A stretch of DNA of 64,000 nt from Terana coerulea. Taxonomy: Eukaryota > Basidiomycota > Agaricomycetes > Polyporales > Phanerochaetaceae. The stretch covers positions 1 to 64,000 of the forward strand of contig JAKOGH010000662.1 in assembly GCA_024811115.1 (NCBI GenBank), written 5' to 3'. Under the pieces are notes generated by a model. It searched no databases. It was not told where the DNA came from and was given only the letters and a program-made list of their open reading frames with translations. The position numbers were made by a program, and so were the translations under genes. Within the stretch, counting starts at the first letter, position 1; each line of letters opens with the position of its first letter. This document shows, piece after piece, positions 1-64,000 of the stretch.

Positions 1-176
1 GGCACGACAAACCTGCGCGTGGCCGACGCGAGCATCATTCCCATCCAGCTTGGGTGCCATACGCAGGCGACGGTGTATGCAATTGGCGTAGAAGGTGCGC
101 ATTGTATTAGACGTGAGTCTTCGTGTCGCTTATTCCTGAATTACAGGTTGCGGAGATGATCAAGCAAGCGCGGTAG
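1..176 (+). CDS. GMC oxidoreductase, C-terminal end (partial)
   Basis: The first bases, read in frame 1, give the C-terminal signature of the glucose-methanol-choline flavoenzyme family: NLRVADASIIP, then HTQATVYAIG. In this family (aryl-alcohol oxidase, alcohol oxidase, glucose dehydrogenase) the stretch closes the FAD-binding domain and the His belongs to the active site. An intron follows, and the last exon (147-176) encodes VAEMIKQAR and a TAG at 174-176, the usual family ending. The donor is either a strong GTGAGT at 113 or a GT at 88; position 88 gives a 59-nt intron and keeps the final exon in frame, so I prefer it. The rest of the gene lies left of the window. Substrate cannot be told from this fragment. 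Confidence 0.9.
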
Positions 177-923
177 AATCAGGAAGTGCGCAAGGTTGCA
201 GGAGTATGGCTTTGATGTGGCTTCGGGATACATACGGGCAACACGCCGTTGAGGAACAAGTCTGCCATCATGTGCGCTCAGCGTTCGGACGTCCACATCG
301 AACTCTGCCTTGCAGTGGGAGTACGTTAAATGTGTACCCAGAGGCGTAGCAAAGCCTGTTGGAATAGTCACTAGTGTGCCCAGGAAACTGTCCGCGCTTG
401 TTTGGCACTATGCAGTGGATGCTTAAGTAACCATCTTGGTCTCTACAACCTTACCGCAACGTTGAAGAGTCGATCTCACAGGAGTCGAGCTCGCTTGCTA
501 AAGCCGGAACGCAGCTACGGCAGCAGAGAAATTGTCACTACACCAAGGGCAGGGAAGATGTGGGTTTCATCTATTTTGGTCTACAGTGCATACAGGCTAT
601 GCAGGCAGAGTCTCGTTACCCGAATATAATTTAAGCATAGGATTGTGCAGGGAAAGCAATCGTCGCACATCGCGAGCCACGTTAGCAATCGTAAACGTCA
701 CATGGTGCCATATTCCGTCAAACGATAGTCTTCTACATATTGGGCAGGCAGGAGTAGGATGAGAGCCATGCTCCCCGCGAATGGAGGCAGACGTACCTCA
801 GGCTTTGCCTTTTCCTGCGCAAATGTCAGAACACTGCTTTCGGCGCCCATGACCTTGGTGGACGGCTTGTGTAACCAAAAGTATCAGTGATAGCGCAGCC
901 GCACCAGCCAGACAAACACTTAC
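177..923. other. Intergenic, nothing recognised
   Basis: Short open frames occur on both strands, but none carries a recognisable motif or continues across plausible splice sites. This spacer separates the GMC gene end from the 3' end of the DUF6534 gene on the opposite strand (convergent 3' ends). Confidence 0.5.
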
Positions 924-2678
924 GTTCGTCGACGCGTCGTTCGAGTCCGAGCCCGAGCCGCGGCCGAAGGGGATGTTCCCGATCACGAGCCCGCCCGACA
1001 CGCCGCCGGACGCGGCGCCGGGCGTGTTGAACGCGATGCTGTCGTCGATGTCCGTGTTGCGCAGGAACTCGCGCGCGTTCAGGTTCGCAAGCAGCGTGTT
1101 GATGTACAGGCCGCCGAGTGGGTTGTCCAGGATCGTGAACTGCAGGCCGGCGGGGAAGACCTCGATCTGCGCGCCGCCGCGGCGTCAGGGCGCTGTGGTG
1201 TGCAAAGGGACAGGAGGGACGTACGAGGATGAGGGTGAGCGCGGCGCTGGCAGGGCGGTCCACAGGCCGGTGTTGACGGTCATGACCATCAGCCGCGAAA
1301 TGAGCTTCCGCGACCTGCGCACAGCTCAATTTAGCTCGCAATGGAGTCAATGCTCGGCAGTCGACGCACCGGTGGACTCCAGTCTGACGGCTTTGGTGCA
1401 AAAGATAGAGCATGGACACGGTGATCACGACGTCGGTAAAGACGGTGGTAGCGCGAACTGCAACCGCGAAGTTCTGTATGAGAGATTAGCATAAATGCAG
1501 CAGCAAGTTCGCGGAGTCGCGTACGTTGATGATGACGGCTTCGTGGCCTGTTCCTTCCAAAGATGAACCGGTTTGAGACCTGTGTAACATTGAACGTGGT
1601 GAGCACAACAACATGGTGAAATCAATGTGACGCTCTTACAGCTGGATGACATAGGCTTCGGTACCAATAAGCACGGAACGAATGTTTGCGCAGAAAGCAC
1701 AAAGCACTTACGGATTGTTCCAACTGTAAACATTTGTGAGCTCCCGGAAGGTAAATAAATAGCAAGGGATAACGCACAGATCTGGAAAGAGACAGAGGCA
1801 CCTTCAAGTGACTAGTCAGATCCATTCGGCTGAGTACGACATAGACGATTTACCATGATGAAGGGAATACGCCATTTTCGCCCACTCACTACATATCCGT
1901 GAGCAACGTAGGATAGCACCAACATTAGAAGAACACGTACGTCGGTAAATGCGCACGATCAGATACATTTGGACCATGCATGCAGTGATTCCCTACACAC
2001 ATTAATACAGCCAATAATACAAGACATCTCTTTGACACCCACCGTTACCCAGACGTGTTGCTATCGTCCATCGTGCCGTCAGTATGATGTTAGCCTCGGA
2101 GAGCTTGAGGCATACTAACCGTAAGAACCCTGCATAATTGATCTCAGTGAGATTAGATGGTGAACAGCGCAACTCGACGTACGGGTGAACTTCCGCAACC
2201 TGAGTGACGTCACCCCATTTAGTCACAAAGACCGACCATACTGCGACCACTTTAGTAAGTGCGTCTGCCAAAGAAATTAGCGAACGTACCGCCTGCCCAC
2301 ATAACCGACTCGTTGACAGTGTTGATAATCCTGACGTGTCAAGTTAGCGCACGTATTATCATCCATTACCCTTTCATACCATGCAGCATAGACCTATGCC
2401 TCATTTTTAGCAAGTCCACAAAAGCAAACTAAAATAACTCACAAAGGCTTTCAGCATAAGGTGGTCGGTATCGTAGCTAACAGGATTGAAGAGACTCAGA
2501 AGAGAGTCATCTCTCAATGACAAGCAATCTTACTGAAGGAAATAAATAAGGCTGCGAAGGATATGTTCAGCACCTTGTTCAATTCCGATGCCTATAGAGC
2601 TCACATCTGCATGCAGGATATTCCCCAAAGCGTGGTGGACAAAATGGACCCCAGCAACAGGGAGCCGAACGAGGACAT
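924..2678 (-). CDS. DUF6534-domain multi-pass membrane protein (multi-exon)
   Basis: Exons read 2678 to about 924 on the minus strand. The start ATG (2676-2678) opens MSSFGSLLLGSILSTTLWGI, the typical first membrane helix of fungal DUF6534 proteins, followed by a GTGAGC donor. Later exons give SYDTDHLMLKAF (about 2450-2490), VFVTKWGDVTQ (about 2220), HSFRAYWYRSL (about 1680) and VFTDVVITVSMLYLLHQSR (about 1400-1470). Then come LISRLMVMTVNTGLWTAL (about 1260-1310) and LYINTLLANLNAREFLRN (about 1060-1120), the C-terminal DUF6534 signature. The family is a seven-helix-like integral membrane protein greatly expanded in Agaricomycetes; function unknown. Two exon joins near 1250 and 1330 need a frame change, so either extra introns or decay is present. 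Exon boundaries are approximate. Confidence 0.75.
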
Positions 2679-4473
2679 GAGGTTCAAGACCACAGGGTTC
2701 GTCGGAGCTGCTGCGTCGGCCATTTTGCTTGTGCTTGCGCGTATCGGGGTAGTGAGGCGACGTGGTAAGGGTCGCCGCTATTATAGCAAGGTGCGTAGCT
2801 GTCGATCAAGAGATGTCGGGTGAATGCGCTGCACAGCTTTGCAAATCAGGTTTGGTGTCATGATGTGCCTCACCTGAAGTGCTCGAGGTTAGTGGGAGAG
2901 AACAGTCTGCCAAAGTATGTGATCAACGAGCCGAGAACTGCGGGGATCCGCAACGATGATGTCGGCGAACAAGGCTGCGATGAAACTTCAAGACACCCAT
3001 AAATTATCACGTCCCCAATCTCAAAAGGAACACGAGTACGCACACCGTTGGTGGCCTGAGACCGTCCGCTCAGCAGGAGACGATGCACAGCATCGTGATT
3101 TGCGGTGTGAGTGGAGTCGATAGGAAAGGGCTGAGGTGTCTTCACCCGCTATCATGCCGTGGACGGTTGGGCGGATGCCGATGATCCTGCGTCCTTCCGA
3201 GAACAGGCCAATGGCGGCGACGGCTTCCTTGCTGGCTGCCTTTGGTGAGATGCAGACCACGGCCACTCCACCTGATCCTTGACAGTCGTGGCCCAGGTAC
3301 AGTGCAGATCTTCTTCGATGAGCTTCACCTGCTCCGCTCACATAGGGCGTTCCTTCAGCTGCTTTATTTGCCCAAAAATAGAGCACCTATTACGGGAACT
3401 CCGTGAGCATTCTTTGCAGCACGTGACGATCTGCGTGAACAGCAGAACTTGCCCGCACCTTGTAGCGCACATCGATGCTTAAAATGGTAGACGGCTGTAT
3501 GCTCATTTCTCACGCTGTAATTTAGGATGGAGAATGCGCCTGTGCAATTGCTGTGGCATGTGTTCCCTGCTAATGCTGCATCGTCACTACAACTGCGAAG
3601 AGGTTGCTCAAATTATTCTTACCGACTAAATCCGTGCAGTCTCGAGCCCACCCAGAGGCAACTTTGCCCTGTCGCGCCAAAAATTTCCAGAGTGCGCTCC
3701 GGCAACATGGAATCCTCGGAGGCTTTGCATAGGTAGCGTTTCCCTCAACGTTTGAAGTGCGTGAATAGCAGCCTTTGCCAGGCGGAAATCATGGGTGTGG
3801 GACTCACAATACACCTATACGTCGCGCCTAGACAGCATTGCATAACCGTCCGACGTTCTCGACATCCGCACCGAGACTTGTTCTAATGACCCCTGGATCG
3901 AAGCGACTGGGATGTGTGGAAGAGGTCCGCGTTCAGGAAGGTTTCGGGCCATGCCGATGACTCGGCCACGTCGTCTGCCTGCCCGACCGCAGGGTGCCGT
4001 GATGGAAATCAAAGCTAAAGGCTTTGTGGCGGTATGCCGAAATGCCGGAACCCCTTCAGGCTTAGCACGCAACGAGACATACCAGTGGATTGCAAGAGGC
4101 CTCGCACGACATGAAGCATAGTTCTTCGTAGATAGATGTAATTTGATCGGCAGCAAGATGGTTTGACCTCTAACAAAGGGCGCTCTCACGCTACAGCCGA
4201 CATCTCTGGAGCGGAACATCAGTCTGGAGAAGGTGGGCTCTGGGTGGGCTTATGTATCGCACCGACTTGAACGTATACGCACGCAATACAAACTCAATAC
4301 ATTCAATGATATCTTATGCTCCGCATTCTTTCAGCCATTACGGTATTCGCTCAGCGGAAACGACGTGTCTCAGAGGGGCGCGGGAGGTATGGGCGAAGGG
4401 AAAGGCTCGGTATCGCAAACAATGTGTGCACGGTTCTGTCGGTTGGGCTTCGAACCATCACCCTATGCAGACA
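2679..4473. other. Unassigned; weak coding-like minus-strand stretch
   Basis: Between the DUF6534 and aldo-keto reductase genes. Minus-strand frames at 3021-3386 and 2870-3000 read protein-like segments such as GGVAVVCISPKAASKEAVAA and FEIGDVIIYG. These faintly resemble the Rossmann domain of zinc alcohol dehydrogenases, but no zinc ligands or GxGxxG motif are visible and frames break repeatedly. A minus frame at 3850-4050 is open but unrecognised. I see no gene I can name; a decayed dehydrogenase is one possibility. Confidence 0.25.
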
Positions 4474-5834
4474 TCAAAATGAGTGGAGGGAAAGATACCA
4501 CATATGAAGCAACCTACGATGTATTTCATGGGATAGCCCGATGTCGAACGGCACCGCGCTCTCGATCTCCTGAATGTGCTCCGGAGTGAGGGCCAGTTTG
4601 AGACCCTCGATGTTTGACTTCAGTTGCTCGATCTTGTTCCCGCCGATGAGCGGGAACACAAAGGGCAGCTTCTGAAGATGGTAGGCAATGAGGACTAAGA
4701 TGGGGTTCATTATCAGCCACGCTTGCAGCCGAATCATGACGGTCGGAGGGCTCACCTGCTCGAATGTTGGTGGTTCCCATCTCCTTGCCTATCTTTTCTC
4801 TAAGGACGCTGCACACCGCACGCTCGAGATCGTTACGCTTCCAGGTCGCGTTGTACCCCTTTCGGCCTTCCGCGCCGCTCCGCTCGCGCTCTTCTTCCTC
4901 GGCGTCGGTGCGCAGTCTGCCGGTGCAGAACATGTTCCAGGGCGTGATGGCCATGCCTACGGAGACGTAAGCCTCTACCGTTGGAAATCTAGAAGAAACG
5001 CACCTTCAGCGCGGCACATTGGGATGATGTCCCGCTCTGCATCGCGAGCCATTACATTCCATTCCGTCTGGTAGATGACAAACTGAGGCTTTCCGTGGTC
5101 CCGAGCATACTGATTGGCCTTGGTCACAACCCACGCGGGTACGTTGCTGACACCCTATGCTCAGCAGTGAGAAAAATATTCGTCCCGTGAAAGGAAGACG
5201 GCGCACAAGGTAGAGTACGAGGCCCTGGGAAACGAGCTTATGGAGGCCATCCATGACCTCCTCCACCGAGGTCGTCCAGTCCCACCAGTGCACGTAGAGA
5301 ATGTCGATGTACGTGGTACGGAGCTTCTTCAAGCTCGCCTCGACGCTGAGCTTCATTGACTTGGCATTGTTCCCAATGAAACCCGCGTATGTGCCGACAC
5401 TTTGGTTCCCAGACTGCCAGTTTCCGCTATACTGTATCAAACGCTCAGCTCGATATGGAAGGCTGGTGAACGGCCTCGGACTCGCCTTCGTCCCAATCAC
5501 TAGTTGGTCTCGGTTCCCCCTCGCCTCCATCCACTCGCCGAGAAGCGCCTCGCTTTCACCCATCTGACTGAGCATAATTCAGCGAGGGAGGTAGCATGTA
5601 AACTGTTGGTACGTACTAGTTGTTCGCAGTATCAATAAAATTCCCGCCAGCCTCGAAGTAGGCGTCTAGGTATCCAAAGGCCGTGTCCCTGCTAGTGGTC
5701 CCGACCTGCGCCCATTTCGTGCCGAGGCTCATTGCGCCGATTTGTATGGGAGACACAAAGATGCCGGCCTTGGGCGAGAGTCGGCGGTAACGGCCAAGAG
5801 GCGTTAGCGGGTCGCGAGCGGGAGGGAACGACAT
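4474..5834 (-). CDS. Aldo-keto reductase, aryl-alcohol dehydrogenase (AAD) type
   Basis: NADPH-dependent reductase of the fungal AAD/AKR9-like group, which reduces aryl aldehydes and similar carbonyls in the cytosol. The start chosen is the ATG at 5832-5834 (MSFPPARDPLTPLGRYR), which matches the family N-terminus; the longer upstream frame has no such match. Exon 1 (5834-5617) ends in FIDTANN plus two bases of the catalytic Tyr codon. The intron is 5616-5568, and exon 2 (from 5567) resumes with QMGESEALLGEWMEARGNRD. The active-site set is visible: Asp in DTANNY, the split Tyr, Lys in VIGTK and His in YVHWWD. Further exons give GVSNVPAWVVTKAN, TEWNVMARDAERDIIPM and GMAITPWNMFCTGRL, then FVFPLIGGNKIEQLKSNIE near 4640. 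The extreme C-terminus after VPFDIGL is unlike the family and may contain another intron. No frameshift seen. Confidence 0.9.
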
Positions 5835-6811
5835 GGCGGGAGCTGGGACTTTCGTAGAGGTCGGGTGCGAGCGCGTAACGTCGGTGTGGGCTGCCTGTTT
5901 ATGTAGCTTGAGCTTAGGGAATCTGCAGAGGAGGGCGGTGTATGCAGGGCGGCAGAGCGACACCACGGCGGACATGCGTTGCCCCAGACAAAGACGCTGA
6001 CGGGCCACCTGGCCAATAAAGGGAGAGGATGGCAGCTGGACAGTCGGTTTCCGACGAGGATGCTTGTCCCAGGTTGGAGCGTGGGCTGCGGTCTTCTGCA
6101 CCGGTTCGTGTCCTGGCGTTCCCAGTATCAGTGCCGTGGGACTACTCTTTTGGTAACGGAGCTCCGAGAGCACAACACCAATGCTGGCTTTCTAGCCCCT
6201 ATCAATTCTAATACACGGCAATAAATCAGACGCAATGGAGTTCTGGCCTTAGTCACTTACCCTGAAACTTGAGCGCGCATAAGAGGCGGTCATGCAGTTA
6301 TTCTCGGCGCAGGAAACTAGCGAAACGGAAAGCGGGTATTGTAGCATCTTAGAGATGTCGTAGAAGCAGATATGGGCGCGGGATGCTGAGCAACGTGTGA
6401 TATGGGGTGCATTTCTGGTGACAACCTGCATTCTCCATTAGAAGTGCTTAGCCAAGGAAGTTGACCGGAAAACATACCTCGGTATCTTCGCCGCTGGGCT
6501 CCACGGGATGATCCAATGACCTATTTGTGTTCGCCGGCTGCGTACTTCGCGCTGGAGACGGATGATGAAGTCAGCGGTCGGTGACAGATGCGAAGGCAGA
6601 TCAAACACTCACGGCGAGTTATGAGTGATCAGCCTGAATCGGATATATGTTCCCACGGGAACAAAGTCCTCGTCACCAGGCATGTGCATTTGAGCGACAG
6701 ACAAATATTACGATGGTGCACCACAATGAGAACCGCACAGGTAAAGAAATCCGCGGATTTATGTGATGTTCGCGGTACGATGTACACGTTCTAAGAGGCT
6801 CGGCGCACATC
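5835..6811. other. Intergenic between aldo-keto reductase and P450
   Basis: Holds the promoter side of the aldo-keto reductase and the 3' end of the P450. Short frames on both strands show no recognisable motif. Both flanking genes are on the minus strand, so the P450 is upstream of the reductase in the direction of transcription. Confidence 0.5.
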
Positions 6812-9015
6812 TCAAACAGTGGACTGTTCCGCCCGCCACTCGACCTGCGCCGCCTTCGACGCAGAACGCGGTACGATGCGACATTCGTACGCTTCGGGGC
6901 GACTAGCATGTCGAGTCAGCTATAAAGAAGCAAGGGCGAGAAAATCAGCGCGAACCGCACCTCACAAGACTGGTGGTAAATGCTATCTTGAGAGGCTTTT
7001 CGGGGTGCGGGGTGATATCGAACATAGCGAGTACAGTAGAGATAATGATAAACAGCGAGTTTTCCGCCAGATGTCGACCAGGGCATGCCCTATAGAACCG
7101 CATTAGGTGAGAGCCAATCCTTGCGACGGTTCGGAGAAGCCACGTACCGGCGTGCAAACCCAAACGTCCATAAATACGGGTCGTTTGTGCCTATGGTCTC
7201 TCCGGCTTTGCCGAGGAACCGCTCTGGGATGAACTCCTGCACGTTGTATTCGACCGTTGGGCTCGAAAGCAAGTGCCCTGGATGAAGATTATGGGATTAG
7301 CTGCGAGGGATGTGCCGACTGTACGTACCAGGTATTAGGAATGACCACTGTGCCTTTTGGGATCATGTAGCCTTCATAGACGTCGTCGGCGGTGGTACAT
7401 CGGGGTACGCCTAGTTCCCAAAATCGCAGAGGTATTAGCATTCACATCCCCAAGCCACTTCAAGTGCTCACCGAGAGGCGCGACTGGGTGCCAACGCATT
7501 GTCTCTTTGATGAGGGCATTCACGTATGGGAGGTCTTCGCGGTCGGTAATGATGGGGAGACGCTGCGCGCCGATGACGGTGTCAATTTCCTCTTGCGCTC
7601 GTCGCTGCTTTTCAGGATGTACCGCCATCGCAAGGATAAAGGTCAATACAGTGGCGTAAGTCTGCGTTCAAATAGTTAGTAGCATTTGCTGACGAAGCAT
7701 TGGGAAACATACCGATTCCCATCCGGCTGTTCATCCACCATGAGCCCACGTGCACAAGGCGAAACGCATGAAGACTCACCGCCGTACAGACTTCCTGCGG
7801 TCCATTTGATCCTATGCTCCCGTGTGGGCGAATCCGCCGATTCTTGGCTCAGAAGGTCTCGAGCGAGTGACTGAGGAGCGGAGCCCATACGCTACCGGAG
7901 GCATTTGTTAGAGCGTGAAACCGAAGTACAGCGAAAACGACAGACGAGCTGCTCCTTGACTTGTTCATAGGGTTTTGTCACCAGCTCCTCAATTGTGTCC
8001 CTTGCAGCTTTTGCTTGTCGCTGAAAAGGAAGCCAAGCCGGGAGGTGCTTCACTAAATCAACAAAACATAGTGTAGTTAGTGCGTAGCCCGAACTAACCA
8101 GGAGGGCACCTTACTCATCGGAATCATATCACAAAGATATGCACCAGGAACTGTGGAACGACCGATCATGTCAATCACCGTGTTGGCTAGGGTAATGTAC
8201 TATTTGGTCCGCGGATTTTGAGAGCATAGCCGTGCACAAACGTGACAAACGCACCTCATTCTCGACGGTGTCCGCAGAGAGCCCGTAGGTGATACACAGA
8301 ATAAGCTTGGAGGCCGTTCTGCGCAGCGATACTGTCAGGTAATGACTTGCTATGGACAGTGCAACTTCTTGACCTACAATCTAACGTGTGCGAAAAATCT
8401 CCAGGACTGTCCATGAGTCGCTTGGCGAACAATGCCGCGAGGTCCTCCTGGGCGCGATAGTAGCCCTTCACCGCGCTTGGGCTCAACGCGCCGCGCGATA
8501 ACGTGCGCAAGGCCCTCCACTCGTCGTCGTACGGATGCAAGACCATGCTCTACCACAGCATTGTGAGCGAATCCGTATCTGTCCCCGAGCAACGACGACA
8601 ATACCTGCTTTAACCCCATTAAATCTCCAGATACGGGCAGCACGGGCCGATCTGAGTAGATGGTCGCTCTTTTCTCGAACAGGTCACCAATTGCTTTCAT
8701 GCTGTTGAGCACCAGGACGCGGTTTCCCAGTCCATGGAAAAACAAAATATCGCCTAGAGAAACACTGAGCCTTTCAAACTGTACCCATGTGCAGAGTCAC
8801 GCACCATACACATTCTTGTACTCCGTGAACTTGACCCAGTTCGCGGGCGAGGAGATGTCAAAGATGTTTCCTACAAAGAGGTTTGCTGGAGGCCCTGGAG
8901 GAAGTACGGTGGCACTCTTGCGTGATGACGATCGGTAGCAGATGTAGAGCACAAAGCAGATAAGAAGAAATGCATAGTAGGTGGAGGATAGGCTGAGGTT
9001 GATCAAGGACGACAT
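6812..9015 (-). CDS. Cytochrome P450 monooxygenase, complete, multi-exon
   Basis: Heme-thiolate monooxygenase anchored in the ER membrane. The ATG at 9015 opens a hydrophobic anchor ([10 protein letters not shown]) and the proline hinge [14 protein letters not shown]. Downstream exons give [13 protein letters not shown], the helix-C segment [24 protein letters not shown] (about 8310) and [11 protein letters not shown] (about 8030). The I-helix AGSLYGG..ADT is split by an intron (about 7780/7665) and followed by [13 protein letters not shown]. The K-helix ExxR is KETMRWHP (about 7500), with FIPERFLG (about 7220). The heme loop [15 protein letters not shown] spans an intron at about 7150/7080, with the Cys ligand in ACPG. 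The last exon reads [15 protein letters not shown] and stops at 6812-6814. The architecture is that of basidiomycete CYP5144/CYP64-like clan enzymes; substrate unknown. All motifs are present with no nonsense codons, so it is probably functional. Confidence 0.9.
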
Positions 9016-10829
9016 GGCAACTGTCGTTCTGCGTCAAGCAAGCACAAAGAATTATCAATTTCGACGCTCACATCGAGCAGAAACTTGGTCGCCAGACGGT
9101 CAGCTGACCTTCCCACAGCTTGTCGAGGACGGGCCCGAAGACTTTACACCCTCAAGCTCCAGGGACGAGCGGACGATCGTCTACGAGATATTCTTTCGAA
9201 TACGACCGTTTATCTCTGTAGGAGCGTTCGAATTTCTCAACTGCGATGGTTCGCATGCATTCGTACTAGCACTTACGACTCCTGTCAGATACTCCACAGG
9301 ACTGCCATGATAGATGAGTGTCCGGGAGCTGTGGACTTACCAAACGTCGGACGGCCACCCATTGATTACCCAGCGCAAACCTCACTTGTCTTCAGGCGAT
9401 AGCACGCGTTTGAACCTCCGACGGCTTTCGAGAACTGCACCACTGAGCTCTGACGTCCGCCCATAGCCGCAGCATACTCACAACTTTCCCGTAGATCATT
9501 ACGGACTTTGCCGAGCCTGTTCGGATGCCACATGGTATGCTCTGACCTTGGAAATCATCTCAGCGGGCCAGGGAGGAGCTGTGTACCGCATCGAGTCTGC
9601 ATACCACGGGTCAGCGTCGTTGGCACCTCGTCATCGGAAAACGTTGCTTGCCTCGGGAATTTGTGGCCTCTTTGGCGTCATCGGCCTCACACGCGGTGCC
9701 GCAATCCTCTTGAACTGAGACGGACAGTCTACTTGTTCTGGTCAGTTCATGTTCACGGCTCTGGAAGAAAGAAGAAGAACAGATGTACTTTCCCATCGAG
9801 GATCTGCGTGTGCAGAGGCGCGGTCCTCCAAGATCGTGGAAACTGATCCAGGGGTGTACAAACATTCCATCGCCCACGCCATCTACCGCTCGAGACTCGC
9901 GAGTGGAGTGGCTGTCCATCGTTGTAAGAACCTCCCGGCCAGCGTGGCGACGCGGCGAGAGACTCAGAACGCTGAATGCAGCACGTTGCGGAAAATGCCG
10001 GAATGATGGAGGCGGTGACGCGCAATTAGTGTCTGAAAAGGAGAGAGCGACCTTCGTGGCGTGCGAGCAAGGGGCGGCATAGTTACCCCAGGGCCCAGGC
10101 GGGTTGCACGCCATTATTGCAATTATCAGCAGCCAATTGCAGGAGCGGTGAAAAGATAATCTAGATTTGCAGATATCTGAGTTGTTTACTAGGCCCAACA
10201 GAGCCCGTAGGGACGACAGGATGAGATTTGAGTCAGAATCCCAGCCGTTGGCGAAGAGGGATCATATGCGGCAGGGATGCGGATGCATTGAGGCAGAAGC
10301 CCATCAAGTAATCCACTGTTAACCGGGTGTGGCAGAACGACTGGGCCTGGAAACTGCGCACTCCGGCGACGAGGGCACTGCGTACCTGTCGTCAACATGT
10401 TACCAATGGCGCACTGTGTTCATCGCAAAGGTCATCTATAAGGAGGGTATAAGCAGCCTCGTAGTGATGGTTTCCATCCGGGCACATACCTGGAGCTTTC
10501 GCCGGCGCTCCTCTTCAACTGCAAAAGCTTGCTATAGCAGTTCGCCACGGTTGATTGTACTTGGTTGGTGTAACCGTCACGGAGCGTCGCTGTAACGCTT
10601 AAGTTCCTGTGCGGGTCTAACATGTGTGGGGTACAGGGTTCGGGGTGTATGGGGTTCGGGGTTCGGGTGTGGTCTACGCGCCGTTTGCACTTTGGGGACC
10701 CTCGGAAAATTCATAAAGAGCACTGTATGTGTCGGTGTGGCATCCACATGCTAGGCTCACAAGTCTGCCAGAACTGGATTTGTCGGGAACTCGATGTGCT
10801 ACCACGCACCCTAGACTTTAACCCTAAGC
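9016..10829. other. Unassigned stretch upstream of the P450
   Basis: Contains the P450 promoter side and about 1.5 kb of open but unrecognised frames. A plus frame at 9600-9720 reads a hydrophobic segment (SGICGLFGVIGLTRGAAILL) that could be a membrane helix, and a minus frame near 9400-9600 is also open. No motif on either strand lets me name a gene, and the strand of any coding region is undecided. Confidence 0.35.
10621..10673 (+). repeat. G-rich low-complexity run (GGGTTCGGGG-type)
   Basis: A short run of G-tracts spaced by TTC, TGT or TAC: gggtacagggttcggggtg, then ggggttcggggttcgggtg. It has at least four closely spaced runs of three or more G, so a G-quadruplex is possible. It lies about 150 bp before the left edge of duplication copy A. 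Confidence 0.6.
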
Positions 10830-10846
10830 GATTCCGAGTCTGTCCT

Positions 10847-12010
10847 TCACCCCTCAGGCTCCCTCGACCATCTGCCACCGAAAAAACCTAATAAACCACT
10901 CCATTTGGGAGACGTAGACGGTTCAAGTTGAGGGTTACAAGAGCATTGTCGAGACCCAAGCGGGGGGACAGATGGCAAATGAAACAGGCGTAGTCGACAA
11001 GAATGATAAGCCCTCCGCATGGTAAAAGTTCGTCGCCAAGTGTGTAGACATTGCCGAGTATCATTGGCCCTTGTGGACGACGACGAAGTCGGACAGGATA
11101 AGGGTTGTTCTTTAGACGGAGTGTGCCGGACGCAAGCGGAGAGATGCACAGCGCGTTCACAAGGTCGACGTCCGCATAGCCCAGCGGCCGAGCAATTCAA
11201 AGCAGCTATTGTCTGGGCCGTAAGGTGGCTGTTTTTGCGACCATGTAGAGGAGAGCGGATCACGTTGCCGGAGGCTGGAGACTGGTGGGGACAGGTCAGA
11301 ACAGCCTTCTCTTAGGAAGACAGTTAGCTCGCCAGCGACGCAGCTCCTGCAAAAGCTGACCGTCGAGAGGAGGCGCAAGAAGAAGCAGTTTAGCGTTGGG
11401 GGGACGGGCGGGCAGGTGATGGTCGAACAAGCAACGCAGGGACCCGGGTAGTACAGCTTATGCAGTAAGCGCTACATACAAGTCCATAGTAACCGGCGTT
11501 GGTAACAGTCAATGTGGTTAATGACCGGCTATCACAGAATGCCGGTTCCGGTAAACACTCCAATCAAAGGAAGTAAGTACGCTCGTGAAAACGTCGATGC
11601 GCGAAGCTTACCGTCCTCTGCTGGCGATCGCGTGCAGTCGTGGCTATCTTCAACCTCGTGCCCCGAGTCTTATGCTCAGAAAACGATGTCAGCTTTCACT
11701 CTAACCGAGGCCTACCTGCGGTCATGACTCCCTATCGCACGGCTGTCGCGTAATGAATACAGTACGTTCAAAAACTTCCACCTCTGCATGTCGCTCAAGT
11801 GTTTGATAGACATGCTAGATGGTGTAGTTAGCTGAAGGCTTGGGGGAACGGATGCCCCTGTAAAGGTACGTGTGCCTTTTCTTCTTCTTCACAAGAACGA
11901 CTTGTGTGCGCCTAGATGCTCGACCAGTGTGCGTCCTTGCGCCGGACTCAGATACTGTCATCCACATCTCATCTCGTAGCTGCGTTTAGCGACCTCCTTT
12001 GGTCTTGGAT
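10847..12010 (-). pseudogene. Unassigned minus-strand multi-exon gene, copy A
   Basis: Not recognised. The case for coding comes from comparison with copy B (48,885-50,020). In one minus frame near 10,850-10,915 both copies read TVYV....FIRF.RWQ with differences mostly at third codon positions. Near 10,990-11,110 they share LS.FV.V.KGQ.YSAMSTHLAT. Near 11,830-11,880 they share TFTGA.VP...QL.TPS. Copy A has a TGA where copy B has CGA (Arg) in the KGQ-R-YSAM stretch, so copy A is probably dead. Exon limits, start codon and function are unknown. One alternate minus frame in copy A resembles a P450 N-terminus (RRRPQGPMILGNV) but is not kept in copy B, so I discount it. Confidence 0.45.
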
Positions 12011-12164
12011 CTGTAGGGGTCTACTTTCATCACGAACCGTTCTCACCAAGAAATCTGTCAATTTAGATGGGTCTCACGGTACGTGCGTAATCCGTTCCCG
12101 CCGACCTTTAAGGCGAGCATCGTCCTCACCGTGGCGATCCCTATCCCAACGACGCTCGTCAAAG

Positions 12165-13652
12165 ATGACCATGGTGACCAACGGCCGCGTCCTGTTCAAT
12201 GAAATTCCGACTGGTGAGTGCTTTACATTATGTGAAGATATATTCACGAACACTCCGCGTCGTAAGGTTATCCTGAGCCCGGAAGAAGCACTGTATACGA
12301 CGAGTCCCACTCAATCAATATTGATACGGTCGCATTGTATGGTGGCATACTCGTGAAAGAATTTGGTCTTGTCTATAGATCCCTACCTTCGGGGGAAAAT
12401 GAGGGACGGGCCGAAGCCTGAAAGCTACTTCGTAAGTGGCCATACATGTAATTAAATATCCAGATCTGAATAACTGGGGCTATAGCCTGCATTTTCCAAG
12501 GGAGAGCCGTAAGCTGCGTTTCAATGCCCGCAGCGAAATCTTCCTTTAACGTTGATTTCAGTCTGACGAATTTCGGCGTTGGCCAAGTTATCCGTTCAGA
12601 GGATCCCAATGTCAACGTAGGCGACCATGTTTATGGCGTCTTTCGTAAGTCGTTCATCAGTAAAATGCGATGCTCTTCTCTCACGGAAACCAACATTCAG
12701 CATTTGCGGAATATTTCGTCGAGCCGGACACCGAGAAGGTGCGAGTGTTGGATAACAAGGAAGGTATTCCGTGGTCCACGTACGTAGGTGTTGCGGGGAT
12801 GCCAGGTGATGCCATTCTACTATTTCATCGTCATCTGCTAACACATAGTCCAGGACAGAGTGCGTTTTGTGGATGGAAGGAGTACGCTCAACCGAGAAGG
12901 GGTGACGTGGTTTTCGTGACAGCTGGCGCAGGTGCGTTCCTGCCCATCATGGCCAAGGCAATTCGCAATTCATTTCCTGGTGTAGGTGCCGTTGGATCAT
13001 TGGTCATACAGCTGGCAAAAGCAGACGGTCTGAAGATTATCGCGTCTGCAGGGTCGCAGGAGAAAGTCGACTTCATGAAAAGTATCGGTGCAGACATCGC
13101 ATTCAACTATAAGACCACGTCGACTGCGGAGATGTTGGACAGGGAAGGTCCTATTGACATGTGCGCCCATGCCCCTTTATCGCTGACGTTCGGCTTTGAG
13201 TAATGTCGTCGCCTTCAGATACTGGGATAACGTAGGAGGGGAGACCTTCGACACCGCCCTGAGATATGCGGCTCGTCATGCACGCTTTATTGTGCGTACC
13301 CTGCTCATGCTATCAACGGGCTCATTTCATCTCATTGAGCCTTAATTTGCTTAGGAATGTGGCACTATTTCCACCTACAACGGACACGTTCCCCTCATCA
13401 CGAATCTGAAGATGATAGTACCCAAGGAAATCAAAATTATGGGATTTCTTGTCTTTCTCGTTGCTACCAAAGTATTTGGAGGAGTTTTACAGCGAGGTTC
13501 CCAGACGTGTTGCAAGCGGCGAATGGAAACATCTCGAGGACGTGAAGAAAGGTCTGCGGTATGCTGGAGAGGCGATCCTTGACGTGCAGTTGGGTCGAAA
13601 CTACGGAAAAAGTATCATTGAGCTCGACTTCGCTTCAGAGTCCAACTCATAG
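12165..13652 (+). pseudogene. Double-bond reductase (MDR, alkenal reductase type), copy A, frameshifted
   Basis: NADPH-dependent medium-chain reductase of the prostaglandin-reductase/alkenal double-bond reductase group, which reduces C=C next to a carbonyl. The ATG at 12165 opens MTMVTNGRVLFNEIPTG. Exons follow with ILVK, IDPYLRGKMRDGPKPESYF, a micro-exon (PAFSKGEP) and NFGVGQVIRSEDPN..GDHVYGVF. Next come FAEYFVEPDTEKVRVLDN, the coenzyme domain GDVVFVTAGAG/GAVGSLVIQLAKADG (split by an intron) and YWDNVGGETFDTALRYA. The last exon ends at 13652. Compared with copy B there is one extra base near 12,354 (after ILVK) and another near 13,455 (after GFLVF), each shifting frame. Splice sites are otherwise conserved. 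Either this copy is a pseudogene or these are assembly indels. Confidence 0.85.
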
Positions 13653-14374
13653 ACGTTTATTAGAATTGTACAGATATTCATGTTCACTTGAACCAACATG
13701 GCTGTGATTTAAGAATCATGCTTCGGCCCTTCAATTAGTACGGCTTGTTGTCAGTACGACGAACGGCTGCCACCAACACTGCAAGCGGTCCCTGCCCGCG
13801 AGAGGACACAGACGTTGTCCATTATCATTTCGCTTATCTACAACACCCCAACACCATATACACCAAGTGTCCATGTCCAGATACCTCAAGCCTCTGATAA
13901 CATTCAGTAGAGCTCAGGTTCGTCACATTCGCAAGCAGTCCGGTCGGAATGTACAGTGGACCCTTGCTATCCGCACAATCGCACGGGTTCTGACCACGTT
14001 GCCTTCTACTATAGAACATGCTCGCACCCCATTGTAGCATAAACGAAGGTCGTGAAGCCTTTGCAACTACCGAAGCCGACTGTGATAACCAACCACTGGT
14101 GCTAGGATTACGTGCGCAGCCGCATGTGCGCGGGAGTTATCCACGGATGCGAGCATATTGTGGACGCCCCGCTCGAGCGTAGGCATCCGCGTCCAATGGA
14201 GTTCACCATGATGCGCGGGAGTCTGCTTCAACCTTGTGCGCGGGGCTGCTAACCTTATGTTATCCCCGATGCGGAATTCCTCCACGAGATTTCTTACAGA
14301 GCATTTAAGATGAACCCTCGGCGGACCACGCAATCCGTAGGAATGAGGGCTCACTTGCGTTGGCTCATTCACCA
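13653..14374. other. Inter-gene segment with a conserved minus-strand exon-like piece, copy A
   Basis: On the minus strand at about 13,890-13,990 the frame reads KGPLYIPTGLLANVTNL, matching KGPLYLPTGLLGGVTELGP in copy B (51,950-52,040). Most differences fall at third positions, suggesting the 3' end of a real minus-strand gene. I do not recognise the product. Copy B contains less sequence here (about 600 versus 720 bp). Confidence 0.4.
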
Positions 14375-15393
14375 ATGTTTCGAGCCAGGCTGCTTTTCCA
14401 CGCCAGAACTGTTCTTCTGTTTACCCTAGCAGATTTCAAAACAATATTCGTCCCCATTGTGAGTAGCATGTCAGTGACATTCATATGGGGGAGCCCAGAG
14501 ATGCTGACAGTTGAGCATTTTAGTCCGTCTTTGCGTGCGCCACCGCTCCACTGCACTCACTTTCGCGCCTTCCCGTGGGTTGGTCGTGGATATGGTTGCA
14601 CCAGTTTATGTGCAACGTTTCGAACCAGTCCAGAGGTTGCGCCGAGGACAGGATCAACAAACCATGGCGACCCCTTCCTTCGGGACGTATCTCCGAAACA
14701 CAAGCTATTGCATTACGCTGGGTCGCGGTGCTTCTCTGCCTCCTATGCTCCGCAGCATACGGCAGAGACTTGGTCCTAACGACTCTCGCCCTCATTCTTA
14801 CCACGCTACTGTACGACGAGATGGGACTGGCCGGACATTACATTGGCAAGAGCTTCTGCAACATCGGCGGTTATACCTCGTTTGAAATCGGTGCCACGAA
14901 GCTCATGGGTGCGTGGCGTTCTTTGTGGTTGCGATTAGAACTTATAAGATCTGGCAGGGACGAGCCGAGAGATGGACGGCGTTTCATATACAGCCGTCTG
15001 CATTAGCGGAATTCTGATCTTCACAACAATCCAGGCACAAGATTTTGCAGATGTCGAAGGGGATAGGGAGCTTGGGCGCATTACGTTTCAATTTACGCTC
15101 CCGAGCTCTCACGAAAGGCAACGCTGCTTTCCCTCATCTCATGGTCGCTGTTCCTGGGGCAGTTCTGGGGAGTGGGACCCATCTGTCAGATAACGTTCAC
15201 CGGTTTGGGTCTTCTGATCGGTTTGCGCTACTACCTATGGCGAACACGCGACTCCGACAAGGCCTCCTACATCTTGTACAACGTACGTCGTATCCATTGA
15301 CATCGGCTCAGTTACTGAATGTGCCGCTAGATATGGCTTGCTACGGCGCACATGCTTCCGTATCATACCCGGAAAGGCTTACTGAGCTTCTGA
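14375..15393 (+). pseudogene. UbiA-family prenyltransferase, copy A, frameshifted
   Basis: Integral membrane enzyme of the UbiA superfamily (prenyl transfer, or terpene cyclisation in some fungal members). Exon 1 is MFRARLLFHARTVLLFTLAD. Exon 2 carries WIWLHQFMCNVSNQSRG and the first acidic motif CAEDRINKPWRPLPSGRIS, a variant of the classic NDxxDxxxD. Then follow DEMGLAGHYIGKSFCNIGG and GATKLMG. Exon 3 carries the second acidic motif FADVEGDRELGRITF. One base is missing after GRITF (about 15,090-15,110) relative to copy B, which shifts the frame of the last helices. A last exon reads IWLATAHMLPYHTRKGLLSF with stop at 15391-15393. The ATG at 14375 is the natural first Met; a short upstream exon cannot be excluded. 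Confidence 0.85.
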
Positions 15394-15973
15394 CTTGTAG
15401 ATAAAGTGGACGTATCGTTAAGTTAGAATTCATAATTCTTGGTACTAGCTTCCACCAAGTTCCGAACCTATAGCAGCACAATCTTCCCTCATGAGAGATA
15501 GGCATCCGGAAGCCGGTCTCGGAGAGAAGCTCGTGGCGAAGGTTCGTCGGCATTTTCTGTCTCTATTGAGTACCGTAGAGCCTCTGAATCTATTCCCTTA
15601 ATATGTAACGGGATACCCTCCGAAGGATATTTCATATATTCTGATGACTTGTTGTATCCGTCTACGCTGTGGGGAGCACACGCTTGTAAAGCCATTTGTC
15701 GTCATCTTCCCGTTCTCCGACAACCGTTTCCCGACGATCATGGTCGAAGTATCCTTACATTCCGTACCCCGTCACGTCACTCATCCTCTCACGGACATGT
15801 CAAGTTCACTCACAACACATGAATTTAACACATTACTATACGGCTTTGCTCATCAGCGGATTGTCACGAAAACAGCTCGTTCCACGATGTTATGAATAAT
15901 GATGCTAATAATAGCTCTGCTGAGCAATACCTAACAAATTCATGAAATATATCCACTGAAAATGTACAAGTTG
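15394..15973. other. Intergenic, nothing recognised
   Basis: Convergent spacer between the UbiA gene and the Gal80-like gene. It has short frames only, and no counterpart in copy B, so this is about where the aligned block ends. Confidence 0.5.
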
Positions 15974-17278
15974 CTAGTCGAGAAATACTCTTACACCCTC
16001 GCGAGCACTGCGCCTTATCGCAGAGATAACCTTGTGAACACGATAAGCATCACGAAAAGTCGGAACATGTCCCTCATCTCCCTTCGCTATCTCCTCCCAC
16101 GCGCTCGCGACGTTGCTGGTGTAGTCGACGGTCGGTTGCTCAGGTTCCCATTTCTCACCATTGATGAGGACGGTCTTCGGGTGTTGGATGTAGTAGAATG
16201 ACGAGTCGCCTTCCATCTTGATAGTACCCTCCTCTCCGTCGATGATCCACTCGAAGGGGACCCGGCCAGGCTTGTCGGCTGAGAGACTGCGGAAATGGAA
16301 TGAGACGACGGCGCCCGACGTAAGCTGACCAGTGAATGCGATCTGGTCCTCCGTCTTTCGCTCGATCGTTTTGCCAACTAGTTCTCCCGAGGGAGTAACC
16401 AGCTGAGCTATAGGCCAGAGAGTCGCAAATGTCGCAGCAACGGAGACGAAGTCCCCAAGTAAAGGGATAAAGCCCGAGAGAAAGTGCCCGACGGCGATGT
16501 CGAGAAATGAGGCACCTGTCAAAATACTTAGTGCAAAGTAGAGAAACATGGCGGTGTACACGCACCCCTATCCGCGTCAGCGAGATACGTTTTGTGAGTT
16601 GCGACCAGAGGTCCCCAGTACGCTAGCTTATGGGGGCATCCGCCAATCTTCGGAGATACTATTGAGCGCAGAAAAATGATTTTTAAGGTGTCTTGACGTA
16701 CTACGGTAGACCCGACAACTCTGCCTATCCCTCCCGACTGGATGATGTCAGTAATCTGGGCCCAATGTTTTAGTTAAGTCTACCTGGCAAGTCGCTGAAG
16801 AGATGCGTACGTTCTTGAGTGCAGGGCTCTGCTGTACCTGCGACCCAATGATACCTCTCACACCTTTCACCTCCGCCATTTCTGCAATCTCTTGGGTCTC
16901 CTGAATGCTCTTCCCCAGAGGCCACTCCACAAAGACCGCCTTGCCGGCTTCGATGGCGGGAAGGACAGCCTGCCGGTGTGCGCTGACGCGAGCAACCACA
17001 ACCACCATATCCACGTCCGGATCGTTCGCAATGTCGTGGTATCCAGCTTCACCATGGTACGCTTTCACGGAGTGGCCTAGAATAGACGAGTACTTGTCGG
17101 CAGTAGCCTCGGCCGACTTTGGCGACGTGGTGCATAGTGCAACAAGCTCGTATTTGGAAGCGAGTGGTGAAGGTGGAAGGATGGGAGAGAGCAGAATAGG
17201 AGCCCAGCCTCCAGAAACCGAAAGGCCGATGACACCTAGGCGGATCGGCGGAGTCATACCATCTCTACCAGTCGACAT
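15974..17278 (-). CDS. Gfo/Idh/MocA (Gal80-like) NAD(P)-dependent oxidoreductase
   Basis: The ATG is at 17278. The N-terminal Rossmann fold reads PIRLGVIGLSVSGGW, followed by YELVALCTTSPKSAEA, VKAYHG and DPDVDMVVVVARVSAHR. Next is the family signature FVEWPLGKSIQETQEIA, where bona fide dehydrogenases have an EKP motif; the WPLG form is typical of the Gal80-like fungal clade. After an intron around 16,750-16,620 comes YWGPLVATHKTYLADADRG. A second intron (about 16,560-16,515) precedes ASFLDIAVGHFLSGF. The C-terminal beta-sheet domain includes VPFEWIIDGEEGTIKMEG and DAYRVHKVISAIRRSAREG, with stop at 15974. It is either a redox enzyme or a Gal80-style sensor; sequence alone does not decide. It has no counterpart in copy B and no frameshifts. 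Confidence 0.88.
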
Positions 17279-17934
17279 ATAGTGAGCGCGAGATGACAGG
17301 AGTAGTAGAGCCCACCGAGTCGAGGCTCGACCCTATTTGTATCGGCAGCGAATGGGAACCCCCACAGGGTGTCTGAAATTTGATGGGTCAGAGGAACTTG
17401 AAGGCAACCGCTGAGATTACTTAGTGATCATGTTTACAAGCTGCTTACTTGGGCGTTTACTGCTACATTCCCGCGGAATTTAACGTATGGGTAACGCTTA
17501 TACACCAGCTGCATTTTCCAGGTTTTCACGGTGTGCATGCAGGTGGCGGAGGGGAGGAACGGGGCGTGGGAAAGCCCCTCACTTGATCTCGATGTGGATC
17601 AAATTCATAAGCGCCTAAAGTAAAAATCAGAGCTTGGCTGCTGTAGTCTTCGTGGACCAAAGCCCTGGAGCACCTTCAAGCTCAGGATCAATAGAACAGC
17701 CAGAACACCGCTCAGAAAAGTCTCATGGACCAATCGAAAGCTCAATAGCTCTCAAAATCGAGTGAAGCGTAGCGGAAAACGGCGTGCGGTTTCAATCCCC
17801 GCGATGCTTCTTCATATCCCCATTGAGCGGTCAGCGACGCACAGCTTTCCGGGCGACTTGAAAGGGCCAATTTGGGGCTTAGTGAGTCAAGAACAGGCCT
17901 ATGTCTCTCTTACGACTTAGTGTGAGTCTCCAGG
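17279..17934. other. Divergent promoter region, Gal80-like gene / reductase
   Basis: About 650 bp between divergent start codons at 17278 (-) and 17935 (+), so it should contain both promoters. No repeat or open frame of note. The Gal80-like gene may share regulation with the reductase, but that is inference from arrangement only. Confidence 0.5.
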
Positions 17935-19969
17935 ATGGCGTCACCCACTCTCCCACCACTCGACGGAGCACTCTCCACCCTAGTCGAATTTGCCGATTTC
18001 CAGTATCAGCACAACCCCGACTATCCGTCGTATATATTCCCATCCTCAGCAGACCATGAACAGGTGGCCGAAGTCTCGTACGCAGACATGGCCCAGGCCA
18101 GCCATCGAATCGCGCATATCCTACGACCGGGTAGGCAGGGACTTGAAGGAGAAGTTATCGCCGTTTTACTGCATACCGATACCATCTTGTATGCTGCCGC
18201 GTTGCTAGGTATTTTGAGGGCGGGCATGGTGGTACGTGCTCGCACAATTATGCATACCCACGTCGATGACCTAAGCCTTTCGCAGCCCTATCCGATGCTT
18301 CCCCGAGTGTCAGTGGAGGCCATATGTACCATGCTCGAAGCCGCATCTTGTCGCCGTATCATCACACAAGAGTCTCTTCAGCCACTCGCGCACGCAGTAA
18401 AATCTTCAATGCTGAAACGGAACATTGTGATTCGTTTTGACGATCTCCCCACGCTGCATTCAGTATTTCCAGGTCTAGCTGGTGGCGAACCGGGCGCTGC
18501 AATGAGTGCACTGTATCCACCGCCAGCTGTGCCCAGAGAGCATGCGGCTCCTGAGCTGTATCTACACTCGTCAGGCTCTACAGGGCTACCGAAAACAATA
18601 CTCTTCACACGAGAGTGTTTCTGGCTTTGGCTTACTCAACGTAGGTCGTTGTCTGAGAGTCCCCTGATGAAGCAATATTGCTGACCTCTCGTCTGCATAG
18701 CGTTTTACGAAGGCTGTCGCCAGAGAAGGATTCGTTTCGGAACTATGGGCTTGCCAACTTCGCATATGATGGGCGTCTTGATCCAAGTGTGCTTTCCGCT
18801 GATAAGTTCTCAAGGTGTCGCGGTATACGCACCTCAGTCTCCTGCTCCACCCATGCTTCTCGAACCGCAGAGCTTCTATGAGGTCGCGAAGCTCACAAAA
18901 TGCACCGGGATGTGCACCGTGTCTTCATGTGTGGAGGTACGCTCCGAAACTAGACTCGACTTAGCCTAACTATACAACCCGCAATAGGCTTGGACGCATT
19001 CCACCGAAATCATGGACTACCTCAAGACACTCCACGTTCTAGTTCGTTTCTGACCTCGCCTGTCGCTATCTTCTGCTGACGGGAATGCAGATGTTCGGCG
19101 GCGCACCATTACCATCTTCCGTAGGCAACAAAATGGTTGCCGCTGGAGTGCCTATCCTCTCAGGATATGGAGCAACAGAGTTTACGTCGCCTATTAAGAC
19201 GTGGGACGAAGCCTCAGATTCCCCCGCGCAGTTGGAGCCCGACCCGGACTGGGACTATATCCGCATTTCCTCAAACGCAGCCGTGCGATGGGAGCCCCAG
19301 GGCGGCGGCACCTTCGAGCTCGTTGTGGTTGTGAGTTTTGTCAGTGTACTCTTACCGATGCAGTTCTCAAACATCTCGCTAGGACAATGGGAAGCTGGGA
19401 GTTGCCGTGTACAATGTTCCCGGAGAGAAGGCATACGCAACCTCCGATATCTTTGAGCCCCACCCTGTGAGGCAGGGGTTGTGGCGTTTGTAAGTTGTGT
19501 TGTTACCAAAGTCATATTTTCCCGTTGACAGCCTTCTGCTTCAGAGTAGGTCGCAAGGATGATGTGATTCTGATGAGTACAGGTGCGCGCGCGACCATCA
19601 CTCTGCTTGGTGTACCACCGACCGATCGATTGACATCGCAGGCGAGAAGATTGTCCCAATTCCGCAGGAGGGTCATATCACGGCCAGTGCCATGGTGAAA
19701 GGCTGTGTGATGTTCGGCAAGGGACATGAGCAGCCTGGAATTCTGATCGAACCCACGGCTGAGAACGCTGTTGAGTTGAACGACAATGAGGCACTCGCGG
19801 CTTACCGAAACAAGATGTGGTACGTGAGCCAGCTATGTGACTGGCTACGTGCTGAGGTATTTACAGGCCGACGATTGCAGAGGCCAATTTGCTCGCACCC
19901 TCGTTTGCGAAGATATTCAAGGAGATGATAATTGTCGCGGATCCCGCGAAGCCTCTGCCACGAGCAGGC

Positions 19970-20398
19970 TAACAAAGATATGCGCAGATATCTGAGTTCG
20001 CAAGGGTCCGGCTCGCAAGGCGGACGCGCGTGAGGCTAACAGACGGACGGTCAGTCCGAAGCTCAGAGTATGGGAAAGTCTCTGGTGTATGTATTCACCT
20101 AACAGACGGACGGTCAGTCCGAACTACAGCAGTATGTGAGTACATGACGTGTCCGTGAGAACGAAGGGCTACGCACGCTCAGAGTATGGGAAAGTCTCTG
20201 AGAGTGCTCGAACGGAGAGAGTGGGTATATAAGAGAGTGATCGGTTGCTCGTAGCGAGCCTAGAAATTAAGGGACAGGGACGGAGAACGAGTCAGGGGGT
20301 AAACGAAACAAGTCCGTACTAGGGAATCGATAGACCTTGTGGCGCTGATGCGCCGATGCGCCAGGGCGTCTATGCGCACTCAGTCTCCAACTTCGACA
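19970..20398 (-). repeat. Copia 3' LTR (429 bp)
   Basis: It starts taacaaagata and ends cttcgaca on the plus strand. Inside, two blocks are each present twice: taacagacggacggtcagtc and ctcagagtatgggaaagtct. The first contains the short palindrome gacggtcagtcc-like core. A TATA-like gtatataag lies near 20,226. Confidence 0.97.
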
Positions 20399-20412
20399 CT
20401 CCCCTTCAAGCC
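20399..20412 (-). promoter_or_regulatory. Copia polypurine tract
   Basis: The minus strand reads GGCTTGAAGGGGAG immediately before the TGTCGAAG start of the 3' LTR and overlaps the pol stop codon. The same tract, with one base fewer in the G run, precedes the LTR of the small element at 54,848. Confidence 0.85.
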
Positions 20413-23400
20413 TTTGCGAGGCCTAAGGCAGAAGCGAAGTGCTTGGCCTTCATCGAAGGGAGCGCCTTCGTAAGGGTATCAGCGACCATATCGTCGGTAG
20501 GGCAGTAGACGACGGTGAGGTTCTTGTGGTCGATGTGGTAGCGAATGAAATGAAAACGAATGTCGATATGTTTAGTGCGAGAGTGGAAGCGGTCGTCCTT
20601 GGCTAGGGCGATGGCGCTTTGGTTGTCCGAATAGAGCGTCGTCGCGTCGGAGGGCATGAGCCAGACCTCAGTGAGGTAGCTGCGCAGCCAGAGCGCCTCC
20701 TTCGCAGCATGTGCGAGAGCGACATACTCGGCCTCAGAAGTCGACTGTGCCACAATTTCCTGTCGTTTCGACGACCAGGAAACGGCACCGCCGATGAGGA
20801 AAGCATAGCCTGAGATGGCCTGACGTCCTTCGGTACTCATACCGTCGGCGTCGGAGTAGCCAACCAAGGGCTCGCTGCTATCACCTCCAAGAGTGAGAGC
20901 GAAGTCGCGCGTGCCCTTGAGGTACAGCGTAGACGCGACGGAGCTGGTTCCAGTGGTGCATACCCGGGTTCTCCGAGTAGCGCGCGAGCTGAGAGACGGC
21001 GTACGAGATGTCGGGTCGAGTAGCGACTGCGGCATACATGAGCGCGCCAAGTGCCTGACGATAGGGCTTATGACGCATGGCGGCAACCTCCTCCGGGGTG
21101 GACGCACAGTCATCCTTGGACAACTGCACATGCGGGTCCATCGGGATAGCGAGCGGCTTGATGTCCTCGAAACCGTACCGACTGATGATCTGGTCGATGT
21201 AAGCACGTTGAGAGAACGAAATCGTACGCTTCTCAAGGTCACGAGTGATGGCCATACCAAGCAGCCAGCGAAGATCCTCGAGTGGCGTCGCCTGGACGTG
21301 CGAGTCGATCTTGTTGCTCATGTGCTGGAGAATCTTTGCCTCTGGAGCAATGAGAGTGAGGTCGTCAACGTGGGCAGAGATGATGGCGATATGCCCGCCA
21401 GGAAGGTGCCGAAAGAATACGGCGTGGTCGTGTTCGAACGAGTAAGACCGCAGTCGGCCATAATCCCGCTGAAGGACCAAAGCCCAGCGTCGGCCTGCCT
21501 GCTTCAACCCATAGAGCGCAACCTTGAGACGAAGGACTTGACCAGGCCTGATGCCTTTGAGGGTCACAGCCGGCGGCGGACGCATGTAGATGATCTCGTC
21601 GGGCTTCAGTCGCCCATAGAGGAAAGCCGATCGGATGTCTTTCTGGCCCAAGAAGTAACTGAGTCGAGCGGCCAGAGCTGCGTTCGCACGCTGCGAAGAC
21701 ATCTTCGCCACCGGAGCGAAGGTATCGTCTGAGAAGAAGTCGATTCCCTCGACTTGAGTGAATCCTTGTGCAACGAGACGTGCGCGGAAGGCTGAAATAG
21801 CGCTCAGCGCATCGAGCTTCGCCTTGTAGACCCAGCGAGAGCCAATGACATTCGCGCCATCAGGGAGGATCAGCGTACTCCCAGGAATCGCGAGACAGGA
21901 GTCGAGAGACCTCGTCATCCATAGCGTCCTGCCACTGAGGTGCGTACTGACCGCGAAGAGCTTCCTGGTGTGTTCGGGGATCGAGACCTAGCATCTCAGA
22001 GTGAGCTGCTTCAAGGTTCGCCTCCAGGACGTGAACATCCTCGTTGACTTCATCGCCAGAGATCGCTGTACCACCCTGCAGAGTGCGAATTCTCGCCCGA
22101 GCGGCGAAGGGGTGGGGAAGGGTCAAAGGATTTAGGCGAAGGCCGAGGAGTGTCATCGTTATCAGAGTTCTGCTCCTTGACTGAAATGTCGTCGCGTGCA
22201 TCGTCCGGGACGTTGTCAAGACTATAATCCTCCCCCTCAAGGAGTGGAACCTCCTGAGACGAGAAGGTGACATCGCGCTCGACTGAGATCTTGCGCTGAG
22301 ACGGCCAGTAGACGCGATAGCCATTCGACGTCGAATCGAAGCCAAGCCAACGGCACTCGACTGCACGCGCATCGATCTTGCTCGCGTCCTTGAGCTTGAC
22401 GAAGCAGATTGACCCAAAGGGGTGCGCGTCGGACAGATCGGGCTTCTTCCGAAGCGGCGCTCGAAGGGCGTAGCGAAATCGATCCCAGAATGGGGAGTAC
22501 GATTGAAAAGCCAGACGGCATGCTGCATAGCCTCGCCCCAGAGTGTGCGAGGCAAGCCCGACGAGATGAGGAGGGCGCGGACAATGTTCAGGATCGTACC
22601 GTGAGTTCGCTCGGCGGAGCCATTGTGCTGAGGCGTGTCGTGCACCGTAAGCCGCTGGACTGTACCCTGACGCGTGAGATGGTCGAGGAAGTCGGTCCCA
22701 GTAAACTCGCCACCAGCGGTCCGACTGGACAGCCTTGATCTTCACGCCATGCTGCGTGTAAAGACGGGCCTCGTAGCCGACGTACTTCGCGAAGGCTTCA
22801 TCCTTGGTGCGAAGTAAAGGCTGCTCGAGCCAGAGCGTGGCGTCGTCGAGCATGGTGAGCGAGTACCGGCAGTGGCTAGTCGTCTGAACAGGGGCAGGAC
22901 CCCAGACGTCCATGTGGATGCGGTCGCCAAAGTTCTCGCAGCGCTGAGAGGACCGATGTGGAGCGACGGGCTTGCGCACTGCCTTAGCACGCATGCAGAC
23001 AGTACACTCCCCTTCAAGCTGCTGCTCGGAATCGACCTCGATGCCCGCAAAGGAGCCTGCCTTGATCATCTTTCGCAAATATGTGAAAGAGGCGTGCCCG
23101 AGACGCTGGTGCAGCTCCATAAGCGAAACCTGCGGCAAGACGGCTGCAGAGTTTGCCTCATCGTGGTAGACGCGGTAGAGGCCTCGGACCTTCGGGATCG
23201 AACAGATCACCGCACCAGAACGTCGAGTGACTTGACAGTGGCCGTCACCAATACGCATGATGAGACCGGCATCGTCGAAACGACCAAGGGAGACGAGGGT
23301 GGCGGACATGTCGGGGGCGTACAGTACGTCCTTGAGAAGGATCTCAACGAAGGCATCGCCCTTCGGAGCTACGATCTTCATGTCGCCTAGACCACAGGCA

Positions 23401-24506
23401 GAGAAAGACGTCTTGCCTGCAGCGCGCACAGAGCGCTCGGGAATTTCGCGAAAATTCGACAGCATATGCCGGAAGGGGGACATATGATTCGTAGCACCGG
23501 AGTCGTAGATTTCGACCACCGTGTCGTACGTCGAGGCAAGCGCGTCGTCAATAGACTCGTCGGCGGCGGCCCAGCCCTCGTCGTAGACTTCGGCTATCTT
23601 CGCAGAGGCTGCTGGCGAAGACTTCGCAGCAGGTGTCGTCCCAGACGACGTCGAAGAGTTCCCTTGCGCAGAATGCGCACTCTCCGAGTACTTCTTCTTC
23701 GACGGGCATACATTAGCCCGGTGCCCTTTCCCAGAGCACTTGAAGCAAGTAACGTTGTCGTCAGATGACGACGACGATTTCGCACCTCCTCCGCCATTCG
23801 ACTTCCCTCCCCGCTGACCCTTGCCCTTGCCCTTGGCCTTCCATCGGGAATCCACCGCGATAGAGGCTTCGTCCTTCGGCTTAGAGCTCGAGCGAGCGAC
23901 AGTCGAGCGAGACTGAGCTTCAGCACGCAACAGCGGCATGAGCTCTGTGGAAAGGACGGTGCGAGGGGTGATAGGGTTCTGGGAGTTGTAGATGGTGATG
24001 GCGGCTTCATAGGCGGTGACGATATGTTTGAAGGATGTGGGGACGGACGAGATGAGAGCGTCCGTGAAGGTCCTATCCTCGAGAGTGATGCCGGCCTCCG
24101 CGATCTCCTCCTTCAGCTGAACGAGGCGATCGAGGTGCTCTTGCATCTTCTTGTCGTTTTCGCAGGTCAGCGAAAACAAGCGCTTCTGGGCGTTCGCCTC
24201 AGAAGTGGCGGTGGACTGCCCAAAGCGGACCTTCATCGCTGAGATGACGTCCTTCGGAACCTTCACCGTGGATGCGATGTTCATGAAAATCGAATCAGGG
24301 AGCTTGCTGACGAGTGCCGCCAGCAAGGCATTCCCCTCAGCCTCCTTGTCCGCAGGGACGACGGCATCGGTCAGCAGAGTCTTCGACGCTGAGCCAAGCG
24401 CAGCGAAGTTGACCCGCTGGATCCACGTCCGATAATTCGTTCCGTCCGCCTTCAGCGAAGGGACGGACGAGAACGCCTTCTGGATGGTGTCGGCAGCGCT
24501 CGGCAT
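20406..24506 (-). pseudogene. Copia Gag-Pol polyprotein, several frameshifts
   Basis: The likely start is Met at 24,506 (MPSAADTIQKAF); the open frame extends upstream to 24,791. Domains in order: Gag (UBN2-like, WIQRVNFAALGS), CCHC zinc knuckle CFKCSGKGHRANVC (about 23,720-23,760), aspartic protease DSGATNHM (about 23,480), the GAG-pre-integrase segment LGHASFTYLRKM, integrase (IHMDVWGP, then HDTPQHNGSAERTHG after a frame change), reverse transcriptase (ALYGLKQAGRRW and the active site HVDDLTLIA, usually YVDD) and RNase H (YSDADG, SEAEYVALAHAAKEA, YSDNQSAIAL). The stop is 20406-20408. Frame changes occur near 22,710 (one extra base), 22,450 (one base short in an A run), 21,920 and 20,940-21,000. 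With identical LTRs, these look like assembly indels or a copy mobilised in trans. Confidence 0.93.
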
Positions 24507-24903
24507 GTCGACGGAAGTGGGCGTGAGCGCGTGGGACAGGGGCTGGGTTCGATTGAGAGGATGAGGACGGCGTAGGACTCGGAAGAGAAGCGCGTTGCCG
24601 TGCGATCCGGTGGACCTGTTCTGGAGCGATGGGAGCGGCCCAGGGTTCGTCACAGGCACCGAGAGGACGGTTTTCGCGGTTGGGGCAAGGTTGCTCCGGG
24701 CAGGCGATCCAATGAACGTCGAGTTCGGGGTCTGGATCGTACCAACGATCGGTGACGTCGGTCTTGTCGAAGACGTGCGAGGCGTTGTCACAGGGATGCT
24801 GCAAGCCGGTGCGGCGACTGGACATACGCCGGAGGGGGTGGGAACGAAAGGAGTGTGTGAGAGACCACCAGGTGAGCGAGAGTAGACGTCGATGTCAAAA
24901 CCT

Positions 24904-24919
24904 CTCGGGGCTCATAACC
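24904..24919 (-). promoter_or_regulatory. Primer-binding site, initiator-tRNA anticodon-loop type
   Basis: Directly abutting the 5' LTR, the minus strand reads GGTTATGAGCCCCGAG. This is complementary to the anticodon stem-loop of initiator tRNA-Met (…GGGCUCAUAACC, anticodon CAU), not to a tRNA 3' CCA end. Drosophila copia is known to prime from a half-tRNA-iMet cut in this loop. Confidence 0.75.
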
Positions 24920-25348
24920 TAACAAAGATATGCGCAGATATCTGAGTTCGCAAGGGTCCGGCTCGCAAGGCGGACGCGCGTGAGGCTAACAGACGGACGG
25001 TCAGTCCGAAGCTCAGAGTATGGGAAAGTCTCTGGTGTATGTATTCACCTAACAGACGGACGGTCAGTCCGAACTACAGCAGTATGTGAGTACATGACGT
25101 GTCCGTGAGAACGAAGGGCTACGCACGCTCAGAGTATGGGAAAGTCTCTGAGAGTGCTCGAACGGAGAGAGTGGGTATATAAGAGAGTGATCGGTTGCTC
25201 GTAGCGAGCCTAGAAATTAAGGGACAGGGACGGAGAACGAGTCAGGGGGTAAACGAAACAAGTCCGTACTAGGGAATCGATAGACCTTGTGGCGCTGATG
25301 CGCCGATGCGCCAGGGCGTCTATGCGCACTCAGTCTCCAACTTCGACA
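24920..25348 (-). repeat. Copia 5' LTR (429 bp)
   Basis: Same length and, as far as I can read line by line, same sequence as 19,970-20,398, including the internal duplicated blocks. Confidence 0.97.
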
Positions 25349-27459
25349 CAGGCAAGGGAACCGTCATCAGGAAGCAGGCCTTGGCTCTATACTCGGAAGA
25401 TATTGAGGAACTGTAAGTGTAGTCTTCGTTCATATTCCAATGCTTACTGACTTGCGGTGTAGATACAAATCTGTAGGACAAAGTATTGATCAAGGCGACG
25501 TAGCACCTCCCAAGTCATGGAAGATCGCGGACTTGGAGCCCTGGTTGGCAGAACGCGCGGCCTCTATCACTTGTCGGCCCGTCCCTTCTCCAACCGCGAA
25601 TTTATTTGAGCACGGCTTTGATAGGTAGGTGATCGTATGACTTGACCCGGCGCCGTTCTGACAGTCTGAATTGTAGTCTGAGTGCAACATTTTTCCGCAA
25701 TCGCATTATTGGCGCACTCAGAGCTTCTACTGAAGTGAGCGTCGCAAATGCGGCGGGGCGGATAACACAGAATTTGGTGTATGAACATTTGACCATCCGG
25801 CGGCTGGCGGCTGGAATCGCTCAACTGGTCGCACCCTCAGAAAGCTCCGGCGACCCTCTCGCCTCTATTTCTACTCGGATCGAAGACGTCCAGGAGGTAG
25901 TAACAAAGTATTGTGCAGGAATACACCACGTACACAGGTCTTCTTTCCCTTCAACCATCTTCAATCTCGGCCCGACCGTTCTTGTGACTGGCACTACGGG
26001 CAACATTGGATCTCATATACTTGCCGCTCTGCTATCCGGTCCTGCTATCGGTCACGTCTACGCTCTTAATCGCCCTTCTTCCGATCCTATGCGGCGACTC
26101 AAGACATCATTCCGCGACCGCGGTTTGCCGGATATCCTACTGAACAGCCCGAAGTTCACCTTACTCACCGGGAATGTGGCTGAGAGCACTTTTGGTTTGC
26201 CGGCGGCTCAATTCAACGAAGTACGCTTAGTACGAAGACATACATTGGTCATCCTGACACTCGCTGTTCGTAGGTTCTCGGCTTGCTTACCCATATTATT
26301 CACAATGCTTGGACTGTGAACTTCAACCTTCCGCTCAATGCATACCAGGACCAGATTGCGGGGATCCGATCGCTGCTCGAGGTCTCCGCCTCGGTCAACC
26401 CGTCTGTCAGAATCTTCTTCACCTCTTCCATCGGAGTCGCTAGCCTCTGGGACCCTTCAAACGGACCTGTGCCGGAGTACCCATTGTCAGATCCTGGGAC
26501 CGCAATTAGTACAGGGTACTCTGCGTCTAAATATGTCGTCGAGAAGGTACGTCTTTCAGGAAATATATAGGCTGAGGATCCCTTCTTACCTATATCACAG
26601 ATGCTAGAATACGCAAGAGCCCAAGGTCTCACTACTGTAATAGTGAGAATGGGCCAAGCGTGTGGCTCTCTAGGTACGGGGGCTTGGGGCACAACAGAAT
26701 GGCTTCCGATAATGGTGAAATCCGGTCTCGTACTCGGCTCTCTGCCCGATCTCTCTGGGGTAAGCGTCGAACACCAGTCTCCGCCAACCTTGGCGACTGA
26801 CTCACGACATCTTTAGCTAGTTTCGTGGGTACCGTTGGATGCGGTCGGCCGAACGTATGTCGACTTGGTGCTGTTGAAGGATAACCCGCCGCTCCTCGTA
26901 AACCTAGTACATCCCCATCCAACGACATGGGAAATCGTACTCCAGGGCATCGTCGAGGAGCTGAACGGACGACTGACCATTGTACCTTCCGAGGAATGGT
27001 TCGACAAGCTTGAGCGATTATCTGTGACGGCCACAGAGCAAGATCTGGCTCAAATTGTACGTTCTGCAGCCGCCGTCTAGTCGCGTCTCATCATACTGAT
27101 GCTCATTCTAGCCGGCCTTACGACTACTCCATTTCTTCCGCGGCGTTGCGAGCTCTTCTACTGCTAAGCTCTTTTACGAGACGTCCAAGTTAGAGGAGTC
27201 CGCTCCAACAATGCACGACCTACCCTCCCTCTCAGCTGAGTACGGCAGAAAGTGGGTACGATACTGGAAGTCAATAGGGTACATAGGACTGGACTAGAAG
27301 TAACTAACAACGAGTATGGTCTTTAGAATCCGTGTAAATATTGCATATTTAAGTTTTAGCAACGCTCTGCCTACACTTCAACTTACAGTAACGAGGGCTG
27401 TGGTGCTCGAGGCACCCGCTTCATCTGACTCCAGCCCCGTTGCTCGTGCCAAGCCGTCT

Positions 27460-28275
27460 ACTGAATAGGTATTTGTGGAGGTACAGCGGTTGCAAGAGTT
27501 CAATGGAGAGGCCAGTTACGATGAGCTGCAAAACAAACTATCATACCGGGATGCTGTCTTGAAAGAAACGTGAGTACCGTGTCTCATTTCTCAGACTTTC
27601 ACTAACTGCGTGCTCCACTTCAGCCTCCGACTATATCCAGGACTCCCCTACATAAAACGAGTTGCTACTAAGGGCGATGTCATCCCTCTCCCTGAACAAG
27701 TCACGCTATCCACAGGCGAAGCCGTCACGGAATTCCGCTTCGCTGCCGATCAGGTACGTACGCGCTGTGCGCTATTGACTACAGTGCTAAGCACCTCATC
27801 CAGGTCATCGTACTCCCAGTAATAGCAGTCCAGCGTATGGGCACCATGTTGAAGGACCCGGACGCGTTCCGTCCGGAACGTTGGCCGGAGGACCTGCCCC
27901 CGAGCGAGAAGCTGGTGTCGGGATGGGCGAAAATTCTGGCGTTCAGCGATGGTCCACGCAGCTGCGTCGGCATACGGCTGGGTAAGTTATTGCTTACACT
28001 GCGCAGTAATTGGTTAGGCGCTGACTGCTTCGTATATCATATCAGCTATCTTCCAGTACAAGGTTCGTCGCCCCTCACTCGTGCAATAGCACACCCCACT
28101 TATTTTGTGTGGAAATCAGGTCATCCTTATGGCTCTCATGCAACGCTTCCGATTCCACGATGCCGGCCTGAAGATTACCCTCAAAATTGCTTCCAGCTTA
28201 CAAGGATGGGTAGATGACCCAAAGGAAACCTCATCCCGACTTCCTATTGCGATTGAGCTTTTGCAAATAATGTAT
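27460..28275 (+). pseudogene. Cytochrome P450 C-terminal fragment
   Basis: Starts 160 bp after the reductase stop. Readable parts are LQEFNGEASYDELQNKLSYR, the K-helix KETLRLYPGLP with ExxR (about 27,570-27,640), PDAFRPERWPEDLPP and the heme loop AFSDGPRSCVGIRL (Cys ligand, about 27,940-27,985). After an intron, FQYKVILMALMQRFRFHDA leads to SSRLPIAIELL near 28,270. The style is CYP4/CYP52-clan-like and different from the P450 at 6.8-9.0 kb. The membrane anchor and I-helix are absent, and no room exists for them upstream, so this is a truncated relic. Later frames run on without a clear stop. Confidence 0.85.
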
Positions 28276-28392
28276 TCCGACTCTGCAAGTATGAATCTCG
28301 TCTGCCACGGTGTTTTCCCGGACGACATGAGGACGTTCCGTGTATCACTCGTATATTGTCATAAAATAGAATCGAGAGTCTTCACGTAGAGT

Positions 28393-29690
28393 TCAACTAC
28401 ACATGGCTACTGTACTTCTGAGGTAGCCATGGGACTGCCTACGGGACCAGGTAAAGTACATGTCAGTGGTCACTTTACAGCTAGGATCCTCAATTTCCCG
28501 AGCACATCGACAGCATAGCTCCTCAGTTATTCCGCTCTCTGAGAACCTTCGGGGGAAGTCACTCAGCACTTGAGCCGAGTTTGCTTTCCACGCTTGACCA
28601 AGACTTTGTATCGCGCCGTCTACAATATCCAGAGGCTTGTAAGTACCTACAGACGTACAAAGATCTGAATTTCGTACCTTCGCTTTGCGCAAATAAAGGG
28701 ATGACCACCTTCTCGGCATGAACTTCGGAGAAAAGACCGGTTGACTTCAAGATGCTCTCCAGCTGCGCTCCTATGCACGGCTCAGCACCCCGAGCACGCA
28801 TGAGCCTGTGCCATATCCGCATAAAGGCGTTCAGCGCCGGGCACGATGCGCTTCCTCCCTCGACCATTGGAGTATCGTCTGGGTCCTCGACTAACAGCCA
28901 TCCCCCTGGCTTGACTAGACTTGCTATGCGTCGTAGAACGTCCCCGCCGTTAGGTACCTAAAGTATGCATGAGTGAACAGCATTCGCAGAGGTGATACAT
29001 CTGACGCACGTGCATCATAACCAGTCGAGCGTGAACAACGTCGAAGCTCCCTTCCTCGAACGGCAAAGGACTGGTAACGTCAACCTTCAGGAATCTGACG
29101 TTCTTTGGAAGTGGTCTGCGTGAATGCGGTGTCAGACACTAGCCTATGACCCAAGACGCAGCAGGCTTCATACCGATCGGGTAGCGGATTCAAATCGGTT
29201 GCAACCACTTCTGCTTGAGGAAACTGTAAGGCGACTTGGATTGCCCTAAACATCATTAGCACCGAAGAGGAGGCTCAGCAGCAACGCAACGCACCAGGCT
29301 CCCACTTCCAGAGCTTGTAGTCCATGAGCAAGTGATTTTGTGGGCGCGCAAAAGAGATAAGGTCTTACCCAATCTCAAGGATAGTTGTGGGAGGGGTATC
29401 TGACTCTGAGATGTTTGCACGGGACAGCTGGCCTCCGAGAAATTGCGTAATTCCAGCATGCAATGCATCAAGACTACGATGAAGTTATGAGCGAGGAGAG
29501 TCTTCAGTAGGCAACCAGCACTCACCGCCGAGTTTCTTCGTCAACGGCGCCGGCGGCCTGTCCGTAACATTATGAGAACCCTCGACTTGAGCCGCCAGTT
29601 ACTGGATAGAGTACATGCCTGGAATGTGTATACGGCTGCTGCTTCGGCAGCTACGGCGGAACCGCCGATCTGTAGTAGCGGGTCGGATAA
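28393..29690 (-). CDS. SAM-dependent methyltransferase (class I, LaeA/UbiE-like fold)
   Basis: Exons on the minus strand give TPPTTILEIG (motif I start, about 29,370-29,400), QVALQFPQAEVVATDLNPLP with the acidic residue that binds the SAM ribose, and VRFLKVDVTSPLPFEEGSFDVVHARLVMMH (motif II region). Next come LVKPGGWLLVEDPDD (about 28,890), the long helical insert LNAFMRIWHRLMRARGAEP, and a C-terminal exon EIEDPSCKVTTDMYFTWSRR. The frame ends at 28393. The start is uncertain: an ATG near 29,688 opens a frame reading LLQIGGSAVAAEAAA, and the exon QFLGGQLSRANI lies near 29,430. Small-molecule methyltransferases of this type are frequent in fungal metabolite clusters; the acceptor is unknown. 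Confidence 0.82.
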
Positions 29691-30729
29691 CATGGCGCAA
29701 CGAGAGAGCCCTCCAGGGCGGGTTCAGAGCTGGGTATCGTTCGCAGAGTCTTAGGCAATTTGAATTTTGGGGTACGTGTTCAGGGGCTGCTTCGCTGAAA
29801 GACGAGTCGGGCACAACTGGTACGGGCTTCGATGCATGAGAATACTAGACTAGGGACAAATGTCCCAAGCTCAGTCAACCCGACCAACCCAGAAACAATC
29901 GGAATCTCATACGGAACTTGTGCGCATGAGCTCGTTGCCCGTCCTGGAGTATCAGAAGTGCTTCGAAAGGCTGTTCTATCGGAGTTGCGGTGGTCATGCG
30001 CCTCGCAAGTTACCGTGACACAGATACGAAGCTCAGATCCGGATGGTATGCAGGAGAATCCAAGTTCTGGTCCCGTTCGGACACCGTCATCGAAGGGTAA
30101 GCTTCAAGGGTTCATGGGCACCTGCAGCGCGCAGTATGTAAGATGTGCTTCCATCATTCCAACACCATGATACTGTAGACGGCGCAGGTACTACACACCT
30201 TCGCGAAGCCGTGGCTCGTAGGTAGTAGTACTTGCATACTTAGACTTGAGATCATGATGCGTCGGAGAATTAGTAAGATGGAGACGTCAGTAGAGGCCAG
30301 ATTAGGCCTTCTTGTCTCTGGAAAGCCCCCTCCGCTCCTAATAGTAAGATGAAGATGTAGAATAGGAGGTAAGACCCAAAGGACAGCTGAACTATCCTAG
30401 GGTGGCTGTGCCCGGCACCCCCGAAGACGGAATGACCAGCAATTAGACGCCGATGCGCCTGCCTGCCAGTGTTGCGACAGTTAATAACTAGTTATGAACT
30501 AGTTCCGATAGCTAAAACCTTAACTGGGGTAAGTTAACTGTAACTACAACTATGCAACTATTCACGTGATCGGCAACTGAAGCATAAACGCGCAGCAGGA
30601 CGCTGGTAGTTGTGGGGTCCGTGCTCAGGTTAACCGTCAGGCCGCTAACTGAGGTCTCTGATTGGCTGGCGGAGAACGCCAAGATCAGGACCCGGAAACT
30701 GCAAAGTTGAGTTAAAGCGTGACTTGTTA
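29691..30729. other. Intergenic, nothing recognised
   Basis: Marks the right edge of the gene-rich part. A plus frame at 29,832-30,170 is open without motifs. Around 30,260-30,360 tagtaagatg recurs at about 75-bp spacing. From 30,480 on the sequence becomes AT-rich. Confidence 0.5.
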
Positions 30730-31296
30730 CAGCGCTTCGCAAAAATAATGGCACACCTCTCGTGCGAGCGTTCCGCGCGCGCGAACCCTAACGGGCCCTA
30801 ACCCTATTCTCGCGCCGTGCCGCGCGCGGCATCACGTCAAACGCGTACTGCTCAGCTAGCGCTCACCTTGCTTTGCCTCTCGATATTTCATCTGTTCTTC
30901 CTTACCAGTTTCACAAGCTCACAGTGGATTCCCCACAAGCATTCACCTACATAATTTTTTTGCGCTATCAATTCTAAGATATGCATATACCCAACTCATA
31001 CCCAACACTTTGCTAGTAAGCTTACTATACTGTATACCATGAAGTTCCATAGAGCCACACAGCAGTACATGTGACATTGGAAGATATTTTTAGTTGAACA
31101 TAGCTATCTATTCTACTAGTCAAGCAAATGTGATGTGACACTGGTGGGGAGACCTAGAGGTGAATCACTCGCGACAAGCAAGCACAGATGTGGTGCCGCA
31201 CACGACGTGGCGCAAGAATAGGCTTAGGGCCCGTTAGGGTTCGCGTCCGTGCAAAACGCTTGCACAAGAGGTGTGCCATTATTTTGCAAAGCGCTG
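30730..31296. mobile_element. Tc1/mariner-type MITE (567 bp) in a TA site
   Basis: Terminal inverted repeats: left CAGCGCTTCGCAAAAATAAT at 30,730, right the reverse complement starting CAGCGCTTTGCAAAATAATG at 31,296 inward. Similarity extends about 85 bp, including GGCACACCTC and GCGAACCCTAACGGGCCCTA. The flanks are TA on both sides (30,728-30,729 and 31,297-31,298), the mariner target duplication. There is no transposase frame inside, so it is non-autonomous. Confidence 0.85.
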
Positions 31297-31908
31297 TAAC
31301 TAAGTTGCAACCGAGGGAGAGGCACAATTGCAAGCACTGATATCGACTTGCTCCTATGGCCTGCCCCGGTTTTCGGGGTCCTATTCACCTTAGCGCTTGC
31401 TGAACCAGGGAGGGAAACAAGCAGGCTTGCTCGAATACATCTAAAAGGAGCTCGTATTATAGGGAGTTACAGCTCTGGACTGTGAGGCATTTAATTATCT
31501 CTATAGAAGTAACCAGAGCCTTCTTTCTACCTGCAATCTTCACGTCTGACTCGAATTTACTTACTTTGAACTCAAGTTATATGCCTTGCACTCAAAAGCA
31601 GGGGGAAAATAAATCGGGTGTGGACTCTGAAAACTGAATATCCTGAAAAGTAATCATGTATTGCTTTTCCACGGGCTCACTAACTTGTATCTTGCAGCTC
31701 TGCTGCAGTCCTCTGTACTACGTAGTCTACACTTCATGCACAGCCAAATAATTTAGCTCAGATTATTTGAAAGATATATGTAAACAAATCAAGATAAACT
31801 TCAGAAAATCTGTACTTATTTATTCGAAGTATATTTTAAATAGCTCACATATAGAAAAGCAGAGCTTTACTGAGGCTAATGCAAGTTCTTTTTCGACCTT
31901 TCCTATAG
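31297..31908. other. AT-rich spacer
   Basis: No open frame of note, no recognised repeat. Confidence 0.5.
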
Positions 31909-32880
31909 TTTATTTATAATAAAAGATGCTGGCTTATGTGAGCAATAATTGAAGGGTATTTTAAATAACCTTTCTGAAAATCTCTGAAACCCTCTTAGTT
32001 ATGATCAGCAAGTTTCAGAAAAGAATAAGTGAAGCAGATGGCAATCTTATTTCAAATAAAGTGAGCAAGTCTATCTGAAGGTTATCAGTAACAGATTGTT
32101 ACAGGCTGTCACAATAAGCATCACAAAATCAGTTATAGATTATGTGAGGTGAGAGCAAAGATTATTCAAAATGAGCATTAGATTAGACTGAGGGGATTTA
32201 CTTCAGATTATATGAGACTAATCCCTAACTTATTCAGGACTTAGCTGGAGATTATCCGAAACAGTATTAGCATCATACCAACAAAGCTTTCAAATAAGCT
32301 ATGATGGATTATCTGAAATGAGAATGGCCTCGTATTCACATGTTTCTTGCTATCTTATTTGAGACATAAAAGTAATTATGCTTATATGTTGGCAGCACAT
32401 ACAAGCTGCCGCACAGCTGCACAACTTTGCAACAGTTAGATGAAGCTGAAACAAAGGTTCAGCTGTAAGCCAACACTAGTACTGTGAGTTAAAGCCAAAT
32501 AGACAAAAGAGGGTTTGCTGTCAGTAATTTGTAGTCTGTGGATTTTGTGTCTGTAAGTAACTTTAAACTTACTGTTGAGAAGAGGGTGTTGGAGATGTGT
32601 TGCTTGTCTATACATACGCTGGTCAGTCAGTATTTTGTGTGTTATTTTACAAGTCGCTCCTCACTTTGTCAGTGCAGACTCCCACAACTGTTATTCAGTT
32701 GTCAGTCAGTTGTCACTTAGTTGTCAATCAGCTGTCAATCGGCAGGTTAGTTCATTATTAGTCAAGATTTTGACAGTTAGATTTCTGTAGACTACTTTAG
32801 TATTATAGAACAGTGTCACATGATAGAGAAGTGTAAGCTCCATAGAATGTACAAAGGTAACAAGAAGCACACATCAGGAA
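31909..32880 (+). repeat. Left arm of a long inverted repeat
   Basis: From ttatttataataaaagatgc at 31,909 to about 32,880. It matches the reverse complement of 34,370-35,458 with scattered mismatches and small gaps. Near 32,690-32,745 it contains short tandem units of the gttgtcagtca type; the right arm carries the complementary units near 34,525-34,585. Confidence 0.9.
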
Positions 32881-34369
32881 AAGGGTTTCAGTTAAGTAGC
32901 TAATATTGTCTATGGTATATACCCGGAGGTATTCATTAAAAACAAAGAATATTCTAGGCTAGTGTAGCCTATGATAGTCTATGATATATGGTCTGCCCTA
33001 CTGTGGTCTCTGAGAGCTGTGAGTAGATGTTTTTCTTCTTGGATAGCTTCCAGTTATCTGACTAATTCTATCGGAAATTCCCTGAGCATATGCGAGAGAC
33101 TATTTGCTATGACATCATATCCCTGGGTGGGCCGGGGCACACACAAAGGTAAAAGTCTGCGCATGCACTGTATATACCTCAGTTCTTTTCTATTGTCTCT
33201 TCCCTCACGGCATGACCTAAATGCCTGACAGGCTGATTCTAAGTCTTCAGGTGTGACATATATAAAACATGTAGTCCATCACCTTTAAAGTCTGCGTCTC
33301 ACTCCTATACATCACAGTAAGTCTCATATTTCACACATGTATGGCTATACTCACTTACCACAACAGAGCAGCTTTTCATGGACAGGCTACAGCAATGTCT
33401 AGCATCTCACAATGCCACCAATACCCTAGCAATAGTGGCATTCGGGATTGCTGCCAGCTGGTGAGTCTGTGTGCTACTACAGACAAGGACCACTGCTGAT
33501 ACTACTCACTCTTCACTACAGGCTCAAAATTTCAAAATTCCGTATAAGCAGCTGGGTACACATATAAAAATTAACTGCTTCACAAGGATTTGAACTGACC
33601 TCTGAAGCCCAAGACCTTGGCCTCGAGTACTACTTGTGTAATGGACCATGGTAGATACTGCCTCTGTTCTGTACTGCAAATCACAATTCTTTGCAATATA
33701 ACTCATTTGTAAATAAATATCCCGGAATTACCTAATCAACAAGTCGCTCTCTCCCAATCCAGCATTTTGATCCACGTGCCATGTAGCTGTTCATAGCAAG
33801 GTAAGTCATAGCTCAGTATAGCAAAGATACGATAGCCCCTGTTGCAGCCTGTAGCTAAAACCCAGGTATGTAGCACAATATATGTCAAGAAAGCCAATAA
33901 TGCTATAATCGCTATATATGCTATCTAACACAATGTAGGCTAATACCTCTTTCATAATGCAGGAGTGAAAGACTGGTGATTGCAAGAGCCCAGAACCTAT
34001 ATGCTAACTGATGCCAGTGCTCTATGTATACTGCCTGACAGGTAATCAGCCAGCCTGCTCAGAGTCAGATATAATTAGCAGCAATCTTGTTCAGATAACA
34101 ACACTTTCTACCATGCAATAACATCTAGAAACACTAGGTAGCCCCCACTGCTTGCGCCTCCACCCTTTAACAACACATAATGTACCAATGTACTTGATAC
34201 TAAAATGTGCATTCAAGACTTAGATGCTGAATCCAAGAATGTACACTAGATGCCCAGTCAGAATATCAAGTGCATGATTTTCCTGACATGTGCAATACTG
34301 AACAGGCTGGCCAATAACATGCCAAACAGTATAGGTGGGGCACTGGTATTGTTCTGCACATATGTTTTG
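32881..34369. other. Spacer between the inverted-repeat arms
   Basis: About 1.5 kb of AT-rich sequence with no convincing open frame. It includes gggtgggccggggcacacac near 33,127-33,145 and a tRNA-like patch on the minus strand near 33,580-33,650 that does not fold acceptably. Confidence 0.5.
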
Positions 34370-35458
34370 GCAAGCACTAATCTTTCACTTCTGTGCCTCC
34401 TGTCACCTTCATATATTTTATGAAGCTTACACTTCTTTACCAAGTGACACTGTTCTATAACACTGAATAATACTGAAGTAGTCAGTAGCAATCTGATCGT
34501 CAAAATCCTGACTGACAATGAACTGACCTGCCAATTGACAACTAAGTGACAACCAAGTGACAGCTAACTGACGCCTAACTGACAGTTGAGGAAATCCACA
34601 CTGATAAAGCAAAGAATGACTTGTGGAGCATAAATGACACACATAACATCAACCAATCAACATACAGACAAGCAATGCCCCCTCCACTTAACATTAAGTT
34701 ACTTACAGACACAACATTAACAGACCGCAAATCACTGACAGCAAACCCTGACATGTCATATGAATGACATTCAAATGGCACATGATAGCAATGCTCTCCT
34801 TTGACAGCCAAACCAGTTTGTCTAATGGTCCTCAATTGTAGCTATGCCAATGAAGCTACAGATGGGGACCACATGTCTGTTTGACTCTTTAGTGGCTACA
34901 TTGAGTTGCAACTGAACCTTCATTTCAGCTCCATGTGGCTGCTACAAAGTCATGCAGCTTATGAGGTATGCACTGCAAATATGCAAGCATAATTATTTCT
35001 ACGTCTCAAATAAGGTAGCAAGGAACATATGAACATGAGGCCGTTCTCATTTCAGATAATCTATCATAGCTTATTTGAAAGCTTTGTTGGCATAATGCTA
35101 ATACTGTTTCGGATAATCTCCAGCTAAGTCCTGAATAAGTTAGGGATTAGTCTCACATAATCTGAAGTAGATCCCCTCAGTCTAATCTAATGCTCATTTG
35201 AATAATCTTTGCTCTCACCTCACATAATCTATAACTGATTTTGTGATGCTTATTGTGACAGCCTGTAACAATCTGTTACTGATAACCTTCAGATAGACTT
35301 GCTCACTTTATTTGAAATAAGATTGCCATCTGCTTCACTTATTCTTTTCTGAAACTTGCTGATCATAACTAAGAGGGTTTCAGAGATTTTCAGAAAGGTT
35401 ATTTAAAATACTCTTCAATTATTGCTCACATAAGCCAGCATCTTTTATTATAAATAAG
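34370..35458 (-). repeat. Right arm of a long inverted repeat
   Basis: Reverse-complement counterpart of 31,909-32,880; the outer end aagccagcatcttttattat mirrors the left outer end. Both arms are degenerate in coding potential. This could be a foldback-type element or a large TIR DNA transposon that lost its transposase; no target duplication is clear. Confidence 0.9.
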
Positions 35459-36136
35459 AATAGTTCCAGACCTAAGTTCTGGATCCTACGTCCGTATAAG
35501 GCATATCTCTGATGTTCATATGACAAGCATGTGGCAAACTGATCTAGCATCTTGTAACACTGTGTAACGACTTGGTGACATATCCTGTGACTTGATGTTA
35601 CACTCTAAGCACTGTGGATTAGTGCTGAGGGAAATTTGTAACATCACCATGGTAACCCAGTTACTAACTGTGCAATGCTGTCTGGAGGTTCCTTAGTCTC
35701 ATTCCCAGCCACCCCAGTATAAGGCGCAAGCACCTGATGTGTGAAATCGAGGAACTCGAGCATATCTATACTATAAGGCATCTAATGACTTTTGCAAGTG
35801 CGAGTGTAGATCGCTGTCACATAATGAGACCAGCCTGCATCTTTTGCTTACCTTGCCTGCTCGCAGGCTTGTACATCCTACATACTTTGTGACTGACATC
35901 TTCATATGTTTCCAAATGACATACATTGATTTTATATGAATTTATGTGAAATATAGAAGCCAAGTATGTTGCATGATCAAAATACCAGTGAATAGAAGTG
36001 TTTGAACTTCTGTCTGTGCTGAAGGGTTGTAGTTGTATAAGGGAAAGAATGAAATGATGCTCTTGCTCCATTGCATAATGCTGACAAAGTTCATAGTAAT
36101 TGTGGAAGACTAGGAAAAGGATACAAGGCGCGAGGG
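35459..36136. other. Spacer, nothing recognised
   Basis: Mixed composition, with no frame or repeat that I can assign. Confidence 0.5.
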
Positions 36137-36500
36137 TGTTGCAGACAGACATGCATACGTAGTACTATTTTTCATTTTCTTGCATTCATTAGCACAGATA
36201 CATAGCCTAGTAGCAGCCCCAGAGCCTCTGGACTTCATTTCGATGATCCCGGCGCTTAGCGCCCAAATGCGGCTCAGTTCTTCCCACGCTTCGAACACTT
36301 AGCACTTTGGACTCTCTAGCCTTGTCTCTCATCTTGACCTCTTGGTCATTGGGGACAAGTATTGGCACCTGCCTGTCTGTTTTGTGAAATCTACTAGGAG
36401 TTGGCCCTTGTTGCCCTCTTCGTACGCATTTTACCATCTATTCTCCATTCACTCCAATCCACTTCGTTCTGATTACGCTGTCGAGCTCGTCTCCGCAACA
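36137..36500 (+). repeat. Gypsy-type LTR (364 bp), probable 5' LTR
   Basis: Begins TGTTGCAGACAGACATGCAT and ends GTCGAGCTCGTCTCCGCAACA-like TG...CA. The same sequence recurs at 44,002-45,115, where a MITE interrupts it. Flanks are GAGGG on the left and CAGGG right of the distal LTR, four of five bases alike, weakly supporting one element spanning both. Confidence 0.85.
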
Positions 36501-36989
36501 TTAGATCGAGATCTCCCAACCACACTAGTTCGATTGAACCCCTGCAAAGCACAGGCACTACAACAGTCCAGAGATACAGTGCCACTGAAACTCAGCTAAC
36601 CCCCTTTTTACCTTCTTCCCCTTGCTATGCTGCTATTGAGTGAGATGTCAGTGTGGTGAACTTTTGAGTTCCCCACTGTGTGCAAGGAGGTCCACTTGCA
36701 CACTACCTGTTGCTAACCTGTCTGAAGACACAGCCCCCATGCAGCAGTTTGACTGCTCGACGGTCTTCCATTACTACAACTTCAGTAACCAATACAATTA
36801 CCACGGCAAACTAGAGACATACGAGAGGTGTAAATAGCAACTCTGCTCTAATCGTTATAATGAGGTCCGGGCAGAGTACGGAGGAGAGCATCCAGACCAA
36901 ATCTAGCAACCTCGAGTAGGAGAGCACCCAGGAGAACCACTGATCCAACCCCTAGCAGGAAGTTCAGGCTCACCAAGCCCTGCATTCTT
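36501..36989. other. Possible Gypsy leader sequence
   Basis: Follows the LTR directly. No open frame long enough for gag. It may be the untranslated leader plus a degraded gag start. I see no clear primer-binding site. Confidence 0.35.
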
Positions 36990-37283
36990 TGTGTAGAAGT
37001 GTAGCGCATACAGCGGCATACACTCCTACCGAGGCCTAGAGAAAGCTAGAATAGTTACTCACCTGTAGGTTGGTTTGAATACATGTAAGTGGGTTGAAAG
37101 TTGTAAGAGTCTTATTAGAGTATGGTGCAAAGAGCTGCCTTATATACAATATAGGGTAGCTGTACTATAAACAGATACAAATAGGTATCAGAACAATAGA
37201 CAATAGGGATTGTCATAGTGGAACCTGGTAGAACAATAGAGAAGATATGAGCAGAGCGCTTACAGCGTCTATCTGACTCAACA
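36990..37283 (-). repeat. Second Copia element, 3' LTR (about 294 bp)
   Basis: On the minus strand it runs from TGTTGAGTCAGATAGACGCT down to …CTACACTTCTACACA, i.e. TG...CA, preceded by a purine tract (GGTTAGGAGGAG). No partner 5' LTR is found near 40.9 kb, so its outer boundary is inferred from the TG/CA rule. Confidence 0.6.
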
Positions 37284-40200
37284 CTCCTCCTAACCTAGCA
37301 CGGCCGTATTGCCTGCACTGGTTTAGTTAAGCGCTAGTTAGCAGCAATGCGAAGTCCGAGCATTGGTCGGAACTTCGATCTTAACCCTGCTCAGATTCTT
37401 GGTGAATATATCTGCGGGATTGTCAACGCCAGGTACGAAGAGTACTTCAACGTGGCCAGCTTTGACAACATTGCGAATGTAGTGGTAGCAGATGTTGATG
37501 TGCTTGGTGTGCTTTTCAGCAACGGGATTTTCCAAAACGAATAAAGCGCCCCTGGTTATCGCTGCAGATGGGTACTTTCTTGAAGTTGTAACCGAAGTTC
37601 AGAGAGGATGTTTCGAATCCACATGACTTCTCAGGAGCAGTTGCTAAATGCCATGTATTTGGCATCTTTAGTTGACGTTGCTATAGATTTCTGTGCGAAA
37701 GAGCTCTAGTTAAAGGCTTCTCCTGCAAGCATTAGCAGGAAGCCAGTCTGAGAGCAACGGTTGGAAGCAGCTGCCCAATCTGCATTGGTGTACGCCACCA
37801 GGCCTAACTCAGAAGAGCTATTATACTCGAGAGTGTAGTTACAAGTGCCTGACAGATAGCGGCAGATATACAGCGCTTCTGTTCAGGTGGTCTTGGACGG
37901 TTTCGCACTAAATTGTGCGAGCTTTGTGACAGCGTACGCAATGTCTGGTCATGTGCCGAGCATGATATAAAGAAGTAAGCCTATCACAATTTGGAAACGG
38001 CTCTGGCAAGCCTTGTTAAGCTCTCCTTCATTTGGTTGAGGAATATGTTCCTCAGGAAGCGGAGTTTTTGCCATTTTGGCATTGGTCTGGCCACAGTGTT
38101 CAAGTACCTTATCAAGGTAAGCGCACTGATCAATCACAATCTTGTCACCGACTCGTTGTATGCGCATGTGCAGAAACTCCTTTATGTCGCCCATATCGCG
38201 ACATTCCCACCATTTCATGAAGGACTCCTTTTCTTGGAGTACTTGTGCCTTGCTACATCTGACAAATATAGTGTTGTCAATGTAGACTACGACAATGACC
38301 ATGTTGTTGCCTGTGCCTTTGATGTATACATCAGCATTGGACTTCAGTCTTTTGAAGCCAAGCTCAGCCATAGACTTGCTAAGGGCTTTCCACCAGGACA
38401 GTCCTGCCTGCTTAAGCTCGTAAAGGGCGCGATGAAGACAAAGCACTATGTGCTTTTTCCCTTGAGCAGGAGGCCATCAGGTTGTCCCATGTAGATCTCC
38501 TCATTTAATAGTCCGTACAGATATGTGTTGCGCACATTGAGGCCAGTGAGGAAGAAGCCTTCGAGTGCTGCAAGGGCAAGTACGAATCTAACAGTTTCAA
38601 ACTGTACGACTGGAGAGAAGATTTTATCGTAGTCGATTCTCTCAATCTGAGAGAAGCCGTGAGCTACAAGTCGCGCTTTCTTTCAACCATCTGACTTCTC
38701 ATCCAAAACCCATCGGTTTTTAATGATGCTTTGCCTTTCGGCCGCGGGGTGAGTTCGAACATGCCTCTTTTGCTTAATGCATCGAGCTCATCTTTGCATG
38801 CAGCACGCCATTCTACCTGCTGTTTTGCAGGCAGGCGATTTATGCCACGTGAAAGTCCAGTCTCGGACTGAAGACTTTGTTGCATCAGGATCGACTGCTT
38901 GGGCAAGCAAATAATTGTAGAAATTTACTCTCCCTTCCCAGCGCAGTCGTGCCAGTACATCATCTGACACTGGGCTTTCGCTTCCAATGTCTCCAATGGG
39001 CTCAGTGATATCCCGGAACAGGTTTGAGCTGTTCGGATGTAGAAGGGCTAGCAGGACGTGTGGCAGGGACACTGTTGAGCTGCTTGCTAAACTGACTGCA
39101 CCCTTGGTAGCCAACCTTAGTGGGCTTGGTCTGGCCAGTCTGCTTTTCCCAACTACAGATACCTCTATCAGCACCTAAAACTTGTAATGGTGCCTGTGAC
39201 TGGTCATACACGGAGCCTGGATTTCTGACTGGAATCCTTCGTTCGCGAGTACTACACCGCTAGCCCGGCAAGAATAACTGGTGGTGCCAGTATCTGCCGG
39301 ATCTACTGCGGATGGTGTCAGCTTGCAATGAAGCGGACTCAGGCTACACCCAACAGGAGGCTCAGGGGTAGAACTGTTCGACCTGCTCGGTCTCTTTTTG
39401 GCAGAAGGAGGGTTAGGACAAGGTGCAGCTCGCCTTTTAGGCGGTGGTACATCGTCATCACTATCGTCTGATCCTGCACCTTATGAGGACTCACTGTCAT
39501 TCGCATTGTTGGTGTTTTGCTGCAGGCAGGTCAGGCCGTGCGGGCATTTTGCCATCAGAACACTTGGGGAAATAAGTTTCGCACCACTCATTTTGAGTTG
39601 AGCAAAACATGACGTTGTTGGGTCCTCTCATAAAGGTCCAACCGTGCTCGTTGTGTCCGATGTAAGTCATCATTTCGGACTTAGGCTGTAGTTTGTTCTT
39701 GCGAACGCTTGGCAGGGATAAATACCCATGCACTACAGCCAAACACGCGGATATTATCAACGCGGGGTTTTTCACCTATAAGTGCCTCGTATACGTAATC
39801 TATTTTAATCGTGAAACAGGAGTGCGGTTGTAAAGCACTGTTGCATGCATGATCGCAAATTCCCACTACGAAGGAGGAATGCAAGCTGTAAAGCGCATAG
39901 CCTCGGCTTTGTCTATAAGGGTTCGATTGAACCGCTCAGCACGTCCATTCTGCTGTGGAGTATGTGGAACGCTAGTCAGGATTTTAATCCCTGCCTCCTT
40001 TAGCATTTGAATGAATGCGTTTGACTTGTATTCCCCCCCTGCATCCGACATCCAGCTCTTGACACTAGCTTTATGCTAGTTTTGAACCATAGAAAGAAAG
40101 TTTTTGTTGCTTGGATGGTGACGGATTTTAGCCTTAGGCAAATAATCCATGCATGCGATGTATAATCATCGACAAAGGTGCTGATATACTTGTAACGGTG

Positions 40201-40900
40201 ATATGAATCAACCGGGAATTCCTTCAAGTCACTGTGAATGAGCGATTATGCATCTTTTCTTATGCGCAGCCAGAGCAGGGTGAATCTGACTTATTATAGT
40301 CGATATCAGGACATTCCGTTGTTGCTGACAGAAGTTGACGTAGGATCTGCTCAGAGGGATGTCCAAAATGTCTATGCATTATTTCGTGCGAGACTAGCGC
40401 AAGGCCGTCTTGGTCAGTGTCTAGATAGTACACTGTTGCACTTGGATAAAGCGGCACGTATTGCAATAATTCCTGGCAATTATCACCATCCAGGATTTTC
40501 AGAGTAGCTGTGTCACCCTCAATTAACTGGTTCTGTCATAGCAGCTGACCAAGCGAGATAACATTCACGTCCTTCTGTGAAGGCATGTGTTGAACATTTT
40601 TCAGTAAGACTTCAATCGTTTTGCTCATCGCGCTAGGACGGTAGTTAATAACGGAGTCACCATTCTCAGAGATAGTTACATGCCCATTAGCCGTTTGAAC
40701 AACAATTGGGTCAATGTTGCGCAAATTGCGCAATAAACTTCTCTAACTGGTAAAGTGAAATGACGCTCCAGAGTCGAGCAGCCAATCACTTGATTTTGCA
40801 AAGTTTTTACCTTTGCAACTCTGACACACGTTGAATAACTTATTATGCACACATCGGTCTGGTTATTGAAGGAATCCAGCTCCATTCAATACAGTAGCAT
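37284..40900 (-). pseudogene. Second Copia element, 5'-truncated polyprotein
   Basis: Read from right to left: protease DSGAS-like segment (about 40,760), GAG-pre-integrase HRHFGHPSEQILRQLL (about 40,380), integrase core with HAWIICLRLK, SDAGGEYKSNAF and PQQNGRAERFNRTLID (about 39,900-40,050), reverse transcriptase ALYELKQAGLSWW and VVYIDNTIFV (YVDD replaced by YIDN, about 38,270-38,430), and RNase H with VPGVDNPADIFTKNLS (about 37,380-37,430). Many stops and frame changes; gag and the 5' LTR are missing. Much more degraded than the element at 20-25 kb and of a different lineage. Confidence 0.85.
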
Positions 40901-41299
40901 ACATGTGATATCTACTGCTTAATCCAGCCCGCCGAGACATTCGCGCAGTCAGCTGCAAAGTATCGGTTAATGTTGTGCACTAGTTTGGAGTAAAGGGGAC
41001 ATACTCAAGTACATGTTGATGATGTCCTAGTGGATCTCACGATCGTCCATCAGACATCCGGGCGTACTAGTCGTCAATGACGTCGTTGCTGTCCTTGTTT
41101 CCGAGGGACACAGCTTCCTCGATGTCAGGGTGATCATGGGCGTCGGCCGTCCTCCCTGTCAAGCGACATTTGCATGTCAACTTCATCGGACCAGATGATC
41201 AGTGAGGGTTCACATGAGCTGCGCTTGGTGGGGCAAGAGGAGCTACCCTCGATGAACTCCGGCTCAGCAAACTTGCGTTTGAGAGTGATGTTGTTCAAG
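40901..41299. other. Junction between Copia remnant and Gypsy remnant
   Basis: No recognisable protein. A plus frame from 41,174 is open into the RT region, but its first 40 residues do not match any RT I know. The Copia 5' truncation point lies here. Confidence 0.45.
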
Positions 41300-44001
41300 T
41301 CGATGTACAACAACATCCAGATTCATGAGTCAGATCAGTGGAAGGCAGTGTTTATCACCAATCGAGGGCTCTTTGAACCTAGGGTCATGTTCTTTGAACT
41401 GACGAACTTACCGGCCACCTTTCAGTTGCTCATAAATGCCATCTTCGCAGACTTGATAGCAACAAACAAGATGGCCGTCTACATGGATGACATTCTGATC
41501 TACAGTAGCAACTTAGAAGTGCATCGAGAGACAACACATGAAGTTCTGCAACGGCTAAAGGAGTACAACTTGTTCTTTGAAACCGAAAAAGTGCGAGTTT
41601 GACAAAGAGGAGGTCAAATACCTAGGTATAGTTATCCGAGCTGGGGAGGTGAGGATGGATCCAGCCAAGGTACGAGCAATCACAGAGTGGCACACTTCTC
41701 GAACTCTCCAAGATGTATGAGGATTTCTCGGCTTTGCAAACTTTTATCAAAGGTTCATCGAGGGGTTTTCACGTCAAGCTCACCCCCTAAATGATTTGAC
41801 CAAGAAGGACACACTCTGGCAATGGGGACTAGAAGAGCAATCGGCCTTTGATGATTTGCGCAAAGCCTTCGTTATGGCACCGATCCTCGCAATGTATGAC
41901 CCAACTAAGGAAACAAAGATCAAAGTAGATGCATTGAACTTTGCAACCGGAGGAGTCCTATCACAATGAGGAGACGATAACCTCATGCATCTAGTGGTGT
42001 TCCATTCAGAGACGATGTCACCGGCAGAGCGCAACTATGAGATTTATGACAAGGAACTGTTGGCCATCGTCAGAGCTCTAAAGGAATTTCAACATCATTT
42101 AGAAGGACTTCCAAAAGTTACTGTCTACTCAGATCACAAGAACCTGGAGCACTGGATAAGAGCCCAGAACCTAACCCGCCGACAAGCCAGATAGTCACTC
42201 TGGCTGTTGCAATTCCATATAGAGATGGTACATCGCCTAGGCAAGTTGCAAGGCAAGTCTGACATGATGACCCAAAGTGCATCATCCGAAGTTCCAGACA
42301 CCGAAGATAATTGAGAACAAGTAGTACTAGTTCTAAGACACCTGCAGACTATCAACGCAGCAGTCATCTTAGGTACAACAGAAGGAATGGAGACAGGAAG
42401 AGAGTTCAATAGAGAAGGATATCAGAAAGGCAGGGCTAAGAGAAGCAATAGTAGTAAAGGCACTGAAGGGACTGAAGAAGACAGGCACGTGATGACTACT
42501 TGATGGAATAAAGGAATGGGAGGAAGGGGATGGAATGGTATACTATCGAGAGAAGCTGTATGTACTAGATGACTTGGAAATATGGAGGAGGATACTAGCA
42601 GAGTGTCACGATGGAAGAACAGCTGGACATTCAGAACACGACGGAACCTACGAACTGGTGAGCTGGCACTACTGGTGGCCGCTCATGCGAGCCTTTGTCG
42701 ACCAGTATATGCGGGGATGCAAACAATGTCAACGATTCAAACCTGCTTCTCACCCATGAGTCGATCCACTTCCAATAGCCATACCAGAAGGACTCTGGCA
42801 AATTATTGGTGCAGACTTGGTAACAGGACTCCTACTGTCGAAGGGCTTAGACAAACAGCTTTACAGTGCCATTCTAACGATCGTTGACCTGTACACCAAG
42901 CAAGGACACTTTGTGCTCATCAACGACTTGATAACGGCAGAAGGAATTGCATCGCTATTGAAACAGGAACTCTTCAGACTCCATGGACTACCACGAGGGA
43001 TCATATCTGATTGAGGACTACAGTTTGCTGCCAAAGTCATCACGGCCTTGTACAAAAGGCTAGGAATTAACAGTCAGCTTACGACAGCTTATCACCCTCA
43101 GGCCAATGAGCAGACAGAGCGCGCCAACCAGGAGATTGAGCAGTACCTCTAATTATTCACCTTGCAACAACAAGACAACTGGGCTCATTTTATACTAGTT
43201 ACTGAGTTCGCGCTCAATTCCAGAGTACACTCAGCTCATTGATGATTGCCATTCGAAGTACTGTATGGGTACCAACTAGACTTCACCATCCCAGCTTGAG
43301 GGCGCGGCAACATGCTGGCAGCTGACTCCTGAGCAGAACTACTTGCCCAGACACGTAAGAATGCAGAAGCAGCTCTTTGAACTACAAAGAAGGGGATGTC
43401 TGCTAGTGCTCCTCCATCTAAAGTGTTTGATGTTGGAGATAAAGTCTGGCTGAACAGCCGCAAAGTGCAGATGCATCAAGCCTCTTGCAAGCTGGGATCC
43501 AGATAGCTTGGACCTTATGAGATCCTGGAGAGAGTAGGCAATCGGGACTACAAGCTCAAATTACCGACAGTGCTGAAAATCCACAATATATTCCACATTG
43601 ACCGGCTCTCACCATGGAAGGGAAATGAAGTCAATGAAGTCTTATCATCGCCCCCAGCCCCAGTCACAGTTAGAGAGGAGGAGGAGTATGAGGTGGAGGA
43701 GATACTTGACAGTAGAGTCTTCTGCCGGCAATTCCGATACCTTGTCAAATGGAAGGGCTACAGCTCGGGTTCTAACACCTGGGAATTGGCAAAGAACCTT
43801 GAGAATGCCCCAGAAGCCATCGAAACAATCCATAAGTCGCATCCCAGCACAGCCCAACACATTAATGCTGCCATGTTTGCAACTCTGCCGTGGCAACCAC
43901 TACAAAATTTCACCAATATTGTATCACCAGAGTTTGGATGGAAGGAGGGGAGATTTGTGGCACTCGGTTCATTGAGGACAATGGACTTTAGTGGGGAGTA
44001 A
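41300..44001 (+). pseudogene. Gypsy (chromovirus) pol remnant with chromodomain
   Basis: Order: reverse transcriptase from NNIQIHESDQWKAVF with the active site YMDDILIYS (about 41,480-41,510), then GFLGFANFYQRFIEGFS, RNase H VVFHSETMSPAERNYEIYDK, integrase zinc finger and core (LVSWHYWWPLM, ISD.GLQF, TAYHPQANEQTERANQE), LGPYEILERVG, and a C-terminal chromodomain EVEEILDS…YLVKWKGYSSGSNTWE (about 43,690-43,800). In-frame stops replace expected Arg or Trp codons, mostly CGA to TGA, for example at 41,718, 43,012, 43,240 and 43,243. The polyprotein ends at 44,001, against the polypurine tract agtggggagtaa. Confidence 0.92.
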
Positions 44002-45115
44002 TGTTGCAGACAGACATGCATATGTAGTACTATTTTTCATTTTCTTGCATTCATTAGCACAGATACATGGCCTGGTAGCAGCCCTAGAGCCTCTGGACTT
44101 CATTCCGATGATCCCGGCGCTTAGCGCCCAAATGCGGCTCAGTTCTTCCCACATTCTCAGATACTTAGCACCAAGAGGGGCGCTTAAAAGTGAATTTCCT
44201 GACATGCACCTCTAAAGTTTTGAGGACCCCCGACTACCAAGCGGTAGCGGATGGTGTGGAGCATCACTCCACTTGCCAGCGCATGGCATCATTGGACGCT
44301 CATAACCAGTTGCATTCCATTTGCATCCTTCACAATTTCCTGTCTCTTCCTCAGCATTTACGTGGTGAAAAAGCCCATACAGCATATGAAAATGTTAATT
44401 GACTATAGATACTCATTAGTGCGATTTTTCCCCATGAATGGGCTCATTTTAAGTGGTGCTTACTTGTCAGCTCTAGATGATACAACTCCAAAAATTCAAT
44501 CTTCTTTCTGAAAATAGTCTTAGAACTATATGCATCATTAAACAAAACATCGAAGCCATGCATGGCTATGCAGGAACTAGACACGCTCTACAGCCTCTAC
44601 TTGGTGAAGACGCAACTTCGCGACCTACATAGTTCACACTTGCACGTGACTGACTTCCCAAATTAGCTGAGAGATCACTACCTTATTGCGTTCGTTGTTT
44701 TCTCCTCTCACACAAGAAATCGCCCAAAATTGAGGGGCAGCATCATAATATAGTGCTTATTATTTCTGTTCCAAAATAAGTACCCATAGCAAGGGTTAGA
44801 TCACATGTTTACAGGCTCTCTGTGAGAAAGACGCAAACAGGGACCTGAAACACTGCTATCACCCCGGCTCCACGTGGGCGGTGCATATCTCTGATTCAGA
44901 TCTCGCCCCCTCTTGTTTAGCACTCTGGACTCTCTAGCCTTATCTCTCATCTCGACCTCTTGGTCATTAGAATAAGTATTGGCACCTGCCTGCCTGTTCT
45001 ATGAAATCTACTAAGAGTTGGCCTTCGTCGCCCTCCTTGTACATATTCTACTATCTATTCTCTATCCACTCTGATCTGCTTGTTCTGGTTACATGTCGAG
45101 CTCGTCTCCACGACA
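44002..45115 (+). repeat. Gypsy 3' LTR, interrupted by a MITE
   Basis: Starts TGTTGCAGACAGACATGCAT and ends CTCGTCTCCACGACA. Without the inserted 744-bp element and one target copy, its length is about the same as the 364-bp LTR at 36,137. Confidence 0.9.
44172..44915. mobile_element. hAT-like MITE (744 bp) inside the Gypsy LTR
   Basis: Ends are inverted: CAAGAGGGGCG at 44,172 and the reverse complement CAAGAGGGGGCGAG from 44,915 inward. It is flanked by TTAGCAC (44,165-44,171 and 44,917-44,923), or eight bases with one mismatch (CTTAGCAC/TTTAGCAC). The uninterrupted LTR at 36,137 shows the empty site. No transposase frame. Confidence 0.85.
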
Positions 45116-46089
45116 CAGGGGGCCTGTACAATAGCAGGCTTCATGGTGTCGCTATGATTCAAGCATATATGCGCACCATTTGCCCAGAGCCTTTTCACAT
45201 AACATTCCAGCTAACATCTTCTTCATACATCACGTTGTACGAAGCCGCTATACAGTGGAAATGTCATATTTCCTACGATTTCTTGCAAGTTGCACACCGA
45301 GTGCAATGCTCGCACGTTCTGATGCAAATATTGCAGCGCTAACGTGCCAGAGGCCTCAAGTCTAAGTGGAGTGCTGAATGGAACGGCCTAGTAGTGATAC
45401 GAAGAGGATACGAGAGAAGCAGCGGTAAGGACATAGCAAAGGGAGCGTAGGATTGAGTCGCGAACTCGCGAGAGAGCCCTGGGTTGAGTCACATGACAAC
45501 AATCTACACTCGCGCTTGCGAAAGTCACCAGACGCTTGATAGCATTTTGAGCTTGGTTCCCACCGATTCTCGCATAGGCCCCGCGAAGAGCAAACACCTG
45601 CAGCCTCTGCTGCACTCAAACATCCTGTGAACGAAGACTAGAGGTTCCTCACAAAACCGGACCAATGTAGTGCTCTTCTGATATAGCGATGCATTCGCGT
45701 CACTTAACCCCGTTTTAAGGGTTGGTACACGGGCGCTTCATATTAGTTCGAGCTCACTGTGTTCGACAGCGGTGGGGGATATTATGGAGTTTGTACAAAC
45801 ACTTCAATGTGGTCGTTTTTGGTATATAGGGCTATTACAAGGTACTTATCGGCCTTTTATGCCTGTCATGAGTGTCTCAAGCTATGGTAAGGGGTGGATT
45901 CGCTTTGCTCGCGGTGGATGTAGGTGTGCTCACTGTTGCTCACAATGAGCCGTGCTGCAAATTTTTATTGTCTGTCTGTCTGTCTCAGGTTTGTCTGGGA
46001 TTCTGTGATAAGTATAGCCTCTTGGGCTGTTGTTTGGTGAGAATCATAGCCCTAGGGGCTCCTTTCTATTGTTTCCAGTTTTTTGACAT
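45116..46089. other. Spacer, nothing recognised
   Basis: Short frames only. It includes tgtctgtctgtctc near 45,970. Confidence 0.5.
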
Positions 46090-46245
46090 GGTGGTCGTTA
46101 GGGTCCCCTTCTTCAATCATTGGATTACCGCGTACTTCCAGCATGGTGGCCTATCCACAAGCGACCCCGACATGCTCTCATATGTAGTAGTACCGGCGTC
46201 CTTCCGTCCACCCACTATCTACAACATGTCCAAGGAGTAGATTGC
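46090..46245 (+). pseudogene. Alpha/beta-hydrolase fragment
   Basis: Reads HWITAYFQHGGLSTSDPD, then LSYVVVPASFRPPTIYNMSK and a stop. This resembles the cap/C-terminal part of the fungal alpha/beta-hydrolase family that also appears at 48.2-48.9 kb (HWVTSYIKHGDLSVRNPD…LSYVV-like). No nucleophile elbow is present; this is a relic of one exon. Confidence 0.6.
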
Positions 46246-47226
46246 CAACGACTTCTATACCCTTCGGCCAGTGGCTCAGTGATGTCGCTCATGGTCTTCT
46301 CCATCCCGCAGCTGTAAGCCAGCTATAAAAAGGCATGCTTCAACAAAAAGCTGCAAGTATGAAGGTCCTTGTCGGACAAAATAGTGGAATTGAGCGACTG
46401 TGCACTCGAACTCGGACTGGGCGCGTCAAATAGGATTCATTAAGGTAAATTAACGGTAAATCTGCTTTATTTATGCTAAATCCTGGACTCGTTTGTCATA
46501 TCTCACTCTTGTTCTCATACTTGCGCTTTTTCTATCCCTTCTGTCAGGCTAATCGAGCTGAATATATGCTGATTTATATCTTTTTACTGTGATTAGTGCT
46601 ATTGTGTTCTCACGGGCATCTTTCTTCGTTGGAGGCCGGGGCACGTGGCAAGCGGCTGCCAAAACGGGCAAAGAAACAAACATAGGTGGGCCCTCAGATA
46701 AGTCACTGTCAGCAAATATTGTGAGAGTATCTGCATGTCGTCATTCTAAATATAGATGACAGTGTCAGCCAGCCGGATGTTCTTGTATAGCGACTTCCAG
46801 TTCCACCGGCATATCTCCGAAGCGAGTTCGAGTTTCTATAGACGCCGACGAGTTTCAGCGTAAACGCTGGTGAGTTTGTTGCCTCCTACCAGTCCCAGTC
46901 GCTATCCTCCTCATTAGGGCTTCGTTAAGACTAATTATCTTTTGATCGCCCCAGTTTACTTCGACAATTCCCAGCACCAGCATTTTGACTGCCATTGTCC
47001 CTCAGATGCAAGTGTTGCTCGTCAGATCATCGGACATCGGCTTGATTGTGCTTTGATGCGCCCCTAAGCTCGGATCATATTTTGTGCCTCTCGCGCGGGT
47101 GCTCGTAACACCCTTGGCTTTTTTCACGTTACGGTCTCCTTTGAAATATCTCACCTCAATTGTTACGTCAACACTAATGGCATATTCTATTCGTTCTACA
47201 ATGTTCGAGTGTACACAAGGTTCTAT
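46246..47226. other. Spacer, nothing recognised
   Basis: AT-rich to mixed sequence without assignable frames or repeats. Confidence 0.5.
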
Positions 47227-47340
47227 TATCAAAATAAGGTCTTAGGGACAGCGTGGGCACTGCGCATAACGTCAAGGACGGTAAAGATGATGGTGAGCAG
47301 CACCCGAGAGGGTGCAAACACGTAAGGGATAGGTATAAGT
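47227..47340 (-). repeat. Split copy of the small-element LTR, left part
   Basis: Matches the first 114 bases of the 205-bp LTR at 54,848 (atcaaaataaggtcttaggg...), with several differences. The rest of the LTR continues at 47,903 after an insertion. Confidence 0.85.
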
Positions 47341-47902
47341 ATCATTCATATATAAAAATTATGGCACCAAAGTAACAAAAGCCTTCAATTCCGCACTGAC
47401 TCACCTGGGGCGTGTCCCTCTGCAGTATGTAGTATAAGTATATTTACTGACCTCTCTTCGATTTACCCGCCCCCGCGAATTTGTATCACGGATTCCGGGT
47501 CATTCTATCCTTGCTGATCCACACCACAGTCCGTCTTACTCGTCCTAACCCTCGCAGCCTCTGCTGATGTCTGGCATTCCAGTCAGGCCCGCCCGCTTCT
47601 ATCATTTTTGGGCAAGTACTTACTCATCTCCTACGCTTTCTGGTGCATATATGTACCAACTGAATCTCACCAGTTTTACAGGCAGCGGCACTGCTTTATG
47701 TATTTAGTTTATTTCAGCCGCAGTCATGGTGTTAGTATACAGCTGTAGTCGTAGTAAGTACTAGCGCTTTGCAGCCGGCGCCCTCACTGCCGGCACCCTC
47801 GCAGCCGGCACCCTCATATACGTAGCAGGCGCCCTCACCCAATGTCACCTTAACCCAACGCCAAGCTGGGCCACTCCCCGGAGCGAAGCGAAGGCACCTC
47901 TG
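47341..47902. other. About 560-bp insertion splitting an LTR
   Basis: Lies between the two parts of the small LTR. No clear terminal inverted repeats. Contains a short GC-rich tandem array (see 47,766). Confidence 0.55.
47766..47838 (+). repeat. Short tandem repeat, gccggcaccctc unit
   Basis: Units of 12-15 bp of the form gcagccggcaccctc follow one another about four times (cagccggcgccctca, ctgccggcaccctcg, cagccggcaccctca, then gcaggcgccctcacc after a short break). Confidence 0.8.
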
Positions 47903-47999
47903 TGTGAGTGACTTATATATGCTACGAGTGGTGTCCAGGTGCAGTAAGCATAGTGACGGTACCTTAATAACACTAAAGTACCAAAATCCGACACCTATA
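47903..47999 (-). repeat. Split copy of the small-element LTR, right part
   Basis: Matches the last part of the LTR at 54,848 (gtgagtgacttatatatgct … aaagtaccaaaatccgaca). Together with 47,227-47,340 it makes one LTR, apparently a solo LTR, since no internal region follows. Confidence 0.85.
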
Positions 48000-48199
48000 T
48001 CTAACAAGTTCTCGCGATTGCCGACCAATGACCTATGAAGGGACTAGCCGTGAGTCGTGACCAGAGTACTACATCGTATCTTAGTTGGTATGTCGGTCGC
48101 CTTTCTAACCATGTCGCCCCTAACTAACTTGTTCTGTTTCTCAGAGACGGTGCTGTACGTGTCACGAGAGCAAGAGCTAGCACATCGGCTGATGATACT

Positions 48200-48876
48200 T
48201 TCCTCAGGCACTCTCGACAGAGTAAGGGCACTGTGAAGCTCGGCGGGTGTGGTTCATCTTCATCGTCGGCCGCGACTACCCCGGATGTACTCCAGTCACC
48301 ACAGCTAGTGTTGCCTTGCTGGAATCCGGTAGAGAAGGGGACAAGGCTTCATGCCTGCGAACGAGTGGAATGGAACTCGGCACGTTTATCAGTAGTTTGA
48401 TCGTGCAGTACCACATCCCTGCACTTGTGGAAAATGCGCAGGGCGATGAATTTGGGATCGTTGGTTGATCCATGGGCTGTGCGTTCGTCCTCGCCAGCTG
48501 TAGGTAGTCTTGATGTACTGTCGAGAAACGTAACCGCCTGCTTCAGCTCTTGTTTGCAAGATCAATGGCGTTTTCGTGCGCAAAGAATCGGGTAAATGTA
48601 CTTACCGACGTTGCAAAACCAAGCTCCGCGATATTGGGAGTGCTCATCCCTTCCAGGGCGTAGACGCATTTGATCGACGAGTCCATACCCGCCGAGCTCA
48701 GGGTCTTCATCCACTGGGTCACATCGTACATCAAGCACGGCGACCTGTCCGTGCGCAACCCGGATTCGCCGTCATATGTTGTACCCACGACTTCCCATGC
48801 GCCAAGCTCCTACGGCATGTCCGATGACGAGCTCGCCACTAATGCAGGCAGGAGGCAGACTTACCTTAGACTTTGA
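48200..48876 (+). pseudogene. Alpha/beta-hydrolase, decayed
   Basis: Reads ALVENAQGDEFGIVG, TGA, SMGCAFVLA: a nucleophile elbow GWSMG whose Trp codon has become TGA at 48,466-48,468, leaving the Ser in place. After an intron-like gap the frame continues SIPAELRVFIHWVTSYIKHG, DLSVRNPDSPSYVV and SSYGMSDDELA, the usual C-terminal half of this fungal family, ending at 48,874-48,876. Upstream exons are not clear. Sits directly left of duplication copy B and is not found next to copy A. Confidence 0.65.
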
Positions 48877-48884
48877 CTATCAGC

Positions 48885-50020
48885 GACCCCTAATCTGTCC
48901 TTCAACCCTTCCTCGCCTATCTGCCACCGAAGAAATCTTATGAAGCAATCCTTTGGAGGAACGTAGACAGTTCAAATTGAGCATTGCAGAGTATCGTCGA
49001 GACTCAAGCAAGGGGGCAGATAGTGAATGCAACGGGCGTAGTCAATGAAAATGATAAATCATTCGCATGGCGAAACGCAGTCGCCAAGTGTGTAGACATT
49101 GCCGAATATCGTTGACCCTTGGGGACGATGACGAAGTTGGACAGGATGAAGATGAAGTATGCCGTATGCGAACGGAGAGATGCACGGCGCGTTCACAGAG
49201 TGGTCGTCTGCATATTCCAGTAGCCATTCGGTTCAGTCCACCTATTGTCTAGGCCTTAAGGTGGCTGTGTTTACGGCGCATGAAGCTTGAAGAGGAGAGC
49301 GGAACACGTTACCGGAAGCAGGAGCCTGGTAGGACAGGTTAGAACAGTCTTCCCTTGGAAAGACGATACGCTTACCAGTGGAACGTCTCCTTCAGGGCCT
49401 AACCATCGAGATGAGGGGCAAGTAACAGGGTGTTCAGGAGTCCAGTATCGTGGGTGGTGGGTGCGCAGGTGATGGACGGACAGTAACATGGGCCCGGGGT
49501 GGCGCGGCAAATGCACGCAGGTGGTAATAAGCAGTAAGCGCTACATACAAACTAACCATTAACGGCGTTAACAGGGGGTCAATATGGCTACTGACCGGCT
49601 ACACGATTTTGCCGAGTCCGGTAAGTGCTGTAAGTGAAGCAAGTAAGTACGCTGGTGAGACTATCGGTGTACGAAGCTTACCGTCCTCTAACCTCGCTCC
49701 GAAGGCCTTGTGCTCAAGCAGCAAGGTCAGCTTTCACCCTGGCTGAAGCCTCTTCGCGGTCATGTCCCTCAACGGCTTTCACGAGATGAATACGATACGG
49801 AAGTTGGGGACGTGCACTTCTACCTTGGAACATCTCGCTCAAGCGTTTCATACACATGTCAGACGGTGTGGGCAGCTGGGAAATTGAGGGAACGCATGCA
49901 CCCGTAAAGGTACGCATATCATTTATTCTCTGCAAGAGCGACTTGCGCGCGTCCACCGGGTTTATGTTCGACCAGTGTGCGAGATCCGGACTCGCATGCT
50001 TGGCAGTCACATCCATCCCA
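48885..50020 (-). CDS. Unassigned minus-strand multi-exon gene, copy B
   Basis: Function unknown. Candidate exon frames that agree with copy A are FIRFLRWQIGEEG (about 48,910-48,960), LSNFVIVPKGQRYSAMSTHL (about 49,070-49,150; copy A has a stop at the Arg) and TFTGACVPSISQLPTPSDMC (about 49,850-49,920). Differences from copy A concentrate at third codon positions, which argues for past purifying selection. Exon joins and start codon are not resolved. Confidence 0.45.
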
Positions 50021-50209
50021 AAGCATAGCTCCGTCTAATAACCTCTAGTTTTAGATTCGCCGGAGACCGTTTCTATCACGAGCTGGTTCTCACTCAGAGC
50101 TTTGTGCTTATAGATGGATCTCACGGTACTTGCGTGCTTTATTCCTGCCGACCTTTAAGGCGCGCATCCCCACCACCGTGGCGCCCCATCCCACTCACGC
50201 TCGTCAACG

Positions 50210-51698
50210 ATGTCCATGTTGACTAATGGACGTGTCCTGTTCAACGAGATTCCAATAGGTGAGTGCTCTACACTACGCGATGATACCACTACAACTCACT
50301 ACGCCTTAAGGCTATCCTGAACCTGGAAGAAGCACCTTATACGACGAATCCCATTCAATTGACCCTGATACTGTCGCATTACGAGGTGGCATTCTGGTAA
50401 AGAATTTGGTCTTGTCTATAGACCCCTACATGCGCGGAAAGATGAGGGACGGTCCGAAGCCTGAAAGTTACTTCGTGAGTGTCCGTATTCTTGATCGAAT
50501 ACTTTGCTCTAAATTATTGGGAATATAGCCCGCATTTTCCAAGGGGGAGCCGTAAGTTGCGCTTCAATCCTTGCGGCATCTCTCATGACAATTTTGAATG
50601 TCAGTCTAACGAATTTCGGCGTCGGTCAAGTCATCCGCTCAGAGGACCCCGCGGTCAACGCAGGCGACCATGTCTATGGAGTCTTTCGTACGTCGAGCAT
50701 TACTATGAGCCCATGTCTGTATCTTACGGAACGAACCTTTAGCATTTGCGGACTACTTTATTGAGCCGGATACTGGTAGAGTGCGAGTGCTGGACAACAA
50801 GGAAGGCCTCCCATGGTCCGCCTACGTGGGTATTGCAGGGATGCCAGGTAATGGCTATACTGCTTTTTTGATCGCAACACCTCCTAACACAAAGGCTAGG
50901 GCAGAGTGCATTTTGTGGGTGGAAGGAGTACGCTCAATCGAAGAGGGGTGATGTGGTTTTTGTGACGGCTGGTGCTGGTGTGTGCCTCCCCATCATGGCC
51001 AAGTCACATCTCAATTCATGTCCTGGTGTAGGTGCCGTTGGATCGTTGGTCATACAGCTGGCAAAAGCGGATGGTCTGAAGGTCATCGCGTCTGCAGGGT
51101 CGCAGGAGAAAGTCGAATTCATGACAAGTATCGGTGCAGATGTTGCATTTAACTACAAGACCACGGCGACCGCGGAAGTGTTGGACAGGGAAGGTCCTAT
51201 TGACATGTACGCTCATGCCTTATTATCTCTGACGTTCGGCTTCCAGTAATCTCGTCGCCTTCAGATATTGGGATAACGTAGGAGGAGAGACTTTTGACAC
51301 CGCCCTCAGATATGCGGCTCGCCATGCGCGCTTTATTGTGCGTACACTGATCATGCTGTCCATGGGCTCGTTTCGTCTCATTACGCCTTATTTTCACTTA
51401 GGAATGTGGTACCATCTCCACCTACAACGGACAGGCCCCCCTCATCACGAACCTGAAGATGATAGTACCCAAGGAGATCAAAATCCAGGGATTTCTTGTC
51501 TTCTCACTGCTACCGAAGTACTTGGAGGAGTTTTATAGCGAGGTCCCTAAGCGTGTTGCAAGCGGGGAGTGGAAACATCTCGAGGACGTTAAGCACGGTC
51601 TGAGGTATGCTGGCGAGGCGATTCTTGACGTGCAGTTGGGTAGAAACTTCGGAAAGAGTATCATCAAACTCGCCTCCGCTTCAAAACCCAACTCATAG
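50210..51698 (+). CDS. Double-bond reductase (MDR, alkenal reductase type), copy B
   Basis: NADPH-dependent reductase of alpha,beta-unsaturated carbonyls, medium-chain superfamily, expected in the cytosol. The ATG at 50,210 gives MSMLTNGRVLFNEIPIG. Exon 2 is YPEPGRSTLYDESHS … ILVKNLVLSIDPYMRGKMRD. Then follow the micro-exon PAFSKGEP and LTNFGVGQVIRSEDP…AGDHVYGVFP. Next are FADYFIEPDTGRVRVLDN, GDVVFVTAGAG/GAVGSLVIQLAKADG (nucleotide-binding turn AxxGxxG, intron inside), IGADVAFNYKTTATAE and IYWDNVGGETFDTALRY. The last exon GFLVFSLLPKYLEEFYSEVP…GRNFGKSII stops at 51,696-51,698. About eight exons with introns near 50 nt; all splice sites conserved with copy A and no frameshift found. This is likely the functional copy of the pair. 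Confidence 0.9.
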
Positions 51699-52301
51699 AC
51701 GTTTACTACAGCTACGCGGATATTCAGGCTCACACAGACCAACATGGCCGTCATCACAGAATCGTACTTGAGTCATTCACATAGTACTCCCTGTCGTTGG
51801 TATAACAGATGGTCACAATGAACTTTGCAAGCAATCAACGTCTGCGATAAAATATAGACGCTGTCCATTACCATTCGAACTCTCCACGATGCCCCAGCAC
51901 GAGGTAGATCAAGGGTTCAAACGTTCACTTTCAGGTTCTGCAAGCCTCTGTGATACTTGATAGGGCCCAGCTCCGTCACGCCCCCAAGCAGTCCGGTCGG
52001 AAGGTATAGTGGGCCCTTCCCATCCGTATAATTGCGCGCGTCCTGATCGCATTACCTTCTATAGAACGTATTCACACACCACTGTATCATGAATGAAGGC
52101 GATGAAGCCTTCGCAGTTAACGACGCCGATTGGAGTAACCGATAGCTCATGCTAGGATTGCGTGCACGGCTGACGCTAACCTTGCATTATCCCCGGTGTA
52201 GCATTTCTCCACGAAATTCTTTCCGGTGCATTTAAGATGAACCCTCGGCGGACCACGCCATCCGTAGGATTGAAGGCTCACTTGCGCCGGCTTGTTCACC
52301 A
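51699..52301. other. Inter-gene segment with a conserved minus-strand exon-like piece, copy B
   Basis: Minus strand about 51,925-52,040 reads KGPLYLPTGLLGGVTELGPI, then YHRGLQNLKVNV and a stop, matching copy A at about 13,900. Probably the 3' end of an unrecognised minus-strand gene. Confidence 0.4.
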
Positions 52302-53322
52302 ATGCTTCGAGCCAGGCTGCTTTACCACGCCAGAACTATTCTTCTGTTTACCCTAGCAGATTTCAAAACAATATTCATCCCTATTGTGAGTAGCTTGTCA
52401 ATCGCATGCATGTGAGGGGGAGCCCGAGGTGCTGACAGTTGAGCTTTTTAGTCCGTCTTCGCATGCGCCACCGCTCCTCTGCACTCGCTCTCGCGTCTCC
52501 CTGCGGGCTTGTCCTGGATATGGTTGCACCAGTTTATGTGCAACGTTTCAAACCAGTCCAGAGGATGCGCCGAGGACAGGATTAACAAACCGTGGCGACC
52601 TCTTCCTACGGGAAGAATTTCCGAAACTCAAGCCATCGTGTTACGCTGGGTCTCGGTGCTTTTCTGCCTGCTCTACTCTGCAGCATACGGCAGAGACTTG
52701 GTCCTGACAACTCTCGCCCTCATCCTCACCACGCTTCTGTACGACGAGATGGGATTGGCTGGGCATTACATCGGCAAGAGCTTCTGCAACATCGGCGGTT
52801 ATACCACGTTTGAAATAGGTGCCACGAAGCTCATGGGTGTGTGATGTTCTTCGTAGCTGCGACCCGAACTGACGTGAATGCGGCAGGAATGAGCCGAGAG
52901 ATGGATGCCATTTCATATACAGCCGTCTGCATTAGCGGAAGTCTGATTTTTACAACAATCCAGGCGCAAGACTTCGCAGATGTCGGAGGGGATAGGGAGC
53001 TTGGGCGCATCACGTTTCCGATTCACTCCCCCGAACTTTCACGAAAGGCGACGCTTCTTGCGCTCGTCTCATGGTCGCTGTTCCTGGGGCCGTTTTGGGG
53101 AGTGGGACCCATCTGTCAGACGATATTCACTTGTTTGGGTCTTCTTATCGGCTTGCGCTATTATCTGTGGCGAACACCCCATTCCGACAGGGCCTCCTAC
53201 ATCTTGTACAACGTACGTCGTATCAATTAAACTTGCTCAGCCACTGAATATACTGCTAGATATGGCTTGCTGCGGCGCACATGCTCCCATATCATACTCG
53301 AAAAGGATTGCTAAGATTCTGA
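52302..53322 (+). CDS. UbiA-family prenyltransferase, copy B
   Basis: Multi-pass membrane enzyme of the UbiA superfamily. The ATG at 52,302 opens MLRARLLYHARTILLFTLAD. Exon 2, after a tttttag acceptor, reads VFACATAPLHSLSRLPAGLS, WIWLHQFMCNVSNQSRG and the acidic motif CAEDRINKPWRPLPTGRIS. Then come DEMGLAGHYIGKSFCNIGG and, after an intron, MDAISYTAVCISGSLIFTTI and the second acidic motif FADVGGDRELGRITFPI. Helices WSLFLGPFWGVGPICQTIF and LLIGLRYYLWRT precede a last intron (GTACGT donor at SYILYN). The final exon IWLAAAHMLPYHTRKGLLRF stops at 53,320-53,322. Some fungal UbiA proteins transfer prenyl groups, others cyclise terpenes; the variant first motif (ED..NKP for ND..D) does not decide. 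The frame is intact, unlike copy A. Confidence 0.88.
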
Positions 53323-53891
53323 CGTATCCGACCTGATTAGACCTGTAGGTACCGGAGAACACCATAAAAACCGGCGGGGTGCTGAAGTCTTATGTCGCAG
53401 ATATCTGTTACAAAACTCCCAAGAATGGCTGGTCTTCTATCTGCTTGCTGTTGGCCCCATTCCCCAAGGGCCTGTACGCCCCTGGCACCATCTGGTAGGT
53501 AATGGATATTGGCTTCTGCGATCTCATCGGCGCACATTCTTGCCTATACCAGGCAAGATGGATTTCAAGCGGGGCTGGTACAGTTTGTTCGATGCGAGTT
53601 CCATCTGGCAGCATGAGTACCACTTCTTCATATTCTATCAGATATGGCTTGGAATACCGCACATGCTTCCATATGATGCTCCTGAGGCCGTGCCAAATCC
53701 CACCTTCTGTTTGTCGTCTGCCGGTCCTCGGCATGCGTCGGAGAAGACCGACCGCTTTCCATCTCCGCGAGAGTCGCTGGCGTCCATGATGGTGATGAGC
53801 GACGAGACCTTGCTATCTGAAAAGACAGGCTCACGAGCCCGGCATCCGTAGATAGTTCACTTCTCTCCGTGTGTTTCACATTGAACTGTAA
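53323..53891 (+). other. Segment with a UbiA-like C-terminal fragment
   Basis: A plus frame at 53,540-53,851 contains FYQIWLGIPHMLPYDAPEAV, which resembles the last exon of the neighbouring UbiA gene (IWLAAAHMLPYH). The nucleotide match agatatggctt…cacatgct is shared. It may be a duplicated last exon or the end of a second UbiA-like gene; the rest of the frame is unrecognised. A minus frame overlapping it is also open. Confidence 0.4.
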
Positions 53892-54559
53892 TAGTGTTGC
53901 CGAAGTTCAGTTCAGTTCGGTTCGGGTCCATTTTTGTCCGAACCAGAACCAGAACCAAGTGTTTAGCAGCCGAACCTGAACTGAACTGAACTGAACCAGT
54001 ATGAACTGGTTCGGTTGGTTCAGTTCAGGGTTCGAACTGGTTCGAACCATTGAACCATGTATATATCAGCTTTACTCTGTCAAATCAGTATAATTGCAAT
54101 GGTAGATTATAATAGAGTTATATATTGACATCTAGAAGAGTTTGTATAGTGCAAAAGCCTTACATTATGATGTTTTGAAGCTCAGTGTCTGATAGAGGCT
54201 GCCAGTTGCCTTTTTGGCAGCTATTGATGGCATCATATATACACCAAAACATAAGCAGAGTGACATTTGATGCTCAGTTTACAAGCACAACAATGAAAAA
54301 ATAGTTTAGACATGCTATAGTAAGTAAGTTCATGTACTTTTCTCATGAATCCCAGTACAAATACACTACATAACATATACATGGTTCACGGTTCGAACCG
54401 GTTCGAACTTGGTTCAGAGCGTGACAGCCATGCCCCGAACCAAGAACCGAACCAAGTTATCTAGAGGCCGAACCAGAACCGAACCAAACTGAACCACACG
54501 GTTCGGTTCATCGGTTCTGGTTCTGAACCGCCGAACTGAACTGAACTTCGGCAACACTA
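53892..54559. mobile_element. hAT-type MITE (668 bp) with GGTTCGAACC-rich ends
   Basis: Inverted ends TAGTGTTGCCGAAGTTCAGT (53,892) and its mirror ending CTTCGGCAACACTA (54,559), flanked by a perfect 8-bp duplication AACTGTAA (53,884-53,891 and 54,560-54,567). Each end holds dense runs of ggttcgg, ccgaacc, gaaccgg and gaactga, forming many nested small palindromes. The middle (54,060-54,380) is AT-rich and non-coding. Target size and TAG…CTA ends fit the hAT superfamily. It sits two bases before the copy B reductase ATG. Confidence 0.92.
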
Positions 54560-54569
54560 AACTGTAAGG

Positions 54570-54847
54570 ATGGCCGCGCCCATTCTGCCTCCTCTCAATG
54601 GAACACTCTACTCTAACCGAATTTGCCGATTTTCGAACGAACACAACCCGGATTTCCGTTCTATGTGTTCCCTTCCCCAAGATCCCGCTGAAAGTGGTGA
54701 TAGTCTCGTATTCAGCCATGGTTCAAGCTAGTCATCGAGTTGCGCACATTCTGCAACCAGGTCGCCGAGGACCCGAAGGGAAGTTATTGCCGTTTTGCTG
54801 CACACCAATACTATCTTGTACGGCGCTGTCCTTCTTAGTATTATGAG
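54570..54847 (+). pseudogene. Adenylate-forming reductase, copy B 5' fragment
   Basis: Starts MAAPILPPLNGTL, matching the copy A start. A two-base deletion soon after shifts the frame where copy A reads LVEFADF. Later nucleotides again follow copy A (agctagtcatcgagttgcgcacat) up to the codons for LLSIMRA, where the small LTR element is inserted at 54,848. Only a few bases beyond the element (from 56,216) could continue the gene; then similarity ends. Clearly dead: frameshift, insertion and loss of almost all of the gene. Confidence 0.88.
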
Positions 54848-55052
54848 TATCAAAATAAGGTCTTGGGGACGGCGCGGGCACTCGCGCATAACGTCGAGGA
54901 CGGTAAAGATGATGGTGAGCAGCACCCGAGAGGGTGCAAACGCGTGAGGATAGGTACAAGTATGTAAGTGACTTATATACACTATGAGTGGTGTCCGGTG
55001 CAGTAAGCATAGTGACGGTACCTTAATAACACTAAAGTACCAAAATCTGACA
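54848..55052 (-). repeat. TRIM-like element, 3' LTR (205 bp)
   Basis: tatcaaaataaggtcttggg … taccaaaatctgaca on the plus strand. Differs from the other LTR by two single-base length changes (gcactcgcgc versus gcactgcgc; gtccggtg versus gtccaggtg). Confidence 0.92.
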
Positions 55053-56010
55053 CTCCCTTCAAGCCCCTGCAGTGAGAAGACGAGCTGTAGAGGCTTGCAG
55101 TGAAAGAACAAGAGAGCAAGGGTAAAGGGAGATATAAAAGAATGAATGTGGATATGGTGTTCAATGGATATGTGCGAAGCAAGACTTGGGGACATGGACG
55201 AGACGAAGGTGACAAATGGGGGTAAACAAAAACTCAATCCAACTGAGAACGTCACGAGGGCAAAACCGAACGCGCATCCGAACACATCGGATGGCGCACC
55301 AAATCGCGCGAGTACTCCGACTCCAGCGCGTGCATCAAGCCAACACTTGGCGATGCTGGTCACCCAATCCAGGGGACGGCGGCACGCATGCCGTGCACAA
55401 CAGCGCTTCGCCCTCGCGAAGGGGAGCCTGTTTGCGTCTGCACCTTGATACAACCAGGAGTATCCAACTCCTAACCCTAGACCATATACTTGTACACCAA
55501 TCGCAGATGGCGCTCTTGAAGGCGCGCGAGTGCTTGCGGAAGGACGCACGGATGAACGAACAAGGATGCCGACAGTCGGGATATCAGCGACAGCGTCGGT
55601 GTCGAGTCCTCTTCAGGACACTGATCGGATAGGCGGTGACGGCGGCGGGACAGCTCAGCGCATGAGCGTCGACGAAAGCACGATGGGCCGCGAGATCAAC
55701 TCGACCGAATGACGACGGGAGTGGCGCAGGCAGGCATGGCTGCCAGCGCGGATGAACGGATAGAGCTCAGGCCAGGAACGGCTAGCGAAGCGATGAGCTG
55801 ATTCGGGCGCAGCGAAGCGCCGAGAGTCGCAGAGGGCGGCGTCGGCCGACGACGACGCAAAGTCGTACGAGGGTGTGGTCGACAGCGAGAGCGACGTGGG
55901 GAATAGCGACGGGGCCATAGAATGAACGAGAGGTCCCCAAGAGTGCCGGTCGAAGGGGTAAGAGACCGACGGGCGGCTTTGGTGCCGGGAGCCAACCGGA
56001 GACGCGTTTG

Positions 56011-56215
56011 TATCAAAATAAGGTCTTGGGGACGGCGCGGGCACTGCGCATAACGTCGAGGACGGTAAAGATGATGGTGAGCAGCACCCGAGAGGGTGCA
56101 AACGCGTGAGGATAGGTACAAGTATGTAAGTGACTTATATACACTATGAGTGGTGTCCAGGTGCAGTAAGCATAGTGACGGTACCTTAATAACACTAAAG
56201 TACCAAAATCTGACA
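56011..56215 (-). repeat. TRIM-like element, 5' LTR (205 bp)
   Basis: Partner of 54,848-55,052, nearly identical. A third, older copy of this LTR is at 47,227-47,999, split by an insertion. Confidence 0.92.
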
Positions 56216-56497
56216 ATGAGGGCTAGACTTCGCTTACCTGTACCGTTCGCGAAATTCACTGGTCCTTGGTTCCCTAACGGGAAGGTCCGGGCCGGACCTC
56301 CGAAGGACGTGAGCTTCGCGAACGGACTGGGATATCCTGGGCCCTAAACCAAGACCCTCCCTTTAGCGCCTGCCAAGACTGCAGATGCGTCGGACTTAGC
56401 AAAATCGCACGAGTTGCTCTCTGTCAATAGAGAGGTCATCCCTCCCATACATATATACTGCCTCAGCTTGTAATTATATCTGGTTCATGTATATAAA
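56216..56497. other. Spacer after the TRIM-like element
   Basis: Starts with the target-site copy. A short plus frame (from the Met at 56,217) is open to 56,346 but unrecognised. No repeat found. Confidence 0.45.
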
Positions 56498-59400
56498 TCA
56501 GTCCATGTCAAAATCAACGTCATCCCAAGTATCCAGACTGAACACATCTTCATGCTCGAGGAGCTTGTCCCAGTAATTGTCATTGTACACCGGATCCTCG
56601 TCTTCGTCATCGAGTATGCTGACTTCTGAGGTAGAGCCCGAGTCAAAGACGAAGACGGCGAAGGTACATCACTTGCGCCATTCTCCGAGCTGCGAGAGCC
56701 TGACCCAGCGTTTTTAGTTGCTATCAGCAACAGCCACTGTCTCCGAGCCGGCATTGGCTGAGGGCTGGCGAGAGGTTGCCGCAATGGTGTGTGCAAACGC
56801 CAATACCGGAGTTGGAGAGAGAGTCGTCCGAAGTTGTTGAGGGGCCAACAGGCGCAGGAATAGCACCAGCCTGCGAGCCTAGGGCTGTGTCGCCGCCGGA
56901 TGATTGAGTTTGCACTTGGCCAAGAGCTGCAACGTTGGCCTGCGTAAGGGTTTCCCAATGAGTGGCGTGAGCTTCCGTCGGTCGAAGTCGCGCGAACAAA
57001 GCATTGTACTCGCGCAATGGACCGGTGAGATCAATCGACCCTTGCAGGAGCGCGTCGGAAACGGCTGCCTTCTCCAAGCCCTCGATGGTGCGCCCGGGAT
57101 CCACCACGTAGACACGACGTTCTTCCAGCGACTTGAGCAGGTGGGTGATATCCTCAGATATGTCCGGGGAATGGTGTTTCTTGCCTTGTGCGGAGCCGAG
57201 CGTGGCATGCATCTGTTCTGAAAGCTGTCGAAGGATTGTCACACACGGTGACAGCATGCGAAGCCAGTCCCATGACGCGCCGCTGCCTTGTGCTTGATAC
57301 ACGGTCTATTCCCAAGGTTGGTACGTGATTTTTAAAAAAGAGACAGCAAGCCACCGGCGTACTTTGATCCATCGGTTCATATGTTCTTGAAGTAAGTCAA
57401 CAGGGATAAAGCCGTTCGGTCGTCCTGTGGTATTCACCAGCCAATTGTTGAGAATGATGCGCCTGATAGAACTACAAATGAGCGACCATAGACAGCGTGA
57501 GAACGAAGCGACACGTACGGGAGAGGCTTTGGCCATACATGCGTGAGATTGTGCAGCAAGTGCAGCATCTCATACGCATATTTGGACTTCCCGGTGCCAC
57601 GGTAATATAGTGCGAGGACCTTGATCATAAGGACGATGCGCCCAGAGTCGCCAGACTTGATGGCATCCTGGAACTCCCGTACAAGAAGAGCGTCCCGGTT
57701 GAAGAGAACTGCGTTCTCGAACACCATATCCCCCGCGTATACACTACCTCATCCCCATCCTCGAAAGCAGCCTTTGGCCGAGCACCTAGCACGGTCAGCG
57801 GACGTCTCCATCATTTCGCGTCTCTCCCCTCTCGCTCTCCACGAAGCTTCTCAACGACCTCCGAGCTTGCATATCGGTCGAGGATGCGTTCGGCGTCGGC
57901 CTGTAGCTCCTCGAAGGTAGCCGTTGCCGCATACAAGTCGAGATCCTTGCCGCTGACGAGTTCTAAGCAGTGAATAAGGCGCGCATACAGCGAGACTAGA
58001 GAGAGGTCGCGGCAGGTACGATAGGGTGGTAACGAGGACAGAACGATGGGTTTACGGTCGAGAACGACGTTGTGGTGCGTTAAGGATCCTGGGTCCCGTG
58101 GGCCGAGATGAGGGTTGCCCCAGTGAGTAGCCAAAGTCCGAACACGCAGTGCATCTGACCGTGGAATAGGCCAGGCGAGAATGCGAGGTTGAGGTAGGAG
58201 TTTTGGGGCTGTCGTGGCCAACGCGATTCATGAGGATGGAGCGGCAGCGAGAGAGAGTCAACTGGTCACCGCAGACAAGGCGAACCGTGTCCCAGGCTTG
58301 CTGTGAGTACCCGAGCTCCTTGAAAATCGCCTCCAGGACCTCAGCATTCCCTGTGATAGAGCTTTCGTCAATATCCATCGCAGGCAGAGTGTAAACATCC
58401 GTCTGGTGCACGGAAATCTTCTCCGGAGTTTCTGGCTTTGTCTTGTCCACGTCGGCCTTGAAGCGAGCGAACCGATCGCCACCGTTGGAGACTATAGACC
58501 GGATTATTGTGTGTACAAGGCATTTTCGTAAGAGGTTGTTCTCGTCCGGCGTGAGGTCTATATCTGAAACGCTCAAAGGTGGTGCAGCGTCGTGGGCATC
58601 CAGGAGATCCTGCGTCTTCATGTCCTCCTTGCGCGCATCGTACAAAGGGAAGATAGTCGCGCATGTCCCGTTCTCCTGTGCGTCCTTTCGTCCTAAGATC
58701 TGTTCAGCGGCCTTCGAGACAATGTTGATATTGTCATAGACATGCTGGCACATGTACGTCCTTGCGATACGGCCCGTTGTACTGCGTCTAGCTGAACATA
58801 CCCGTTGAATAATTCCAAGGCCTACACCGCCAAGCAAAGGAGTTCCGGCAAGCCGCGTCGCTGTGGTAGAGGTGGTCGAAGACGCGTCGATCTGAGATCC
58901 GGGCGCGTCTTGCTTGACGCGCTTCAGCATTGTGATGAGCGGCTCGTCGTCGCTCTCACTTCCTCCTTCCTCACCCTCCTCTGGCCGAACTCTCTCCATG
59001 TCATCGTCATCGCTGCTATCACTACCGGCCTCCTCATCAGAGCGCTGTAGGCCATCGTCTTCCATGCTGTCCTCTGCACCGGCGTATTTCCGACTTCCAC
59101 TGCCGACAATGGACGACCAGCTGCTGGCCAAGCCCAAGCTATTGAGGACGGAGATAGTCTGGCGCTGCGCACCGCTGGTGTACAGGTAAAGCGCGGTGAT
59201 ATGTTTGAAGTAGCTATTGGCTTGACTCCGTTCTCCGAGTAGGTTCAGCAATGCCGCAGCAAGACGCTAATTAACCAACCAAAGCTCATCAGCAACTGTA
59301 TGAGGCATAAGAGGTAAAACATACCTTCATCTTGCGCTGCAAGCTTTCCGTTGTTTGCTCACGTATTTGGCGGGCAGTTGTGCAAAATGCTTCAAGCACC

Positions 59401-60388
59401 GGGACCATTGTTGGGCAGAAGCCCAAAATCTCGGTGTACAAGGTCGACAAGTCAAACTTCTGAACGAAGGATTCATCGACCGGCATTCTGCGAGACTGTA
59501 GAAAGCCTGACCGCGTTACTCGGTTTCCTTCGGAGTTGACCTTTCTTGTGATGTATGACATGACCCACTCGTGCACGGTACGTCGTGCTGTCTTGCTATT
59601 AGCGCCATGAGGTCCAGTGCCCGAGAACGCGGTGAACGCGTTCGGGCTGGTCGAAGAAGCCATAGTATCGAATTTTGCCTTGGTTATTCTTGGGATCAGA
59701 GACGTACTCGAGGAGGTCTCCCCACGTGAGGCCTCTGTTTTGAGATACTGCATAGCACCGTCTAACCCTTCGACGTCTAGGGTTGTTAATCTGAACTGGG
59801 AGGCTGGCGTTTGAGCTGGTGCAGTGTTCGGAATGGCACCAACAGGTCCTCCACTACCACCGAGATCATCGTCTTCGAAGTACGGCAGCTCTTGCATGCC
59901 TTCGCCATGCTGGAGCTCATCATCTGGCAAACCGGAATACCAGGCATACCGGGAGGTACGTCGAACTGAGGGATAGGAGATGCAGCCTGCGCGCTGACAG
60001 CGTCCTTCTTCCGTCTAGGCTTCTTGCCCGTTGTTCCAGCCGCCGCCTTCAACTTCTTGACCCGTTCCTGCTGCCCAAGTTCTTTTCGCATCTGTTTCCG
60101 CGTATTTGGTAAACCTCGAATGCACACTGTGGGCTCAGGTCCATCACTGGATGGCTCTCGCAAGCTGTATGCCTCGTTATTGATTCCGGTTTATAGTAGG
60201 TGTCCTCGGGGTAACAGATGGGTCAACCCTTAGTGGGAATGGACCTGACGGAAGGCGGCTGGCAAAGGGGCTGCTTCTTGGTCCTGGCAGGGTAACGAGC
60301 CTGAGGCTGGTGGTGAACTAAGGGGTGAAGAGAATTGTTCAAGGGAGCGGGGTCTTGGAATTATAGGTGGGTCTGGATCTTCCTCCAT
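56498..60388 (-). CDS. DUF6589-domain protein (frame broken in places)
   Basis: Large basidiomycete-expanded family of unknown function. Probable start ATG at 60,388 (MEEDPDPPIIPRPRSLEQF), or 60,163 if the first exon is wrong. A basic region KKPRRKKDA follows, then FDLSTLYTEILGFCPT. The acidic linker has DSSDDDDMERVRPEEGEEGG. The DUF6589 core begins QHVYDNINIVSKAAEQILGR, KDAQENGTCATIFPLYDARK, and continues HQTDVYTLPAMDIDESSITG, HWGNPHLGPRDPGSLTHHN, KPIVLSSLPPYRTCRDL, GDSGRIVLMIKVLALYYRG, KYAYEMLHLLHNLTHVWP and LNNWLVNTTGRPNGF. An acidic tail ends at 56,498. Two frame changes near 58,100-58,190 are each explained by one missing base in a run (A run at about 58,195; T run at about 58,130). Annotated as CDS because these look like sequence errors; could be a pseudogene. 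Confidence 0.8.
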
Positions 60389-60570
60389 GGTAAACAATTG
60401 CTCAAGCGTTGGACTGGTGTAGAGGTTGATGTATTGTATAGCAAGTATGCAGAGAACGTAGTGGTCGTTGCGGTAGAGTTTAATTTGCAAGCGCGTGCGC
60501 CGTATAATGACTCTTGACTGTGTACGCTCGCGATCTTAACTCTTCCACAACCTCACCTCTGCTTCACGTC
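60389..60570. promoter_or_regulatory. 182-bp divergent promoter between DUF6589 and RecQ genes
   Basis: Lies between start codons at 60,388 (-) and 60,571 (+). Such a short interval implies a shared bidirectional promoter. I see no clear TATA box; candidate motifs cannot be assigned. Confidence 0.6.
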
Positions 60571-63031
60571 ATGGTTCGGGCACACTCGCAGAAAAAAAAG
60601 AAAGTGGTCACTGGACCAAAGTCTCACAAAGGGATGCCAGCCGGCAGAGCTTCAATTCAGCCGAAGGATGCTGAGGTTACAAGGCTCGCTGAGAAAATGC
60701 GCAATGGTTTCGTCCACCGTGCTGAGCCAAAGCCATTCCAGATAGTGGGTACAAAGGCGCAAATTGAGGGCCAGGACATTATCCTGCAGGCATCAACTGG
60801 AGCAGGGAAGACTGCGCTTCTGGCAGGACCACACCGCTGGTTCAAAAGAAGTACACCATCATGGTGGTTCCGCTTATGTCCTTGGAAGATGAAATGGTGT
60901 GTTACCTTGCCTTCCTGGCCCGCTTGCCTCTTCTGAGCATATATTAGGTTAAGACGATAAAGGACGACTTCGGCTTGGACGCCATAGCCATTCATAGCAA
61001 GAATGGGGGCTGACTCGTGCAAAGATCGAGGTGCGCAAAGATGTCAGTCTGGTATCTGCATCGAGGCTGACCGCTTTACCTCTCTCATAGGCTATTCTGC
61101 AAGGGAAGTATGATGTCATCATCGTCTCTCCCGAAATGGCCCAAACAAAGAAGTTTATCAATGAGCTCCTTCGGAACCCCCAGTTCTCGGGGAAGGTCTT
61201 GTCTTTATTCATCGACGAAGCGCACACAATGTCGCATTGGGGTGCCGATTTCGCAAGAAGTTGGGCACGTTGGGTATCCTTCGGGCATTCCTTCCTGAAG
61301 GTACTCCTGTCGCCGCCGTCTCCGCCACACTGACACCTCGCGTTCGACGAGACATCCAGTCGAAGATGCAGTTTCCCAAATCTGGAAGCCTGTTCCTTAA
61401 CATCGGTAACGACCGCCCCAATATTTCCATTGTCGTGCGCGCGTTCCACAGCCCGATGAACTCATTCCTTGACCTTGACTTTGTCGTTCCGCTATCAGCG
61501 ACGGATGTCAGCCAGGTGCCGAAGACATGGATCTATATTGACAACATCTCGGTGGGAAACGACATAGTCGACTATCTGGCAAACCTCTTTCGCACTCGTT
61601 TCACCGAACATCAAGGTGACAGTGCTTCGGCCCTCGCAGTCGAAAACGCCGTGCGCCCCCTTCAACGCATCTCTTTCTCACGAGTACCGCACTGCTGCCA
61701 TGGAGCATTTTCGCAGCGGCGCCATTCGGGTTCTTGTCTGCACAGATGCAGCGGGTATGGTGAGTCATCTGACAGAATGACAACGGGCTTCACTGTCTGA
61801 CTCAGTATCATAGGGGTCAATATACCAGGCATCAAGGTCGTTGTGCAGTTCAAGCTTCCTGCTACACTGTCCAACTTTGTTCAGCGCGCGGGACGTGCGG
61901 CGCGCGGTCCTAACGAAGTCGGTCTCGCCGTTTTGCTGGTGGAACCTTCAGCGTATACTACCAATCTGTTTACAACAACACCGAAGGCAAAGACAGCTGG
62001 GACGGAGGGGCAAGAAACGACAGGCAGTGAAGAAGGACAACGAGAATAAGGAGCAGAAGCCAGCGGTGTCAGCTAAGGTGGCAAAGGCGTATGCGCGGGC
62101 GCATGGGCGGGAACGTGGTGGTAACAGCAAAAAGATGCCGTTCCTACCGGTGAGCAACCTCCTTTTGACCCGGAGGCTCTCGACGAAGGGCTGCTACTCT
62201 TTGCTCAAAGTACAACGTGTCGCCGGCATATATGGGCCAAGATGTTCGACAATGACCCGTCCAAGCTAGGTGTGTACTGGTTGAAATGCCACTCAGTATG
62301 AATCTAATTATGATTGAACTAGTGCATCTGCCCAACGTACCATGCTGTGATGTGTGTGATATCACACTACTGAATCGAACACGCCCAGCTGCGGCCAGCA
62401 TTGTACCAGGCACGGAAGGCAAAGGTCCGCCGAAAGGAATTCTAATCCCAAGCACGCGAGCTAAACTCGAGGAATGGCGGAAGAAGGTTTACAACCGCGA
62501 CTATCCGTCATCATTCCTCATGACGGCAGCTACTATCCTGGATGATGATCTTGTCCGCTTGCTATCGTCTGTTGGCCCGCTTACGTTTGCCAAGCTCAAA
62601 CTGCTCTTAGAGGCCCGGTGGACACGTTGGAACAAGTACAGCGACGAGCTTCATCAGTTCCTCCAAACTCTCGAGCTCACGCTTTGTCCCGCTCCCCAAA
62701 AAACCAGCCAAACCGAAGGCCGCCGGCGTAAAGGCAACATTATCAGCTAACGCGAAGAGTACTGATTCTGCAAAGACGAAGAGCACGAAGTCTGCGAAGA
62801 CGAAGAGTACAGACTCGGACTCTGCGAAGACAGTGACCTCCAAACTCCAAGCGCAGCACTAGGGCAAACGGCAACGCATCTGTGGTGATGGAACCCGCAC
62901 CTGGCGCTGCACCATCACACACCTCAGCATTCGCTCCAGCCGAGTCGCAAGCTGGTCCTTCCCATTCCCTCCCGGCACCGCTGAACAAGACAGCCAGTTT
63001 CCCACGTCCAGACGCCATTAACATCCCATGA
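60571..63031 (+). CDS. RecQ-like DNA helicase (frame broken in places)
   Basis: ATP-dependent 3'-5' DNA helicase family, nuclear. The ATG at 60,571 gives MVRAHSQKKKKVV, a basic N-terminus. Helicase motifs: I ASTGAGKTALLAG (about 60,795-60,830), Ia VVPLMSLEDEM, II DEAHTMSHWGADF (61,216), III VSATLTP (61,317), IV-V WIYIDN, YRTAAMEHFRSGAIRVLVC and TDAAGMG, and VI FVQRAGRAARG (61,877-61,907). The C-terminal part keeps the Cys-rich block CCDVCDITLLNRTRP and the helical tail of fungal RecQ relatives. It ends in KST/SAKTK repeats and a stop near 63,029. Single-base changes break the frame near 60,829, 61,010 (G run), 61,250 (T run), 61,650 (C run) and 62,700 (A run). No nonsense substitutions were seen. 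This resembles the telomere-linked RecQ helicases of fungi, but location is unknown. Confidence 0.85.
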
Positions 63032-63382
63032 CATGAGCTACATGCCGCCGGCTGATACTTACCTTTACCAGCCGACTGTCACCTCCTCACATCCGAATTC
63101 TATGTCCCTTGCAACCCCGTACGCGCTTCATCATATGCGCACCCATCGACATACACCCATCAGACGTGCACCCATCAATCCTGGCCAGGGGTAGCGGCGA
63201 AATACCCACCTACTCTTCTATGGTACCCGATACACGCTTGACTGGGCCCGCGCGTGCAGTACCCGCCGTCACCTCAAGGTTGCTAAACGACGGTCCGAGT
63301 CAACACTGGTCATTACCGCTACAATACAACGCGAATCCTTGGACGACGTCGACTTCAATGGCGCCAATCGCTCCTTCAAGAA
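63032..63382. other. Spacer after the helicase gene
   Basis: Short plus frames rich in Pro/Ser; catacacccatcagacgtgc and cacccatcaatcc repeat weakly near 63,150-63,180. No gene recognised. Confidence 0.45.
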
Positions 63383-64000
63383 TAGTGTTGCCGAAGTTCA
63401 GTTCAGTTCGGCGGTTCAGAACCAGAACCGATGAACCGAACCGTGTGGTTCAGTTTGGTTCGGTTCTGGTTCGGCCTCTAGATAACTTGGTTCGGTTCTT
63501 GGTTCGGGGCATGGCTGTCACGCTCGAACCAAGTTCGAACCGGTTCGAACCGTGAACCATGTATATGTTATGTAGTGTATTTGTACTGGGATTCATAGAG
63601 AAAAGTACATGAACTTACTTACTATAGCATGTCTAAACTATTTTTTCATTGTTGTGCTTGTAAACTGAGCATCAAATGTCACTCTGCTTATGTTTTGGTG
63701 TATATATGATGCCATCAATAGCTGCCAAAAAGGCAACTGGCAGCCTCTATCAGACACTGAGCTTCAAAACATCATAATGTAAGGCTTTTGCACTATACAA
63801 ACTCTTCTAGATGTCAATATATAACTCTATTATAATCTACCATTGCAATTATACTGATTTGACAGAGTAAAGCTGATATATACATGGTTCAATGGTTCGA
63901 ACCAGTTCGAACCCTGAACTGAACCAACCGAACCAGCTCATACTGGTTCAGTTCAGTTCAGTTCAGGTTCGGCTGCTAAACACTTGGTTCTGGTTGGTTC
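63383..64000. mobile_element. hAT-type MITE, second copy, inverted, cut by window end
   Basis: Starts TAGTGTTGCCGAAGTTCAGT at 63,383 and matches the reverse complement of 53,892-54,559 nearly throughout, including the AT-rich middle. The right end and target duplication are outside the window; the left flanking eight bases are ttcaagaa (63,375-63,382). Confidence 0.92.

What the first reader, a model, noticed from the sequence alone, without database searches (positions are those of the whole stretch)
10830..54847. A dispersed duplication of a metabolic gene block with complementary decay of the two copies
Sequence shows the same ordered genes (unassigned minus gene, double-bond reductase, minus exon piece, UbiA, reductase start) at 10.8-18.2 kb and 48.9-54.8 kb. 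Copy A has frameshifts in the double-bond reductase and UbiA genes but a full-length adenylate-forming reductase gene. Copy B has intact reductase and UbiA genes but only a 5' stub of the adenylate-forming reductase. Inference: after duplication each copy lost different members, so the pathway would need genes from both loci, or the apparent losses are partly sequence errors.
Basis: partly seen in the sequence, partly recalled or inferred. Interest (0 to 1): 0.75.

Follow-up and report, generated by a model that had tools for sequence, protein, structure and literature searches.

The report
Duplicated fungal gene cluster, transposon-split reductases
A mushroom-type fungus carries two related copies of a small metabolic gene block; two of the genes look cared for by selection in both copies, but the large carboxylate-reductase gene has been split by transposon insertions in each, and the apparent frameshifts look more like assembly errors than decay.

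Summary
The duplication is real: a 4.6 kb tract (10808-15394 vs 48863-53323) with an ene-reductase (DBR) and a UbiA gene is repeated, followed both times by an adenylate-forming reductase (AFR). "Complementary decay" does not hold. (1) Copy A's AFR is split in a coding exon by a copia element with identical 429-bp LTRs. (2) Copy B's AFR is no stub: the window ends inside a 9.95 kb nested insertion and the gene resumes at contig 64797. (3) Copy A's three single-base frameshifts are in the assembly, but DBR and UbiA show purifying selection (dN/dS about 0.1) with no excess of amino-acid changes in A, and chaperonin and HSP70 genes of this assembly carry similar frameshifts. (4) The block is a mosaic: DBR/UbiA introns are 72-76% identical, AFR introns 49%, unrelated DNA 41%. 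The one clear presence/absence difference is a GAL80-like gene near A and not B. A third cluster (C506) has an AFR without insertion. Mostly ordinary: known processes, with independent transposon hits in the same gene of both copies.

The parts
10808..15394 (+). Copy A of the younger tract (upstream spacer, DBR, spacer, UbiA); ends at the UbiA stop codon
   Evidence: blastn to 48863-53323; spacers/introns 72-76% identical
48863..53323 (+). Copy B of the same tract
12165..13652 (+). DBR-A: ene-reductase (double-bond reductase) gene, 9 exons; one 1-base length difference each in exons 2 and 9
50210..51698 (+). DBR-B: 9 exons, 348 aa, open
   Evidence: PDB 8ov8 Ene-reductase 1, E 6.9e-126
14375..15393 (+). 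UbiA-A: 4 exons; one 1-base length difference in exon 3
52302..53322 (+). UbiA-B: 4 exons, 285 aa, open; 66% identical over its whole length to a Phanerochaete carnosa protein
15974..17332 (-). GAL80-like (Gfo/Idh/MocA) gene, next to copy A only; relatives at C506, C505, C572
   Evidence: PF01408, PF22685; GAL80 structures
17935..19969 (+). AFR-A, 5' part (adenylation domain), up to the copia insertion
   Evidence: PF00501
19970..25348 (-). Ty1/copia LTR element in an AFR-A coding exon; LTRs 19970-20398 and 24920-25348 identical; target duplication CAGGC at 19965-19969 and 25349-25353
25349..27290 (+). AFR-A, 3' part (carrier and reductase region)
   Evidence: PF07993
53892..54559 (.). hAT-like MITE (668 bp), 8-bp target duplication AACTGTAA; ends 10 bp before the AFR-B start codon at 54570
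54570..54847 (+). AFR-B exon 1, 5' part; the gene resumes at contig C508:64797 beyond the window
54848..56215 (.). TRIM-like short LTR element, terminal repeats of about 206 bp, target duplication ATGAG
56223..64000 (.). Large DNA element (56223-64796 on the contig, cut by the window end) in AFR-B exon 1, ATGAGGG on both sides; DUF6589 gene (-) and helicase-like ORF (+)
63383..64000 (.). Second hAT-like MITE (63383-64047 on the contig), inverted, nested in the large element, target duplication TTCAAGAA

Best explanation
Copies A and B are two paralogous specialised-metabolism clusters (DBR, UbiA, AFR; plus a GAL80-like gene at A) lying 38 kb apart on one contig of a genome that looks like an Agaricomycete's. 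Their AFR genes diverged long ago. The adjoining DBR-UbiA tract shares a younger ancestor, most likely because of a later gene conversion or unequal exchange between the clusters (inferred). DBR and UbiA stayed under purifying selection in both copies (shown by dN/dS). Transposons then entered a coding exon of the AFR independently in each cluster: a very young copia element in A; in B a large DNA element of unmeasured age and then a young TRIM at its edge, with a MITE just before the B start codon (shown by terminal repeats and target duplications). The single-base frameshifts in A most likely are assembly errors. Net effect (inferred): the ene-reductase and UbiA steps are still encoded, while the carboxylate-reduction step of both clusters is cut off in the sequenced haplotype.
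For: Insertions: 429 of 429 LTR positions identical and target duplication CAGGC; homology to AFR-B and to the uninterrupted C506 AFR on both sides of the site. B: TRIM flanked by ATGAG, large element by ATGAGGG, AFR-B resuming at 64797. Selection: A-B dN/dS 0.128 (UbiA, 284 codons) and 0.086 (DBR, 348 codons); lineage-unique synonymous/nonsynonymous changes A 20/10 vs B 30/16 (UbiA) and A 44/18 vs B 39/16 (DBR). Assembly errors: both held copies of a chaperonin (CCT) gene carry exon frameshifts, one shared and one private each; two HSP70 genes do too. Mosaic: introns 76% (UbiA), 72% (DBR), 49% (AFR, both parts), UbiA-AFR spacer 41%, 20 unrelated pairs mean 41%.
Against: The error test rests on few genes, and the frameshifted ones were picked because the output showed frame breaks; one control, a COX10-like gene, has an open 450-aa frame. 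Copy A has 3 exon indels and B none in the same 1.9 kb, which a chance error rate allows but does not require. Reads and RNA were not available. dN ratios (A-B over A-C506) are similar for UbiA (0.43), DBR (0.47) and AFR part 1 (0.45), though not AFR part 2 (0.66), which would fit a single age for most of the block; I weigh the intron evidence more. Whether another nucleus carries uninterrupted AFR alleles is unknown.
Confidence: 0.8

Rival explanations
1. Complementary decay: after duplication A lost DBR and UbiA, B lost AFR, and the pathway needs both loci.
For: A has three 1-base exon indels in DBR and UbiA, B has none there; AFR-B is broken; the GAL80-like gene is near A only.
Against: AFR-A is interrupted too. 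No excess of amino-acid changes in A. Same-type frameshifts in housekeeping genes.
Confidence: 0.08
2. A's DBR and UbiA indels are real but very recent pseudogenisation, in step with the recent copia insertion: the whole A cluster is starting to die while B keeps DBR and UbiA.
For: LTR identity sets the copia insertion at under 0.7% divergence (95% bound), and A shows no sign of long relaxation, so recent loss would look just like this.
Against: Error-type indels in chaperonin and HSP70 genes; C506 DBR and GAL80-like exons show single-base breaks too.
Confidence: 0.2
3. One single duplication of the whole block, with the AFR simply evolving faster.
For: dN ratio A-B over A-C506 similar for UbiA 0.43, DBR 0.47, AFR part 1 0.45.
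Against: AFR part 2 ratio 0.66; introns of AFR 49% identical against 72-76% in DBR/UbiA; pS 0.72 and 0.63 in the AFR parts against 0.31 and 0.43.
Confidence: 0.25
4. Assembly artefact: A and B are two haplotypes or misjoined copies of one locus.
For: The assembly appears to hold some genes twice (CCT on C534/C204; HSP70 on C2/C344).
Against: A and B lie on one contig, differ at 98 of 857 (UbiA) and 147 of 1047 (DBR) exon sites, and have different neighbours and insertions; the two CCT copies differ at only 15 of 1689 sites.
Confidence: 0.03

Closest known systems
Agaricomycete UbiA-type prenyltransferases (VibP1, ClaS, PanE, HePT8, LaPT3; as described in PMC12790560, passages read)
   Same: PF01040 family; all 120 listed relatives of UbiA-B carry PF01040, and the named ones are mostly Agaricomycete proteins (two named are ascomycete)
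   Different: First motif reads NQxxGxxxD, not NQxxDxxxD; 73 of 87 hits of 270 aa or more also lack the first Asp, 1 has it, 13 did not fit the pattern. None of the characterised enzymes was compared directly. Aromatic prenyl transfer versus terpene cyclisation not decided
Ene-reductase 1 (PDB 8ov8) and plant double-bond reductases
   Same: Match over residues 1-341 of 348, E 6.9e-126
   Different: Activity untested; sits in a cluster with UbiA and AFR
Fungal adenylate-forming (carboxylate) reductases, A-T-R type (PMC9605436, search listing and start of abstract)
   Same: AMP-binding and NAD_binding_4 domains in order
   Different: Both cluster copies are interrupted by transposons
Ty1/copia LTR retrotransposons
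   Same: Gag and integrase-side domains before reverse transcriptase; 5-bp target duplication; LTRs
   Different: Nothing notable; relatives at 89-99% on eleven other contigs and at 75% on C260
Duplicated metabolic gene clusters of fungi with later gene loss (recalled as a kind)
   Same: Paralogous clusters with differences in gene content
   Different: Mosaic age, and independent transposon hits in the same gene of both copies

Membership tests
UbiA superfamily | PF01040 match over cut-off | tested here: met
   UbiA-B exon 2 alone 54.2 bits against 34.2
UbiA superfamily | First Asp-rich motif NQxxDxxxD | tested here: not met
   Gly in place of the first Asp; 73 of 87 long relatives lack it too
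UbiA superfamily | Second Asp-rich motif | tested here: met
   DFADVGGDRELGR in B; pattern D..D..GD...GR in 80 of 87 long relatives
Adenylate-forming reductase (A-T-R) | Adenylation domain | tested here: met
   PF00501 51.2 bits
Adenylate-forming reductase (A-T-R) | Reductase domain | tested here: met
   PF07993 43.6 bits
Adenylate-forming reductase (A-T-R) | Carrier (thiolation) domain | not tested
   Region spans two exons; only read by eye
Adenylate-forming reductase (A-T-R) | Uninterrupted gene | tested here: not met
   Copia in A, TRIM and DNA element in B
Ene-reductase / double-bond reductase | Full-length homology to solved enzymes | tested here: met
   8ov8, residues 1-341
Ene-reductase / double-bond reductase | NADPH-dependent alkene reduction | not testable with these tools
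   needs assay
Ty1/copia element | LTRs, 5-bp target duplication, copia gag and RVT_2 domains | tested here: met
Complementary decay after duplication | Each copy has lost what the other keeps | tested here: not met
   AFR interrupted in both; DBR/UbiA under purifying selection in both; only the GAL80-like gene differs

The most novel reading that the evidence does not exclude
Convergent truncation: the fungus keeps two selected DBR-UbiA modules, homogenised by gene conversion, while independent transposon insertions have removed the same carboxylate-reduction step from both clusters, so that the end product may have shifted from aldehyde/alcohol to acid, with the third cluster (C506) keeping an uninterrupted AFR.
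Probability: 0.15. Interest if true: 0.45.

Novelty: new member of a known kind. Interest (0 to 1): 0.3.

Why it matters
It corrects two claims (an intact AFR in A, a stub in B) that a gene caller or reader working from the window alone would make, and it warns that single-base frameshifts in this assembly cannot by themselves be used as evidence of pseudogenes. If the parallel AFR interruptions are fixed in the species, the locus is a clean natural case for asking whether transposons change the end product of a fungal pathway twice in the same way.

Tried and rejected
Considered and dropped: A and B as haplotypes (same contig, dS 0.40-0.65). AFR-B as a stub (rest found beyond the window). AFR-A as full-length (copia in exon). 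The 'minus gene' at 10.8 kb as coding (no codon rhythm). The large-element ends were first set at 56346-64715 from a 68-bp inverted repeat; comparison with other copies moved them to 56223-64796.

Led nowhere: paper searches for adenylate-forming reductase + UbiA + basidiomycete (0 papers) and for DUF6589 (0 papers); a search on transposons and pseudogenes in clusters (137 papers, 20 listed, none opened) and one on mushroom ene-reductases (3 listed, none opened). The first comparison of the GAL80-like gene used the wrong strand of C506 (empty) and was redone. The DNA search did not list the query's own place, so absence of further copies from it is weak. In one search the C506 DBR also shows a 39-base insertion in the last exon, which the alignment does not show; I take it for an edge effect. 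Species identity was not determined; the best UbiA relative is only 66% identical.
Full report
Setting. The window is the first 64,000 bases of an 81,200-base contig (C508) in a 48.4 Mb, 896-contig genome. The genes have many introns. Of the 120 listed UbiA-B relatives (123 found) all carry PF01040 and the named ones are mostly Agaricomycete proteins, best Phanerochaete carnosa at 66% over the full length; two named ones are ascomycete. UbiA matches are many here: 49 exon-level matches on 17 contigs, one of them a COX10-like gene.

The duplication. Self-comparison gives 10808-14115 vs 48863-52165 (74%), 14248-15394 vs 52175-53323 (86%) and a short AFR match 17932-18191 vs 54567-54820 (73%). 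With GT-AG introns at the same places, DBR has 9 exons and UbiA 4 exons in both copies. B reads open in both (348 and 285 aa). In A, DBR differs by two single-base insertions and UbiA by one single-base deletion. DBR-B matches Ene-reductase 1 (8ov8, E 6.9e-126).

Copy A's AFR is not intact. The exon that ends LPRAG at 19969 resumes with GKGTVIRKQ at 25351; the third cluster on C506 runs straight through the same place. Between them lies a copia element 19970-25348 with gag, integrase-side and reverse-transcriptase domains on the minus strand, LTRs identical at 429 of 429 sites and target duplication CAGGC. Zero differences in 429 sites bound LTR divergence at 0.7% (95%), against dS 0.40-0.65 between the DBR and UbiA copies.

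Copy B's AFR is not a stub. DNA searches of the whole genome found the missing parts on the same contig past the window end (65296-66561 and 67181-68180). Fetching the rest of the contig shows exon 1 broken at 54847 and resuming at 64797. In between are a TRIM-like element (54848-56215, ATGAG on both sides) and a large DNA element (56223-64796, ATGAGGG on both sides) that carries DUF6589 and helicase-like ORFs (the helicase match is weak, 17.7 bits against a cut-off of 26) and a nested MITE (63383-64047, TTCAAGAA). The TRIM sits in the left target repeat of the large element, so the large element came first; its age was not measured. TRIM terminal repeats show 0 substitutions in 204 sites. A related MITE (53892-54559, AACTGTAA) ends 10 bases before the AFR-B start codon. 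AFR-B also loses frame just after the LPRAG motif, which by the next argument may be an assembly error.

Are the frameshifts decay? Between A and B, dN/dS is 0.128 for UbiA (284 codons) and 0.086 for DBR (348 codons). Polarised with C506, changes unique to A are 20 synonymous and 10 nonsynonymous (UbiA) and 44 and 18 (DBR); those unique to B are 30 and 16, and 39 and 16. A therefore shows no relaxation. As a test of the assembly I looked at housekeeping genes. Two near-identical copies of a chaperonin gene (CCT; C534, C204) differ at 15 of 1689 aligned sites with 4 single-base indels, and, read by eye, each copy is frameshifted in exons, once at a shared place and once privately. An HSP70 gene on C530 loses frame inside its DVNPLTLGIET motif, and an HSP70 gene on C2 and C344 loses frame at the same place in both. 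The finer gene and motif names here are recalled. These genes were picked because the output suggested frame breaks, so they show that such errors exist, not their rate; most other CCT and HSP70 matches there gave no such sign. A COX10-like gene on C217 is open over 450 aa. C506's DBR and GAL80-like genes also have single-base breaks. TRIM terminal repeats differ by 0 substitutions and 2 indels, and the two MITEs by 1 substitution and 4 internal indels (a fifth, 10-base gap is an alignment end). Indels are thus over-represented against substitutions in these two pairs; the copia LTR pair has neither.

The block is a mosaic. Noncoding identity between A and B is 74% upstream of DBR, 72% in DBR introns, 72% in the DBR-UbiA spacer, 76% in UbiA introns, 41% in the UbiA-AFR spacer and 49% in AFR introns (both parts, introns there being what lies between the conserved exon cores); 20 pairs of unrelated stretches average 41%, maximum 45%. 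Synonymous differences per site are 0.31 (UbiA), 0.43 (DBR; z 2.7 against UbiA), and 0.72 and 0.63 in the two AFR parts (a first-exon piece of 61 codons gave 0.68). AFR A-B dN/dS is 0.08 and 0.22 in the two parts and 0.27 in the first-exon piece, so the AFRs too were long constrained. The young tract ends at the UbiA stop codon. A later conversion or exchange between two old neighbouring clusters explains this best. Against it, dN ratios relative to C506 are similar for UbiA, DBR and AFR part 1 (0.43, 0.47, 0.45), but 0.66 for AFR part 2.

Third cluster. C506 holds DBR, UbiA and a GAL80-like gene in the same relative order and orientation as A, a relative of the aldo-keto-reductase region at window 4.4-5.8 kb, and an AFR in which no insertion was seen, at 38-71% aa identity to A by exon. 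This order suggests that B lost the GAL80-like gene. The uninterrupted C506 AFR may or may not cover the same reaction.

Verdict. Literature seen: PMC12790560 (passages), PMC9605436 (search listing with the start of its abstract); other papers only as listings.

Noticed in passing
window 56223-64000 and on to C508:64796: An 8.6 kb DNA element with a DUF6589 gene (minus) and a weakly helicase-like ORF (plus). Shorter relatives on C728, C534, C55 and C488 share both ends; further matches on C604, C410 and C133. No paper in the library holds the word DUF6589.
   Followed up: partly
window 53892-54559 and 63383-64047: hAT-like MITE family with 8-bp target duplications; 32 long matches at 94-99% listed besides the first copy itself, only 40 of 218 candidates scored.
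   Followed up: partly
C506:15341-16699, empty site at window 7776-7780: A TRIM copy inserted in the C506 relative of the window's 6.8-10.0 kb region; the window holds the site without the element. Transposons have entered all three clusters' neighbourhoods.
   Followed up: partly
window 20409-24911: The copia element in AFR-A has identical LTRs, yet its own coding region is open only in pieces lying in different frames (22053-24911, 21863-22741, 20884-21987, 20409-21317): either more single-base assembly errors or a copy that was already broken when it moved.
   Followed up: no
genome, UbiA matches: Large UbiA family: 49 exon-level matches on 17 contigs; 73 of 87 long relatives of UbiA-B lack the first Asp of the NQxxDxxxD motif.
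   Followed up: partly
C534/C204, C2/C344, C530: Chaperonin and HSP70 genes frameshifted in the assembly, some at the same place in both held copies: systematic single-base errors are likely, so pseudogene calls in this genome need care.
   Followed up: partly
window 41081-43998: Gypsy-type reverse transcriptase and chromodomain-integrase pieces between the two clusters.
   Followed up: no
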